64,000 nucleotides of DNA, taken from positions 23,439 to 87,438 of the forward strand of contig JAULBX010017748.1 in assembly GCA_032358255.1 (NCBI GenBank). The letters are read 5' to 3'. Within the stretch, counting starts at the first letter, position 1, and every line of letters starts with the position of its first letter. The DNA comes from Heterotrichella gracilis. Its lineage: Eukaryota; Sar; Xanthophyceae; Tribonematales; Xanthonemataceae. A model generated the notes under the pieces. It saw nothing but the letters and a program-made list of their open reading frames with translations. It had not been told where the DNA came from and searched no databases. Shown piece by piece: positions 1 through 64,000 of the stretch. The position numbers and the translations under genes are program-made.

Positions 1-3000
1 TGTCATCATGATGTTGGCCATTACCTCCCCTGCTGCGACAGTCATCATGTTCGCAATTACCTCCCCTGCTGGCATTGCATGTGCATCCTCCGGGAGGCAG
101 GGTGCCTGGGGGTCAATGGTGGCATCCAGCTCACCCCTGGCTTGGAGCTCAGTGATTTGGTCGGCGCCTGCAGCATTTACCAGATGAAAATGATCAGTAC
201 ACTGCCAATCTGACTCAGCTTGGAGCTGCTGCTATTATGTCATTCAAATCACCCTTGATACTAACTGTCTCCTGGACCAGCCGTCACCACGATGGGTGCT
301 ATACAGGGCAGAAAGGGTGGGGTGAAGGTTTGCGCTCACTCAGCAGTTCCAGGTAGTTCTCCAGGTGGAAGTTGGTTTTTGCCAGCACCCCCCGCTGCAC
401 AACCGCCTCCTCGTCATACGCCTGTGCAGCCTCAACCTCTGTGGTGAATAGGCCAAGGTACCTGGGGGCCCAAGGGAAGACATTGAGATCTGAAAGGTGG
501 GGGGGGATCAGGGATGGTGAAGCGGGCAGGGACCTGGGAGGTCATACCCTAAAATACCCTTGCATAAAACAGGCTTAAGAGCCCACGCGCACTGGTTTGT
601 ACTTGCGCGTGCCATTTAAACCCCAAACACCAAATCCTAAACCATACATGCTGACTTGTACACCGCAAGTATCCCACAGCACGTTGCGCGTGCCCCACAA
701 CCCACGTGGGTACAACCCTAAACCCTGCACTCCAAACCCTACACCCACCCACTTATACTTGCGCGTGCGCCACATACCCTAAATCCTAAACCCTCAACCC
801 CAAACCTACTAAATTGTACTTGCGCATGCCCCCATATACCAAACCCTGAACCCTGCATCCACTCACTTGTATTTGCGCGTGCCAGCCTGGCCAATGCGCG
901 ACTCCCACCTGCCCTTCTGGTGCCTTGTCACCCCCCGGTACTGGCTGGTGCTGCGGTCAACCCCCTTGCTGTGGCGCCGCAGGGCACCCACAAGCTCTTC
1001 AGAGCTGACCTGGAGCAGAAACCACATGGGAAGCTTAGTGTGGCTATACTTTGGGTATTGTGGTTTAGGATGTGCATGCACAACCTTCGGAAGGCATGTA
1101 GTACATCTTCAAGTTTAATAGTATGCTTCTTTTCTACAATTGAAGAAATACAGCTGAAGAATTAAATGGGGGCTGCAATGCAATATCAACATACATACAA
1201 ACACTCTTTCAAACGTTATGATAGATCTAGTGAATGATAATGTTTTGTCTGGGCTAGGGTTTTACCTGGTCCAGCACAGCCAGCGCCTCCCCATAGTTTT
1301 CCAGGGGGAAATTGAGCACAGTGACCACACCCCGGAATTTAAGTGCAGCCAAATCATATGCCAGGGCGGCAGCTGCCTCAGCTGAATGCCCCCCCAGGTA
1401 AACCTGCTTTCCCCCTTGCCAAATGTGTGCCTCCCAGCGGTTGGTCCTGGAGTGGGCGAGTGAGGGGGGTTGGGAGGGTGAGGTGGGCAGGAGGGTTACC
1501 CTCCTGTCCTCCCCTATGGTTAGGTAGGGGAGGGGAGATACTTTTGACAAGGAGATGAGGTTGAGGTGAGGAAATGATCAGGCGGGGGCCTGAAAGCATA
1601 TAGTTGCCAGGCATTGGTCAACGCACATGTACAACGACACGCAAGGTGAACCTGGATAGTGAACTTTAAAGCAGCATTGCATGGTTTGCGCAAGTAACAC
1701 ACTGCAAAATGGACAGGCAAATCAGCTGGTCCCCTCCCCTTCTCACCTGCAATGGAAGGTGACCCCCTTGAACAGGGAGGGCTCCTTCAGCCGCCGCTTG
1801 GCACCGCTGCTGGCAGGGCTGCTGGGGAGGGGTGCTGGTGCTGCCATCCCCGCTACGCCCTCCCCACTCACATCACCATACGCGCGCTTCCCTAGCATGC
1901 CGGTGGAGCCCTGGGCTTGCATTGCCGTCTGACCGTTTGGTGCAATCATGTAATTTGTGATCGGCGCCGTGTAATTGGTCATTGGGGTCGTGTGATTGGT
2001 CATGTGTGCCATGTGATTGGCTGCCGCGTGGGAGCTGGGGGTCTCATCCCCAGGGTTTGCGTGGGTGTAGCAAAACCCTAGGTTGCCGTCGCCGAACCCT
2101 TGGGTAGGGTAACTCTGCTGCATGCTGGCCAGTGAGCCAGAGGCGCTGCTACCATGGGTTGGGGTGATGGGACCTGCTGACATCACCGACGCAGTGTGTG
2201 CTGATGTCATGATGACGTCACCGCTGTAGGGCTGGGAGTTCTGTGGTGTCATGGTGACATCAGCGCAGTGCTGTTGGGGGTGCTGCCAGGCTTGGTTGAA
2301 ATGGGAGGGGGCGTAGTGGGTGGTGAGGAGGGCACCCACGGGTTTTCCGGAGAGCATGGTGTAGGGATGTTGCTGGGGCATCTCCAGGGGGTATGAGGCA
2401 TTCAGCTGGGAGGGGAGGGGAGTGGTGTATTGCCCTGCGCTAGGGTTTTGCGCAGGCCAGGCGCAGTCCACCATTACGGGGGTGCTGTCCTCTGCATGGC
2501 ACAATGGGAGGAATCCATTCAGCTTTGTACGGTCACAGGAACTGATTGTCATCATGGATGATGACAATGTGCACATGCATACCCAATGCGCCATGATCAG
2601 ACATGTGCATTGAATTCGGTATTTTGCAGGAATGATGGTGATGAGGTGTACGACTTGAATGCCAGGGCCACATGCCAATGCATGTGCTGGCTAGCAGCCT
2701 AGAAAGTGTACAGCTGCATCATGAAGAAGAACCAGCACAAGTGTGATACCTTTACTAATGCATACATGCGTATTGCCTGACACGCTGCGCCATACACCAG
2801 TAGGGACCAAAGGAACCCAGCACCAATATCAATGCATGCATGCGCATCGCCTGTCAGTGATACCACAGCCACCCACCTTGCAGCAGGATGGCAATGTCAT
2901 TGTCATCAAAATACTCCCCCTGATCCACCCATGCGTCATTGTGATGGCATGGCTCAGCCCATGTGGCTACCTCTGAGGTGCCATCTGTCATCACCACATC

Positions 3001-3213
3001 ACCCACAGGCTGGAGCAACTGCTCACAAAACCCTACAAAGCCCTGGCAGAGCCCTAGGGCGGGTGGGGCGCACTGGGCGTCGGGGTGCGCCCACGCGGGG
3101 GTGGTGTGGGGTTGGAGGTGGTGGGTGGCGGTGGGGTGTTCTGAGGTGTATGTGTAGTGGGTGGTGTGGGGGTTCACCACTGTGGAGGTTAAGGGTGCTA
3201 CACAAGTGGACAT
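1..3213 (-). CDS. Double-AP2-domain transcription factor (ANT/AP2 type), 3' end outside window
   Basis: Nuclear DNA-binding regulator of the plant AP2 family. Exons read here: 3213-2877, 2491-1747, 1446-1266, 1009-867, 461-340 and 167-1, all GT-AG with matching phases; the last runs off the window. The first AP2 repeat (about residues 353-412) holds [15 protein letters not shown] and [17 protein letters not shown]. The linker starts [16 protein letters not shown]. The second repeat (about 441-505) holds [33 protein letters not shown] and [12 protein letters not shown]. This two-repeat layout and linker are typical of the AP2/ANT branch; single-AP2 ERF proteins lack them. The N-terminal 350 residues are Gln/Thr/Met-rich and low in complexity. 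The visible C-terminal part contains a short internal repeat (AGEV-AN-M). The ATG at 3213 is the first good start, but an upstream exon cannot be excluded. Targets are unknown. Confidence 0.88.
595..832 (-). repeat. Four degenerate copies of the AP2 exon-4 end inside the next intron
   Basis: The true exon 4 ends at 867 with a donor after the codons for RKYK. Copies of the same exon edge recur downstream in the intron at about 597-613, 655-692, 751-768 and 814-831. Each shows a variant of the plus-strand string ACTTGCGCGTGCC and is separated by CCCTAAA-like spacer. None is followed by usable exon sequence, so these are decoy donor copies. Confidence 0.75.
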
Positions 3214-4533
3214 TGTGGCTGACGCGGCTTAGTTCAAGTCACTTGAAGGATGATCAAGGCAATGATTGCAGGCACTGATTCCAGCAGTGCGCCACACTGT
3301 TGAATGATTTGTAGCGCAGCTGGTGGGCGGATTGATTTTGTGTGTGCGCAAACGTGAGCTGGGATTTTAGCAGAATGCAGGTGGTCACTAGGGTACGGAG
3401 TCCACAATGGTGTTCCAGCAAAGCAAGTGCTTGCGACACTACAACTAGTGTGGCGTTAGGCAAACTCCTTGGCGTTGGTGGTAGGAAGCAATTTGGAACA
3501 CGGCAGTGCACTGCTGCTTATACTTGCGCATGCATGTCGTCAGAGCAATACCCACGTCGTCGTACCTGCGTCCCCCGTCAAACGATGCCGACAGGCTGCG
3601 CGCGCGCAAGACCCCCGTGCGCGCGCATGCATACGCCGCTGCCGCAGCGGCGGTCGGCAGTACCGATCCCAGTGCGCGCGGTCAGAGGTGAGGTGAGGTG
3701 ACCCCTGGTGCGTGCGCCCAACAAACCGGCCGGCGGAATCTCCAGCTGTACGACCCACACTCCGCAGCGGCAGCCTGTCGCCGATTGACAGGAAGGTGTA
3801 TGCTTGAGGGGGGTGGTTTCATGCATATGCATGCAGCGCCTACAGCAGCTGGCGCTGTCACGACGCGCGGTTTGTTGGCTAAGGGAAAGCAAGCATTGAG
3901 CCTCGATCCAATCCTTTCAGCCGTGCGCTTGGTTACGTGTTGCTGGAACGTGCTAAGGAGCCGTGTGTGCTCTGTCCTCGTCTAAAGCCTCGTCCCGATC
4001 CGGCCCTTGCAGCGGCCTTTTTTATTGAGCTTCGGAAGGGAATCCCGGCCGGCACTGGACCTTACGCACAAGCTTGGTGCGTGGACAACAGTGTCTCATA
4101 TCCAACGGGGTTCGACATGTTGGCCACCCAAATCAACGGCAGGGGTATCAAGCGACAGCAACTGGACAGGTTGCGGTGTTGCTTGTCAAGAAGCCTCTAT
4201 GTGGTTGCTCTGTGGATTCAATTTGGCCAAATTGCTTTTAATCATGACTCAGTTCAGCCCTAAAATCAGCGACTGTCTGAAACGGTCCAGTACAACTTGG
4301 CATACCAATGCTGCAGGTTGGAAGCCCAATCGCATGTGCATCAAAATCTCTCATTAGGGTAACTCGCTACCACTAAGTGACTACCCTGCCTGCTGCATTG
4401 CACCCCTCAGAGGTTCTCAATTATGTGTTCAAATGCCATGCAGGCCTACTGTAGCCATTGCCTGACCAACCATTGACCACCCGCAATGGTCACTCCCACC
4501 CTGCCAGGTGGCGCCACCTCAGCCACCTCTTGA
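3214..4533. promoter_or_regulatory. Divergent intergenic region between AP2 factor and kinase
   Basis: About 1.3 kb separates the ATG of the minus-strand AP2 gene from the ATG of the plus-strand kinase, so both promoters should lie here. A GC-rich stretch around 3590-3680 has alternating CG and TGCATGC palindromes. No convincing TATA box or conserved ORF was found; short ORFs here lack protein-like composition. Confidence 0.45.
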
Positions 4534-7500
4534 ATGGCATTGAACCATGTGCGCATCCAGTGGGGGGGGTGCAGAAGGGGAAGGAATAGGCGACACAGCG
4601 CAGGGGGTGTAAGCAGGCACTGGTGGGGGGTGGCGGGGCTGGTGTTGGCTGTGGTGGTGTGCGCTCAGCCCTGGGGTGTGGGGTGTGGGGTGGAGGCAAG
4701 CCGCACCCTCCTTCAGATGGCAGCACCACCACCACCACCCGCCAGGTCACCACCACCAGCCAGGCCACCACCACCCACCAGGCCACCACCACCAGCCAGA
4801 CCACCACCACCATCACCACTGCAGCGCCCACCACCACCTTCACCCCCGCCCTCCCCTCCCCCCCCATCACCACCCTCCCCCCCACCTCCATCCCCACCAC
4901 CAGCACCAGTCCCAACCGCTGCTCCAGCCCCCGAACCAGCCCTCACTTTTTACTCCCCTCTGGCCCCTTCCACATCCATGTTTCCCCCCCTGGAGGGCCC
5001 CAGCGTATTACTCCTAGCCAATGGGTCAGATGGGACAATTTCCAACGGCACGGACAGCACGCTGGGATCCCCAACCATGGATGATCTGATGTCCCAGCAG
5101 CCCATCATGAGCATCGATCGGGCATGGCTGCAGGATCTGTTCAAAAACATCAGCCTGTATGACTTCCTGGTACAGCTGAATGCCACCCTGATAAATCAGA
5201 CGATTTCGTTTGACATCCCCCCTGCGCCCCCAAATGTGGGGGTCATTTTGCCCCCACTTGGCCTGGGGCCGGCACCGGTTGCCAGGCTTTCCCCTCCAGC
5301 AGGTGAGACCCTGCATAAGGGTTGGACTTCTCATACTGCATGGCAATAAAGAGTGTGGTTTAAACTTTACAAACCATTCCTTGCAAAGAAGCAACCAGCG
5401 AGGAAGGTGGACCATGCTGGTTTCAGGTTGTAAAATGAACATGCATTAAGTGTCAGTCATTTGAATACATGGCCTTTGGAGCAGTGTCTGTTGTCAATAT
5501 GGTCCATTCAAAGCCTGATTTTGACACCCTTCTAGGGTGTCAAGCCATGCCTTTTCAATGACCTCCCCCCTCGTCTTCCCTGCATTGCAGGTGTGCGCAC
5601 ACCGCTACCACCCTCCTCCTCCCCTGCTACCTCGACTACCACCAACCGCTCTCCTCCACCACCACCACCACCGCCGCCGCCACCGCCACAATCCACCAAA
5701 TCTCCGCCACCGCCGCCACCCCCTTCCCTTCCAATTTCCTCCAAATCCACCCCCCTGGGGTTGGTTGTGGGGGTGCCACTTGGCATCACCGTGGTGATCC
5801 TGGTCGCAGCCTTTGCAGTCTGGAAGTGCTGGTTCGCCTCACGCAGGTATTAATTCCCTACCTCTGTCTTTGTGCATCACTTTCACATCTTGATTCATGT
5901 ATGTACCCTCCACGGCGTGCTTTTTTTTATGTATAAATATACGTATAATATTCAATGACTTTTGACGTGTTTAAATATCTCTCCATTCAAATGCTTAAAT
6001 CTTTTGACTAGCGCAGCTACTAGGTTTTTAGTTGCCTTTGGGTGGTACCTCATGGTATTTGCCTGGCACAGGCAAAACCAGCCGTCAGGTGCAAACAGCA
6101 CGATCAAGAAGCTGGGGATGGGATCCTCCGTACGGTGGGATTTGCCACACTCGACACCTTCCATGGGAGGAAGGAAAAGTGGCAGCGCAGGGGGCTTGGA
6201 CAATCCCAGCATCCACGCCAATGGAGTGGCTACCACGCCCCGCGGGGGTATGCACCACGCGCGCAGCGCACCTTTGATGGGCGGGGGCGAGCTGGCAAGG
6301 TGAGCTTCACAGGGCTAGTAGCAAGGGTGCAGCGATATTTTCCTATATGGATTGTACCAAAATCATTCATCCCCAAACTTTGGGCCAAAGCCACATTGGT
6401 GTCAATTGTAGTTTTAACGGGTATTTACTTCCGCAGTCGTCATTGTTATGTAATATGATCACCCATTATGCAAACCGTTTACAAACCATGATGGGCTCGG
6501 ATTTGGCAAATGTTCCATAATTTGACGTTGCGATTGTATGTACTTGAAGAATAGTTTAATTGCATTCAATTTGTCCTTTTGTATTCGTATTATGGTGTTT
6601 AACTTCAACGTAATAACTTTTTTTTTTGCTTCAGGCAAGTTGCGCTCTTGGAGCACGCCAGCACAGCGGGCTTGTCCAGTCTGTTTGATGCATCGGAGTA
6701 CACAGGGGTGGAATACGATGAGGAGAATGGGGGAGGAACAAACGCCACAGGCGGCGGGGGTGGAGAGGGTGGGCAAGGGGGCGAGAGGGCGGAGGGTGAA
6801 GGGGGATCTGGGGAGGGCCAGGGCTTGCACAGGGACAACAGCTCAGCGGTGCGTATATAGTGGCGCAGGGAAAACCCCAAACCCTGATCCATAAACCCTA
6901 CAATCAAGTAGCTCAGATATTAAACAGGGACAACAGCTCAGCGGTGCGTACCCATTGGTGCTGGAAATCCCTAAACCCTAAGCAAAATCTCAGCAGTGCG
7001 CATCTGTTGTCTCCATTACTCTAAAATATTTCAGGGTGATACCAGAAACTCTGTCATAAATCAGACTCTTCAATACCTTGAAAAGCACTAGATTCTTCCG
7101 AAATTTAGGATCACTTCCTCCATTATATTAATCTCCTTCACTCACCTGCCCCTCAGCTGCTGGATGTGGACATGTCAAGGGAGGTAACCCTGGAGGAGAA
7201 ACTGGGAGCGGGGGCTTTCGGTGCGGTGTACAGCGCCATGTGGCGAGGCCAGCGTGTTGCCATCAAGATCATGCAGGGGGGGCACGCGGATGCAAGGGAG
7301 CTGGAGAGTTTCAGGTGAGGAGGGGAGGGAGGGTGGGATGCAGCGGTGGTTAAGGTTACAGGGAGGGTGGGATGTAATGGGGGTTAGGGTTTACGGTGCC
7401 CAGCCTGGTTGCGGGGGCACAGTGGACTATCAAGCCCTAGAAGGCATTTTCAAGGAATCCAGATTCTTGCAAATGCCTTCAAGAGACCCTCAATATTTAG

Positions 7501-10148
7501 TCTCTTGTGTTACATACAGGGCATGTGCACCCCCTAAAATCCTAACCCTTAACCTCGTATGCAGGCACGAGGCGAAGGTCCTCCAAGGCCTCAACCATGA
7601 GCGCATAATATGCTTCCTGGCAGCCTGCACCTACTAAAACCCTAAACCCTACATCCTATGTTATTGAACCTAAACCCTAAAACCCTACAGGTTGCCGACA
7701 ATAAACCCTAAACGTCCGATGCAGGCACGAGGTCAAGGTCCTCCGAGGCCTGAACCACGAGCGCATCATTTGCTTCCTGGCGGCTTGCACCTCCCCTCCT
7801 AACATCGCTATTATCCAAGAGCTGGCGGTGGGGGGGTCGCTGTACAACAAATTGCACCCCAGGAATGGGGGGCAGAAATGCTGCTGCCCCATGGAGACCC
7901 TGGAATTGCTGCAGATTGCGCTGGATGTGGCGGACGCGCTGGTGTACCTGCACCCCCAGGTTTGTACCCTTCGCTTTGCTATTATCTTTACACCACGCCA
8001 AAGTTTGTGTGCAATTAATGGTGCCTGTCGGGCTGCAAACGGTAATAGTTTATCCACTTATATGCTCATGTAATTATTTTATCCCCCAGGTGGTGCACCG
8101 AGACCTGAAATCCCAGAATGTGCTGCTGGATGCTGAAGGGAGGGCCAAGGTGTGCGACTTCGGGATTGCAAAAATGAAGGACAGGTGCGCCGATTTGCAA
8201 AGTCTGAAGAAACATTACCCATGCCAGGCCACCCCAATAGGAAATTGCATGCGCAACTGCCTTCAGACTTCTATGCATGGCAAATGAGCATTGTATGTTG
8301 TACGATTGTCTTGGCGCACACTGTGCCTGGCAACCCTACAAGAAGCCCTAACAGCCCACGAAAACCTTTACCATGCTGCAGCACTGGCCTGCTGACCCCC
8401 TGCCCCCCACATCCCCCCAAATGCAGGACATTCCTGTCCACTGCCAACGTCCAGGCCGGCACCCCCGCCTACATGGCGCCAGAGATGTTTGAGGGCCACC
8501 GCATCAGTGAGGCCGTGGATGTGTACTCATTTGGGGTCCTATTGTGGGAGATGCTGACGGGGAGGGTCCCCTGGGAGGACGTGAACTCGCCACTGCAGGT
8601 AGGAAAACCCTAAACCCTATGCTGTAAACCCTAAACCCTACACAAAAGGACTCCCAGATCACCGCAGCCTAGGCCTAGGGGGATGTTGAGATGTTGAGAG
8701 CTCAAGAATCAACCCCTTGCCGCATCGCACACCCCTTCCCCTTGTGATTACACCTCGTGACCTCCCTTCTCAAATCCATCCTACCCTGTCACATTTTGAA
8801 CCCCAACCCTCTCCCACCATAAAATCCCAGCCCTCCTGATTCCCCTCTTTCCTCCCCTCCCACAGGTTATCTACCTGGTGGGTGTGCTCCAGGAGCGGCC
8901 CCCCATCCCCCCCGATGCCCCCCCCCACCTGGCGCACCTCATTCACAGGTGCTGGGGACCGGACCCCCATGCTCGCCCCGCCGTCACTGAAATACGTGAG
9001 AGGCTGCAGGTGAGGACGCAAAACCCTAGGGACGCAAAACCCCCAGGAACGCAAAACCCTAGGATACAATACCCTAGGGCGCAAAACCCTAGGGTTCGTT
9101 GCGAGGACGTCTCCTTTCCTCTTAAAAAATTATGCTGGGTCTGTTTGAGTATATCATGTCTATAAAGTAAAAGAGCATCAGTGCCTCTGCCTTAGATTTG
9201 GGAGTCACAACGATTCACAATGTTTCATAGGGACACATTACTCTTGAAAACATATCTTGTTGGAACATATCCCCTAGCTACTCACCTGTGTAATGCACCC
9301 TGCAGGCCATGCGCCAAATGCACCTGTGCCAGATGCAGCGCCAGGCAAAACAGCCACGGGCAAGCACATCCTCAGCCTCTGCTACAGACCAGCACACCAC
9401 CACCACCACCTCCTCCAGCAGCAGCAGCAGCAGCGACCAATCAGAGAGCAGCACTGATTGCCATGTGGCGCATCATGATCAGGGTGCAAGGGAGGCTGTA
9501 CACCACCAACCAAGCCCAGGAGGAGACCACCCAGCGCACTGTGATATGGATGGAAATTCTGGGAATCCCACAATCCCCAGTAGCGTCCCCGGCAGCAGGA
9601 GGGGGTCTTTCAATGGGGCGCCAAGGGGGGGGGTGACTGGGGGTGCTGATTCAGAGCGGGTGGCGAGTGTGGTTGCTTCAACCAGCGGAATGGATTCAAG
9701 CCAATCATTGTGGAGTAGTAATCGTGATGCCATTGGAGCCTATCATCACTTGACATCGCAATCAAGGTCAGCCAGCATGCCCAGCAGGCTCTCCCCACCA
9801 TCACTCACCACTGGATCAAGCTCCAATTCAAACTCAAACACAGGATCCTGGGGGCTGTACTCACATCCCACCGGTGGAAACCCAGCGCATCAACAGGCGC
9901 TGAGAAGACCCCCTGATGTGGAGGCGCCCCCTCCCCATTTTCACCCCATGCTGCACCCCCCTGGCTGGGTGCACCCCCTACCAAGGGTGGAGAGTGGGCA
10001 GCAGGAGTCGCATGGGGCTGGCCAGCCCCACCTCCCCTTGACACCACGCGCCTTGGGTGTTACCCCCCTTGGACCAGGTGCAGGATTTGGGGAGAGGGCA
10101 GGCGCTTGGCGATCCCGGCGCACATTGTCGTGGGTCCCTGGGATGTGA
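4534..10148 (+). CDS. Membrane receptor-like protein kinase with proline-rich ectodomain (TKL/Raf-like catalytic domain)
   Basis: Ten exons: 4534-5302, 5591-5846, 6072-6299, 6635-6848, 7157-7314, 7725-7959, 8090-8184, 8427-8598, 8866-9009 and 9306-10148. They give a 1037-residue protein with every phase matching. A hydrophobic N-terminal signal or anchor (about residues 31-48) is followed by long P/SP-rich tracts and several N-glycosylation sequons (NGS, NGT, NIS, NAT, NQT). A second Pro tract precedes a membrane span (about 312-334, LGLVVGVPLGITVVILVAAF). After a Gly/Glu-rich juxtamembrane part comes a complete kinase domain: GAGAFGAVY (506-514), VAIK with Lys526, HRDLKSQN (623-630), DFG (643-645) and MAPE (668-671). 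The tail is Ser/Gln-rich. All catalytic residues are present, so it should be an active Ser/Thr kinase sensing the wall or matrix. The ligand is unknown. It converges with the 5-oxoprolinase gene. Confidence 0.9.
6922..7005 (+). repeat. Echoes of kinase exon-4 end and its donor
   Basis: Exon 4 ends at 6848 with GACAACAGCTCAGCG before GTGCGTA. The same exon edge plus donor recurs almost exactly at 6926-6949, and a weaker third copy lies near 6983-7000. Both are in the following intron and both have CCCTAAA-like spacer. Confidence 0.8.
7561..7640 (+). pseudogene. Decayed duplicate of kinase exon-6 start (pseudo-exon)
   Basis: Positions 7565-7635 repeat the start of the real exon 6 (7725 onward), including its GCAG acceptor. 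The translation is HEAKVLQGLNHERIICFLAACTY, against HEVKVLRGLNHERIICFLAACTS in the real exon. The copy then reads an in-frame TAA at about 7634-7636 where the real exon continues. It has no donor. Inclusion would truncate the kinase before the catalytic loop, so only the second copy can be productive. Confidence 0.85.
9010..9095 (+). repeat. Short tandem repeat at donor of kinase exon 9
   Basis: Immediately after the exon 9 donor (9010) the intron repeats a unit like GACGCAAAACCCTAG about five times with small changes. The unit starts within the donor region and contains a CCCTA telomere-like core. Confidence 0.7.
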
Positions 10149-10247
10149 TCTTGGGGGCCAAAAAACAATTAATGGGGCTGCCCCTTTAGGTTTTTGCAGG
10201 GGCTCAGGCTAAGGCTTTACAAGGGTCATGTGACACATGACATGTAC

Positions 10248-10260
10248 TGTAACAATTACA
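10248..10260. terminator. Candidate bidirectional poly(A) signal between convergent genes
   Basis: The string TGTAACAATTACA contains TGTAA on both strands, 3 nt apart. TGTAA is the usual poly(A) signal in chlorophycean algae. The plus copy is 100 nt after the kinase stop. The minus copy is about 590 nt after the 5-oxoprolinase stop, and it is among the few TGTAA matches on that strand there (another at 10217-10221). Confidence 0.5.
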
Positions 10261-10529
10261 ATAACAATGGTTAATAGGGCAACAGCCAGAAACGACGTAT
10301 TGCCTTTTGTGACCTTAAATGGCATATATAAGGGACGTCAAGTCCACGACAAAATAAGTGATACAGTATGCCACGGGGCTCGACCTCCGGGAGGTGCCAC
10401 CGAATGCCTACCACTAGGTTTGAAAAGCTGATACATGTCAATTAAGACTAACGCTCGAGCAGGATCCCCCCTCCGCCTGCACACTGCTATACTTTAATTC
10501 CCCACAAACCCTCAACCCAGGCTACTGCG

Positions 10530-10740
10530 GAGCCAAAGATCAGCCGCTGAGCTGGCGATGGCTGTGGCTCCCTCGTTCCCCTCCCAATCTTGTCATCTCA
10601 CCGATCCCCCTTGCCATCACATGCACACCATCCCCACCCCCCATTGCCAGTAAACTTCCCACACCTATTCCTTCGCCAGCATGTATTGCAGCAGGCATTC
10701 TGCTGCGACCACACCAATCCCCCTTGCGATCGATATCACA
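10530..10740 (-). repeat. Partial copies of the terminal 5-oxoprolinase exon in its 3' flank
   Basis: Plus-strand segments at about 10537-10580 (CAGCCGCTGAGCTGGCG and following) and 10608-10720 (CCTTGCCATCACA... GCAGCAGG) match parts of the terminal exon at 10845-11000. Their order shows a broken tandem duplication downstream of the stop. They cannot be coding in this gene. Confidence 0.65.
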
Positions 10741-10848
10741 CCCACGATCATCACCCTTGATCATTTCCTTGATCACAACACCCCCTGTGATCCCACCAAC
10801 TCCCCCTTCTCCCCTTGCCAGTATTATGTTATTCTTGTCCCCTTGCCA

Positions 10849-13800
10849 TCACACCGACTCCTGTGCCAGCTTGTACTGCAGCAGGCTCCCCCCCTCCCGC
10901 ACCACACTGCTGTACTCCCCTGTGGTGCGCCGGGTGTGCAGCCAGAGGTCAGCCGCTGAGCTGGCGGTGGCTCCCTTGGTTTCCTCCCCGTTCTCCTGAT
11001 CAGGGGCGCCGCAGCCTCCTCCCCCTGCACGATGTCATGGCGCACATTCAAAAACAGTTATCTAACAATCCATATCAAATAATGGAACCATTGTGGACTT
11101 GAAAGTCCCACTGTGTGCTCTTCAGGGGCACACAAGGCAATAAGTCAATGACGGATGGGAATGCCCTTTTATTTGTTTGTTTGTTTAAACCATTTAATGG
11201 ATAGCGCAGCATGGCAACAACGCATGGGCCACATGAAATGTCAGGAAAATCCCCCCTCATGAGGGAAAGGAGTTACATCGGTGCCGATCAGTCCATATTT
11301 AGGGTTTACAGTACCCCAAGAAACCCTAAAGCCGTGATCCCTTACCTGGGGTCAAGATGCGCAGCCTGTCTCCTCCCTCCACCTCCACAGTCGCCTTCCC
11401 CCCCAGGCTCACCACCTCCCCTCCCCGTTTCAACCACAAATTCACCCCCTTGGCCGCTGGCCCCCCTCCCAATATGCCCCCTGGCGCCACCGAGCGGCGC
11501 TCAGACAGTATGGAGGCGGTCAAGGGGCGAAGGAACTCGACCTGGGTGGGGGGGAAACAACGAGATTTTATCAGAGGTTGACGAATTAACCCAAGAGGGA
11601 AGGACTTGCAATGATGCTGGCAGGCCATGGCGTCACTCGCAAACGGCCGGATTGGAAAATGATTTGATTTTCTTAAATTCTCACTGCAATGTTACCCATT
11701 GACAATGCACTGCAAGTTGTTGGTGTAGTGGTCACATAGTTTGGGCAATTAAATTGGCAATGCCCCGCAATTTTGCTGGTGCAGTTTTGGGCACCTGCAT
11801 TTGTCCCTGCACACACACTTGCCACACACATTGTCACATACTGTACAACACAGCTGGTCAACGGGCAAATGCAAGTTGACCTGTGCCAGATAAGTGCTAC
11901 ACCAAACCACAGGGTTTCATGCACCACCCACCTCCCGCACCACGCCATCGCCCCCCCGCCACCTCCCCTGCCCCCCACTCCCGGGCCGCAGCGTGAACTG
12001 GTGCAACACAAGGGGGTAGCGCCGCTCCAGAATCTCGGGGTCAGTAATTCTGGTATTTGTCATGTGGGTGTGGACCCCGCTGCGCCCCTCCCACCCGGGC
12101 CCCGCCCCCGCGCCCCCCGCGATGGTCTCGTAATACCCTAGGTTAGGGTCTCCAAAGGTGAAGTTGTTCATGCAGCCCTGGGAGTGGTGGGTGGGGTGGT
12201 GGGTGAGTGTGAGTATGAGGACGGGAAGGATGAAACCCTAAAGACCCTTGGAGGATGTTGGGATAGGGATGCGTAACGGCTTTCTTTGTGCTTTGCATAG
12301 GGGTTCTCAACAAGAAGCTTGCAGAGGTCGTTTCACACCTGACACTTTGCAGCTGCATGAAAAACCCTGACCACCAAATCAGCAGCCCCTTTAATGTCAG
12401 CATGGGGCTTTGCAGGTGGCTGGCTAACCTGAACAGGTCCACTTCTAGGGTTTTGCTGTTGCCTTTTATAGGGTCTCACCTGGGAGTTTGCAGCCGCATC
12501 AAAGGCCCTGAGCACCAAATCGGTGACCCTCTGCGATGTGAGCACATTTCCGCCCACCACCGCCCCCCCCCGGCTGGGGCTCAATATGGAACCCTTTGGG
12601 ATTTTGACCGTGATGGGGGCCAGGCACCCGGAATTTAGCGGGATTTCTTGGGACACCATGCAGCGCAGGGAGTATATGATGGCTGAATAGGTGACGGCAG
12701 GGGGGGCGTTGGTGTTGCCAAACACCTGGGGGCCGGTGCCTGCGGGAGGGGTTTCATTCAGGGTTTTGTTAGGGCTTTTTGTAGGGTTTTGGTTGGTTCT
12801 TTTGGTGGTTTTTCTGGGGGACGCCATGCAGGGCAGGGAGTAGATGATGGTGGAGTAGGTGACGGCTGGGGGGGCGTTGGTGTTGCCAAACACCTGGGGG
12901 CCCGTGCCTGCAGAGTACAGAGTTCCATATATAGGGTTTTGGTAGGGCTTTTGGAAGGGTTTTGGGTGATTTATTGTGCGTTTTCTGGGGGGACCATGCA
13001 GGGCAGGGAGTAGATGATGGCGGAGAAGGTGACGGCAGGGGGGGCGTTGGTGTTGCCAAACACCTGGGGGCCGGTGCCTGCGGGAAGGGTTTCGTTAAGG
13101 GTTTTGCAGAGAGTGATCTGTAGGGCTGTTTGTAGAGTTCTGGTTGATTGGTGGGTTGGCATGGGACAGCATGCAGCAAAGTGAGTAAATGATGGTGTAG
13201 GTGACGGCTGGGGGGGCGTTGGTGTTGCCAAACACCTGGGGGCCCGTGCCTGAACAGGAAGGGTAATTTCAGGGTTTTGTTAGGGTTTTGTTCAGATGCT
13301 GCTGGGCTTGAACCCCTGGGTTTGAACCCCATGACCTATAGGAGGGATTGCCATAACTCCAGCCAGATGCGTTATTTGGCGGAAAGTGGCATAACATCGT
13401 TGTTACCAGATCAATGCATGCAGGTACTTGCAGAAAAGCCTGACAAGGTTGAATCACGATCCCTAAAAACCCTCATGAAGGGGACTTGGACTCTTCCTCC
13501 AACACCCCCAACGTCGCCGCACCTTCAAAATCAAACACCGCCGATCCGTCCCTCCGATCAATTGTGACCGACAGTGCGATCGGCGTGCCATCGTCCATCT
13601 GCTCCACAGCTGAAACAGTGCCTACCTCGGGGAGGCTCCTGGCCAATGAGAACTGGACAAGCATTTCGCGCACAGCGTGCTCGGCATTGGCCTGGAAGGA
13701 GAGTTAGCGTGTGTGAGTGTGTGGGGAGGCAGGAGGTGCGAAGAGGGAGAGGGGGAGTTGGTGCGTGTGTGGGCACGTGAGACGGCGGGGGTTTGGAGGT

Positions 13801-16800
13801 GGGAAAGGAGGGAGGCCCTCACAAACCCCAGCGAACGCCAACTGTTGGGCACACACCTGCGTATGCCTCATGTAGGCAAACCTTAGGCAAACCCTAGCCA
13901 AACCCTAGCCCAAACCTCTCCCAAACCCCACCTGTATGTGGCGCATGTATGCCGTGACCACCTCCTGCCCACACTCCCCAAACCCTAGGCCAAAACCCTA
14001 GCCCAACCCCTTTCCAAAACCCACCTGTATGTGCCGCATGTAGGCCGTGACCACCTCCAGCCCACACTCCCCAATCAGCTCCTGCACAAGCTGGATGCCA
14101 CGCGTGTTGGCGGCAACCTGCAAATGCAATTACAAATAAAAGTTTACGATTACAATCACAATTAAATCATTACGATCTCAATCAGCTCCTGCACCAGCTG
14201 GATGCCGCGCGTGTTGGCAGCAACCTGCAATTGCAGTTGCGAATATGATTACAACTCCAATCACAAGTAATTTATTACAATTGTAATCAGCTCCTGCACC
14301 AGCTGGATGCCGCGCGTGTTGTCGGCAACCTGCAATTGCAATTGCGAATATGATTACAATTCCAATCACAAGTAATTTATTACAATTATCAATGAGCTCC
14401 TGCACCAGCTGGATGCTGCACGTGTTGGCGGCTACCTGCAATTGCAATTACGAGTTTGTTCTGATTACAACTACAATTAGAATAGATTGATACAATTTTA
14501 ATCAGCTCCTGCACCAGCTGGATGCTGCGGGTGTTCGCAGCCACCTGCAATTGCAATTATGAATATGATTACAACTACAATCATAAGTTATTACTAATAA
14601 TCTCCATCAGCTCCTGCACCAGCTGGATGCCACGCGTGTTGGCAGCAACCTGCAAATGCCAGTACAAATTTGTTAATATTCCAATTATGATTGCCAATTA
14701 CCTTTACAATCACAAATCACAAATTACAATTGCAATCATCCATTGCTGTTAGGGTTCCAGTTACCCATTGCAATTAACTTCTCGCCAGCTGGATGCTCTG
14801 GTTACCTGCCAAGGAGGGTACGATTGCATATTATTATTACAATTACAGATTTACCGCCGCATTGCACCCAGGCAGGCATGTCAAGATTTCTGAGAACGTA
14901 CCGGCACACATGCAATGGCAATACCCTACCTGCGCCTTGAGGTCCGATAAATTGTCCTGTAGGTTGCGGGTGCCGCTGATCCCCGGGACACCGCTCAACC
15001 CCGGGGCCAAGAGCAGTTGGGAGATGCCCGCTTCCTGGGGATGGGAATGCCAAAATTTGAGCAATGTGGGATGTTGGTATTATAATATACTGGGTGGCGC
15101 ACCCACCCACTGACAATGTCCCTGCTACTATTCCCTTACAAAAACGAACAAAAGGCATTCCCAGCCGTCATCAGCTTATTGCCTTGTATTCCCTTACTTC
15201 TGGAAATCATGATACTTGATACCTACGTAAACCCCAGACTCGCATGTGCAAGACTGGCCGTTAATGTGGCTGTATTGCTGAAATGCATGTATATAAATAT
15301 TCTTCTTAGATCCCAGGCCATTTCCATGGTCGCAACCCTCGCGGACCCACCTGGAAGTGCCCCTTCTCCACCAGCTTGAATGACACTATTGCAGCCCCCT
15401 CCTCCTCCAAGCGGTGGGAGTTGGGGGGCATGGATCCCGGGGATATGCCACCTGGAAATGGCGAGAAATGAAAATAGAGGTCAGAATGGAGAGCACAGAT
15501 TTCAGGAAGAGTGGCCACAGAAGGGACGGGGAGAAAGACAAACTCTAGCGGAAGCATAATCACCAAAGACCTGCCAAAACCTTGCCAACTGTACAATGAG
15601 GGTGGTCCCCTCCCAGCGCACCCCTGGCCGCATGGTGGGCACAACACTCCAATGTCAGCCAACAGACAGCAACTCTTATGCCACGGGGTGCGTATGACCT
15701 CAAATCCCCCACCACCGGCATCCCGACCTTCCCACCAACACCCCTTGGCAGGATTTCCCTCCCTCCCCTCGCACCTATATCCGCGTGATGCCCTCTTGAT
15801 GCCACAAAGAACACCACCTGCCCCTTGTTGAACACAGGGGTGATGACTGTGATGTCGGGCAGGTGGCTGCCACCCGCAAGCTGGGGGTGGTTTGAAACCA
15901 ACACATCCCCCTCCTGCAGAGGGTAGGAGCAAGGGTTTTGGGGTTGGTGTCTCCATTGGCAGGTTAGCACCTCTTTGGCCATGCTAGCAGACCAGTTCAA
16001 TGTCACCACCTGCATAATCCCCAGCTAAGCCTTCCAGGATCCCCTTTTTGCTTTTTTCTGTAGCGAGTAGCATGCTGTTGGTCCCCTGGTCCCCGAGCAG
16101 AGTACATAATATATGGAAACAACAAGACTGCAACCACTGTGATGAAAGACAACAAACAATATGGTCGAACTTGGGCATCTTACCGCAGTTGGAATACCCT
16201 ACCTTGAGCCCCTGTTCCTCCCCTGGGCCCCCGGGACCATAATACGCCACCTGGAACCGCACCGCCTCGCTCATGGCCCCCAGGTGCACCGGCAAATGCG
16301 GTGCATTTGCCACCAGGGAGCCCTCGGGTCCAAATAGCGCACACGAGAAGTCCAGTCGCTCCTTGATGTTGACAGACACAGAGGTGCGCTGCAGGGTGCG
16401 GCCCATCTGCTCAGCCACACCCATGAACCTGCACAGGGAATTGGATGTAAAATACATATAAGGAGTCAGAGGGTCCATTGCTATGGAGGATGAAGGGCTT
16501 GACAGGAAAAGACATTTCGTTGAGGGATGTGGCGGATGCTGCATTGGTGCGTTAAGATTGTACACGTATAAAAGTCAGAAAGAAAGCAATCAACAAGTGC
16601 AATTAAGCCGTACCTGTGGGAAAAGATGGCGAGCTGGATTGGGTCACACTCCGTCGACATTTGCCCACCCCCGGTTGATTCCTCCCCCACCCGGATCACC
16701 ACATCCCAGTTGGGGGTGATATTGGCCACGCAATCGGCCTCCACCACCAGGGTTGAAATGTCGTCGATCAGCATCGCGGGGCCCCTCACGCAATGTCCGG

Positions 16801-19800
16801 GGCTTAATGTTTTGAGCAGGTACGCGGGGGTGTCCTGGCGCCCGTCCGGCTCGAAATACGCAGAAATGTGGCAGGCGGGAGGGGGCAGGGGGCCTGCAAT
16901 AGCATGCACAATTCAATCCCGGCTTGACAGATAATGATGTACAGTGACACAGTGGACTCAATATAAGACTATTACACAGCCGCAATGCTGACTGGATCCA
17001 AGTGTCTCGCACAAGCCGATGCCAGATGCCAGCCTCACGAAAAACCTCTCCTGGGGTAAATAAACCCTACCAGAAACCCTTACCCGGTTGCTCCACCTCC
17101 TGCCCCTCCTCCGGCAGCGGCATGCCCCTGCCAGTCACCCGCACACGCACGTCGTCCACCGCTATCGCTCGCCCCTCAAGCACGAAACCAAATTCCCGCA
17201 TGTAGGCGGCCTCAAATGCCGCTCCGGGGTCCCCAGCAGTAGAAGGAGTTGCGTCTCCAACTGCAGCTGCGGGGGTGGAGTTTGACAGTGGGTGTGCTTA
17301 GGCCGATATTTGGTAATAGAATGTTTATTTTAGGCCAGGGGTGCATGTAGCGCGAGGAATAAGGCATACATGCATGCTTGAAAAGTGATAAGGGAATCAT
17401 GCAATCATGTATGTATGTGTGCATCCATACGCATGCATGCGCCCAAGTCAAACATGTTGCTTGTGCCCCTCCCTCCCCCCCTCCCCTTACATGCGTCTGC
17501 AGCGTCGGGGCCGGAGGAGGTTCCGGGTTCGATGCACGGCGTCATGACCGCCACATCGGTGCCGTCGTATCGCAGGTTGAGGAAGCGCTGGCAGGCGATT
17601 TGGGAGGGGAGGAAACCCTGTGGGAGGGGGCCATGGAGAGGCGTTTGGAGGGACTGGAGGGTGTTGAGCAGGGTACAGTACCTAAGCCAGCAGAGTGCAC
17701 CAAGCCCCTGCAAATACTCTCTAGCCAACACCTGCCTGAGATACCGCCACAATGTGTAAGGCAAAATGCCAAGTATCCTCCTGCTCTCATCAAGTACCCT
17801 CCTGCTCTAGTCAAAACCCTACCTGGTCCAACAGCTCGGTTGCCATCCCCTGCTCCAGCGCATCCTCACATATCCTACACAATCCTACCCAAAACCCTAC
17901 CCAAAAATCCTACCTGGTCCAGCAGCTTTGCTGTGGCCTCCTGTTCCAGCGCGTCCAGCCTGGCATTCAGGCCCCCCAGGGTGTCGGGGGTCAACATTTG
18001 TGCACAGGGCTCCTGGGCCTCCTCAACAATGTCGGCGAGGCCGATACCCACCGCAGACAAAATGCCTGGGAAATTCAAGAGTTTTTAAAATACAATGAAA
18101 TATCAGGGCGCAACTTGCCTGGAAATTTAAGCGCACGGTTGGCGCATCCAGGGACACACAACTCGAGAGAGGAGCAGGAAGGCACATAGCAACAACAGTT
18201 CTGACTTCCTTTTAAAGCATTCGAGATATCATTGCAACAGACGAACAACAATGTCTTCTTCCGTACCTGAGTAGCGCTGTATAAATATTGTCTTCATGCC
18301 CAGTGACCTGGCGATGGCGCATGCGTGCTGCCCCCCTGCACCCCCAAAGCACGCAAGCACATGCGCTGCCACGTCATACCCCTGCCAGCCAATTAACAGC
18401 GACAAGTCAGCATGACGGGTGGTGGTGGTTGAGGTGGCGGTGGTGGTGGTGGTGGTGGAGGTCGTGGTGGGTGGTGGTGATGGTGGGGATGCAGACGGCG
18501 TGAGAAGGGATTTTTAAGGACTCTTGTAATGGTTGTTGTGTTTGTACCTTGTGAACATTTCAGCAGGAAGGCGCAGTGAAGCCAACAGGTGCTGGGCCAC
18601 GCACCGCTGAAGGGCAAAACCTCAGACTCCCAACCCTATGATTGGGTGCCACACCCCCGCACCTTCATTTGCGTCAGAGCCCTGATCGGCCGGCACATGG
18701 TCTCATTCGCAACTCTAATGAAGCCAATGGCCACCTCATCCACGCTCTTCACCACCCCCCCATTGGACTCCGCATGCGAATTCACCTCCCGCGTAATTTC
18801 CTCAAATGCGGCGCGGGCGGCATCTGCATCTAGGGGCTCATTTTCCTGGGGCCCAAAAATGTGCGGGAAATACTGGGGCAGGATCCTGCCCAGGACCAGG
18901 TTTGCGTCGGTGATGGCCAGGTACCCCCCCTTCCTGCGCAGTAGTAATATCCCCCCCTTGAGTTTGGTCATGACACCGCATGCATCACAGAAATCGTACA
19001 TGTGCATCCAGGAATCACCATCGATTTCAATGATACTAAGTTGCTGTGAATTACGGATGCACGCATTGTTGACTCCAGGGTTTACTCTAGGGTTCATACC
19101 GGCAAACCCACCCCACCACCAACCCAGCCCCACAGACCCCAACTATAATACACTTAGCACACCACCACCCACCCCCCACCTGTAGCATACAGGCCCTGGA
19201 TGCGCCCCACATGACTCTGGCCCCACCCGGAATAGGCCAGAGGCAAAAAACAGACGGGACCCCCCGCCAGCAGCTACTGTGTTGATGTCCAGCTGCGGGG
19301 CCTGGGGGTGAGTGGGGTTTTGGTGAGGGTGTAGGGTTTTGGTCAGGGTTTACAAAGGTGTTGAAGCTGGGGCCTGGAGGGGAGGGGGATGGGACTAATG
19401 TGCTTTTTTATCATGCTCTAAGAGGAATGTGTGTTGGAGCGCAACCGTATTATATAACGTCCAAGTAAACAGCTAGAATGCTTACTTGTATGGTCACCCC
19501 TGCTGTCGTGGACTCAAACACATGCTCGTATGCCCCCGCGTATCTCGACACATCTGTGGATGTGCCTCCCATGTCGAATCCAATGAGCTGGGGCCTCGGG
19601 GGGCAGCCGGGCCACCGGGAGGTCAGCGCATACCCGACATACCTGGGGGAGGGGGCAAATGTTTGGATTCACGCAGGGTTTCAGGGCAGGTGAGCGAGGG
19701 GGGTGAAAATGAGCTGGGGCCTAGGGGGGCAGCCGGGTCATGGGGAGGTCAGCGCATACCCTACATACCTGGGTGGGGGAGGGGGAAGTGCTGACATACG

Positions 19801-22800
19801 AGGGGGTGCAAGGGGTTGCAATGGCAGGGTGTGAGCATGGATGGCAGAATAACATGGATTGCAGAATAACATGGATTAGCTTACATAACACCCTGGTTTA
19901 TGTAAGGAGTGGCAGGAGGCACAAGGAAGCTTCAAGAGGCGATTTTTCATAGAGGGTGTGAGTTCACGCTGCTAGCGGCATCACATGCAATGTCTGTACT
20001 ATCATTGCACCTGGCGGAGCACACCCTGTGAATACAGAAATTTTGCCTATTAATATTTAGCAGCAGGCAGTGCTACATGTTGCACATTTCCACTCACCCC
20101 CCGGCCGGCCCCGACAGGATTGCTTTGTGCCCCGAGAAGGAGGACACTGGAGTCAGGCCCCCATCCGACTGCATGAACGACACCTGGACGCTATCCAAAC
20201 CCTCGTCAAACCCTGACTGGAAGGTCTGGATGTACCTGCACATGGGTGGGTGGGTGGGGGTAACCTGGGATGCTTGCCAATGCCCTGCAGGTTGACTAAT
20301 TTCCAGTGTGTGTTTGGCGGGCACAAATTCCATGTCTGAGAAGGAATGTACCGTATTTGTGAAGATCTTCATTTATTAAAAAGGTACAGTCGTCGGCCCG
20401 CCGTGGTTGCCAACATTATTGTGGGAATTGGCTTATGGCAAGTGGCACACCCACCGCATGATGTGGGGGGTCAGATACGCGTCCGCGCACGCCGTGAATG
20501 CCCGGGGCACAATCTTCACCACCGGCATGACCACAGATGACAGCGAGATCTGGCGGAACCCCATTTCCCGCGCAATGCCCCCCACCATCAGCTCGTGCTG
20601 GGGGTAGATGGCTGCGTGCTTCAGGGCAACCGCGATACTGAAAATGCCGCGGGACAGGATTTCCTGCAGGAGGAGGAAGGGCAGAAATAGATGTTGGGGA
20701 GGTTCAAATTCCTCTCAAATCCCTTTAATATGTGCTTGAGGGCCACTCTGATGCTAAAATGCAGGGGTGGGATTTCCTGCAAGGGGGGAGAGGGTTATGT
20801 TGGGTGTGCGGGGAGGTCCCGGATTAGGTCAAGGGTGATACGACAATGATAGGACCAAACATTGCCTCATTTGCCTGGCTTAGGTGCCCAGCCGGGCTCT
20901 GAAATACAGAGCCAGCAGGGGCATGTGCTTCCCATTCTCCCCACCAAAAGGTATTCAACAACCCGCAACATCAATACTAATTCTACCCACTCACCCCCCC
21001 CCTCCTTCATTACCTGCAGCACCCCCTTCACTTGCTGGGGGTCCGGGGCCTTACGCACGCACACCATCTCCCCTGTCACCCCCCTCACGTACTCCCCCAC
21101 AAGGGGGTATGCGGCAGCGGAGGCAAGGGGGTTGGGGCCAGAGCGCCTGCAGGAGGGGGTGGAGGAGGGTGAAATTGGGTAGGATGATGTAAAATCCAGT
21201 ACCGTTAGGTGCACCCTAAAACCCTTATCAGGACTTGTCAGGGTTTCCTCCTCATTTAATCCTCCTAGGAAACAATATGTACTGCCACATCCACTGCCAT
21301 CTCACACCCAGCCTTGGAAACAAGGCCACCAGGGCTTTACAATGGCATTCGTAGAGTCTCCCTAGGGTTTAGGGTATTTCCTCCCCCACCTGCTCTCCTC
21401 CTCCCCCAGGGGAATGACCACCTGTTCCTCCACCTCCACTGCCATCTCATACAGCACCCCAGGGACAGAGATGACCAGGTCAAAGATGTAGTTTTAATGC
21501 TCAGCGAGGGTACTGTAAGGGTATTTTCACGGAACGGCACTAGAATTGTGCTACGAATTTCGGTATTTCCCTCCCCCACCTGCTTTCCTCCTCCCCGAGG
21601 GGAATAACCACCTGCTCGTCCACCTCCGCTGCCATCTCATACAGCACCCCCGGGACGGAGATGACCAGGTCGAAGATGTTGGGCCGGGACTGGTTGCCTA
21701 TGTGCAGCAAATCCCTGAAACCAGCTGTGGTCACCAGGGCGCAGCGCTCGCCCTTGCGCTCCAAGAGGGCGTTGGTGGCAACCTGCAGTAGGGTTTTGCC
21801 AGGGTTTTGTCCAGTATTTCGATGGTTTGTATAGAATTTTCAATGGGGATTTAATGGGGTTGTGAATGTGCAGCAGATCCCTGAAACCAGCTGTGGTCAC
21901 CAGGGCGCAGCGCTCGCCCTTGCGCTCCAAGAGGGCGTTGGTGGCAACCTGCANNNNNNNNNNNNNNNNNNNNNNNNNNNNNNNNNNNNNNNNNNNNNNN
22001 NNNNNNNNNNNNNNNNNNNNNNNNNNNNNNNNNNNNNNNNNNNNNNNNNNNNNGTAGGGTTTTGCCAGGGTTTTGTCCAGTATTTCGATGGTTTGTATAG
22101 AATTTTCAATGGGGATTTGATGGGGTTGTGAATGTGCAGCAGATCCCTGAAACCAGCTGTGGTCACCAGGGCGCAGAGCTCCCCCTTGCGCTCCAAGAGG
22201 GCATTGGTGGCAACCTGCAGTAGGGTTCTGTCAGGGTTTTGTTTGGGATTTAGGTGATTTTGTGTAGGGTATTGGGAGACGTTTGGATGGTGCATTGATA
22301 GAGTACTCAATGGAGTACCCAGATTGTGCAGCAGATCCCTGAAACCAGCTGTGGTCACCAGGGCACAGCGCTCGCCCTTGCGCTCCAAGAGGGCATTGGT
22401 GGCAACCTGCAGTAGGGTTTTGGCAGGGGTTTTAAAAAGGGTTCTAAAGGGTTTCGCCTTTGCGCTCAAGGAGGGCATTGGTGGCATCCTGCAGTAGGGT
22501 TCTGTCAGGGTTGTCTTTGGTATTTCCGTGCTTTTGTGTAGGGTATTGGGAGAAGTTTGGATGGTGCAGTGATGGAGTATTCGATGGAATACTTAGATTG
22601 TGCAGGCAGTCCCTGGACCCAGCTTTGAACACCAGCGCACAGCGCTCGACCTTGCGCTCAAGGAGGGCATTGGTGGCAGCCTGCAGTAGGGTTTTGTCCG
22701 CGATTCTAGCAACAGGTTTCACAGGATTTTGACCGGGCATTTTAATGGAGTTTTGAGCCAGTGCCAAGTTCAACTTGCTGCCCCTCTTTCCGCCATGATC

Positions 22801-24390
22801 TCCATGCAAAACCAAGACCCCAAACCCATGCAAGTTTCTTGCAATCCCCACCCCAGCGTACCGTGGTCCCCATGCGGATTGACGCAACCCTGGATGTGTC
22901 CAGAGGCCTGTCCCGAGGATGCGGCACACCAGCAGCTGCCTCCAAAACCCTACGGATTCCCTCCCGGGGGGCATCGGGGTAGTTGGCGGGGTCCTCTGAG
23001 AGCAGCTTCAGTGCACTGCAAAGGCACAAAAAGGTTAAGAATATATTTATCAATATATCAATGAGGTATTAAATATTTAATTTAACTAGTTCATCAAGTA
23101 ATTACTCCTTATTTTGGTTCGAAGATGAAAGTGCTACGCTGCCTGTCCCAAGATAGGGTGGTTGGTGACGTGCACAATGGACCCGCTGGTTCACAATTGG
23201 CAGCACACTGTGTGACAGAATATAGCTCTGTGCATGCCGATCGTCGTTTGATGAGCCCTAGGGTTCCAATCCTGAACACTTAGCACTCCTTGAACGCGTG
23301 TGACATGTAGTGCCCAGAAGCGTGTGTTGTACACAGGTGAGCACCATTTTCATATAACCGTACTATTATAACCCGAATTAAGTTAACCGTAGTATTATAA
23401 CTGTAATAAAATCTCACCTTTGTACCACGCTCCCCTGCTCATCCGTCCACTGCGACATGTGAGAACTGGTTGTGAGTGTTTATGGTGGCGCTGGGTGTTT
23501 GGGGTTGTGATGGTTTCGTCGTGGGGTGTGGTGGGGTAACACAAAGACCCATGTATTTGGTGGGGCAGGGTGCATAAAGTCAGTCAGATGTCAATTTTCT
23601 ATAACAATACTTAATTTGATATTCCGATACATACACGGGTCAACGCTGAGCGCTGACCAACCGAGCAACAGAACGCCAGGGGAGGGGAGGTGATGAACTG
23701 CGGCACCCTCCCCCGGTAGAGGGGAGGTCATACACTCCAGCACATGAAGGTGCAACAGGCAAGAAGTTGTGAGAGCAGCCCTGGCAAGACTGTGTGCTGT
23801 GGCAAAATTCCCAGTTCCCGATCAAAATCCCACCCTAACGGCGCAACGCTGTTTAGGGTTAAGGGTTAGGGTTTGCGGGTGCGGGCCTTGGCACACTCGC
23901 CAACCTGGGGGCTCACGCCCTGGGCCGCACACATGCCACTGCATTCAATGCATGCAGTGAGTGGTACCAGCGCAGGTGAACCTGTCCTACACCGGCAGGG
24001 CACGCAGCTGTGCTCAATAGAAAGTGCATGTGTTCGTATGGCATGTCTTTTCTCCTCTGACTGACTTCTGAACGGGGTATCAGTTGTGACTGTATCTGGT
24101 TCTGAAAGAAGCTTATGAAAGTGATTTAAAGGCGTGCAGCCGTATAACAGGGCGTGCATGCATGGTTTGCCAGCGTGTGTCCCATATGCATGCATGTGTG
24201 AGCGCACAACCCAGTGTTCGGGTACCTACCCACACTCCCTCCACCCCCGTTATATAGCCAGGGTGACCAAAAACGGCATGTGCTACCTTTCCGTTTAGTA
24301 CAAGCAGCGCCGTACCTCTGCATACACGTCTGTAAATGTGCCCCCGCGGTCGATTGAAAACCTGAACACCCTCCCCACGCCCACACCCAT
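10849..24390 (-). CDS. 5-oxoprolinase (ATP-hydrolysing), hydantoinase A/B fusion
   Basis: Hydrolyses 5-oxo-L-proline to glutamate with ATP (gamma-glutamyl cycle, cytosol). There are 25 exons: 24390-24316, 23449-23418, 23015-22862, 21782-21580, 21146-21014, 20663-20455, 20235-20098, 19642-19486, 19301-19180, 18933-18663, 18381-18267, 18065-17914, 17617-17491, 17266-17084, 16893-16614, 16428-16203, 15913-15775, 15451-15351, 15034-14930, 14117-14025, 13691-13523, 12739-12480, 12177-11932, 11541-11346 and 11024-10849. They total 1353 residues, close to the usual length of about 1290. N-terminal hydantoinase A part: [39 protein letters not shown]-terminal hydantoinase B part: [82 protein letters not shown]. 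All expected motifs are present in order. The start ATG (24390) gives [17 protein letters not shown]. Exon 2 is only 32 nt. Confidence 0.95.
11131..11170 (-). repeat. Dispersed repeat, copy 1 (inverted relative to 15149-15187)
   Basis: On the minus strand this reads GGGCATTCCCATCCGTCATT and continues to TTATTGCCTTGTG. It lies in the last intron of the 5-oxoprolinase gene. A similar segment with a few mismatches lies on the plus strand at 15149-15187. A/C-rich sequence (AAACAAACAAA) flanks both. It is possibly a remnant of a small mobile element. Confidence 0.55.
12334..12390 (-). repeat. Echo of 5-oxoprolinase exon-22 end
   Basis: The true exon ends at 12480 after codons for [10 protein letters not shown] diverged copy of the same edge (GCTGATTTGGTGGTCAGG ... 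GCAGCTGCAAAG, minus strand) with its own GT follows in the next intron. Confidence 0.7.
12823..13260 (-). repeat. Three upstream echoes of 5-oxoprolinase exon-22 start
   Basis: The functional exon starts at 12739 with codons for [16 protein letters not shown]. Three further copies of acceptor plus about 75-90 nt of exon lie upstream, at about 12823-12915, 12990-13085 and 13165-13255, with roughly 170-bp spacing. Each retains an AG acceptor. They diverge into intron after codons for YSLPCM or a similar string, so only the 12739 copy continues into real exon. Confidence 0.85.
13855..13980 (-). repeat. Echoes of 5-oxoprolinase exon-20 end
   Basis: The real exon ends at 14025 (codons for [10 protein letters not shown]). 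A close copy with donor lies at about 13929-13975, and a weaker one at about 13855-13880, in the downstream intron. Confidence 0.75.
14181..14660 (-). repeat. Tandem array of five echoes of 5-oxoprolinase exon-20 start
   Basis: The true exon starts at 14117 (codons for [15 protein letters not shown]). Five copies of this roughly 48-nt edge with acceptor occur upstream at about 14181-14229, 14286-14333, 14391-14440, 14501-14549 and 14606-14655. Spacing is about 105-115 bp, with A/T-rich CAAT/ATTG spacers. A fragment of a sixth lies near 14777-14800. Confidence 0.88.
15149..15187 (+). repeat. Dispersed repeat, copy 2 (inverted relative to 11131-11170)
   Basis: The plus strand reads AAGGCATTCCCAGCCGTCAT and continues to TTATTGCCTTGT. 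It is an inverted partner of 11131-11170, inside intron 18 of the same gene. The two copies could pair in the pre-mRNA. Confidence 0.55.
17820..17864 (-). repeat. Echo of 5-oxoprolinase exon-12 end
   Basis: A copy of the exon edge ending at 17914 (codons for ALEQ ... LLDQ, then GTAGG). The copy reads [13 protein letters not shown] then GTAGGG and lies in the downstream intron. Confidence 0.75.
19707..19785 (-). repeat. Echo of 5-oxoprolinase exon-8 start
   Basis: A near-copy of 19579-19655, including the acceptor at the start of exon 8 (19642), located upstream in the preceding intron. Confidence 0.8.
20728..20785 (-). repeat. Echo of 5-oxoprolinase exon-6 start
   Basis: A diverged copy of the exon 6 start (20663) and its acceptor CCTGCAG-like edge, located upstream in the intron. 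Confidence 0.65.
21388..21490 (-). repeat. Echo of 5-oxoprolinase exon-4 end
   Basis: Copies about 100 nt of the exon 4 end with donor (true end 21580; codons for [12 protein letters not shown] and VDEQVVIP). The copy reads [10 protein letters not shown] and is frameshifted. It lies in the downstream intron. Confidence 0.85.
21862..22690 (-). repeat. Array of echoes of 5-oxoprolinase exon-4 start, containing an assembly gap
   Basis: The real exon 4 starts at 21782 (codons for [20 protein letters not shown]). Copies of the first roughly 90 nt with acceptor occur at about 21862-21953, 22132-22220, 22325-22411, 22455-22492 (short) and 22600-22684. They are spaced by TAGGGTTTTG-rich sequence. 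The nearest copies are almost identical; the farthest is the most diverged. Confidence 0.88.
21954..22053. other. 100-N assembly gap inside a tandem array
   Basis: Exactly 100 N. The sequence after the gap (GTAGGGTTTTGCCAGGG...) repeats 21787-21860, so the gap splits a repeat unit and the true copy number is unknown. Confidence 0.98.
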
Positions 24391-25294
24391 GGCTGCAATC
24401 AAATTGCCGACCAGCGCTCAATATGACTGCAATGGGTGTCGATGCAGAAGCCCGTTTGTCTCTAAAAGTGAGGGTTGACGTCACGGGTGCATGTAGGCAT
24501 GCCCTGCAAAGGTCGTTGGTTGCAGCCTGTTTCCTAAATAACTAGCTTATTTGTGCAAGCAAAGCAACCATCTTTGCACGCTGTATACATCTGTGCATAA
24601 AGCCTTCGCAAAAAGTCATGCGCATAAACCCTAAACCCGGGCGTGGCCGGTGGTCCCTTGGGGCCCCAGTAAGGGTTGTGGACCAACCTGTCTTGACAAC
24701 GTCACGAGCAAAGTCAGTTGCGCATGTATGCACGCTGTGGATGCCAAGAAAGCAGTGCTAGTTTGAGACTATGTTGCGTCTGGGCAGCATGGATGGCGCA
24801 ATGAGGTTATGGTGGGTTGCCTTGCAACAAGCACTGCCAATACTATTATAAACTTATAAAATAAAACTTGTGCAAGTCGCACTGTGGCTGAACTTGGTAG
24901 TTTTGCAGTCCAAAGAGCCAATAGGCATCTACTTTCTTTGCCGCGAAAAAGCCCATGGGTGCATGGGTTAACAAGTGGCATGTAAGTTACAGCTGTTCAA
25001 AACATTAAGCCTTGGTGGCGGTGGGCAGAGTCCCGAATAGGTTCCGGTGAGTTCAAGTTGCAGCAACCACACTGGCGCGTATTACTTAAAGAGCAAGACA
25101 GAAAATGACAGGAGTGCGCAGACTGTACTCCCGTATATCATACACGTGTGCATCCCCTTGCAAAATACCAACTCTTCTGATCATTGCAATAAAACCTGAT
25201 CCACCAATTTGAAAACGAGCATTGAAGGAAAGCACTGCTTGGTTCCAAAGTGCTAGTGCTAAAAGTTGCAAGTCACTCGTGCCATTTAATCCGT
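24391..25294. promoter_or_regulatory. Upstream region of 5-oxoprolinase and 3' flank of F-box gene A
   Basis: No coding exon is supported. On the minus strand a TGTAA (plus TTACA at 24987-24991) lies about 305 nt after the F-box A stop and may be its poly(A) signal. The 18-bp string at 25010-25027 (CCTTGGTGGCGGTGGGCA) recurs at 27365-27382 in the flank of gene B. The 5-oxoprolinase promoter should lie just above 24390. Confidence 0.45.
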
Positions 25295-26713
25295 TCACTG
25301 CGGACGTGTGCGTGACCCTGCGGCGGTGTGCAGCCAGTCTACCCACTGTTCCCGCTCGTCCCTCGCCCCACGCCTCCAATCAGCCCCAGGCGCAGCGTCC
25401 CCAGGAGGCAGGCGCTGTGTCGCGGTCACCACAACGCGGTCATCCTCATCCACATCCATGCTGTACCTGCCGTACTGCCCCTCAATGATTATCACCCCGA
25501 CATGTGGTGGGTCTTCTTTGCGCACCGTTGACCACTCCGACAGGCGCAGCTTGGGGTCGATGGGCAGCTGCAGCTGCACGCTGCGCACACCAACCGCCCA
25601 CAACATTGTGAGGCTGGGCATGACCGGCAGCGCCAATGGCTGCTCAAGCCCAACCAAGCCCAGCTCCTGGAGGTTGGTGAGGCCGGCCAGGGCCGGGGGC
25701 AAGGCCTCTACTGCCTGGGACTCCAGCATAAGCGAGGTCAGGTGGAGGAGGTTTGAGAGAAGCGCGGCAGCATCAAAAGCCTCCCCATGTCTAGAGGCGA
25801 TGTCAAGGTGCTGCAGTGACATGGGGAGGCAGCCAGGCGGGATGCCGTCCAGGGTGCATTCCAATCCCATGCTCTTCAGCTGAGTGAGTTGTCGCAATGA
25901 GGTGCTGACAATCACTCCCTCAACTGGAAGCTTAAGCCCCTCTTGAATGATATGCAATCTGGTCAGCGCAGGCTTGTTGGCTAGCATCGGGATGTAGTCT
26001 TCCCCGTTCACCACCACTGTTGCCTCTCCAAGCTTGGAAAGGCATGGAAGCTCTGGCCACCAGTGCTGGGTACTGGGCTGTGGGCTCCGGACATCCAAAT
26101 CGAGCTTCTCCAGGTCGACCATCGCTGCCATAGCTGGCATGTAGGGCGCCACCTGCTCCGGGGTGCAGCGCAGGCGCAGCTGCAAGGAAGTCAGTGAGGT
26201 GAGGCGGAAGGTGGCTTCAATCAGCTGCCCCACCCTGTCCCCCTGGTAAGCGCTGCCGGTGTCCACTCGGCCGTGGGGCTGGAACTCCATATCATCCAGT
26301 GCAGTAAGGCATATTGGGTTGAGGCTGTTGAGCACCTGCAGCATCTCCTCTGGCTTGGATGGCGGCTCTTTAAAGGTCTTGGTTGCTCCCAGCCTGGGGC
26401 AAATCCAGTCCAGAAACTGCTTGCTGGGAGCCCGGCCACACCATACATTCACCCAAGCCTCACTGGGGCCTGTGAGGGCCTGGCGCCACCGCTTGCACAC
26501 CTGCTGCAGCTCTTCTTTGTAGAGCGTGCAACTTGTTCCCGAAAGATAAGGCTTTTCTGTCAACTCAGAGACCGTATACCGCTGGTTACACCTCCAGGAA
26601 TACGGCAGCAACCCAATGATGCGCTGCAGCAGGTCGTGTGGCAGGGAGTGTATGTGGCACCTGCTGCTCCCATGGTTTCCCACTGGCGCTGCTTTGCTGC
26701 TGCTGGTGGCCAT
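25295..26713 (-). CDS. F-box/LRR-like protein A
   Basis: Intronless coding region, 472 residues from ATG 26713. An F-box (HSLPHDLLQRIIGLLP, about residues 18-33 of this start) is followed by LRR-like leucine-spaced repeats (LTSLQLRLRC, LEKLDLDV, LTQLKSMGLEC, LLHLTSLML, LTNLQELGLVGL). The conserved tail ends in WVDWLHTAAGSR. The likely role is substrate receptor of an SCF ubiquitin ligase; the target is unknown. This start is chosen because the two paralogues begin at the same MA[ST] position. The longer ORF reading (to 26761) crosses a conserved splice acceptor at 26755, so a 5'UTR intron is likely. First of a tandem triplet. Confidence 0.85.
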   Translation of the reverse strand: MATSSSKAAPVGNHGSSRCHIHSLPHDLLQRIIGLLPYSWRCNQRYTVSELTEKPYLSGTSCTLYKEELQQVCKRWRQALTGPSEAWVNVWCGRAPSKQFLDWICPRLGATKTFKEPPSKPEEMLQVLNSLNPICLTALDDMEFQPHGRVDTGSAYQGDRVGQLIEATFRLTSLTSLQLRLRCTPEQVAPYMPAMAAMVDLEKLDLDVRSPQPSTQHWWPELPCLSKLGEATVVVNGEDYIPMLANKPALTRLHIIQEGLKLPVEGVIVSTSLRQLTQLKSMGLECTLDGIPPGCLPMSLQHLDIASRHGEAFDAAALLSNLLHLTSLMLESQAVEALPPALAGLTNLQELGLVGLEQPLALPVMPSLTMLWAVGVRSVQLQLPIDPKLRLSEWSTVRKEDPPHVGVIIIEGQYGRYSMDVDEDDRVVVTATQRLPPGDAAPGADWRRGARDEREQWVDWLHTAAGSRTRPQ

Positions 26714-27711
26714 GGGACCTGCTGAGTGGTTCTTGCTGAGCTGCGTGTTGTAGATCTGCAAGGCGGTGGGAGGGTGAGGCGTGAGTACAGCGTCTGGTCA
26801 CCCTAGAATGGTCTTAGATGATCACTAGCGCCATGACAACAACCACGCAGGGCTTGGGCACAAAAGGTGGTGAAAGCCGGGTAAAAGCCGAACCATAACC
26901 TGCCCAGTACCCGAAGTATCGTCTTCAAGCTCGATCAGTCTATATTGGTGCCAATTACTAACGGACGTAGGTTTGTTTGCATCGGTTTGTGTGACCGTTG
27001 AAAGACCGTTCTTCACCTGGGTACAGTTGTTGCCACGCTCTATTTACTGACTGGGACGCCAGTCTGCAAATGGTGCAAACACGCACGAACAGCTTGCAAG
27101 CAATTCCGGACTGTCAGGACCAGTAAAGGGGGAAAACCCCCACAGCCACGAAGGTGAGGGCCCCAGTGGTGCAGTGGTGCCAGTTAAGGAAATCACTGTT
27201 TATTGAGTTAATTCCCCATTAAACCTCAATAGATATTTCCAAGCTTTTAGTTGGTACTGATAGTTCCTAATTCTGGCTTTACATAATGTGGAGTACCTGC
27301 TGTTCAGGGAAATTATGTACACTTCCGTAATCAAGTTGAGAGTGGTTCACATGGATATGTATGGCCTTGGTGGCGGTGGGCAAAGAATTTTTTACAGACA
27401 AAAGGCTGCATAATATTGTCAAAGTTGACAGCAGAGCTCAGCAGGCTGCAAGGGTGCCCAAGGGATTTGACACACAGGGTTGTCCACTATGCCATCAAAG
27501 ATTCTGACAGCATCTGGACGTTGCATCCAACTAGGACAACGACCAATGCATGAAAAATGTGGCAAGACAGGTGGTTGGGCTTAGGGCTCTCACAAAGTCT
27601 ACCCGTTGGACCAGTAAAACCACACCCGCATTAAGCCATATACATATACCCTTTTCAAGCCATGCAATAGGGACAACAACTGGCAGCGATGCCTTCGACC
27701 ACCCCACCCAA
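26714..27711. other. Intergenic stretch between F-box genes A and B
   Basis: Holds the 5' leader of gene A (acceptor at 26755) and the 3' flank of gene B. Candidate minus-strand TGTAA signals lie at 27392-27396 and 27279-27283 (shown as TTACA on plus), 316 and 430 nt past the stop of gene B. The 18-bp repeat shared with 25010 is at 27365-27382. No other gene was seen. Confidence 0.45.
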
Positions 27712-29145
27712 TCAGCGTTGGCGTGACCCTGCGGCGGTGTGCAGCCACCCAACCCACTGCTCCCGCTCCTCCCTGGCCCCGCGCAGCCAGCCAAGACCTG
27801 GCGCATCGTACACGTACGGCAGGCGCTGCGATGCATTCACCACAATGTGGTTGTCCTCATCCACGCCCAGGGTGTACACGCCATGCTGCCCCTCGATCAC
27901 AATCACCTCCTCAAGCAGGTGACCACCATGGTCACCACGCGCTGACCAGCCCAACAGGTTGAGGTTGGGGTTGGTGGGCAGCTGCAGCTGCACACTGAGT
28001 ACATTGCACGCCGAGAGGCATGTGAGGTTGGGCATGGGGGGCAGCACCAGCGCCTCCTCGAGCGAGTACACGCTCAGCTGCTGGAGACTTGCGAGGCTGG
28101 CCAGGGCAGGCGAGAATGCCTCCACATATCTAGCCGTCACGAAGAGGGAAGTCAGGTGGACGAGGTCTGGGAGAAGCGCCATGGCATCTATGACCAGGGA
28201 AGAGCTGCACTCGATGTTGAGGTGTCTGAGTGACGTGGGGAGGCAGCCAGGCGGTGTAGCCATGCTGGAGCACACCAGGCTCACGCTCTTCAGCTGAGTG
28301 AGCTGCCGCAGTGAGGCGCTGACACCCACTCCCGCAACAGCTAAATACGAGTTCTCCCTTACTTCCAAGAAAGACAGCGCAGGCTGGTTGGCCAGCATCG
28401 ACCCATAGTCTGCCCCGTTTGGCACCACTTTTGCGCCGCAAAGCTTGGGAAGGACGGGAAGCTCTGGCCACCAGTGCTGGGTACCGGGCTGTGGGCTCCT
28501 CACATCAATCTCGAGCTTCTCCAGGTTGACCATTGCTGCCATGGCTGGCATGAAGGGCGCCACCTGCTCTGGGGTGCAGCGCAAGCGCAGCTGCAAGGTA
28601 GTGAGTAAGGCAAGGCGGAATGTGGCCTCAAGCAGCTGCCCCACACTGTCCCCGTGGTATGGAGTCTCCGAGTCAACACCCCCGCTGTAAGGCTCAAACC
28701 CCATTTCGAGCGAGGCGAGCCGAGAGGGGTTGAGGCTGTTGAATATTCGCAGCACGTCCTCTGGCTTGTCTGGTGTGTAGTTTGGGAATCGGACGGACGT
28801 GGTTGCTCCCAGCCTGGGGCATAGCCAGTCCAGGAAGCCAGCCCGACTCGCGTGCCCACACCACATGCGCGGCCATGCCTCGCTTAGTCCCGCCAGGGCC
28901 AGGCGCCAGCGCTTGCACACCTGCGCCAGCTCTGCTTTGTAGACTTCCCTTCTCGCCCGCACTTGACGGAACGCGTTTTGCAAGTCCGAGAGTCTGCTGT
29001 CGTGCGGGGGCGGGTCTCTTTGCCATGAGAAGGTCAGCGTCCCAAATATGCGCTGCAGCAGGTCGTCCGGCAGGGAGTGGATGTGGCACCTGCTGCTGTC
29101 CCCTTGGTCTACCACTGCTGCTGTGCTGGGGCTGGGGCTGGCCAT
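27712..29145 (-). CDS. F-box/LRR-like protein B
   Basis: Intronless coding region, 477 residues from ATG 29145 (an in-frame ATG at 29166 is also inside the exon). F-box HSLPDDLLQRIFGTL is followed by LRR-like repeats collinear with gene A (LTTLQLRLRC, LEKLEIDV, LTQLKSVSLVC, LVHLTSLFV, LASLQQLSVYSL, LPPMPNLTCL) and a tail WVGWLHTAAGSR. Strong similarity to A over the full length shows tandem duplication. A conserved upstream acceptor (exon begins 29191) implies a 5'UTR intron. Likely SCF substrate receptor; target unknown. Confidence 0.85.
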   Translation of the reverse strand: MASPSPSTAAVVDQGDSSRCHIHSLPDDLLQRIFGTLTFSWQRDPPPHDSRLSDLQNAFRQVRARREVYKAELAQVCKRWRLALAGLSEAWPRMWCGHASRAGFLDWLCPRLGATTSVRFPNYTPDKPEDVLRIFNSLNPSRLASLEMGFEPYSGGVDSETPYHGDSVGQLLEATFRLALLTTLQLRLRCTPEQVAPFMPAMAAMVNLEKLEIDVRSPQPGTQHWWPELPVLPKLCGAKVVPNGADYGSMLANQPALSFLEVRENSYLAVAGVGVSASLRQLTQLKSVSLVCSSMATPPGCLPTSLRHLNIECSSSLVIDAMALLPDLVHLTSLFVTARYVEAFSPALASLASLQQLSVYSLEEALVLPPMPNLTCLSACNVLSVQLQLPTNPNLNLLGWSARGDHGGHLLEEVIVIEGQHGVYTLGVDEDNHIVVNASQRLPYVYDAPGLGWLRGAREEREQWVGWLHTAAGSRQR

Positions 29146-29191
29146 GGCACCTGCTGACTGTTGCATGCTGAGTGTGCTGGGTCCACGAGGT

Positions 29192-30803
29192 CTGCATAGC
29201 AGTGGGAGAGGGCAGCTTCAACGGCATGAAGGGGAATAGTATAAAACGAAGGCGCTCACAGGTGAACCTAAAGGTGGAGCCCACGGCTCAGCTGCTACCG
29301 TGGATCACAACACAGCACAGAGCATGCATCGGTTTAGGGTCATTGGGGGAACATGTCCAACAGGAAGCCCGTATGGCGAGAAAGCACAACTTTTTATAGC
29401 AATAGAGTGGCAGTGGTGGGTTGCGAATAAGCTGGTTGTGCCGATTGACTGGTAGTTTGCCAAGGAAACCTGAAGGAGATGCAACTAGAAGCTTACGTGG
29501 GAAGCAAGTAAAATGACCGGAGAAGTCTGGCGAAGTGGGTGCTGCAACATGAGAGGGAAAATATGACGAACTGAGCCTTCGCTGGACTGTCAACGTGCGC
29601 TGTTAGCAACGGAAGACCGAGGGTTGCAATGCATGCATGCCAGATGCCTCTCAAAGACTGGTCTGTACGACTCCAACCGCTGACAGACAGCGGTATCTAC
29701 CGAATTTTACCTGCTGGCCATAAATCAAATTTCTGCCAAGTTAGGTCTGCGCAAAACACAGTTAGACCCCTGCTTGCACACCCGTTGATCTCTCCTCATC
29801 GATGCAGTGACATGGCCTACCTGTGACTATGCAAATGCTGACCTGCAGTTTGCTTCGCCGCTGCACCTTGACACCTGATAGTACTGAAGGTACAAAGTGT
29901 TGCAAACTAGGTGAAGATGGACGCCATATATATCACTTGGCAGTGCCAGTGGACACCCAGGGAAACGGTGCTGCCAGTCTTCCCGCCAGAATGTGCAGTG
30001 TTGACAGCAACTTGCTTCGCTACTGCAGCTTGAAACACTGGTGTGTTGTCTCAAAGGCTGGTGTAATGCAATGCAATAAGGTGGAGACGCGTGCAAAAGT
30101 GGTCAACGGCAGACTAAAAGCATCCCCTTGTGAGGTTGAACATACCAGCGCTCCCGGGGATGGCTATGGCGCTGCCGCCCCTTTAATATTCCTTCCTTCC
30201 TTCCAGCGCTGTGTAGGGTTTAGGGTGTTTAAACATGTTACCATGGTCATGGCCACCGGTAGGTTAGGCCAGTGAGTGCACCTTATTGACCCCATATTGA
30301 GATGGCTGATCACAAGTGGACGCAGAACATCCATTGTTTGCAGCGGCGCTTCTCTTGCAGGGCTAAAAAATAGTTTAATATTATTAAATAACAGACGTTA
30401 ATCGGCCATGTGAGGACGGTTATCACTGGCATCAACAACACTTCCACTGGCAGGCAACGGATGCCATACCAGATCTGCAGGCTTTCTTACCCTGATGCAT
30501 AATTGTTTTGCACAATTTCTTGGCTACCATGAACTTATGCGAACAGAATACGAGGTCCTGAAACGGGGTGGTGCCGGCAGTGCAGCCTGTGCAGAGAAAC
30601 GAGGAACACAGCAGTCCAATCTGTTACACCCTTTCCCTAAAAAACAACATTCTCTCCTTTCCCAGGCAGAAGTGCAAGGATCGCTGGCACTTGATACTGT
30701 CGCGGATAGTTCATAAAACTGTAGAAACTATTGCATAAGCTGCAAACTCGAGTATTGTTGTTCACCCCCACCTAAAAAAGGTTGTCGCTACTTGGGTCAG
30801 TGC
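29192..30803. other. Intergenic region between F-box genes B and C
   Basis: About 1.6 kb without a supported coding exon. It holds a diverged local duplication (around 29845-29895 and 30000-30042, both with CTTGCTTCGC-like core). It also holds a 17-bp string GCAATAAGGTGGAGACG (30073-30089) that recurs at 33465-33481, upstream of gene C. This suggests duplicated promoter or first-exon sequence. A candidate poly(A) signal of gene C is at 30624-30628 (TTACA on plus). Confidence 0.4.
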
Positions 30804-32835
30804 TCAAGGTTTGGGCTTGCGCGCTCCAGCGGCGGTGTGCAGCCAGCCAACCCACCGCTCCCGTTCCTCCCCCGCCCCACGCACCCACTCCCCATCTGGC
30901 GGAGCGTACTCATAAGGCAGGCGCTGCGCCGCATCCACCACCACACCATCATCCTCATCCACGCCCAGGGTGTACGTGCCATACCCCCCCTTGACCACAA
31001 TTACCTTGTGGTACACGGGTGGCTCCGGTGCCATCCAATAAGCCAAATCCCCAGTAGGGTCTGGCGTGCCCAGGACCCACTCTGACATGCGCAGCTTGGG
31101 GTTGATGGGAAGCTGCAGCTGCGCAGGATGCATGTACCATGCGCCAAGCAGTGTGAGGCTGGGCATGGGGGGGAGGACCAGCGGCTCCTTCAGGTGGGGA
31201 GACGCGCAGCTCCTGCGGGTGGGCGGGGCCTGGTTAGGGTTTGGGGTTTAGGGTTTTGGCACCAGGCACCAGCGGCTCCTTTGGGTGCGAAATAGCAGCT
31301 CCTGCGGATGGGCGGTGCCTGGTAAGGCTTTAGGGTTTGGGTTTTGGCAGCAGGCTCTCAGAACCCTGCAGGCTGGTGAGGGTTTAGGGTTTGGGCAGCA
31401 GACGCTCAGCACAGCACCTGAACAACGGTGGTACCATTATGCATTTCAGGATTAAAAGCAGGAGATGCTGAGACGTGTAGGCATACAAGCGAGTGATCAG
31501 GGTTTGATTTAGGGTTTGGGTACAGACGCTGTTCACCTGAAGACTGGTAAGCCCAGCCAGCACCAGCGGCTCTGTTATGCAGGAGAGGTTCAGCTTTTGG
31601 AGGTTGGTGAGGCCGGCTAGGGCGGGGCCTACGTGCTGTATCCATTGCCCCACCAAATCAAGCGCCGTCAGGTGGACGAGGTCTGGGAGGAAGGCCATGG
31701 CGTCAATCACCCCTTCGTTGCAGATGTAGAGGTCTTGCAGTGATGGAGGGAAGCTGCTCGGTAATCGGGTAGAAAAGGTGCTTTCCACGTAGACCTCCCT
31801 GAGGTGAGTGAGTATTTAATTGTTAGTCCAATGATGCGACTTACCGCACTAATGCTGTACCCTTTTCTTTTAGTAGTAGTATATAGTCATAGAAAAACCT
31901 TCAAAAATATGCCATGAATAAGACAAATATCTGTTTATTGCAAAAATATTTAGACATGACCCCCCTCAATATAATTTAGAAACCTTCAATATTTTTTACC
32001 TGAGGCGGGTGAGCTGGCGCAAGGAGATGCCAGCGCCTGGATCCCGCTCCTCCGAGCTCCCTCTGAGCACTTGCAAGCACGTCAGCGCAGGCTGGTTGGC
32101 CAGCATCGACCCATAGTCTGCCCTGTTTGCCACCACGGTTACCTCACACAGCTTGGGAAGGACGGGCAGCTCTGGCCACCAGTGCTGGGTGCTCGGCGGT
32201 GGGCTCTTGACATCAATCTGAAGCCACTCCAGGTTGACCAGCGCTGCCATGGCTGGCATGAAGGGCGCCGCCTGCTCCGGGGTGCACCGCAGGCGCAGCT
32301 GCAGTGAAACTAGGGAGGTGAGGCAGAAGGTGGCCTCAAGCAGCTGACCCACATTATCCGCCCTGTAGGCACCCGACTCATACGGGTGACCATTCCCCTC
32401 CTGGAGGAGTGCAGTGAGGCAGGATGGGCTGAGGCTGTTGAGCACCCGCAGCAAGTCCTCTGGCTCCCCTTGCAGGTATTCGATGGACTTGGTTGCTGCA
32501 AGCCTGGGGCACAGCCAGTCAAGGAACTGGCTGCTGGTCCGCCCAAAACACACCTCTGCCCAGGCCCCGCTTGGACCCGCCAGGGCGTGGCGCCAGCGCC
32601 TGCACACCTGCGCCAGCTCTGCCTTGTAAAGGGACCTCTTAGGCCCACGACGGTGCCTGAGCGGGTGGCCTAAGGGCACGAGGGGCGTGTAGCTCTCATT
32701 GCACCTCAGGACCTCCCAATCGAAGGGAAGCTCCCCAAAGATGCGCTGCAGGAGGTCGTCTGGGAGGGAGTGGATGGGGCACCTGCTGCTCCCCGGGATC
32801 CCCACGCCTGCTGTGCTGGGGCTGGGGCTGGCCAT
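30804..32835 (-). CDS. F-box/LRR-like protein C, interrupted by two introns; possibly decaying
   Basis: Paralogue of A and B. Exons: 32835-32000, 31798-31537 and 31187-30804, giving 493 residues in frame. The F-box is HSLPDDLLQRIFGELP; the LRR-like core and tail WVGWLHTAAGARKP match A and B. Unlike them, the coding region contains introns. Intron 1 (31799-31999) is A/T-rich and flanked by a 14-nt near-direct repeat. The border of exon 3 is uncertain. The strong acceptor at 31213 leads into the homologous ELRVS string but is one base out of frame. The weaker acceptor giving 31187 keeps frame but repeats EPLVL. The gene may therefore carry a frameshift in the G-run near 31196, or use the weak site. 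Confidence 0.68.
31269..31325 (-). repeat. Echo of F-box C exon-3 start
   Basis: Copies 31180-31233 (CAGCGGCTCCTT ... AGCTCCTGCGG) upstream of the exon in the same intron, with TTTAGGGTTT spacer between. Confidence 0.7.
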
Positions 32836-32904
32836 GTAAACCTGCTGAATGCTGTATTTTGAGCTGGGTGCTGGAGGTCTGTGAGGCAGTGTGGGAGTGT
32901 AGCT

Positions 32905-33009
32905 TCAGTGGTGACCCTGGTCTAGCACCGCTCCTGTGCTGGGGCTACTGGTACTGGCCAAGGCACCTGTTGACTGCTGCATGCTGAGCGTGCTGTGGGT
33001 GCTGGAGGT
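32905..33009 (-). pseudogene. Truncated copy of an F-box gene start
   Basis: Starts at a copy of the 5'UTR acceptor (exon start 33009) and reads MQQSTGALASTSSPSTGAVLDQGHH then stop. It parallels the starts of genes B and C (MASPSPSTA.V). It lies directly upstream of gene C's own leader (exon start 32878) and is an exon-start echo of gene C. Confidence 0.75.
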
Positions 33010-34219
33010 CTGCGAGACAGTGGGGGAGTCGAGACAAGAGCGTAGACCAGTGAAAGGGGAATTGTGCCATAGTGGGTCTGGGACTGGGACTGGGTCTGGG
33101 ACAACAGAGCAGTTTTTGGCACAAAGGTGCTGCAGGTTGAGTAAGACCCGAGTCTTTAAGCAGAATATCTTGTTCCAAGCTAGATCAGCTGTATCCTGGT
33201 CAAACGAGACAGGTCCAGGCACATGCATGCATTAAAATGCATGCTTTAGTGTGCTCTTGGCTGCTGAAGGCCTGTTCCATCAAAGCTAGCTGCTAGCATG
33301 CTTAAAGGACTGAAAAGCACGCCACGTTGCAAACGCATGTACACTTCACACCGTTCAGATGCAGTTGAGCAGAGACACTCGAGCATGCATGCCGCCACCC
33401 ACCTGCTCTGCCCTGCTGCATTGTAAAGCTGTGAGTTGGACCTAGGATGCCGATGTAAAGCTTTGCAATAAGGTGGAGACGATGGTGCACAGCATTGAAG
33501 CAAAGCCCCCTAATATCACCGCCCTGGGTAAAAAGGGGTTGGAGCCTCCCGGAGGGTCATGCACAGGGTTTGGGGTTTAGGGTTAGATAGCTGGTCAATA
33601 ATGGCATTGTCCACAGAGAACATGCACTCTTTTGCGCGGCCAGTTATCTTAAAAAAGCAGGCAATTTCAAGAAAAGCAAAAGGCTAGTCATGACGCGGTG
33701 CCAGGCATTTACCAGATCCACACCTGACTTTGAAATTCCACTCTACCCTTGATGTATACATGTCTTTGAGCTTTCACAAGCTTATGCTGACAGAAACGCT
33801 GTCCTAACTCTGGTGGTCCAACCGGCCAATCCTACACGCTAAGGGAGAAAATAAGCTGCACATGCTACTCATACACAGTTCAAAACACAAGCTGCAGTCC
33901 TGTGACGCAGATGCCTAAGCATATAAAGAAGGCAGTAAAGACAGCAATAGACTGGTGTGCACGCGATCGCCGTCACTACACATCGCACAGGACAAATGAA
34001 AGAATGTTGCAATACGTTAAAAAAGAATCCGTTTACTACCGTTGTAACAAAGCAGACAGGTACTTGGCCATTCTTGTGCGGTTGTTCGATGGCTGTACAC
34101 CAAATTGCCAGGTATTCCAGAGCATGGGATTGTTGGTTCGAAATGCTAGACCTTTCAAACGCACTCAGACATGGCCGGTGCACTGCGCCCATAGATAGCT
34201 CATGATATGCCCCCTCCAC
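33010..34219. other. Intergenic region upstream of F-box gene C
   Basis: No supported gene. Contains several ATGCATGC-type palindromes (33229, 33384), the 17-bp string shared with 30073 at 33465-33481, and a TTTAGGGTT block near 33571. Short ORFs near 33870-34200 on both strands look like chance. Confidence 0.4.
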
Positions 34220-34610
34220 CCCATCACTCCCATCCCATTCAGCCGCTGCACCACCCTCTTATTCACATCCACACCCACCACCTTGCCCGCACCCCCACTC
34301 ACCAACACCCACCGTGTTTCCCCACAAACCCCTTGTGGCCCCCACGCGCCTGGCTCCCACCATTCCCCATCAAACCCCCCGTGCATCCCACCCGCTCACT
34401 CCACCCCCGACCCCAGCACCCGCTCTCCCTCCTTGTCCTCTCATAATGTGGGGAATATGTGGGTGGTAGATGGGAGCGGGGAGCACTCCACCATAGTTGG
34501 ACCCAGGCACCCCCTGCCCCCTCTCTCCACCCCACCCATGGTGTCCATGAGCCGCTGGGCTACCCGGTCATTCACCTCCAGACCCACCACTGTGCGCCCA
34601 CCACCCTCCA
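34220..34610 (-). repeat. Two echoes of the terminal SBNO exon in the 3' flank
   Basis: Segments 34527-34607 and 34220-34302 repeat the end of the last exon (34730-34812), including codons for [15 protein letters not shown]. The lower copy reads VVGVDVNKRVVQRLN. They lie downstream of the stop. Confidence 0.75.
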
Positions 34611-34726
34611 TTTGCTGCTCTCCATCCTGGTGCTCTCAATTTTGGGGGAGTAGAAAAAAGAGGAAATGTGCGAGCAGGGCCGCAGCATGTTGGCAGTGTC
34701 CACCCACCCACGCACCACCAGCCTCA

Positions 34727-37700
34727 TCATTCTATCCCCTTCATGCTGTCCTTGAGCCGCTGCGCCACCCGCTCATTCACCTCCAGCCCCACCACCGTGC
34801 GCCCATCCTCGGTAACCACCCGCACCACCCGCGCCACCCTCTGCCGCTCCTCGCCGCTCCTGGTGAGGTAAGTCTGGCCCCCGCCCACAAACGTGTTGAT
34901 GCGCTGCCACACGTGGAGGACAGAGCCGGTGATGAGGTGTACGGTCTGCATGCGGTTGCCGGAGGAGCAGCTGCGCCCATGGCGCTGCCTGCGCGTTGGG
35001 GAGAAACCTTGGTTGGGGTTATGTGGAGGGCATGGGTGCGCTAGGGAAGGGTCGAGGGGAGTGGGGCGATGGCACAGGCGCATGTTGCGAGGGTAATGTC
35101 TAGTCGCAGATGTCGCCCAAAACACATATGAGCAATGAGTCGATCCCTCTGCATGCATGCCGTTATCGGATGACTGGAGGAGGGGCACGGGTGTGGGGTT
35201 ATGGGTTTGGGCGTAGGGTTTCGGTGCGCGTGGGTGTGGTCGCGGGGGACACAGGCCGAGTGGCGAAAACACACATGAGCAAGGGCTACCACTGATGGAT
35301 TGCGTGCAGCATGACGCAGGCCATTTCAGGACCTCGTGCAGGCTGGGCTGGGGTGTTGCACAAGGTTTTTAAGAGCACTCTGCAGGACTGGTAGGGAAGT
35401 GCAACCATAGGGTTTCCCGAATCACGAACTCAATCGATACAATCCAACAATGTAGCATGTACCCAACATTTGCACTGGCAGGCCATAAACCGGCAGTAAA
35501 TTTACTCAAAATGATCAATTGAAGGAATGCGCATCGGCGCATGCAGGCCCACAGCCCAATCGCCGTGCATGCACGCACACACACCCCCACAAGGCCCTGT
35601 GTCTAGGGTTTTAGGGTTTTGGTTCTACTCACAATTGGATGCACTTGGTGGCGTGGATGCATCCCTTCTGGGTGGCCTTGTACCAGAAGTCCCACACCTG
35701 CACAGGGGGCGGGGCATTGGCATAGGAGGGGTGGGGGCGATGGCTAGGGAAATGGCTAGGGTAATGGTTGGGGTGACGGCTGAATCAGTGGGTGTTGTAG
35801 GGTGCAGGGCTTTGCGGTCCAAGGCAACACCAGTTACATGCATGAAAGTACCACGGCCACCACCACACCACCATCTGCAAGGTTGGTGCACCACCACCAC
35901 CACTACCACCACCCACCTCCTGCGCATGCTTCTTGTCGTCCACCCTGATGTAGGTATCTGTCAGCTCAGCCTCAGTGCGCGGGTGGGCCTCGCGCCTGTT
36001 TGGTCGGATGAACCTGAACTTCCGGCGCCGCGAGTAGGCTGATTCCTCGTTGAACACCTCGTAGGCCAGCAGGATGAGGGGGTAGCCTGCGGACATAGCA
36101 AGGGGAGGAATTCAGGGTTAGGGTTTTGGTCGGATGAACTTCCTGCGCCGGGTGAAAGTTGCCTCCTCGTTGAAGACCTCATAGGCCAGAAGGGGGTAGC
36201 CTGCGAGAAAAGGATTGAATTTAGGGTTTAGGGTATGGGATTAGGGGTTGGTGTCAGTGCATGCGGTTCCTGCTTGAAGACATCGTTGGCAAGCAGCATG
36301 AGGGGGTAGCCTGTGGTTTAGGGGAAGGTTTGGGTTAGGGTTTTTGGGACTGGGAGTAGGGTTTGGGGGTATCAAGTCACACGGACACACACGCACACCT
36401 GCAGGGTGCACCCGCCAAACCCCACCAACCCCCCACCTGCACTCTCTGGCAAGGGGATGAGAATACTGACTAATCGAGTCCCCCTGCCTCTCGACCCTTT
36501 TCCCGCCCCTGTACACCTACCTGTGCCCCCCTGGTTCTTCACCCTTTTGGTGACGTAGAAGCCAGACAGCTCGGCAGTGGGCCGCAGGCCGCCCGCCCGC
36601 ATCAGGTCGTGGCGCGTCTGCTTGGCATCGGCCAGCAGCTCACCTGCCAGCAATTTGAAATGTTATATAAAGATGAAAATTAGCGAAAGAAACAAGTTCT
36701 CGTCTCCACAAGCGGCCCCCTTGCAAGAATCCTAGGGTCTCTCCCCGCACAGAAATCCTAAATCCCCTCAGCAGGAACCTCAGGAGACCCTCTAAAAACT
36801 CACCACAAAGCCAAGCCACACCTGCTGCCTGCCAGCTTGTTCCATGGTCCAGCTCCAGCTCCACATGGTACACCCTACACCCTATGGTCTCCACCTGGGA
36901 TAGAAACCCTAGAACCCTCCAGAAAACTCCACAACACCCTCTAAACCCTGCATAAAACCCTACAACCCCAAACCTTACCTGCCGCCTCCCAACTTGTTCC
37001 ATGGTCCAGCTCCAGCTCCACATGGTACACCTTGGAGCCGTGGATGGGGTCCGAGAACACCTCCTCCTGGGATGCGATGCGGGTGGATGAGGAGCGCAGG
37101 GTCATGATGCCGTCGTCAAACTCGCCCTGCAATGGGATGGTATTGAGGTTTAGTGTTTTTGCAGTCACAAGTAGGGCCGATGGTCGTGGTCTCAATGCCA
37201 AGATTCACTCCGCGGGAGGGTTTTAGGGTTTGGCAACATGGTTTGGAACACTGGCTAGGGTACGTTGCGGGATATTGCACAGGGTTTCAGAATGCACTGT
37301 AAACTCCTGGGCACTGTCTAGGGTCTAGGAAACACCTCTCAACCTAGGATGAGATGCGCTGAACAGCAAACCCCCACCCACCTTGATCCTCAGCATGTTC
37401 TCGTGCATCTTGAGCGTGTCTGAAAAGTAGTTGAACAGGGCTTCCTGGTCAGACAGGCGCAGGCCCAGCAGGCGGTTGAGGAATCGCGACACAGTCAATT
37501 TGTGGAAACCCCCCTTGGAGGCGGTGAAACCAACCACAGAGATCTCCTCACTGCGGAGAGGAAGGGGGGGGGGTTTAAAGGTGGCATTCGGGTTGCTGCA
37601 GGGTTTGTAACTTTTGGCTGCCGGGTTAGTGCAGGGGTTGGCGGGGGCTGATGGACGGTATTTGGGCAGGCACTGGGCGGTCATTTATGCGGGATTCCCT

Positions 37701-40700
37701 TTCGGAGGTGGTAAACATGCAAGGGTTTTGGAGAAAGCGTGGGATCATCTTTATGCGCCTGGTAGCACCAAAGCAAAAATTTAGACAACGCGTGAGACAA
37801 CGTCAGACAACGCATGACCCCCGCCCCACTCACCCTCCCCTCTTGCTCCCCTTCTCCAGGATCCCCACCGCCAGCAGCCGCATTTTGATGTAGTTGAGGA
37901 ATCCCAGGCCATCGGGGTTGTCGGTCCCCGGGATGGCGTCCGCTGGCAGGCTGGGGATTGTGACACCCGCCAGGGATTCCTGCTCGTACAGTACGCTGTC
38001 CAGCACGTATGATAGTGCCTGCTCGCCATACTTGTTGTCCACGTTGAACTCCTGGGGAGCGGGAGGGTTTTGTAAGGGTTTGTTAGGGTTTGTTTAGGGT
38101 TTCTGTGTCGGGGTGTTTGTACGCTGTCCAGCACATATGACAGTGCCTGCTCCCCATACTTGTCCACCATGTTGAACTCCTGGGAAGCAGGAGGAGTTGG
38201 GTTTGGGTTCATTATTACCAAAGAAGAAAGACACAAAGTGCGCTGTTCACGCCACTTCTAGCGACAATGCCACACAACACCCTGTACCCCTATCAAAATC
38301 AGATACCCTAGATCCACAATCCCCACCCACCTGGAGGTCGGTCCCCGCCCCCAGCGCGCGCCTGTCCCCCTGCAGCACTGCTCCCAGGGACTGCAGGCGC
38401 TTGGCAGCAGAAGACGCAAAGCGCGCCTCCCCCCCGCACTTTGTGACGATGATGCGGTAGCAGGGGGCCGAGGCCTGGTTGGAGCGGTGGGAGCGGCCAA
38501 ACTGCTGGATGGCCTTCTCGGCAGACCAGGGCAGCTCCAGGGTGAGGTGGCAGCGGCGGCGCTGGTTGGCAACCCTGCGGTGGGGTTTTTAGGAGGGTTT
38601 TGCAAGGGTTTCAGGAGGGTGTGTGGTAGGCAGAAAGCTGCAGAAGATGGCAGTGGCCGCCCTCTCTGGAATTCTAAACACTATTTAGCTGCAGGGCGCA
38701 ACACCTAGAAGGCACAGGGCATGCTCAGCCACAAGGGGAGGCAACTACATGATCAAGAGATTAGGGGGATCCCCTGTATTAGGCATAGGATGGCACCCAC
38801 CTCCTGTCCGCCTGCAGCGAGATGCCTGTTGACGCCGCGTCCGACAGGATTGCCACCAGCTTCTTGCCGCTCATGAAGTAGCCCTTCTGGAGCAGGTTCA
38901 CGCGCTTGCGGGCATCGGCCTGGTGGGGCAGGGAGGGTTACATTAAAGTCATGGGTAGGGTACACAAGGGTTCCCCTGGAGCAGGTTCACGCGCTTGCGG
39001 GCGTCGGCCTGGTGGGGCAGGGAGGGTTTCATTAGGGTTTCATCAGGGTGCTGGTGAGGATAGGTGAATTTAGGGTTTGGGTAAAGTTATGGTCCAGACG
39101 GGCAGGAGTGCCATCAGTCACTGGGGTGTCACGAGCCCTAACGCCTAAAGCCTAAACCCTATAACTTGTCGGTCCACAGCACCTTTGTCGGTGGCGGCAT
39201 CCTCCTTGACGAACCCTTCCTCCCCGTCACCTCAGCCACCGCCCTGGCAAAGGGTTTTGGCTAGGGATTTGCCCAGGGTATAGGATGCAGCCTTGCAGGG
39301 TTTTGGGGGCCTTACCTCCTGGCAGCGCTCAGTCCACACCACCTTATCAGTGGCGGCGTCCTTCTTGAGGTACCCCTTCCTCCCCGTCATCTCCGCCACC
39401 GCCTCCTCCCCCCCCAGCAGGTTGATCAGCCAGTCCAGTGGGTTGGCGGGCAGCTCCATGGCGTCGATGAGGCGGAGCAGTGCGCGCCGCACCTTCACCA
39501 GCTGGGGGCGGGCCTCAACTGCAAGCGAAAATCAAATTTAAAAGAGGGAATATAATAGAAAGCAGAAGGAATCCGTAAAATGATAAGAAGGAATCAATAT
39601 AATGAATAACAAGAAGGATGATTGCATAATGAGACATTTAGATGTCTAATTTCTGAGACAGCCCCACCATGAGGATATAATATACCACGATCAATTAAAC
39701 TCCACCTGGCGTCAAAGTTCCCACTCAAAGCTTTCTTAGGGTCCAGTCCAGCCTATTTCCACCATGTTTACCTTGCGCCTATGTTTGTGCCATGACCCCT
39801 GTAACGCATGCAAGGTGTTTGTGCCATGATGTAGTCATGGCGTGTGCAGGCCGCCGGCGTCCCCGTCCCTCCCCCTTTTATTTGAATATTTCTCCTTCCC
39901 GCACCACCTCCTCTCGCACCTGGCTTCTCCTCCCCTTCCTCCCCATCCCCCCTCTCCACCTCCTCCTTCCAATCAGCATCTAGCTCTGTGTGCTTGACAG
40001 CGTACTGCAGCCCAGGCACAATGGGGCTGCCAGTTGCCTGGGGATAGGGGGGGGGAGGAGGGGGTCAGGGGCTGGAGCTGAGGGGTGTTGCGATGACAGG
40101 GAGGTGGGGATACAAGCACAGCCACATGAAAACATCATGTGCAGATGACAAGAGGGGAGTGGTGCAGGCACTGCCTGTGATTTTACAACCACGTGATCGC
40201 AGAGGCATTGCATAGCAACTTGCGCACCGAGAAATTCAAGTCCGAATATTGTAGAACTAAGTGGGTAGGAGCGAAGGCAGGAGTTAGGGTATGAGTTGTG
40301 GATGCATGGTAGCATACCCCCCTCTTCCCCCTTTCACACCGTCCCCTCCCCTTTCCCCACCTGCGCCCTCCCCCTGGTGACCCTCCCCCCAGCGGGCCCC
40401 CTGTCCTCCACCATGGCAAACTCCCCCGCCTCCTCTGCAATCAGCATATCGTACGCCCCCTGTGCGTGCGCCACCCGGGCCTGCAGCTGGGTGATGCGCT
40501 TGGCGGACAGCAGCTTCTCAGCCTTGCTCAGGGCCTGCGGGGAAGGGTGAGTGTGTCAGGGTTTGAGGAGAGCGCAGTGGCATACCTGCAACTGCCCTTC
40601 AGCAATCCCAATTCCCACCTGCTGGATGTTAGTGGCCATCCAATCTCATGGGGAACCCCCCACAAGCCCATTTTTCCACAACATCAAACCCCAATCCCAA

Positions 40701-43700
40701 ACTAAAATCCCGACCCCAATTCCAGTCCCCACCTGCTGGATGTAGCGGACACCCCCCCCGCCCTGCCAGGGAGCGGGCCTCACAAAGTCATCCTCGTCAC
40801 AGTCTCAGAAACCAATCCTAAACTCAATCCCCAATCCCAACAGAAAACCCAATCGCAATCCCCACCTGCTGGATGTTGCCAGAACCGCCCCCAGCCCTGG
40901 GAGCTGGCTTGACAAAGTCGTCATCATCGCTGTCTGCAAAGGGGTCCACCTTGCGGGTCCGCTGGGCGCTGGAAACCCTACTCAAGGGTCTCGCTACCAC
41001 CACCACCTCCTCCTCCTCCTCGCTGTCGGAAAGCCCTAGGGTTTTCGGGGCGACAGGGTTAGAGTCTTGGCAAGGGGCAAGGGTAGGGTTTTCGGTGAGC
41101 CAGGACAAGGATCAGGTGGCGCCCATGGGGCTTAACTGCCGATCTGGCTGTGCCAGTCCTGACATAACGCACCCAAGTAAACATTTAATGTAACATTGAC
41201 AGTGCCAATCACTTGTGCATGCGCTCTCACCGGTAACTCTCTGCGCGAGCTTCTTCCCGCTGGTCCCCGCCTCCTGGCCCGGAGCACACTGGGGACAGAA
41301 CCAGTCCCCATCTGGAATCTCCTCCAGCTTGGGATCCAGGCAAAACATGTGGAACCCCTGGTCGCACAAATCGCACAGCAGCATCTGGTTGCCGTGGGTG
41401 GTCTTCTGGCACACCTCGCAGGGGGTGGAGTCGGAGGCATCCGAGCCATGCGAATCAGCGTCAGAGCCATGCGAATCAGCGTCGGATTCGGGGTCCTCCC
41501 CGCCCTCCGAGTCGGATTCATCCACGGATGACTCGTCGGATGCGTCGATGATGATGGGCTTGGAGGGGCGGCCTGGGGTGGGGGATGGGGCAGGGTGAGC
41601 AAGCGACAAAACCCTAGTGAAACCCCTCTTGTGGGACCATGGAGAAATTGCCAGGACAGGGGCTCCACCCACCTTATGGCGATGCCATGCAGGGCAACTC
41701 TGCCTGTATTGCTGTACTGCAATTATTGAATTAAATATGCACCTACCTCGCTTTGCCAAGGGGCGCCCCCTCTCCTCCTCCGCACTGGGACTGGCCCGCT
41801 TGACCCCCACCCCCTGGTTCCCCCCCTGCGTCGCTTCCCCTGCCCCCCCCACAGGCTCATTCTCCTTGTTACCCTCCCCTTGCTGCGGCCCTGTGTACTC
41901 AACCCCATGGACAGACTTCCACAGGGCGGCAAGCTCTGCCTTGGCGGATTCCAGCTCCTCAATAACCCTGGCCTGCAAGGGGTAGAAAGGGTTTAGGGTT
42001 GGTTTAGGTTTTAGGGTCTAGGGTTTAGGGTAAGGGTCTGCNNNNNNNNNNNNNNNNNNNNNNNNNNNNNNNNNNNNNNNNNNNNNNNNNNNNNNNNNNN
42101 NNNNNNNNNNNNNNNNNNNNNNNNNNNNNNNNNNNNNNNNNACCCTGGCCTGCAAGGGGTAGAAAGGGTTTAGGGTTGGTTTAGGTTTTAGGGTCTAGGG
42201 TTTAGGGTAAGGGTCTGCTCTGCCTTGCGGATTCCAGCTCCTCAATAACCCTGGCCTGCAAGGGGTAGAAAGGGTTTAGGGTTGGTTTAGGTTTTAAAGT
42301 CTTGGGTTTAGGGTAAGGGTCTGCTCTGCCTTGCGGATTCCAGCTCCTCAATGACCCTGGCCTGCAAGGGGTAGAAAGGGTTTAGGGTTGGTTTAGGTTT
42401 TAGGGTCTAGGGTTTAGGGTAAGGGTCTGCTCTGCCTTGCGGATTCCAGCTCCTCAATAACCCTGGCCTGCAAGGGGTAGAAAGGGTTTAGGGTTGGTTT
42501 AGGTTTTAAAGTCTTGGGTTTAGGGTAAGGGTCTGCTCTGCCTTGCGGATTCCAGCTCCTCAATGACCCTGGCCTGCAAGGGGTAGAAAGGGTTTAGGGT
42601 TGGTTAAGGCTGTAGGGTCTAGGGTTTAGGGTTAGGGTCTGCTGTGCCTGGCGGATTCCAGCTCCTCAAAGATCATGGCCTGCAAGGGGTACGAAGGGTT
42701 TAGAACTTGGGCTTAAGGGTTAGGGTTTAGGCCAGGTGTGGGTTCGGCTCCTGCAAGTTACTGGCCTGCAACAGGTAGGAAGGATTCAGAACTGGACGAA
42801 TACACGGTTGAAACAAGGTGACATATGCGGTGGGTACCCTAATGGGTGGCCACGCATGTCCCTCCAAACCCTAAACCTCAGTCCAACCCCTCCTTTCCGC
42901 ACCCACCCACCTTTTTCTCCGCCACCTCTTTCTCCCTGGCCTCTCTCCTCTTCCTCTCCGCTTCCTCCGCTGCCTGCTCGGCCTCCAGCCGCTCAGCAGC
43001 ATCCCACTGGTTGAGGCTGGCGGCTACCGCGGCAGTATCCTCAACAGCGGTCAGGTCGATCAATAGACCAGCGGCCGCTGCGCGCGCCATCTTCTCCTGG
43101 AACATCAATGTTGGTTGTTAGGGTATGCGGTAGGGCAATTTGAGCGTGGCTGCGCCCCACTGGTTCTGGCTAGGTAACCCCCGCAGAAGCGCCCTCCACT
43201 GCAAATCGACCTCCCCGCCCCCTCCCCACACCCAGTAAAACACACCACCAACACCACGTATCTCTGCACCCACCCACCTTGTACACCTGCTCAAAGTCCT
43301 TCTCCTCGATCAACACCACCTCCTCCTCTTCCTCCTCGTGTAGCAGCGCCCCCTGGGGAGCCACAGGGGTGGACATCACCCCATCCGCCTCCTCATCCCC
43401 GTCCTCGTCGCTGCTATCCCCCCTGGCAAGCAGCGCGGGGCCGGCGGAGGGGGGGCGCATGGGACTGACCAGGGCAGCAGCCTCCTGGCTCAGCATGATG
43501 GGCTCAAAGCCGGTGATCTGGCAGGGCAAGGGGTGTGTGAGAGGAGAACCTAACAGAAGGGTCGAAAGGCAGTTGGGGATAAGCAGATACCCTAGAGGCA
43601 ACCCAGATGAAAGCAAAACCGCGCAATCCTGCCCTAATTTGGCCCTGCCACACACCTGGCAAGTGTGTATTATTTGGCGCATGTGCATCAAAAACCGCGA

Positions 43701-46700
43701 AACCCTGCCCGCCCACAACGCACCTGTCTTGTGTACTTTGACTTGCGCACGCGCACCGCCGGCGACATCCCCTCCCCTCCCGGCCCCCTGATTTGTGGCT
43801 TGCGGTTCTCCCCCTCCCCCGCCTTCATCAGGCCCGCCATAGCCTCCTGCTCACAGCTGGGCAGGTCGCGCCACGCCTGGATGGCGCGGTACACCTGCAG
43901 TGGTAGGGTTTAGGGTTTAGGGTTTGAGCTGGGCAGAGCCTAATTGCCAGGGTCACATGGGAGTCCAGCTCTTAGGGTTCATAGTTTGAGGTTTAGGGTT
44001 TGTTTCCCAGTGGCCTCCTGCTGGCAGCTGGGCAGGTCACGCCAGGCCTGGTGGCGCGGTAACCCTGCAGGGGGGGAGGGTTTAGGGTTTGAGCTGGGCA
44101 GCGCCTAATTGCCAGGGTCACCTGGGAGTCAGGGTTTTAGGGTTTTAGATTCAATGTAAGGGATTTTGGGCCGACATGACCACCTGCTGACAGCTCAATG
44201 GCGCGGCACCTGCGGGGGAAGGGGTAGGGTTTAGGATCAGGGTTTGAGTTGGCTGTTGGGCAGGTCGCGCTAGGCCTGGATGGTCGCGCGTGCAGTTGTA
44301 ATGTTTACGATGCCTCTCTAGAAAACACATTGCTGCAAAGCTGGGGTTAAGGTTTAGGGTTTGGGTCAGAGCTTATTATCCCCACCTGGTGCTGGATCTT
44401 GTTCAAATCGCTATCATTCAGATCCGCCTCCAGGGGCAGGTGCTTGGCCACAAAGGAGCGCAGGATCATCTTGGGCGCAGACACAAAGTCGTCCATCTCG
44501 CCCCCATCGCCCTCCGCCACCGCGGTGCCGATGTTGGCCTCGCCTGTGCTCTGCAGCCCGATGACCACGCACTGGCCCTCTGCCAGGGCGGACTGGGAGA
44601 GCTTGGCGCAGGCGGGGACCTGCGGAAAGCGATGGTGAGTGCCGTGTGTCGGCGGATTGCAAGTACCCTTTGTATGGTACCCTTGGTACGAGTCATGGTC
44701 TAGCAAAACCCTCCATCAGACTCTGCAAAACCAGGCAAAAAGCAGGGCTAAACATGCAAAACATGGGTCCAGGTCTTACATGGATTTGGGCTAACCACAA
44801 AGACCTCTGCACCAATCCTTCCTTCCAACCCCACCTTTGCCGCCATGAGCATTTGCCTGAAGAAGCGCTGGTGCGCCGACCAGAACAGCACACTATCAGG
44901 CCAAAATTGAAGGGAAATGGGCTCCAGGGCACGCCAAATTAAACCCTTTTCACCACACATATAAGCCCTCCAAAACCCCCACCCCCCCACCTTTGCCGCC
45001 ATGAGCATTTGCCTGAAGAAGCGCTGGTGCGCGGACCAGAATAGCGCCCCTGTGTCCGCCTTGCCCTTGCGCCGCTTGCCCACCGTCTTCACAGCCGAAA
45101 CCACGCGCCACAGCATCTGCCACAGCTCGGCGGAGCGGTCGTACATCACCCTGCGCAAGGGTTTTGATGGGTTTAGGGTTTTGGAGGGTTTTCAGCAACT
45201 GCCACAGCTCGACGGAGCGGTCGCACATCACCCTGCACAAGGGTTTCAGGCAGGATTCAGGGTTTTCAAGGGTTTTCAGAGCACATGCCACATCATTTGC
45301 CTAGGGATCCACATCCACATGCGTCACCGCAGCCCGACTACCCTACTATCAGCCACAAAATCCTAGCGCTTCTCCCCTCCTAAACACTGGGTCCACGCCC
45401 ACGTGCGCCATTGCAAAGTGCGCCTGCTTACCCCAGCCACAACAACCCTAGCCTAGGGTTCCACCCGCACCTGAACACTGGGTCCACATCCACGTGCGCC
45501 ATTGCAAAGTGCGCCTGCTTGTAGGACAGCGCGCGGCTGAGGTAGGTGCCGGTGGCCTTCAGACCGATTGAGAACAGCTCTAGGGTGCCCAGGCCGGACC
45601 TAGGAAGGAGTGAAGGGGAGGAGTGAGGTAGTGGTGGTGTGTGTGGGGGGGTGGGGAGTTTTGAAGGCAAAGCCACGCACATGCCCAGCATGTCTACAAA
45701 GGTTGCGTCAGAGGCACCGGTGGTGTTGGAGAAGCGCAACCCACACGGGATCAAAAAGGACCACCCAGCGTACCGCCGTTTAGGGGTTTTACAAGGGTTT
45801 TCCATGGATGTTACACTCACTTGCCCAGCATGTCCACCAGCTCCGCCATGCTGTCAAAGCCGTAGGTGCCCAGCCGGCTCATGTAGGCAAGGTTGTTGGG
45901 CTCGGAGGCCCCGGTGGCACTGGAGTAGAGCACTCGCGCACCCGGTATGCTCAGCTGCAGGGTGTTGACCACCTTGGCAGTCTGGGTGGCGCCTGTGCAT
46001 GGGGTTGAGGGATCAAAGTCTGGGGTTTTGACAGCGTGCAAAGCACTGCATTCCACTGTCAGCCGGATGTGTTAATGACGTTCTGCACACAGTTGATATG
46101 TCACTTATTGTATCCACTACAGCAGTGCAATTGCTCCCCACTCCCTCTGCCAGTAGGTGGCTTGAATGCTGCAATTGCACCCTCCCCTCCCCATACCACC
46201 CCCTCTCCCCACTCCACCCCACCCCACCATTACCTTTGGACTTGCTTGCGATGAGGTTCTTGGCTTTGTGGCACTCATCAAACACGATTAGCGCGTCCCC
46301 AGGCGCGTCCCCCAGCCACTCCACAATCTGGTGCAAGCGGGAACCCTACGCAAGGGTTTGCAGGCATGCGCTCAAAGTTTGGCTGGGAGGAGGCGTTGAA
46401 GGGCAAACGCATGACCCTACACTTCTGCACCATGTTACAATTACAAAACCTGCAAATGTCATTACTAGGATTACAAGAAAAGGCTTGCCATTGATTTGCC
46501 ATTTAACACACTTGCATTCCCATCCCCATCCCTAGACTCCCGCTTGTCCCCACCTTCTTCATGTTGATTGTCATCTCAGCCTCCTGGCGCTTCCTCTTGG
46601 CATCCATGGGGTCCAATCCCTCCACGTCCACATTGGAGGCCCCGGGATCGTCTGTATCCCTTGCCCCCGCCACCAGCAGCGAGTAGGTCATGTACACCAC

Positions 46701-49700
46701 CCCTTGGCGAAAGTGCCTGTCCAGGCGTTCCTTGGCGCGTGGCAGGGTACCGTTGCCCTGGGAAGGAGAGGGAAAGGGGGTGAAAGGGGTGTATATGAGC
46801 AGTTGCAATGGGGATATGGGTAATGGGGGTTCATTTGAGTGGGCGTAGAAACGAAGCCCCCTTCTCAACGTCAGTCCAACTTCAAATGCATGAAACAACC
46901 CTAGCATGCAATGGTTTATCTCACCTGTGTGCAACAATCCTAGCTTGAACAGGAAGCCCTCCTAAAATAATGGATGCACCCCACTACATCCTCCAACACT
47001 GCACTCCCTTTGGCTGTTTCCCCACATCCCACATCTGTCTCCACATTCACCCCATCCCCACCATCACAATTCCGCATTAGGGTTTAGGGTTTACCTCAGG
47101 GTGCACCACAACCCCCGCAGCCTCCACGTCCCGCAGGTCCCTCTCCGCATCGTACTTGAGGTCAGATGAGGTGGACACCCACAGCGCACGCTTGCCACCT
47201 GGCACAGCCACAGCCGAATCAGTGTGTGTGGAGATGCAGTGGAGGGGGTAACAACATTATGTGTGGGAGGGTGGGGAAGGCATGCTGAGGTGCGCACGCT
47301 TGCCACCTGGCACAGCCAATGCCGAAACAGTATGGATGGGGCATGCGATGGGGTGCTTACCATTAACAGTGTGGGTGCGCGTGCGCGTGCATCTGCTAGT
47401 ATACCATTCCATCAGCTCCAGCACCGCCACCATCTGTGGCCGCACCAGCATCAACACCACCAGCACTACCACCACCAGCACCACCTGTGCCAGCACCAGC
47501 ACCACCCACCACCATTTTGCCCCACCACCACCACCACAACCCACCTGTTGCAAAGAACTCCTTGATGAGTGCCGCGATCTGGCGGCCCTTGCCAACCCCC
47601 GCTCCATCTCCCAGGAAGAACCCTGCTCGCTCGCCTGGTGCAGAAGGAAGGGGATTGAGTGGGCTACTGCTGTTCGATTTCAAATTGTGCATGGTGCGCA
47701 ATTTGGCTCTTACTAGTTTGCCTAAAATCGTGGTGGGTGAGTGCTGCATGGCAGGGGTGTTGGAAGTACACCCATCAACCAGTGCTGTTCAAATTGACGG
47801 CAAAAACCCATTTCATTGGTTCAAACCATGACGGGAATAATGTGCAATTACCAAGTGAAATTCCGTAGATAGTGGGAGATCTACATTTGGTATTCACATC
47901 AAGCGTGGTGTGTGCAAATGGCAAACCCATGTTGCGCCACATGGGTATGTGTGGAGGCTTGTGCAGGGCGAGATGACGTGGTGACATACCTGTGGCTAGG
48001 CGGGGACCCTCAAATTTCTGGAATGCGTACACCACCGACTCCAGCTGGGGGGCAGATATCAGGCCCTTGTCCACGATTTCCTGCACAGCACACAAACAAA
48101 CCCTGAACCCTCGCAGGTACAGTGTGTCCTGTTTGTGCAATGTGGAATGTGAATGTTGAGTGCAGCTTAATCCCCCTGCATGCTGATCGCATCTGCTGGC
48201 AAATGCACATTACATAATTGCAGACTGTGAGACAATGTCGAAATGCTACCCTGGGCATCCAGCTGGGCAATAAGGATGCCTAAATGGCAGCAGCAGCGCC
48301 AAATTGTGCATTCCTCACATGCATGCTGTTGGTCGTGGGTATATGGGGGCATCAAGGGCCACACAGCTTGGTCTGGTTCCAAAGAATGTTGGAATATTTC
48401 CAATGAAAGATGTGGCAGCCCACCCATGATGTGGCCATGGGCTTGCCTACCCTCATGTGTCCCTATGGTTGGTACAAACTGGCCCATGTGATGTATGCAA
48501 CTGTGCCCCATGCAAAAGCTGAAGTCATGTAAAGGCTGCGGCATAGCCCAAACCACACTGCCATGGGAGTTGCCTGAAACCAAACCCTACACCCTCACCC
48601 CAACTGTGACATCAACTATGGATAAACCAGCAGGCATTGGACACAGGCTCAGATGATAAGGCGCCCACATGCTGTAATTCCTATCAAGTATATTGCCATT
48701 CTCTCGCATGTTGGCCATTCTATCTCCCACAATCTGTAAACCTTAACCCCAAGGCTTATTTGCAAGATCCACCAGGTGCTGGCGACCCTAGGCTAGGGTT
48801 TTACCTGCAGGTGGTGCTTGTACTTGGGCTCCGGCAGGCGCACCCCCCTCAGTGAGGCTGTCTCCACGATTGGGTCGGGATGGTCAGGGCCAGCCACCTG
48901 GTCAGCCCTACACAAGGGTTTTGACAGGGCAGACTTAGGATCAGGGTTTAGGGTCAGGGTGGTCTGGGCCAGGCGCATGGTCAGAAGTACAGAAGGGTTT
49001 GGAGGGGGAAGGTCAGTGGTGGAAATGGGACAAGCAGTGAGAGGATATATCCCAGCAGGTATCGTGTGAAGGATCTGCAAGGCTGACTACTGTGCTGCTG
49101 GAACGCGTGCAATTAGTTGGTTGTCAGTGATAGAAGGGCTGTGGAATCAGGTGTTCTATGTAACACAAGGAAGTCTGTGGAGACGACGGGAGCAGGTTGG
49201 GTATGGAACGCTAGGGGATGGGCAGGCATGTGGGCATGTTGGTACCGACGTTGGTGAGAAACGGTGCTGTTAGGTGAACATGAAGAGGGTGATGTGAATA
49301 GCCCAGCAGTGTTGCACGGCTGGTGCTGTTTAGGCACACAGGGATGTACAAGGTCGGTAATATGGCATGGCAATGGGGTGTCGGGGTCACGTACTTGTAT
49401 TCCATGTACAGGGTGGTTTCGTCGTCTGCTGCCTGCGACACAACACAGCTCTCGGTTAGTGTTGCTGGGATTTGCTCGTTTGCCAGTGCAGGTACGAATG
49501 GGGAACTGGGCAGTGCCTAAGTAACCTTGTGGGTTCCTAGACATGGGAGTTTGAAGACAAGTTCAAACTCTCGTCAACTGGGTTCTAACAGGTACAAGGT
49601 TTGGTTAGAAAGCACCTAGAGGTTGCCAACCACACATGGGCAACAGCTTCAAACGCTGTAGCCTGGCAGCTGTCTGTGCCGTGGGTGGTACTTCAAACAG

Positions 49701-50261
49701 TGCATGTCAACATGTTGGTTACAAGCACCTTGTCAACCCTTTCCCACACAGTCAGGTCACGGCAACAGCTGCAGTGTCTGGCAGGTTTGAACGTACAGCT
49801 GCGTTGTCGATCTGCTGGTCCCCTCCAGCGTCCTTCTCCTCATCAGCCTCGTCAGGCTGCTGCTGCGCCTGCTGGGCTTGCTGAGCCTTCTGTTTCTGTT
49901 TCTTGGCCTGCTGTCGTGCTGCATGCTGCTGGGCTGCCAATGCCTGTTGCTGCGCTACGTAGGCCATTTGGGCTGCGTGGGAGTGTTGCTGTGCAGCGTT
50001 CATTGTTGGAACCGGCGTTGGGCCTTGGGGTCGGTGGGGCCGAGCGTAGGGCATGGGAAGGGGCACCGCAGTTCTGGGTCCAGCAGCAGCTGACGCCATG
50101 GCTTTGCCCTTGGTCATGATGTATGGGAGGGCTGCTGGGTCCACGATGTTGGCATACACAGGTGGCACTGTGCCTGTAGCGTTCAGGGACGCATACAATA
50201 GAGAGACCGTGGCATTGAAAGCGGGTTGGCTCAAGAGAGCCAAGTCAAGTGCGAACGGCAT
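34727..50261 (-). CDS. Strawberry-notch / FORGETTER1-type helicase-like chromatin protein with PHD finger
   Basis: SNF2-related nuclear regulator. Exon 1 is 50261-49797. The others: 49432-49395, 48907-48805, 48080-47990, 47634-47545, 47198-47095, 46757-46554, 46345-46234, 45992-45821, 45599-45471, 45150-44991, 44619-44386, 43894-43724, 43517-43278, 43096-42911, 41972-41747, 41572-41231, 41035-40866, 40534-40361, 40037-39920, 39518-39316, 38919-38801, 38574-38331, 38051-37834, 37550-37382, 37126-36979, 36643-36521, 36086-35917, 35697-35633 and 34988-34727. About 1749 residues, all phases consistent. The N-terminus is Gln/Ala-rich. Walker [11 protein letters not shown] (about 241), DECH box [11 protein letters not shown] (about 388), [16 protein letters not shown] Cys4-His-Cys3 PHD finger (CEVCQKT ... 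WFCPQC, about 960-1003) sits in an acidic insert. The C-lobe has [17 protein letters not shown] and [11 protein letters not shown]. The start at 50261 or 50303 is unsettled. Confidence 0.93.
36110..36316 (-). repeat. Two echoes of SBNO exon-28 start
   Basis: Copies of the exon start at 36086 (GTAGCCTGC edge plus codons for YEVFNEE) at about 36122-36212 and 36248-36315, upstream, with a TTTAGGGT spacer. They diverge progressively with distance. Confidence 0.8.
36820..36888 (-). repeat. Echo of SBNO exon-26 end
   Basis: Repeats codons for [14 protein letters not shown] and the donor of the exon ending at 36979; lies in the downstream intron. Confidence 0.85.
38110..38190 (-). repeat. Echo of SBNO exon-24 start
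   Basis: Repeats the first about 70 nt of the exon starting at 38051 (codons for [18 protein letters not shown]) with acceptor, upstream in the intron. Confidence 0.85.
38970..39245 (-). repeat. Echoes of SBNO exon-22 start and exon-21 end in one intron
   Basis: 38972-39022 repeats the start of exon 22 (true start 38919, codons for [11 protein letters not shown]). 39166-39245 repeats the end of exon 21 (true end 39316; codons for [17 protein letters not shown]). Each copy lies on the expected side of its exon. Confidence 0.8.
40608..40802 (-). repeat. Two echoes of SBNO exon-18 end
   Basis: Copies of the CACCTGCTGGATGT edge (true exon end 40866) at about 40615-40640 and 40731-40800, in the downstream intron. 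The nearer one also retains codons resembling DEDDFVRP. Confidence 0.7.
42042..42141. other. 100-N assembly gap inside a tandem array
   Basis: Exactly 100 N. The sequence on both sides belongs to the same 106-bp repeat array, so the copy number is unresolved. Confidence 0.98.
42142..42780 (-). repeat. 106-bp tandem array of SBNO exon-16 start
   Basis: The real exon starts at 41972 (codons for [11 protein letters not shown]). The unit (exon edge, acceptor and TTTAGGG-rich intron) recurs with GGATTCC at 42229, 42335, 42441, 42547 and 42653, exactly 106 bp apart, plus a decayed copy near 42750. Two unit types alternate (AATAACCC and AATGACCC, with matching spacer variants), giving a 212-bp higher-order period. 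Confidence 0.92.
43995..44290 (-). repeat. Three echoes of SBNO exon-13 start
   Basis: Copies of the exon start at 43894 (codons for [16 protein letters not shown]) at about 44003-44063, 44180-44215 and 44255-44290, upstream. They are increasingly diverged and separated by GGGTTTAGGGTTT. Confidence 0.8.
44820..45245 (-). repeat. Echoes flanking SBNO exon 11 on both sides
   Basis: The exon is 45150-44991. Its end (codons for [17 protein letters not shown]) is copied downstream at about 44830-44893. Its start (codons for [11 protein letters not shown]) is copied upstream at about 45187-45243. Confidence 0.88.
45374..45748 (-). repeat. Echoes of SBNO exon-10 end and exon-9 end
   Basis: 45376-45430 repeats the end of exon 10 (true end 45471; codons for [16 protein letters not shown]). 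45676-45745 is a shortened copy of the end of exon 9 (true end 45821; reads [11 protein letters not shown]...VDMLG against [10 protein letters not shown]...VDMLG). Confidence 0.78.
47285..47345 (-). repeat. Echo of SBNO exon-6 start
   Basis: Repeats the edge CGCACGCTTGCCACCTGG (true acceptor just above 47198) in the upstream intron. A low-complexity (CCA)n stretch follows at about 47420-47550. Confidence 0.75.
48948..48992 (-). repeat. Echo of SBNO exon-3 start
   Basis: A weak copy of the exon 3 start (true start 48907), seen as GGTCAGGGTGGTCTGGGCCAGG, upstream and preceded by TTTAGGGT. Confidence 0.55.
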
Positions 50262-50887
50262 AGTGACACGGGTTTTATAGTACGTCTTGTCACCACCTGT
50301 CACTTGAAAGAAGGTGGGTAGAGAGGCGGCATGTCACCAGGTATGTCACTGTGCAAGGCACAGGAGGGGTAACGCTAGAACCAGTTACCATGGCTCTACC
50401 CAAAAACAAAGTGGGCAGGATGAGGTAGTGGGCAACGTCCCTTTTCGAAAACGCTGGGAGCATTAACCTGCAACATCAGACGTGATTGCTTCGTGGCCCT
50501 GGACGAATCGTGGGCATTGCGACGTGGGTAATGTTTTGACAGCCAGCGATTTTGAAACTTGTTTGAAAAATTGAAGGTCTTTTTCGTAAATTGAACTTTT
50601 TCGGAGTAAAACATTCCTTCGATTATCCTGCAAAAAAGAACCCTGATTTATTTCGCAGAGCGCAGTATACACAGCATAAATCGTGCCTCTCCTTGCTTCA
50701 TGTCCTTGGTTTGCGTACAGCGTCAAGTTGAAACGCCGTGAACTGTCTATGCAAAGCCCCCTTTTGAAGCACAAAGGTGTACTTCGTTGGCCTCCCACGC
50801 ATGCATTAGATCAAGTACAGAACTGCAGAACAAACCCTTGCCTGGGCTGATATCACGTTCACCTGAGCACGTCAGCAACTCCCCAGC
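50262..50887. promoter_or_regulatory. Bidirectional promoter region, SBNO gene and complex I subunit gene
   Basis: Head-to-head spacing of about 626 bp between ATG codons on opposite strands. It is A/T-richer than the flanking coding sequence. No clear TATA box or known motif can be assigned. Short ORFs here are not protein-like. Confidence 0.5.
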
Positions 50888-51522
50888 ATGTCGCTGTTGA
50901 GGCGGGCGGGTGTGCAGGCGCTACGCAACCTGCGGCGGAAGGGGGAGGCCCCCAATGAGAAGTTCTGGAGCGAGGGCAAGCACGAGCCAGGCGGCATCCT
51001 GTTCAGCGAAAGCCCACCGCCCGCAGGAGAAGCCAGAAAGTGGGAGTCGTGGGAGTTCACGTGGTAAGCTTAAAGCCCTCACTTGCAGCGTAGGCCAACA
51101 GGTGTGGGTCTTTGGCCATCAGGTGTGGCGTAGACCCAGCAGCACACCACCACTGCTTCATGCCCATATACGGGTCAGGTTCACTATTTGATATAGCCTG
51201 TGGCAAATTTCGGTCCTGTGCCATGGTCGTGGTTCAATCCCACCAGTACACCACCAACTTGCTGCTTAATACCCACTGCAGTGGGTTCCTTTCTACCTGG
51301 GGGTTGGGGCCTCTACTTCTGGCAACCCAGACCTGGGTGGGTTCATGTCTTTATGCTGTTTGAGACTCTTGGGTTTCACCCGGTACATTCTGCTGCTGCA
51401 GGTACACGACGCTTGTTGCTTCAGCTGTGATGTTTGCGGTGGCAATCCCAGCCCGGCCTGACTCCAGCATGTTCAGTTGGGCCAAGAAGCAAGTTGAGGA
51501 GCAGAAGAAGGCTGCAGCCTGA
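50888..51522 (+). CDS. Mitochondrial complex I ESSS (NDUFB11-like) subunit
   Basis: Small accessory membrane subunit of NADH:ubiquinone oxidoreductase. Two exons, 50888-51063 and 51402-51522, give 98 residues; the intron splits a Trp codon. The Arg-rich N-terminus (MSLLRRAGVQALRNLRRK) fits a mitochondrial presequence. ILFSESPPPAGEARKWESWE matches the plant ESSS signature of a PPP-G-RKWE-WE block. It is followed by one membrane span (about residues 60-76, YTTLVASAVMFAVAIPA) and a short charged tail (SWAKKQVEEQKKA). Length and layout fit plant and algal ESSS proteins. The identification rests on motif memory without a search. A TGTAA at 52012-52016 may be its poly(A) signal. Confidence 0.72.
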
Positions 51523-52059
51523 GCCTTTTAACGAACTGCACCAGCCATTAACAGACACTGGTGGCTATTTTTTTCTACCAAGGACCCTCCACAGCAGCAG
51601 CAAATAGCTTGTACGCTATCTGATCTGCACGATGTGCAAGCTGGGAGGGCATCTATGCTGCAGTGGTTCAGACAGGTTGGAAGGCGGCCAGCACCGGTAA
51701 CAGCTTGGTAGCTACTTTAGATGAACTGTGGAGCAACAGGCTTGGGACAGGTTGGGCATTACATACGCGCAGCACATGGGTCATTTTTGGCCCGGCAACA
51801 GCAGTCCTATGCGAATTGGTTGAACAATACCTTGCGATAGCCCAGCTACTTCCACTTCGGCAAAACAGTTCAACACTGTATGCGTCCCTTAATAAATTTA
51901 TTTTGCACGTAAGGTAGATTTTACTCCCATACACTTTTACCCACCCACAGGCGATGGAACGCAGCGCAGCCTTGCAGCATAGTGGTCTTAGTCTGAGCTT
52001 TCAACCGTCACTGTAACAAGTTCAAAACACCTACTTTCCACTAATCTATCCTATTGTCC
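51523..52059. terminator. Shared 3' region of two convergent genes
   Basis: Plus TGTAA at 52012-52016 (490 nt past the ESSS stop) and minus TGTAA at 51759-51763 (TTACA on plus, about 300 nt past the stop of the next gene) are in crossed order. The two 3'UTRs would overlap by about 250 nt if both sites are used. No coding exon was seen. Confidence 0.4.
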
Positions 52060-53630
52060 CTAACTTGATGGCTCTTTGTGTCGCTGGAAGAACTGGAGGT
52101 CGGCCTCGGATGTGCAGCAGACCTCTCTCTCCATCTGCATCATCAGCAGCTCCACCACCTTGTTGGAAACCTGCAAGCAAAGGAGCGGTGTTTGGCAACG
52201 ACGTTGCCAGCACTGACTTGTGTGTGCAAGAAGCGTTCGAGGTGCATCTCTGCAATGGAACTGCTCTAGGTTTCCCAAGGTCTTGGGACCCACTTGCACA
52301 CAGCATACAGCATTCTGAAGCAAGGCAAACTAGCTCGTTTGGTGCACGACATAGCATGTTCACTTGAAGCACAAGACTTTGCTCATCTTATGCCCATACG
52401 GTATCTAAAGTACAGATCATGTGGTCCACAACATGCACTTTAGGCACAGCGCTTTGTCCTCGCATACTATGTGGCATTGCAGGTCTGGGTCTTGAGTATT
52501 ACCTCAAACGCGTTTGTGAAGGTTTCCCGGTAGTTGAACCCCAGCAGCTCCGTGCTCATGCCCAGCAGCACAGACCCCATCTCGTCCTCACCCCGCCGCC
52601 GCATTGTCACGTATGCCTGCAGTGGTGCGGGCCCAATGAGCTCATGGCGTGCTTAGGGCAGCATATACTGTTGGTACAATAGCAGAACAACCTGAGTCAA
52701 GGCTGTGGCTTCCAACAGTGTTGGACTAATCCAAGGCAGGCCGCCAAAAGCTTGCCCACAATGCGCCAAGCCCCACAACCCACCACCCCAAACATCACGC
52801 TGCTAACCCACAACCCATCTCCCCTGCTGCCCTGCCCAAGTCGCCTTGCACATCCTGGGGATGCCACTGCGCATCCAACAAACCAACGCTTGCAGCTGCC
52901 CACACCCATGGCATGCCAAATGGAACTGGCAACCCCGCGTCAATGCACATGTGGCCAAGACACTGCTAACACAACCCTGATCCACGCTGCGCCAAGCCCC
53001 GCAACCCACCTCCCCCGCTGCCTTGCCCAGATCCCCGTGCACCTCCTGGGGAAGCCACTCTTCGTCCAACCAGGACTGGATGGTGCCTGCGATCCACTGC
53101 TGCTGCTGCGCCAGCTCAGCATCGCTGCACACGGCTGGGAGCACTATTTCCTCGATAGGTTGTATATCCTGCAACGTAGCAGTGTAGAAGCGCTTTGTGT
53201 GCAGGCCGGTGCACTGCATAGGTTGTGGTCTCAACTACATGGTATTTGTGAGCTCACATACCTGAAGACAACAGTGAATGACGGCGTGACATGCGGGTGT
53301 GCGGCTTCCAGTGCTGGCTCACAAGGGTTGAACATCGGAAAGCTGATGTCAACACCAATAGGTGTGTGCAGAGGTTTGACTGTGGCTGAGGCATGTGTCA
53401 TGCATGTGCACATGGCCTAGTACCTTGGAGCCTGGAGCTGATTGGCAGGTAGTGGCTAGGCGCCTGGCTTGCGATACCCGGGATAACTGTGTGGATGTAT
53501 GCCGACAGGCCTTGGTATTAGGCCTAGCAAGTAGCGCGTGGCTGCATGTCCTGGCGCTGGTGGTTGGCGTGGTGGCATGTCCAGTGGCTAGGCATGTGAC
53601 TCGCGATGTCGAAGCCATGGGGAGCACCAA
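52060..53630 (-). CDS. Unrecognised small protein, probably organelle-targeted
   Basis: Four exons, 53630-53424, 53168-53010, 52616-52503 and 52170-52060, give 196 residues with all joins in phase 0. The first 69 residues are rich in Ser, Thr, Ala and Arg and poor in acidic residues (MVLPMASTSRVTCLATGHAT...), as in chloroplast or mitochondrial transit peptides. The mature part is alpha-helical in character: SWLDEEWLPQEVHGDLGKAA, MRRRGEDEMGSVLLGMSTEL, FTNAFEVSNKVVELLMMQME. Splice sites and clean codon structure make it a real gene, and the mature part looks conserved, but I do not recognise the family. The first exon is the least certain. Confidence 0.6.
52795..52872 (-). repeat. Echo of the exon-2 end of the gene at 52060-53630
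   Basis: Repeats the end of the exon at 53010 (codons for LDEEWLPQEVHGDLGKAAGE) in diverged, frameshifted form, downstream in the intron. Confidence 0.72.
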
Positions 53631-55443
53631 GGCACTCGCCCGGGTTTGGATATACAGGCTGAGGTTGTTTCGCTCCCCCGGCGGTCCTTTGACGAGGTGC
53701 AGCAGGCTGGTGGGTGGAAGCTAGTGTAGTAGCTTACAAACAATTGTGTTGCTACACAACTTAGGCATATATGTGCGCAGGGGGTTGTGGGCGATCGTCA
53801 AGACTGTGGGCTTGGAACCGCAGGAAAGGGGCTATGCATGCATATCGCAAACGCGTGTTTTTGGGCAACTTCTGCGAGGCATTGCATGTGCGTATCTCAC
53901 ACCAGCACACGTTCTCTCGGCCTATCCTGGGCGAGGAAAGTACAAGTTCGCCAGGCGGCACGTGTTCCTTCCCGCGGCCGCGCGGATAGCCGGCACGTGG
54001 ACCGATAACACTCCACTGCCTGGCACCTACATCCGGCAAAACACGTGGAAATTTGGAGATATGTCCGGCGCCGCAATTACAAAAGCCCGGATGGCCGTCC
54101 TAGGTGGCAGCCCAGCTTCGGAAGAAACAATCATGCAGACGAACGCCAAGCACTTGCGTTTTGCAGGTGCAAACGTGCATAAGGACGGCAGGGAACACAG
54201 GATCGGCTGACCGGACTGCAAACCACGCCCCTATGAACGACCCCCACCGCGTAACCATGCAAGTTTGACTCCACAGGCCTGCCATCCAGCCGGTCTGGCA
54301 CACCACCCTATGAGTGACGGCGGAAAAGGGTGACTCAAAACTGACGCAACATTTTTACCACCAAAACCTGGTGTCCTCGCGTTCGCCAACATGGAGTGGC
54401 TGGGTGGGGAGAGTCAGTGAGCAGAGTCGTCGAATCTGCCCTGGCTGGGAGCGGAGGGGCACGGGGTTTGCTGCCGGTCTGCGGCTACTATCGTCAAGCC
54501 AGAGTGTCGGCTCAGAGAGGGAGCAAGTAAGTGCGTCCCTTTAACCTTGACAGGCACACAGCGACGGCTTGGGGGGTGGGTGACTCTTCAGGGACTGGGT
54601 GGGAGGGGTATCGACACCCTCGGCTGGTGAACGGCCTTGCAGCGAGCTATTGGACGAATCCAGACGGGCGCAGGAGCAGGGAACATGGGGATAGTGTTGA
54701 GTCACAGCGCTTACAGGGAGAAAGTTCCATACCAGCCGATACGCACCACAGCAGCCGGGTGTTCCCCCACACAGCAGCAGCGGCGTTTGCAGAGCAGACT
54801 CGGTCGAGCCGTGCCCCGGGAACGATGCCAGCTGGTGTGCAAGGAGCGGGTTTCGACAGCCTTGCCGAGGGACCCTGCACCCAGCCCCCACCCAGGCTTG
54901 TAGGCAATTGTGCTGACCGCCAAACCACCATGTCCCACGACCACATATACCACACCACCGCCAGCCAGCTTACGCTACAGACTCTCCTCGTTTGGGGAAT
55001 CACTCCACTCGTTCTGCACGCATGCATCGCTAGCCGGTGACGCAGCCGGGAGGCCTGTTCAACGCAGTCAGCCATGCCATGCCACGCAGCCACCATCTCG
55101 GGAACACGCATCGCAGCACCCGTCGCTCTCTAGCACGCACCGCGACTTTTTTTGAGACTGCGCCACGCGAAAATCGCCTTGGTCAGCGCCACATCACCGT
55201 CCGGAAACAGCATCCGTCGCCACACGCCTAGCCACCACACCCACCAGCACGTGCACCCCGCCACCCGCCACCCTGCTCCTACCCACCCCTCTTGTGTCAC
55301 CCACGCACTCCCCTTGACCAAGCCAGTCGAAAGACACGCAACCTTTCCGCATCCTGGAGCTTGCTACGATGGCTAGGTCACTCCCATGCCTATCTGTAGC
55401 TAACTGCCGATTTCCTGATACACTCCCCTCGTGCCCCACAGAG
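53631..55443. promoter_or_regulatory. Divergent promoter region with three CACGTG G-boxes
   Basis: Between the minus-strand gene starting at 53630 and the plus-strand gene starting at 55444. CACGTG cores lie at 53959-53964, 53994-53999 and 54042-54047, three in 89 bp, about 330-415 bp upstream of the 53630 start. G-boxes bind bZIP and bHLH factors in green plants. The rest (54300-55370) has long but compositionally random ORFs. Confidence 0.45.
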
Positions 55444-58400
55444 ATGCCTGTCAAGATGGAGCGCTGCAGTTCCCTAGAGGACTTCCACAAGTGGTCAAAC
55501 GGGCACGCAGTGGATGCAACCAACCCCCGAGTACCCACCGCCACCAACGGCGTCCACCCCCACACCAATGGGACCACCACCACCGCCACCACCACCGCCA
55601 ACGGCGCAACCACCAACGGCCACCATGGGCCGCCGCCGCTGCCACCCTCCACAGCACCAGCCGCCGCGGGCGGGGCGCCACCACCACCAGCCGCAGCAGC
55701 AGCAGCGGCACCACCGCTCCCCCCACTCCCCCCCACCAAGCCACCCCCCACCAAGGACGCAGCTAGTGAGTGGCTCCACCCCTCCATACTCACAGCAGCA
55801 GCGGCGGAACCCGCCAATGGCGCCATCGCCGCCAACGGCATCATCACCGCTAATGGCGCCATCAGCGCCAGCGGTGCCACAGGCGCGGCGGCCCCGGCGG
55901 CAGAAAATGCAGAGGATTTTGCTCAGACCCGCTACATGGCCCAGCACATGGAGACCATCCAGGTGGACCACATCTTTGAGTCTTTTGGGACCCTCCAGGT
56001 CCCGGACCTTTTCCAGGTGTTCACTGGGGATGACGCGCACATCCAGGTGAGCTGGGGGTGGCGGGTGGGGGAAAGGGGTGTTGCATGGCAGAGGGGAGAA
56101 TGGGGGCAAAGCGGGTGAAGGGTTGGGTGTATGCTGCTGCTCCATGGGGTGTTAAGCACATGGTGAGGTGGTGGAGCCAATGGGAGGGTGATTGGGGGCA
56201 TGACATGATAGGGGTGGGTGTTGGCGATGGGAGTACTGGCATGCCATGGCGAGGTGGTGGTGAAGGCGGTGGCGGCGGCGGTGGTGGGGGTGGTGGTGGT
56301 GAGCTCTCACGCATTCATCACCTCACCTGTGCACCGGAGGGAGGGGTGTTGAGCCATGGCTTGGTACTAAACCCGCTGGCGCGGCCTCATGCATGTGGGG
56401 TTGCATGCATGGGGATGCAAGGGGTTGCATGGGGATGGGCACAGCGCACCTGCACAATTGTGGAGGGTCCGGCGTTGATGGAAAATGCCAACAGATTATG
56501 CATAATTGTAGTTGATGTCCAGCATGCATTTTGCGGATTGTTTATTGGGGCGCATTAGAGGATGCGGGAAGCATTTGCAGGATACTACTCTGAAGGGAGA
56601 ATTCATGGCTGTAGTTGGGAATTTAAGGGCATGCCGATGGCAGGGTTTAGGGTTGAGATGGCTTGTGACGCCCTGTGTGCGCCACCCCTGCCTCATCATT
56701 CCTCCCGCTACATGGTCAACTGGCTGCAATTGTTGATGACCAGCGTGGGTATTCGGGATGATGCAGTGCAGTAAATTGCACTGGATGACCCACTGGTGCA
56801 CATAGTTGATCCTTTTTGTTAACGGTCACTGGTGGGAACACGTGTGCCCGCCGTCCCCTTACTCAGGGTGTTTAGGGGTAAAGGATTTCCTATGTGCAGG
56901 GTGTAGGGTGTAGGAATCCTCTTTGCGCCACACCTGATCATGCCATCCCCACTTGCCTCCAGGTCGACGAATCGAAGGAGTCTAAGATGGAGGAGGTGGG
57001 CAGCGTGGTGCAGGACCTATTGGAAGCATCCACAGCAGGTGAGAAAACCTAGGAAAAAACCCACACGTAAAAGCCTAAAGCCTACACATAAACCCTAAAC
57101 CCAAAGGTGAGGAGCTAGTGGGGGCATGCACAGCAGGTGGGAAGCCCTTAAACCCTTAAACTACCGTGGGAAAACCTATTCATGGAACCTTGGCCTCGCC
57201 ATGCCTGTGTGCGCCTTGCAAGGAACCTGCCATGCACAGCCACAGCCACCTCGCACCCTCAATGCCACTCCCACCTGCATCGGTTCCCGCGTTGTACACC
57301 CACATCCACATACGGCACAGTCACAATGCACCTGCATCGCACATGCATTGTGCCGTGGCAGCACAGGCTTGGGGACCCCACCCGCCTACTGCATGCCAGT
57401 ACTGGGGGTTGGCTGTGGGTGCGCATACTAGCTAGGAATTGGGGGGTTGCAGTATCGCACACTGGCCATGCGCGGGTGGCTGGGAACGGCAGGCGAACAG
57501 TAGATACCTCGCGTAGGTTGTTAGTTTTGTAGGATCATTCGCCAGGAATTTGAGTAAATGGTGGTGTGCAATGTAGCGATTGAGGAAACATGCAGCACTT
57601 TGCGCCCAAAATTTTGTGGCAAGGAAACATTTCCGCTTCCCTAGAATATTCAAATCCTCATCCCCTCTTCTTTCTCGTCCAACCCCCTTGACCTTCCACC
57701 CCCATCCCCCCTGCAGCCCTGGCCAGCAGCACCGCCCCCCACCAGGACCTCACCATGCCCCCCCACCTCAACGGCGCCACCACCCACCACCACCACCACC
57801 AGCCCATTGTGGCCACCGGCCTCCCCAACGGCTCAATGCTGCTATCTCCCCCTGGTCCCTCCCCCGCAATGCCATCCTCTTCAGCGCTCACTACCGTGAA
57901 CGGGGTCACGGAGCCGCAGGTAAGGGGAGACCCTAAAAACCCTAGAATCCCTGCATTTATGCTTGCAGCCACTGCTCCCTTGCTGCCTACCAGGGCCTAT
58001 CCTGTCCATTGCCAGTCATCATGATGTGGCGACTCCCCACCTTGTGTACTTCAGTCTGGCATGGACCGTTTGCGCTGCATTTCTCATCAGAGCATACAAG
58101 GTAGCGGTGGTAGTGGCGGCAGGGGCGCCGGCGGTGATGGCGGCTGTGGCAGCATTGATGGTGGTGACACCCATGTGCAGTGAATTGCAAGGGAACCTCA
58201 CAATCCTCCCCCTCCCCTCCTCACCCCCCCCCTTCCCCCCCACACAGACCACCTCTGTCCTCATCACAAACAGCCCGGCTGTCCCCCTCCTCCCCCTCCC
58301 CCCCGCCGACCCCCTCCCCTTGGGTTCCCCCTCCCACATGAAAGCCGCGGCAAACCCCCTGCAGCGGGCGTCCACGTCGGAAAAAGTGCCCTTTGTGGAC

Positions 58401-61400
58401 CAGCAGAAATTCGGGGATCAGCAGACATTTGTGCCCGTGTTTGTGCCCCTGGATCTCTCCACTGACTCAGGTACAGCCCCTTGTAATGTTATATTATGTT
58501 TCAGAGGCATTTGTTGTACTGTATGTGCATCACATGTTGCATTGTATGTACATTGAATCGATATGGAATACCGCGTAGTGGCCATTTGCCTTTGGCAGGC
58601 AGTGGGTCGGTGGCATTGATTCAGCGTTCAACCATTCAGGAGGGTGCACAACACCTGCGCCAACATTGACATTGACAAGGCATGCGCCTGCGCATGTCAT
58701 TGACCGTATCTCTCTAGTCCTTACCCCCACGGTGTAGCCCAGGCACTGAATGTTGGGCTACACCTACCCGAAACCCTAAACCTTAAAACCCTAAACCCTA
58801 CCATGATTACTTGTGGACCCGCACACTGTCTATCAGTATGCAGCCACCACCACCGCCCTCCGCTCCTCACCCCTCACTCCCCTACCCCCCCTAACCCCCC
58901 TCATCCCGCAGGCGAGGGCTCTGAAGGCAAGGCCGACCCCGCGCTATGGCCGCAGCCGCTCACAGTGGATCCTGAATGGTCACTGGTCAAGGGGAGGCAG
59001 AAGAGGGTACCGGGCGGAGACCCGCTGGACGTAAGTAATTTATAAAAATAGAGAAATATAACATTAGAAGGGAAGACAATAAAGAACCCCAGGAGGCAGA
59101 GAGGGTATCGGGCGGGGACCCGCTGGACGTGAGTGAATTTGGCTTTCTAGGACGGTAGTTTCTATCTTGCAGCCTTATGCAGACTGGGTTGGTTTGATGG
59201 AGGGTGATGTAGCTGCGGTGGGGGTATTGCTGTGGTTGTTGCCTAGCAACAGGTTGTAGGGTTGTAGGGTTCTCAGAACGCTTAGCTCTGCAACCCTTAC
59301 TCTCTGCCTGCAAAATACAACCCTGCTGCCCACGTGTCCATGCCAAACAAGAAATGCACAAATTTTCATCCAAAACCCTGAACCCTTCCCCCACCTCTCA
59401 ACAGTCCGAGCCCTTCCGCCGCTTCATCCACATGATACACACTATTTTAAGCGAGTTTGCACCTGGTCGGCGCGTCTTTGCGTTAGGCAATACTGCTGCA
59501 AATCCCCACCTGAAATCGCCAAAAACACACCTCACAAAATCAACTCCCTGCAAAACCCTGCAAAACCCTGCAGAATCCTTCCTCAACCTCCCCTCCTCCC
59601 CCGCCCCGCAGTTTGAGCCCTTCCGCCGCTTCATTCACATGATCCGCACCAACTCCACTGAGTTCGAAGCCGGCGGCCGCGTGCTGCGCATGAAGCAATA
59701 CCTGCGCGCGGATGTGGGCCCCAAGGTGGTTGATGTGGTGCTGGATGCCCTGAAGGAGAACACGCGGGTGGAGGCGCTGTACATCCAGAACTTCGAGCTG
59801 GTGAGGGTGGGGTGTGGCGGGGTAGTGGGTATGACGTGGTGAGGTGTTTTTGGTGTGTTTTTCCTCAGGTTTGGGTAGGATTTATATGGTTTGTGGGTAT
59901 GGCGTTGTGGGTCCTAAGGCGGTGGTTGTGGTGCTGGATGCCCTCAAGGAAAATGGGGTGCCAGGGGGTATGGGTGGTGGATGTGCCCCGGGAGTGCACC
60001 ACCAAGTGCCAATTGTCGCCATGGCACTCAATGCCATCTTCCAGCAAATGTGCCCATGCAATTAACACAGTCCACCCACAAAATGCACCCACTCGCTCCC
60101 ACACCCCATCCCACCACTCCCTCACCCCCCTCCCCTCCCCCACCCCCGCAGGGCATGCACGACCCCCAGCTGGAGCGGCTGACCGAGGTGCTGCGCTTGG
60201 GCCGCATCTGGGCGCTCAACGTTGGTGAGAACTTCCAGATCAGCCTGCCCGCGTGGGAGGTCTTCACGCGCGCCCTGCCCGAGACCTCGGTGTCCTATCT
60301 CTACGTGAGCGAGCACCACCTGGTGCGGACCAATTTGAAGAACCAGATGCGCGACGCGATCCGGGGGAACAGGAGGTGGGTGGTGGCGGGTTGTGGTTGT
60401 GGTTGGGGGAGGGAGGGTGCTGGGTTCAAATGGGTGTGTGGCAGGGTTGGGTGTTGTCCTGGGGATGAGCACACATCGCAATGCTTGGGAAGGGGTGGAA
60501 TGAATTGCCCATCTACAGTTCAATCGCCTCCTCCTGGCGCCCTGGCTTCTGTCACGCGTGCGCTGCGTACGCACCCTCAGCCTAGTAACAGGTGCACTAG
60601 TGACCCACATGGCATCAGGGGCCCACATGACCCACATGGCACCGGTGTGCACAAGGTGTCATGTGGGTCATGTGGGCCCCAGGGTGCCAGATGCACTAGT
60701 AAACGGGTGCACAAGCTTGCGAATTTCAATCCTCCCCATCCCGCCTAATGCAACTATTCCCCCCTTGCCCCCGCAGGCGGCTCAGCCCCCGAGATCCCGA
60801 GGTCATCATCCGCATCGGCAACATGTGGTACAACCCAAAGCTGCCTTCGGACCTTGGTGAGTGCACAATTATTTTATTATTGGTATTATTATCGTCATTG
60901 TTATTACATGTGGTACAAACTACAGCTGCCATTGGACCTCGGTGAGTGCACTAGTGCAAGGGGAAGAGGGAGGAGGGGTAGGGAATACCAGGGTTTGAAG
61001 TGGAGATTGTATGGATACCTTTCCTGGCAGAAATTTCCGGGATGCACCCCCTAAATCTCCCAACCCCCCAGTGGCCCCCCGCTGCAGCACAACTTCTGAC
61101 CCCTTCCTTCCCCTCCCCTGCAGTCCAACCTAGCGACAAAAACTTGCAACACGACAGGGACTACCAGCTATCCCTGGCCGCCGGCCCCGTGCTGGGCCAG
61201 GGTGGCGGGGGCTATGCAGGGGGGGCCAAGGGGGCCAAGAAGCGCAAAGGGGAGGTGGTGGGCAATGGCAAGGCTGTGCAGAAGAAGGCCAAAGCTCCTC
61301 TGCCAGCCAAGTCAGGTGGGTGCAGGGTTTTGGTTGTGGGTTAGGGTTTCTGAGGTTGGGTTTTTCGTGGGTATCATGGTGTGGTGTTGTTGGTCGGTGG

Positions 61401-63873
61401 GTGGGTGGGTGGGGGACCAAGCTGCATGGGAAGCTGGGCATGTGCCGGGTGAAGCCCTGCTGAAAACCCTGAAGGCTTGGGGCTGGCGTTTCACCCAGGG
61501 CGGCTCATTTCGTTCCATACCATTTGCAGTCAGGCTCAGCTTTGTTATCACCAGTGATAGCGGGGTTCAAGGGTTGAGGGTTAGGGTTTAGGGTTTTGGG
61601 GTTGGCCGCTAGCCCTCCAATTTATCCACCGTCCCGCTCCCCACCACCACCACCAACGCGCCTGACCCCTCCCCACCCCCACCCCCCACAGCCAAGCCCA
61701 CCCCCAACTCCCGCCACTACGACCCCCCACCGCCCACCCACCACCACCCCACCAACGGCCACGGCAAGGGGAGCGAGGATGTGCTGTTTGATCTGAGCGA
61801 CGGGGAGGACGATCACTCCGCCTCCCTCCTGTCGATCGATCAGGACATGGACATGGAAATGGAAGCTGAGTTGAGCGACTCTGGGAGGAGTTCGAGGTGC
61901 GGGGAAAGGGGGAGGGGAGTGGTGAAGGGGACTAGGGCTATATAATATAAGTTCCAGTGTTGATTTGTACCCGTGAAGCCAGCACATGAGTCGCGGAAAC
62001 TTGGCGCTGAAATCCTGCAGAAAGTGACCCCATGCGGGCTGCGAACCCTGGGCGGCCCCGCACAAATCCAGCCCCCTCTCCCACCGCTCAACCTTACCAA
62101 AACTCACCAAAACTCTACAGAATTTGGCAAGCAACAGGAACGTCTGCACAGTACCGCACACCCCCTCTCCCCCACCCGCAGGCGCTCCAAAAGCCACGCC
62201 GCGTCAGTGTGGCGATCCGCGCTGCGCACCCTAGGCGGCCCCGCACGACCCATTCCTCTCTCCCACCTTTCAGCCCTACTGAAATGCACCGAATACCCCT
62301 CCAGTAATGGACAAGCAGCAGGATTGTCTGTACAGTAGCTCACCTCCCACACCCCTCCCACACCCACAGGCGCTCCAAGAGCCACGCCGCCTCAGTGTGG
62401 CGATCCGCGCTGCGCACCCTGGGTGGCCCCGCGCACCGCCGCTCCTCCCCACCCCCCCTCATCCAGGGCACCCACGAGCCAGACCCCACACTGCGCATTC
62501 CAAAGTCGGCAGCGGCCCGTGCCGCCGCCCGCGCCGCCGCTGCTCAGCACCCTCCCGCCCAGCGCACCACCAATAACAGCCTCAAGGCAGGCAAGTAAAT
62601 ATTTCGACATGATATTGGCATAGGCAAAAGGGGGGAATTACCCTGCCTAAGGGTTTTGGGGGTTTTCCTCTTGTTTTTGGGGTGGTTGTTAACCTGTCTT
62701 CCCCAGTGTGGTCTTGCCTGTGGATGGTGTTGCTGTTGCTGCAGGTCCAAGGCAGGAGAGTGTCTTGCTTAAGGTTTAGGGTTTGTTCATTGTTGTTGCT
62801 GCGGTGCGTTTTGTTTTTCCATTTTCCCCCTCGTTTCGTTCACTCTTGTTGCCGTTACAATGCATTGCTTGTCTCCCTGGGATTCCTGGATTCAAGTAGG
62901 TATCTCTTTGCATTAGATTCCCTTCCTTGCTGGCAAGACCACCCTCGTGAAGGGGCACTTGTACCGTCACATCATAACTCCCATAAATACCCTCTAGTTA
63001 ATGTTTCCTTTCCCCCTGCAGGCAAGACCACCCCTGTGAATGGGCGCATCCGCCCCCCCGCAGTCAACCCCCCGAAGGCCAAGGCCACGGTGGCCGACCT
63101 GGTGGGGTGCGGGATACTGCCAGCTGGCAAGAAGAAGTTCGTGGTGGGGCAGCACCAGGAGGTGTACGCCACCATCAAGGCAGACGGTGAGTAGGGTTCT
63201 AGCTTTGGCTGTAGGGTTCTGGTGCACGCTGACGTATGGCTTTGGCTGGGGAGTAGGGTTTTGGGTTGGGCTTGCCATTTCTAGGTTGGGCTTTAGGGTT
63301 TGGGTGCATGGGATAGGGTTTTGGCGCGGGCAAGCAAGAGTTTGTGGTGGGGCACCCCCAAGAGGTGTATGCCACCATCAAAGCAGATGGTAGGTAGGGT
63401 TCTGGCTTTGGCTATAGTGTTCTGGTGCACGCTGACGTATGGTTTTGGCGGGGGAGTAGGGCTTGCCATATTTAGCTAATCGTTTGGAAAGCAGCATACG
63501 CGTGCAGGCGGTCTGCAATGCCCGCACCTTCGCATCCATATCCATTTGCATTAGCGGTTCTGCGGGGACACGACACTATTCTTCTTCACCCTTCCGCCAT
63601 ATGCGCTAGCCCTCCCTCAGCCCTGCATACCCCCCCTGCCCTATTTTACCCACTTCCCCTTCCTCCCCTTGCGCCAACTCCCTCCTCCCACCCCCCGCAG
63701 GCGGTGTGGTGTACAACACCCGCACCTTCCCATCCATCTCCGCGTTCGCCCTGGCGGTGCTGCGGGAACGGTACCCCGCCCGCCAGGCCTGCGACGGCTG
63801 GAAGGAGGTGGCATACAATGGGCAGAAGCTGGATGTGCTGCGCCAGCAGTACTACGAAGCCCAGGGGGTGTGA
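55444..63873 (+). CDS. Protein with protist LRR-like module and C-terminal RAMA domain
   Basis: Thirteen exons: 55444-56046, 56963-57038, 57717-57919, 58248-58470, 58912-59030, 59612-59800, 60152-60375, 60777-60856, 61124-61315, 61692-61896, 62370-62590, 63022-63186 and 63701-63873. They give 890 residues, all in phase. The N-terminal 400 residues are low complexity (Ala/Pro/Thr/Asn, a His run). Residues about 409-572 form an LRR-like module (VEALYIQNFEL, IWALNVGENFQISLPAWEVF, TSVSYLYVSEH, NMWYNPKLP). A basic, then acidic linker follows. Residues about 800-890 match the RAMA domain (VADLVGCGILPAGKKKFVV ... NTRTFPSISAFALAVL ... CDGWKEVAYNGQKLDVLRQ). RAMA domains accompany adenine methylases and can read N6-methyladenine; that role here is inference. 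The start could be 55369. A CAG just before 55442 may be an acceptor from a 5' exon. Confidence 0.82.
57105..57150 (+). repeat. Echo of RAMA-gene exon-2 end
   Basis: A short copy of the edge CACAGCAGGTG (true exon end 57038), about 100 nt downstream in the intron, after CCCTAAACCC. Confidence 0.55.
59091..59143 (+). repeat. Echo of RAMA-gene exon-5 end
   Basis: Repeats AGGCAGAGAGGGTATCGGGC and CCCGCTGGAC plus a GTGAGT donor (true exon end 59030) in the downstream intron. Confidence 0.85.
59400..59965 (+). repeat. Echoes flanking RAMA-gene exon 6 on both sides
   Basis: The exon is 59612-59800. Its start (codons for EPFRRFIHMI) is copied with acceptor at about 59402-59490, upstream. Its middle and end (VGPKVV..VLDALKEN) are copied at about 59893-59960, downstream. 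Confidence 0.85.
60903..60955 (+). repeat. Echo of RAMA-gene exon-8 end
   Basis: Repeats ACATGTGGTACAA, CTGCC and GACCT plus the GGTGAGTGCAC donor of the exon ending at 60856. Confidence 0.85.
62030..62300 (+). repeat. Two echoes of RAMA-gene exon-11 start
   Basis: The true exon starts at 62370 (codons for RSKSHAASVWRSALRTLGGP). A close copy with intact acceptor lies at about 62177-62275 and runs into an in-frame stop at 62336-62338. A shorter copy lies at about 62030-62075. Spacing is about 190 bp. Confidence 0.88.
62591..63021 (+). other. Likely GC-AG intron in the RAMA gene
   Basis: Exon 11 ends AAGGCAG with a GCAAGT donor, the typical strong GC-type site; the acceptor is CCCTGCAG before 63022. 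Joining keeps the frame into the RAMA domain. Reading through gives a stop (TAA at 62596-62598) after two residues. Confidence 0.72.
63320..63572 (+). repeat. Echoes of RAMA-gene exon-12 end and exon-13 start in one intron
   Basis: 63325-63440 closely repeats 63127-63240 (codons for KKFVVGQHQEVYATIKAD, the donor and the start of the intron). 63505-63570 is a diverged copy of the exon 13 start (true start 63701; CCCGCACCTTC..ATCCAT). Each lies on the expected side. Confidence 0.85.
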
Positions 63874-63969
63874 AGGGTGGGGTGTGGCCAGGGAAAGCGG
63901 GGAGGGGAGGGGAGGGTGGTTTTTCCTCCTGGTGTGGCGGCGCGGGGCGTTGTGGGAGGGGGGGGTGCG

Positions 63970-64000
63970 AGGAGGGGGGGGGGGGGGGGGGTGGGGGGGG
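63970..64000. repeat. Poly-G tract at window edge
   Basis: Almost pure G for 30 nt, just after the RAMA gene. It may be genuine or a sequencing or assembly artefact. Confidence 0.6.

Follow-up and report, generated by a model that had tools for sequence, protein, structure and literature searches.

Segments at the edges of exons have repeatedly been copied into the neighbouring introns of Heterotrichella gracilis, locally and in direct orientation, with the copies of exon starts lying mostly upstream of their exon and those of exon ends mostly downstream. According to our best reading, which we hold with about even confidence, staggered breaks would give rise to local direct duplications that favour exon edges, and the copy stranded in the intron (here called an echo) would then decay. 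Our sample covered 304 kb, namely the 64-kb stretch of DNA presented here (the window) and 240 kb more of the same genome. In character, the DNA of the window is that of a Trebouxiophyceae-like green alga. Gene models were taken from a gene-finding HMM trained on the 304 kb, which returned 61 genes with 431 introns and a splice consensus of CAG|GTRAG for donors and TGCAG|G for acceptors. Where an exon is called real, the label comes from reading frame and homology, not RNA.

Self-alignment of the window gave 66 direct matches versus one inverted match, and in the 304 kb there were 120 direct versus one inverted within 1.5 kb, with quartiles of 122-252 bp for the spacing between direct copies. 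A Markov-1 random sequence gave no direct matches within 1.5 kb. The direct repeats of the window form 33 local clusters, of which 27 include a predicted exon-intron junction, five pair a coding copy with a non-coding one, and one sits at a gene end. Altogether, 46 predicted junctions in the window have an echo, some of these being echoes that the HMM called as exons. Both the presence of exon-edge copies in introns and the figure of more than 30 junctions or arrays, as put forward in an earlier note on this DNA, are thus borne out by the self-alignment and by the junction and exon-only queries given below. As for the genes named there, echo clusters are found in the kinase, 5-oxoprolinase, F-box C, SBNO, 52-kb and RAMA genes, and in AP2 one donor is echoed but no cluster is present. 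Clusters are dense in the window, which makes it a hot spot: its 64 kb hold 33 of them, and the other 240 kb hold 43. F-box A and F-box B have no echo. An Rfam search over the window gave no match at gathering scores.

In the kinase gene (plus strand), an intronic echo of an exon start, made up of the acceptor and 68 nt of exon (7544..7632), is 85% identical to the real intron end and exon start at 7704..7792 (HMM exon 7725-7959), and the 71 bp of filler between the two contain telomere-like CCCTAAA tracts. When the kinase model includes the second copy, it aligns with the Pfam profile end to end (1-258). An exon end of this gene (donor 6848) has a downstream echo at 6924-6979 (6829..6979, 84% identity). 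The 5-oxoprolinase gene (minus strand), single-copy in the assembly with 28 matches all inside the window gene, carries both arrays and simple pairs. At 12644..13290, units of intron end plus exon start recur with a period of about 170 (TRF 3.8 copies), and by tblastn the real exon (12480-12740) is the copy furthest downstream, as a homologue from residue 1040 matches four places and only the most downstream match continues to 1126. In a second array (14073..14659, TRF 5.5 copies), each 105-bp unit combines an intron end with an exon start; the real acceptor is at 14117, and homologue residues 949-983 fall on the real exon 14129-14025 (tblastn). The third consists of five copies of one exon's start (21692..22729) and contains a 100-base assembly gap; residues 87-113 match at 22677, 22406, 22214, 21948 and 21782, and only the match at 21782 continues, which by tblastn makes 21580-21782 the real exon. 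The simple pairs include an exon end (donor 14024) with an abutting downstream echo (13888..14074, 89%, spacing 91 bp), an exon start at 19582-19655 with an upstream echo at 19708-19785 (19582..19785, 88% identity), and an exon end at 21562-21679 with a downstream echo at 21373-21489 (21373..21679, 92% identity, tblastn residues 122-158), where the 72-bp filler has a single match in the assembly.

The SBNO gene (minus strand) also has echoes of exon starts. These are found upstream of the exon start at 35999-36124 (two echoes, 35999..36344, 72% and 76%), at 38119-38209 (37991..38209, 85%; a weak tblastn match to a homologue puts the real exon at 38054-37854), at 44013-44144 (43842..44144, 86%), as an overlapping copy within 45111..45292 (83%, spacing 82), and at 47292-47334 (47184..47334, 91%). 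A young pair joins the exon start 38887-38945 and its echo 38976-39034 across 30 bp of filler (38887..39034, 97% identity), and upstream of the exon start 41933-42041 stands an array of 106-bp echoes (41933..42793, TRF 5.3 copies, 94% matches), within which there is a 100-base assembly gap. Exon ends with downstream echoes lie at 36881-37031 (echo 36731-36874; 36731..37031, 75%), 45434-45520 (45350..45520, 83%) and 44985-45045 (echo 44829-44889; 44829..45045, 97%). The last of these has 95 bp of filler with a single match in the assembly, and in tblastn a homologue aligns residues 411-462 with the exon and 445-471 with the echo. Elsewhere on the minus strand, F-box C has an exon start with an abutting upstream echo (31177..31355, 82% over 91 bp), and the 52-kb gene has an exon end with a downstream echo at 52807-52879 (52807..53070, 81%). 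In RAMA (plus strand), exon ends are echoed downstream at 59092-59140 (from 58993-59041; 58993..59140, 90%), at 60906-60951 (60821..60951, 87%) and at 63326-63464 (donor 63186; 63123..63464, 86%), and exon starts are echoed upstream at 59383-59442 (from 59590-59649; 59383..59649, 80%) and within 62032..62432 (acceptor 62369, 79%).

The direction of these copies was assessed with two kinds of query. A junction-spanning query (40+40 nt, searched over 600 bp on each side, score at least 32) found, among 102 acceptors in the window, a copy upstream for 26 and downstream for nine, and among 102 donors a copy downstream for 18 and upstream for eight. On contig C101, the counts were 18 upstream and two downstream for 283 acceptors, and six downstream and four upstream for 283 donors, so that for the C101 donors by themselves this query reveals no clear direction. 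The remaining sample gave three acceptor copies upstream and none downstream (45 acceptors), and two donor copies downstream and none upstream (46 donors). Reverse-complement controls of the junction-spanning query gave none at a score of at least 32 and three in all at 28 or above, and the other-gene control gave four in all. In the exon-only query, the splice site is left out, so no splice-site bias is possible. Here, exon starts in the 304 kb have 41 copies upstream and eight downstream, exon ends have 29 downstream and 10 upstream, and there were no inverted copies. The direction rule is thereby kept in 70 of 88 cases (p 2e-8; 40 of 53 in the window and 30 of 35 outside it), and the equal numbers of exon-start echoes on both sides that were to count against the rule are not seen in the 304 kb of the genome covered. 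Among the entries listed by searches of the open-licence PMC literature, we found no description of such a directional pattern at junctions.

Set against the earlier wording, by which exon-start copies lie only upstream and exon-end copies only downstream, 18 of the 88 cases are contrary. Twelve of these are in 5-oxoprolinase or SBNO and six are left unsettled by homology. Ten fall in the 5-oxoprolinase arrays, where a Coccomyxa protein indicates that the 'exon' of the HMM is the echo itself. Of the two in SBNO, 38179 is a mislabelled echo by a weak homologue match, and 44834 is arguable, as the tblastn match of the echo extends nine residues beyond that of the real exon. Hence, 11 contrary cases are clearly mislabelled echoes by homology, or 12 with 44834 included. 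Among the six without a homology answer, C101:163435 is the best candidate for a genuine exception. The rule itself is a near-geometric outcome of local direct duplication with an intact reading frame, and not a separate law: when a segment a-b is copied across an acceptor, the result is a-b ... a-b-exon, and the spare copy is necessarily upstream.

The copies are mostly separated by filler. In fact, 53 of the 73 non-exonic clusters have a gap of at least 20 bp (20 are under 20 bp), and filler is already present in the youngest pairs, since gaps of 22-136 bp occur in each of the 13 closest non-exonic pairs that reach 90% identity. The proposal of local tandem duplications of about 100-200 bp is supported as to locality, direct orientation and spacing (about 100-250 bp), but it missed that most copies do not stand head to tail. 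Telomere-like fillers number 12 of 56, versus a mean of 4.0 expected and a maximum of nine in 100 draws, and no telomerase polarity (TTTAGGG on the left and CCCTAAA on the right of the filler) was found, the mean positions being 0.51 and 0.53. The GC content of the filler does not differ from that of introns. A templated origin was rejected for three of the 53 fillers, each of which matched only itself when searched against the 68.5-Mb assembly. Inserted filler and an inserted copy can be told apart only with an outgroup.

The echoes decay about neutrally. With the exon-only query, at 86-89% exon identity, AG is kept in 31 of 38 echo acceptors and GT in 14 of 20 echo donors, which upholds the view that introns fill with decoy acceptors and donors. 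That splicing uses the exon-proximal copy is likewise supported by the tblastn matches at 5-oxoprolinase and SBNO and by the full-length kinase profile match with the second copy. Gapped pairs in which one copy is coding have mismatch rates of 0.095, 0.098 and 0.232 at the three codon positions, about what is expected of a free copy beside a copy free at third positions only, and there are 12 frameshifting versus three in-frame indels. The share of mismatches at third positions is 18 of 23 at 90% identity or more, 62 of 101 at 84-90% and 110 of 215 below 84% (p 0.011, 0.028 and 0.79 against one half), and 41 of 64 in abutting pairs of which one copy is coding. Codon constraint thus seems stronger in the youngest echoes than would be expected of a purely neutral copy.

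Moreover, the echoes are concentrated at exon edges. Only eight of 78 loci in the 304 kb are wholly intronic and two intergenic, and no cluster whose closest pair is at least 90% identical is classed as either. Random unit placement expects 35% intronic and 18.5% intergenic, and an edge position for about 28% of non-exonic events, as compared with 67 of the 73 clusters, or 65 of the 75 loci, seen there (p 9e-26, or 9e-14 if edge pairs are assumed to be visible twice as long). Under a more generous null, with both copies scattered over the present sequence, 56% are expected at an edge, and 62 of the 73 closest pairs are found there (p 2e-7). The earlier note had supposed that only junction-spanning duplications survive visibly. 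In that case, duplications would occur everywhere at a high rate, and those spanning junctions would be noticed as the conserved exon copy stays recognisable longer. Such survivorship alone yields the direct orientation, the adjacency and the direction rule, and with the generous null plus a doubled lifetime (about 72% expected) it leaves just a modest excess (p about 0.01). Duplications confined to introns or intergenic DNA should nevertheless be at least as tolerable and are findable (implanted pairs were recovered in 34-40 of 40 per condition, so introns are searchable), yet they make up 10 of 78 loci, and we consider survivorship as the whole cause unlikely. The concentration is only partly explained. 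Tentatively, and with less than even confidence, exon borders (or exonic DNA as a whole, if events inside exons are purged) may be the target of breakage and duplication-forming repair, at rates several-fold to about tenfold above those in introns and intergenic DNA; introns would grow largely by copies of their own junctions, and telomere-type repair would supply some of the filler.

Rice work by Vaughn and Bennetzen is said to have dealt with small tandem duplications from staggered breaks, and Schiml and colleagues reportedly studied paired nicks in plants. In the staggered-break reading that we prefer, segments of about 30-140 bp straddling an exon-intron border would be duplicated locally and directly, and 20-140 bp of extra sequence, new or unrelated, would mostly separate the copies. 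The staggered break would arise from a pair of nicks, one on each strand, both overhangs would be filled in, and the ends would be joined, at times perhaps after the addition of telomere-type repeats; exonic DNA or its border would be hit at a higher rate than introns or intergenic DNA. The gene would go on using the copy that is continuous with the remainder of its exon, with geometry and reading frame thereby setting the direction rule, and the other copy would be stranded in the intron and decay there, making the intron longer and leaving decoy splice sites in it. A minority of loci would later expand into arrays of about four to six units by ordinary tandem-repeat expansion. Against this reading stand the codon constraint of the youngest echoes (18 of 23 mismatches at third positions), the shortness of the intron part of the copy (median 18 nt, as compared with 53 nt for the exon part; p 1e-4), a feature not expected of breaks at random positions, and the shrinking of the edge excess to 62 of 73 versus 56% on the generous null; the absent filler polarity speaks against its telomerase version.

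A precedent among known systems is given in PMC8355091, which describes tandem duplications at breaks whose overhangs are filled in by CST-Pol alpha-primase. These resemble our echoes in being direct, neighbouring, tens of bp long and of proposed break-repair origin, though by the definition used in that work the copy directly adjoins its source, whereas in the alga filler separates the copies in 53 of 73 clusters, just 20 have a gap under 20 bp, and exon edges are preferred. A further precedent, in PMC2246262, is the insertion of telomere repeats at double-strand breaks, with duplications at 6 of the 130 rodent and 4 of the 25 primate interstitial loci. The alga may share such telomere-type repeats at the joint, but the fillers here are telomere-like in only 12 of 56 cases and lack polarity. 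Direct repeats near exon-intron borders also feature in the accessible part of PMC11782384, where they measure 4-30 bp (mean 11.4) and connect the two borders of an intron, in contrast to mostly 30-140 bp at one border here.

Alternatively, a break in an intron might be patched with a neighbouring exon edge by synthesis-dependent strand annealing, the 'filler' being old intron. Even young copies lie 22-136 bp apart and three fillers are unique in the assembly, as such capture of nearby DNA would have it, and the human repair-mediated duplications in the accessible part of PMC2671141 are likewise local (up to 619 bp) and include four partial exon/intron donors, a few with splice sites. However, capture should also yield inverted copies and copies beyond the exon; the same extract describes an inverted exon copy and few exonic donors, whereas the alga has no inverted copies, mostly exon edges, and 18 of 88 on the far side (six without a homology answer), which makes this explanation improbable. 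We are likewise sceptical that two divergent haplotypes or strains were joined in series by the assembler, which would place an intron and exon from one of them directly behind an exon edge from the other. This would account for the scarcity of intron-only and intergenic pairs, for intron flanks that cease to align near the splice site and for the high third-position share in young pairs, but not for the lack of a second 5-oxoprolinase copy, the arrays of about four to six copies or the frameshifts in echoes, and non-aligning intron flanks beside exon parts 96-97% identical seem too extreme for alleles. That the echoes serve as alternative or back-up splice sites under selection is highly improbable: the third-position bias of the youngest pairs would suit it, as would Blast-selected echo acceptors with AG in 29 of 29 and a median score of 10.3 versus 10.4 for real ones, but the latter is a selection effect (31 of 38 with the exon-only query, near the neutral level), and frameshifting indels prevail. 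Least credible is the gain of new introns through tandem duplication of exon DNA containing AGGT, a process (PMC2891723; see also PMC4974935) that similarly duplicates coding DNA and splices around one copy, for here, unlike there, an existing intron grows, echoes often carry intron-side splice sequence inside introns that continue past them, and donor and acceptor are out of register (mean similarity 12.9 within versus 13.0 between 430 introns), save at C101:98730-98891 (26/52 in register, 0.1 such introns expected), so that it was rejected for the bulk of echoes.

For annotators, the echoes are a warning that an unaided gene finder calls them as exons. If the edge focus holds genome-wide, the alga would offer a graded natural record of intron lengthening and of how the spliceosome handles strong decoys, spread over dozens of loci in every few hundred kb at which the true site is accompanied by a decoy, upstream in the case of acceptors and downstream in that of donors, and its duplication process would be coupled to gene structure instead of being random.

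Self-alignment of 304 kb bore out the existence of exon-edge copies in introns, as described in the earlier note, and gave 120 direct local matches versus 1 inverted, with 0 in Markov-1 random sequence. This sample comprised the window (positions 23439 to 87438 on a contig of 87,438 bases, from an assembly of 68.5 Mb in 903 contigs) and 240 kb from the same genome, these being 200 kb of contig C101, the 10-kb left flank of the window, and 20 kb and 10 kb of contigs C896 and C153, chosen for their AP2 matches or for adjoining the window, with repeats no criterion. Genes were modeled with a two-strand HMM containing splice-site chains, trained on the 304 kb without annotation or RNA, and this produced 61 genes and 431 introns (median 269) with a median exon of 150 and sharp consensus splice sites, its "intergenic" class taking in untranslated regions. 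The resulting proteins are sensible, yet some echoes (intronic copies of an exon start or end) were called as exons, for example a 12-residue stretch repeated in 5-oxoprolinase. As for the gene names proposed earlier, AP2, protein kinase, F-box, and RAMA were confirmed by Pfam, and SBNO and 5-oxoprolinase by homology; the short gene at 52 kb had no match in the Pfam search. Named close proteins of two window genes (38-68% identity) belong to green algae, both Trebouxiophyceae and others, including Myrmecia, Coccomyxa, Trebouxia, Apatococcus, and Chlorella.

With a score threshold of at least 32 for copies spanning a junction, 26 of the 102 window acceptors had a copy upstream and 9 downstream, 18 of the 102 donors had one downstream and 8 upstream, and the reverse-complement control at this score gave 0. 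On C101, the acceptors (18 upstream and 2 downstream of 283) were joined by donors that showed little direction in this test (6 downstream and 4 upstream of 283). Exon-only queries over the 304 kb placed 41 exon-start copies upstream and 8 downstream, and 29 exon-end copies downstream and 10 upstream, none being inverted; outside the window, the corresponding counts were 18 and 1 for starts and 12 and 4 for ends. The claim that starts are copied only upstream and ends only downstream thus holds with 18 exceptions, of which 11-12 are traceable to mislabeled echoes. Ten of these lie in 5-oxoprolinase, where a Coccomyxa protein tells which copy runs on into the exon: residues 87-113 match at five places and residues from 1040 at four, the most downstream alone running on in both, while residues 122-158 have a spare copy downstream. 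Two more are in SBNO, with the one at 38179 settled by homology through a weak match, and the label of the one at 44834 arguable, since residues 411-462 align to the exon copy and residues 445-471 to the echo downstream of it. The other 6 are not settled by homology.

Were a segment a-b across an acceptor copied in place to give a-b...a-b-exon, the second b alone would join the exon, and hence the spare copy would lie upstream, with donors mirroring this. The direction rule is obeyed wherever a local direct duplication spares the protein; it is therefore evidence for such duplication and no separate law.

Among the 73 non-exonic clusters of local direct repeats, a gap of at least 20 bp separates the copies in 53 (median filler 72 bp), and 20 have a shorter gap or an overlap; all 13 closest non-exonic pairs with at least 90% identity show a gap of 22-136 bp. 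The repeated unit extends a median of 53 nt into the exon versus 18 into the intron (63 clusters, p 1e-4), and the averaged intron-side identity fades gradually across 30 nt. Some loci carry arrays of about 4-6 units, with unit sizes of 105, 106, and 170 bp. Both 100-base assembly gaps in the window (21954-22053 and 42042-42141) are inside junction-echo arrays, and so copy numbers there are uncertain.

According to the earlier note, local tandem duplications are very frequent and only junction-spanning ones remain visible. While local direct duplication is upheld, survivorship is probably insufficient to explain the echoes, by a margin that varies with the null chosen (edge excess p ~0.01 to 9e-26). 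Of the 76 blast clusters, 45 contain a junction and 22 are mixed, 19 of the latter having a closest pair made up of a mainly coding copy and a non-coding one; the rest comprise 4 inside introns, 3 inside exons, 1 between genes, and 1 at a gene end. A unit placed at random is intronic in 35%, intergenic in 18.5%, exonic in 22%, and at edges in ~22%. A second method gave 78 loci, of which 65 pair a coding with a non-coding copy, 8 lie within introns alone, 2 are intergenic, and 3 are exon-exon. The closest pairs of the 73 non-exonic clusters fall at edges in 62 cases, inside introns in 7, between genes in 3, and at a gene end in 1. Neutral pairs with 3, 8, and 13% change per copy, implanted in C101 with random filler, were recovered in 40, 40, and 34 of 40 cases in introns and 40, 39, and 37 of 40 between genes, and thus the intron and intergenic deficit is not search blindness. 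The unit null puts 28% at edges, or 45% if edge pairs are visible twice as long, versus 65 of 75 loci seen (p 9e-26 and 9e-14, respectively). A generous null, with both copies scattered over present sequence, puts 56% there versus 62 of 73 seen (p 2e-7), which we think overstates edges because real intron-internal duplication keeps both copies in the intron; combined with the doubled lifetime, it gives p ~0.01. By odds, our arithmetic makes the excess ~4- to 16-fold prior to lifetime correction.

The duplications are direct, neighboring, mostly filler-separated, in excess at edges, and decaying. We favor end joining that would begin with a staggered break, followed by fill-in of both overhangs, addition of filler, and joining, with exon borders presumably targeted. 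Telomere-type addition may supply some of the filler. Telomere-like sequence is present in 12 of 56 fillers, where matched stretches of intron give 4.0; three fillers used as queries against the assembly had no match beyond themselves. Proximal capture of nearby DNA is less likely given the absence of inverted copies, and divergent haplotypes are probably not the source, 5-oxoprolinase being single-copy in the assembly. The workings of end joining with fill-in resemble those of known small tandem duplications, but these are defined by adjacency, which most loci here lack, and we therefore do not class them as members. At L018:8730-8891 (C101:98730-98891), a 161-nt intron has its end and the upstream exon end alike in register, making it a candidate case of intron gain through tandem duplication. 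Every ingredient of the pattern has precedent; a description uniting this density with filler and an excess at exon edges did not appear among the papers listed by the open-licence searches.

Echoes decay. Of those not called as junctions, 31 of 38 still have the AG and 14 of 20 the GT, with 86-89% exon identity; a 29 of 29 AG retention was a selection effect of alignments forced across the splice site, the 31 of 38 coming from an exon-only query. Gapped pairs with one coding copy have mismatch rates by codon position of 0.095, 0.098, and 0.232 (~1:1:2 is expected for a free copy beside one free at third positions alone), and 12 frameshifting versus 3 in-frame indels. Counting against a purely neutral view are the third-position shares of mismatches (18/23 at ≥90% identity, 62/101 at 84-90%, 110/215 below) and the rates of abutting pairs with one coding copy (0.056, 0.051, and 0.188).

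In the 304-kb sample, where the commonest 8-mer is AAACCCTA, introns show a strong enrichment of telomere-like repeats of the plant type. The density of AAACCCT/AGGGTTT is 2.26 per kb in introns (still 1.54 in those free of duplications), compared with 0.41 between genes and 0.30 in exons. The C-rich strand of this motif is sense in 209 intronic cases and antisense in 101 (~16 expected in all), the antisense form closer to the donor and the sense form to the acceptor (p 3e-7). Exact (CCCTAAA)3 has 834 sites in the assembly (backward control 0). The intronic enrichment may come from repair, splicing-compatible composition, or both. In all classes of the sample, CpG observed/expected is 0.47-0.61 and TpG/CpA is in excess at 1.43-1.50, dinucleotide ratios that suggest methylation of CpG sites whether the DNA is exonic, intronic, or intergenic.

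At window 25295-29208 lie two adjoining, nearly intronless F-box genes, ~71% alike in DNA and without echoes; a third F-box gene beside them has introns and echoes. The window is unusually rich in echo clusters (33 in 64 kb versus 43 in the other 240 kb), and events bunch by gene (dispersion 106 versus a multinomial mean of 55 and maximum of 113 in 2000 draws). On C101, events per intron increase with gene GC3 (Spearman 0.45, p 0.006), a correlation that is a possible lead to targeting.
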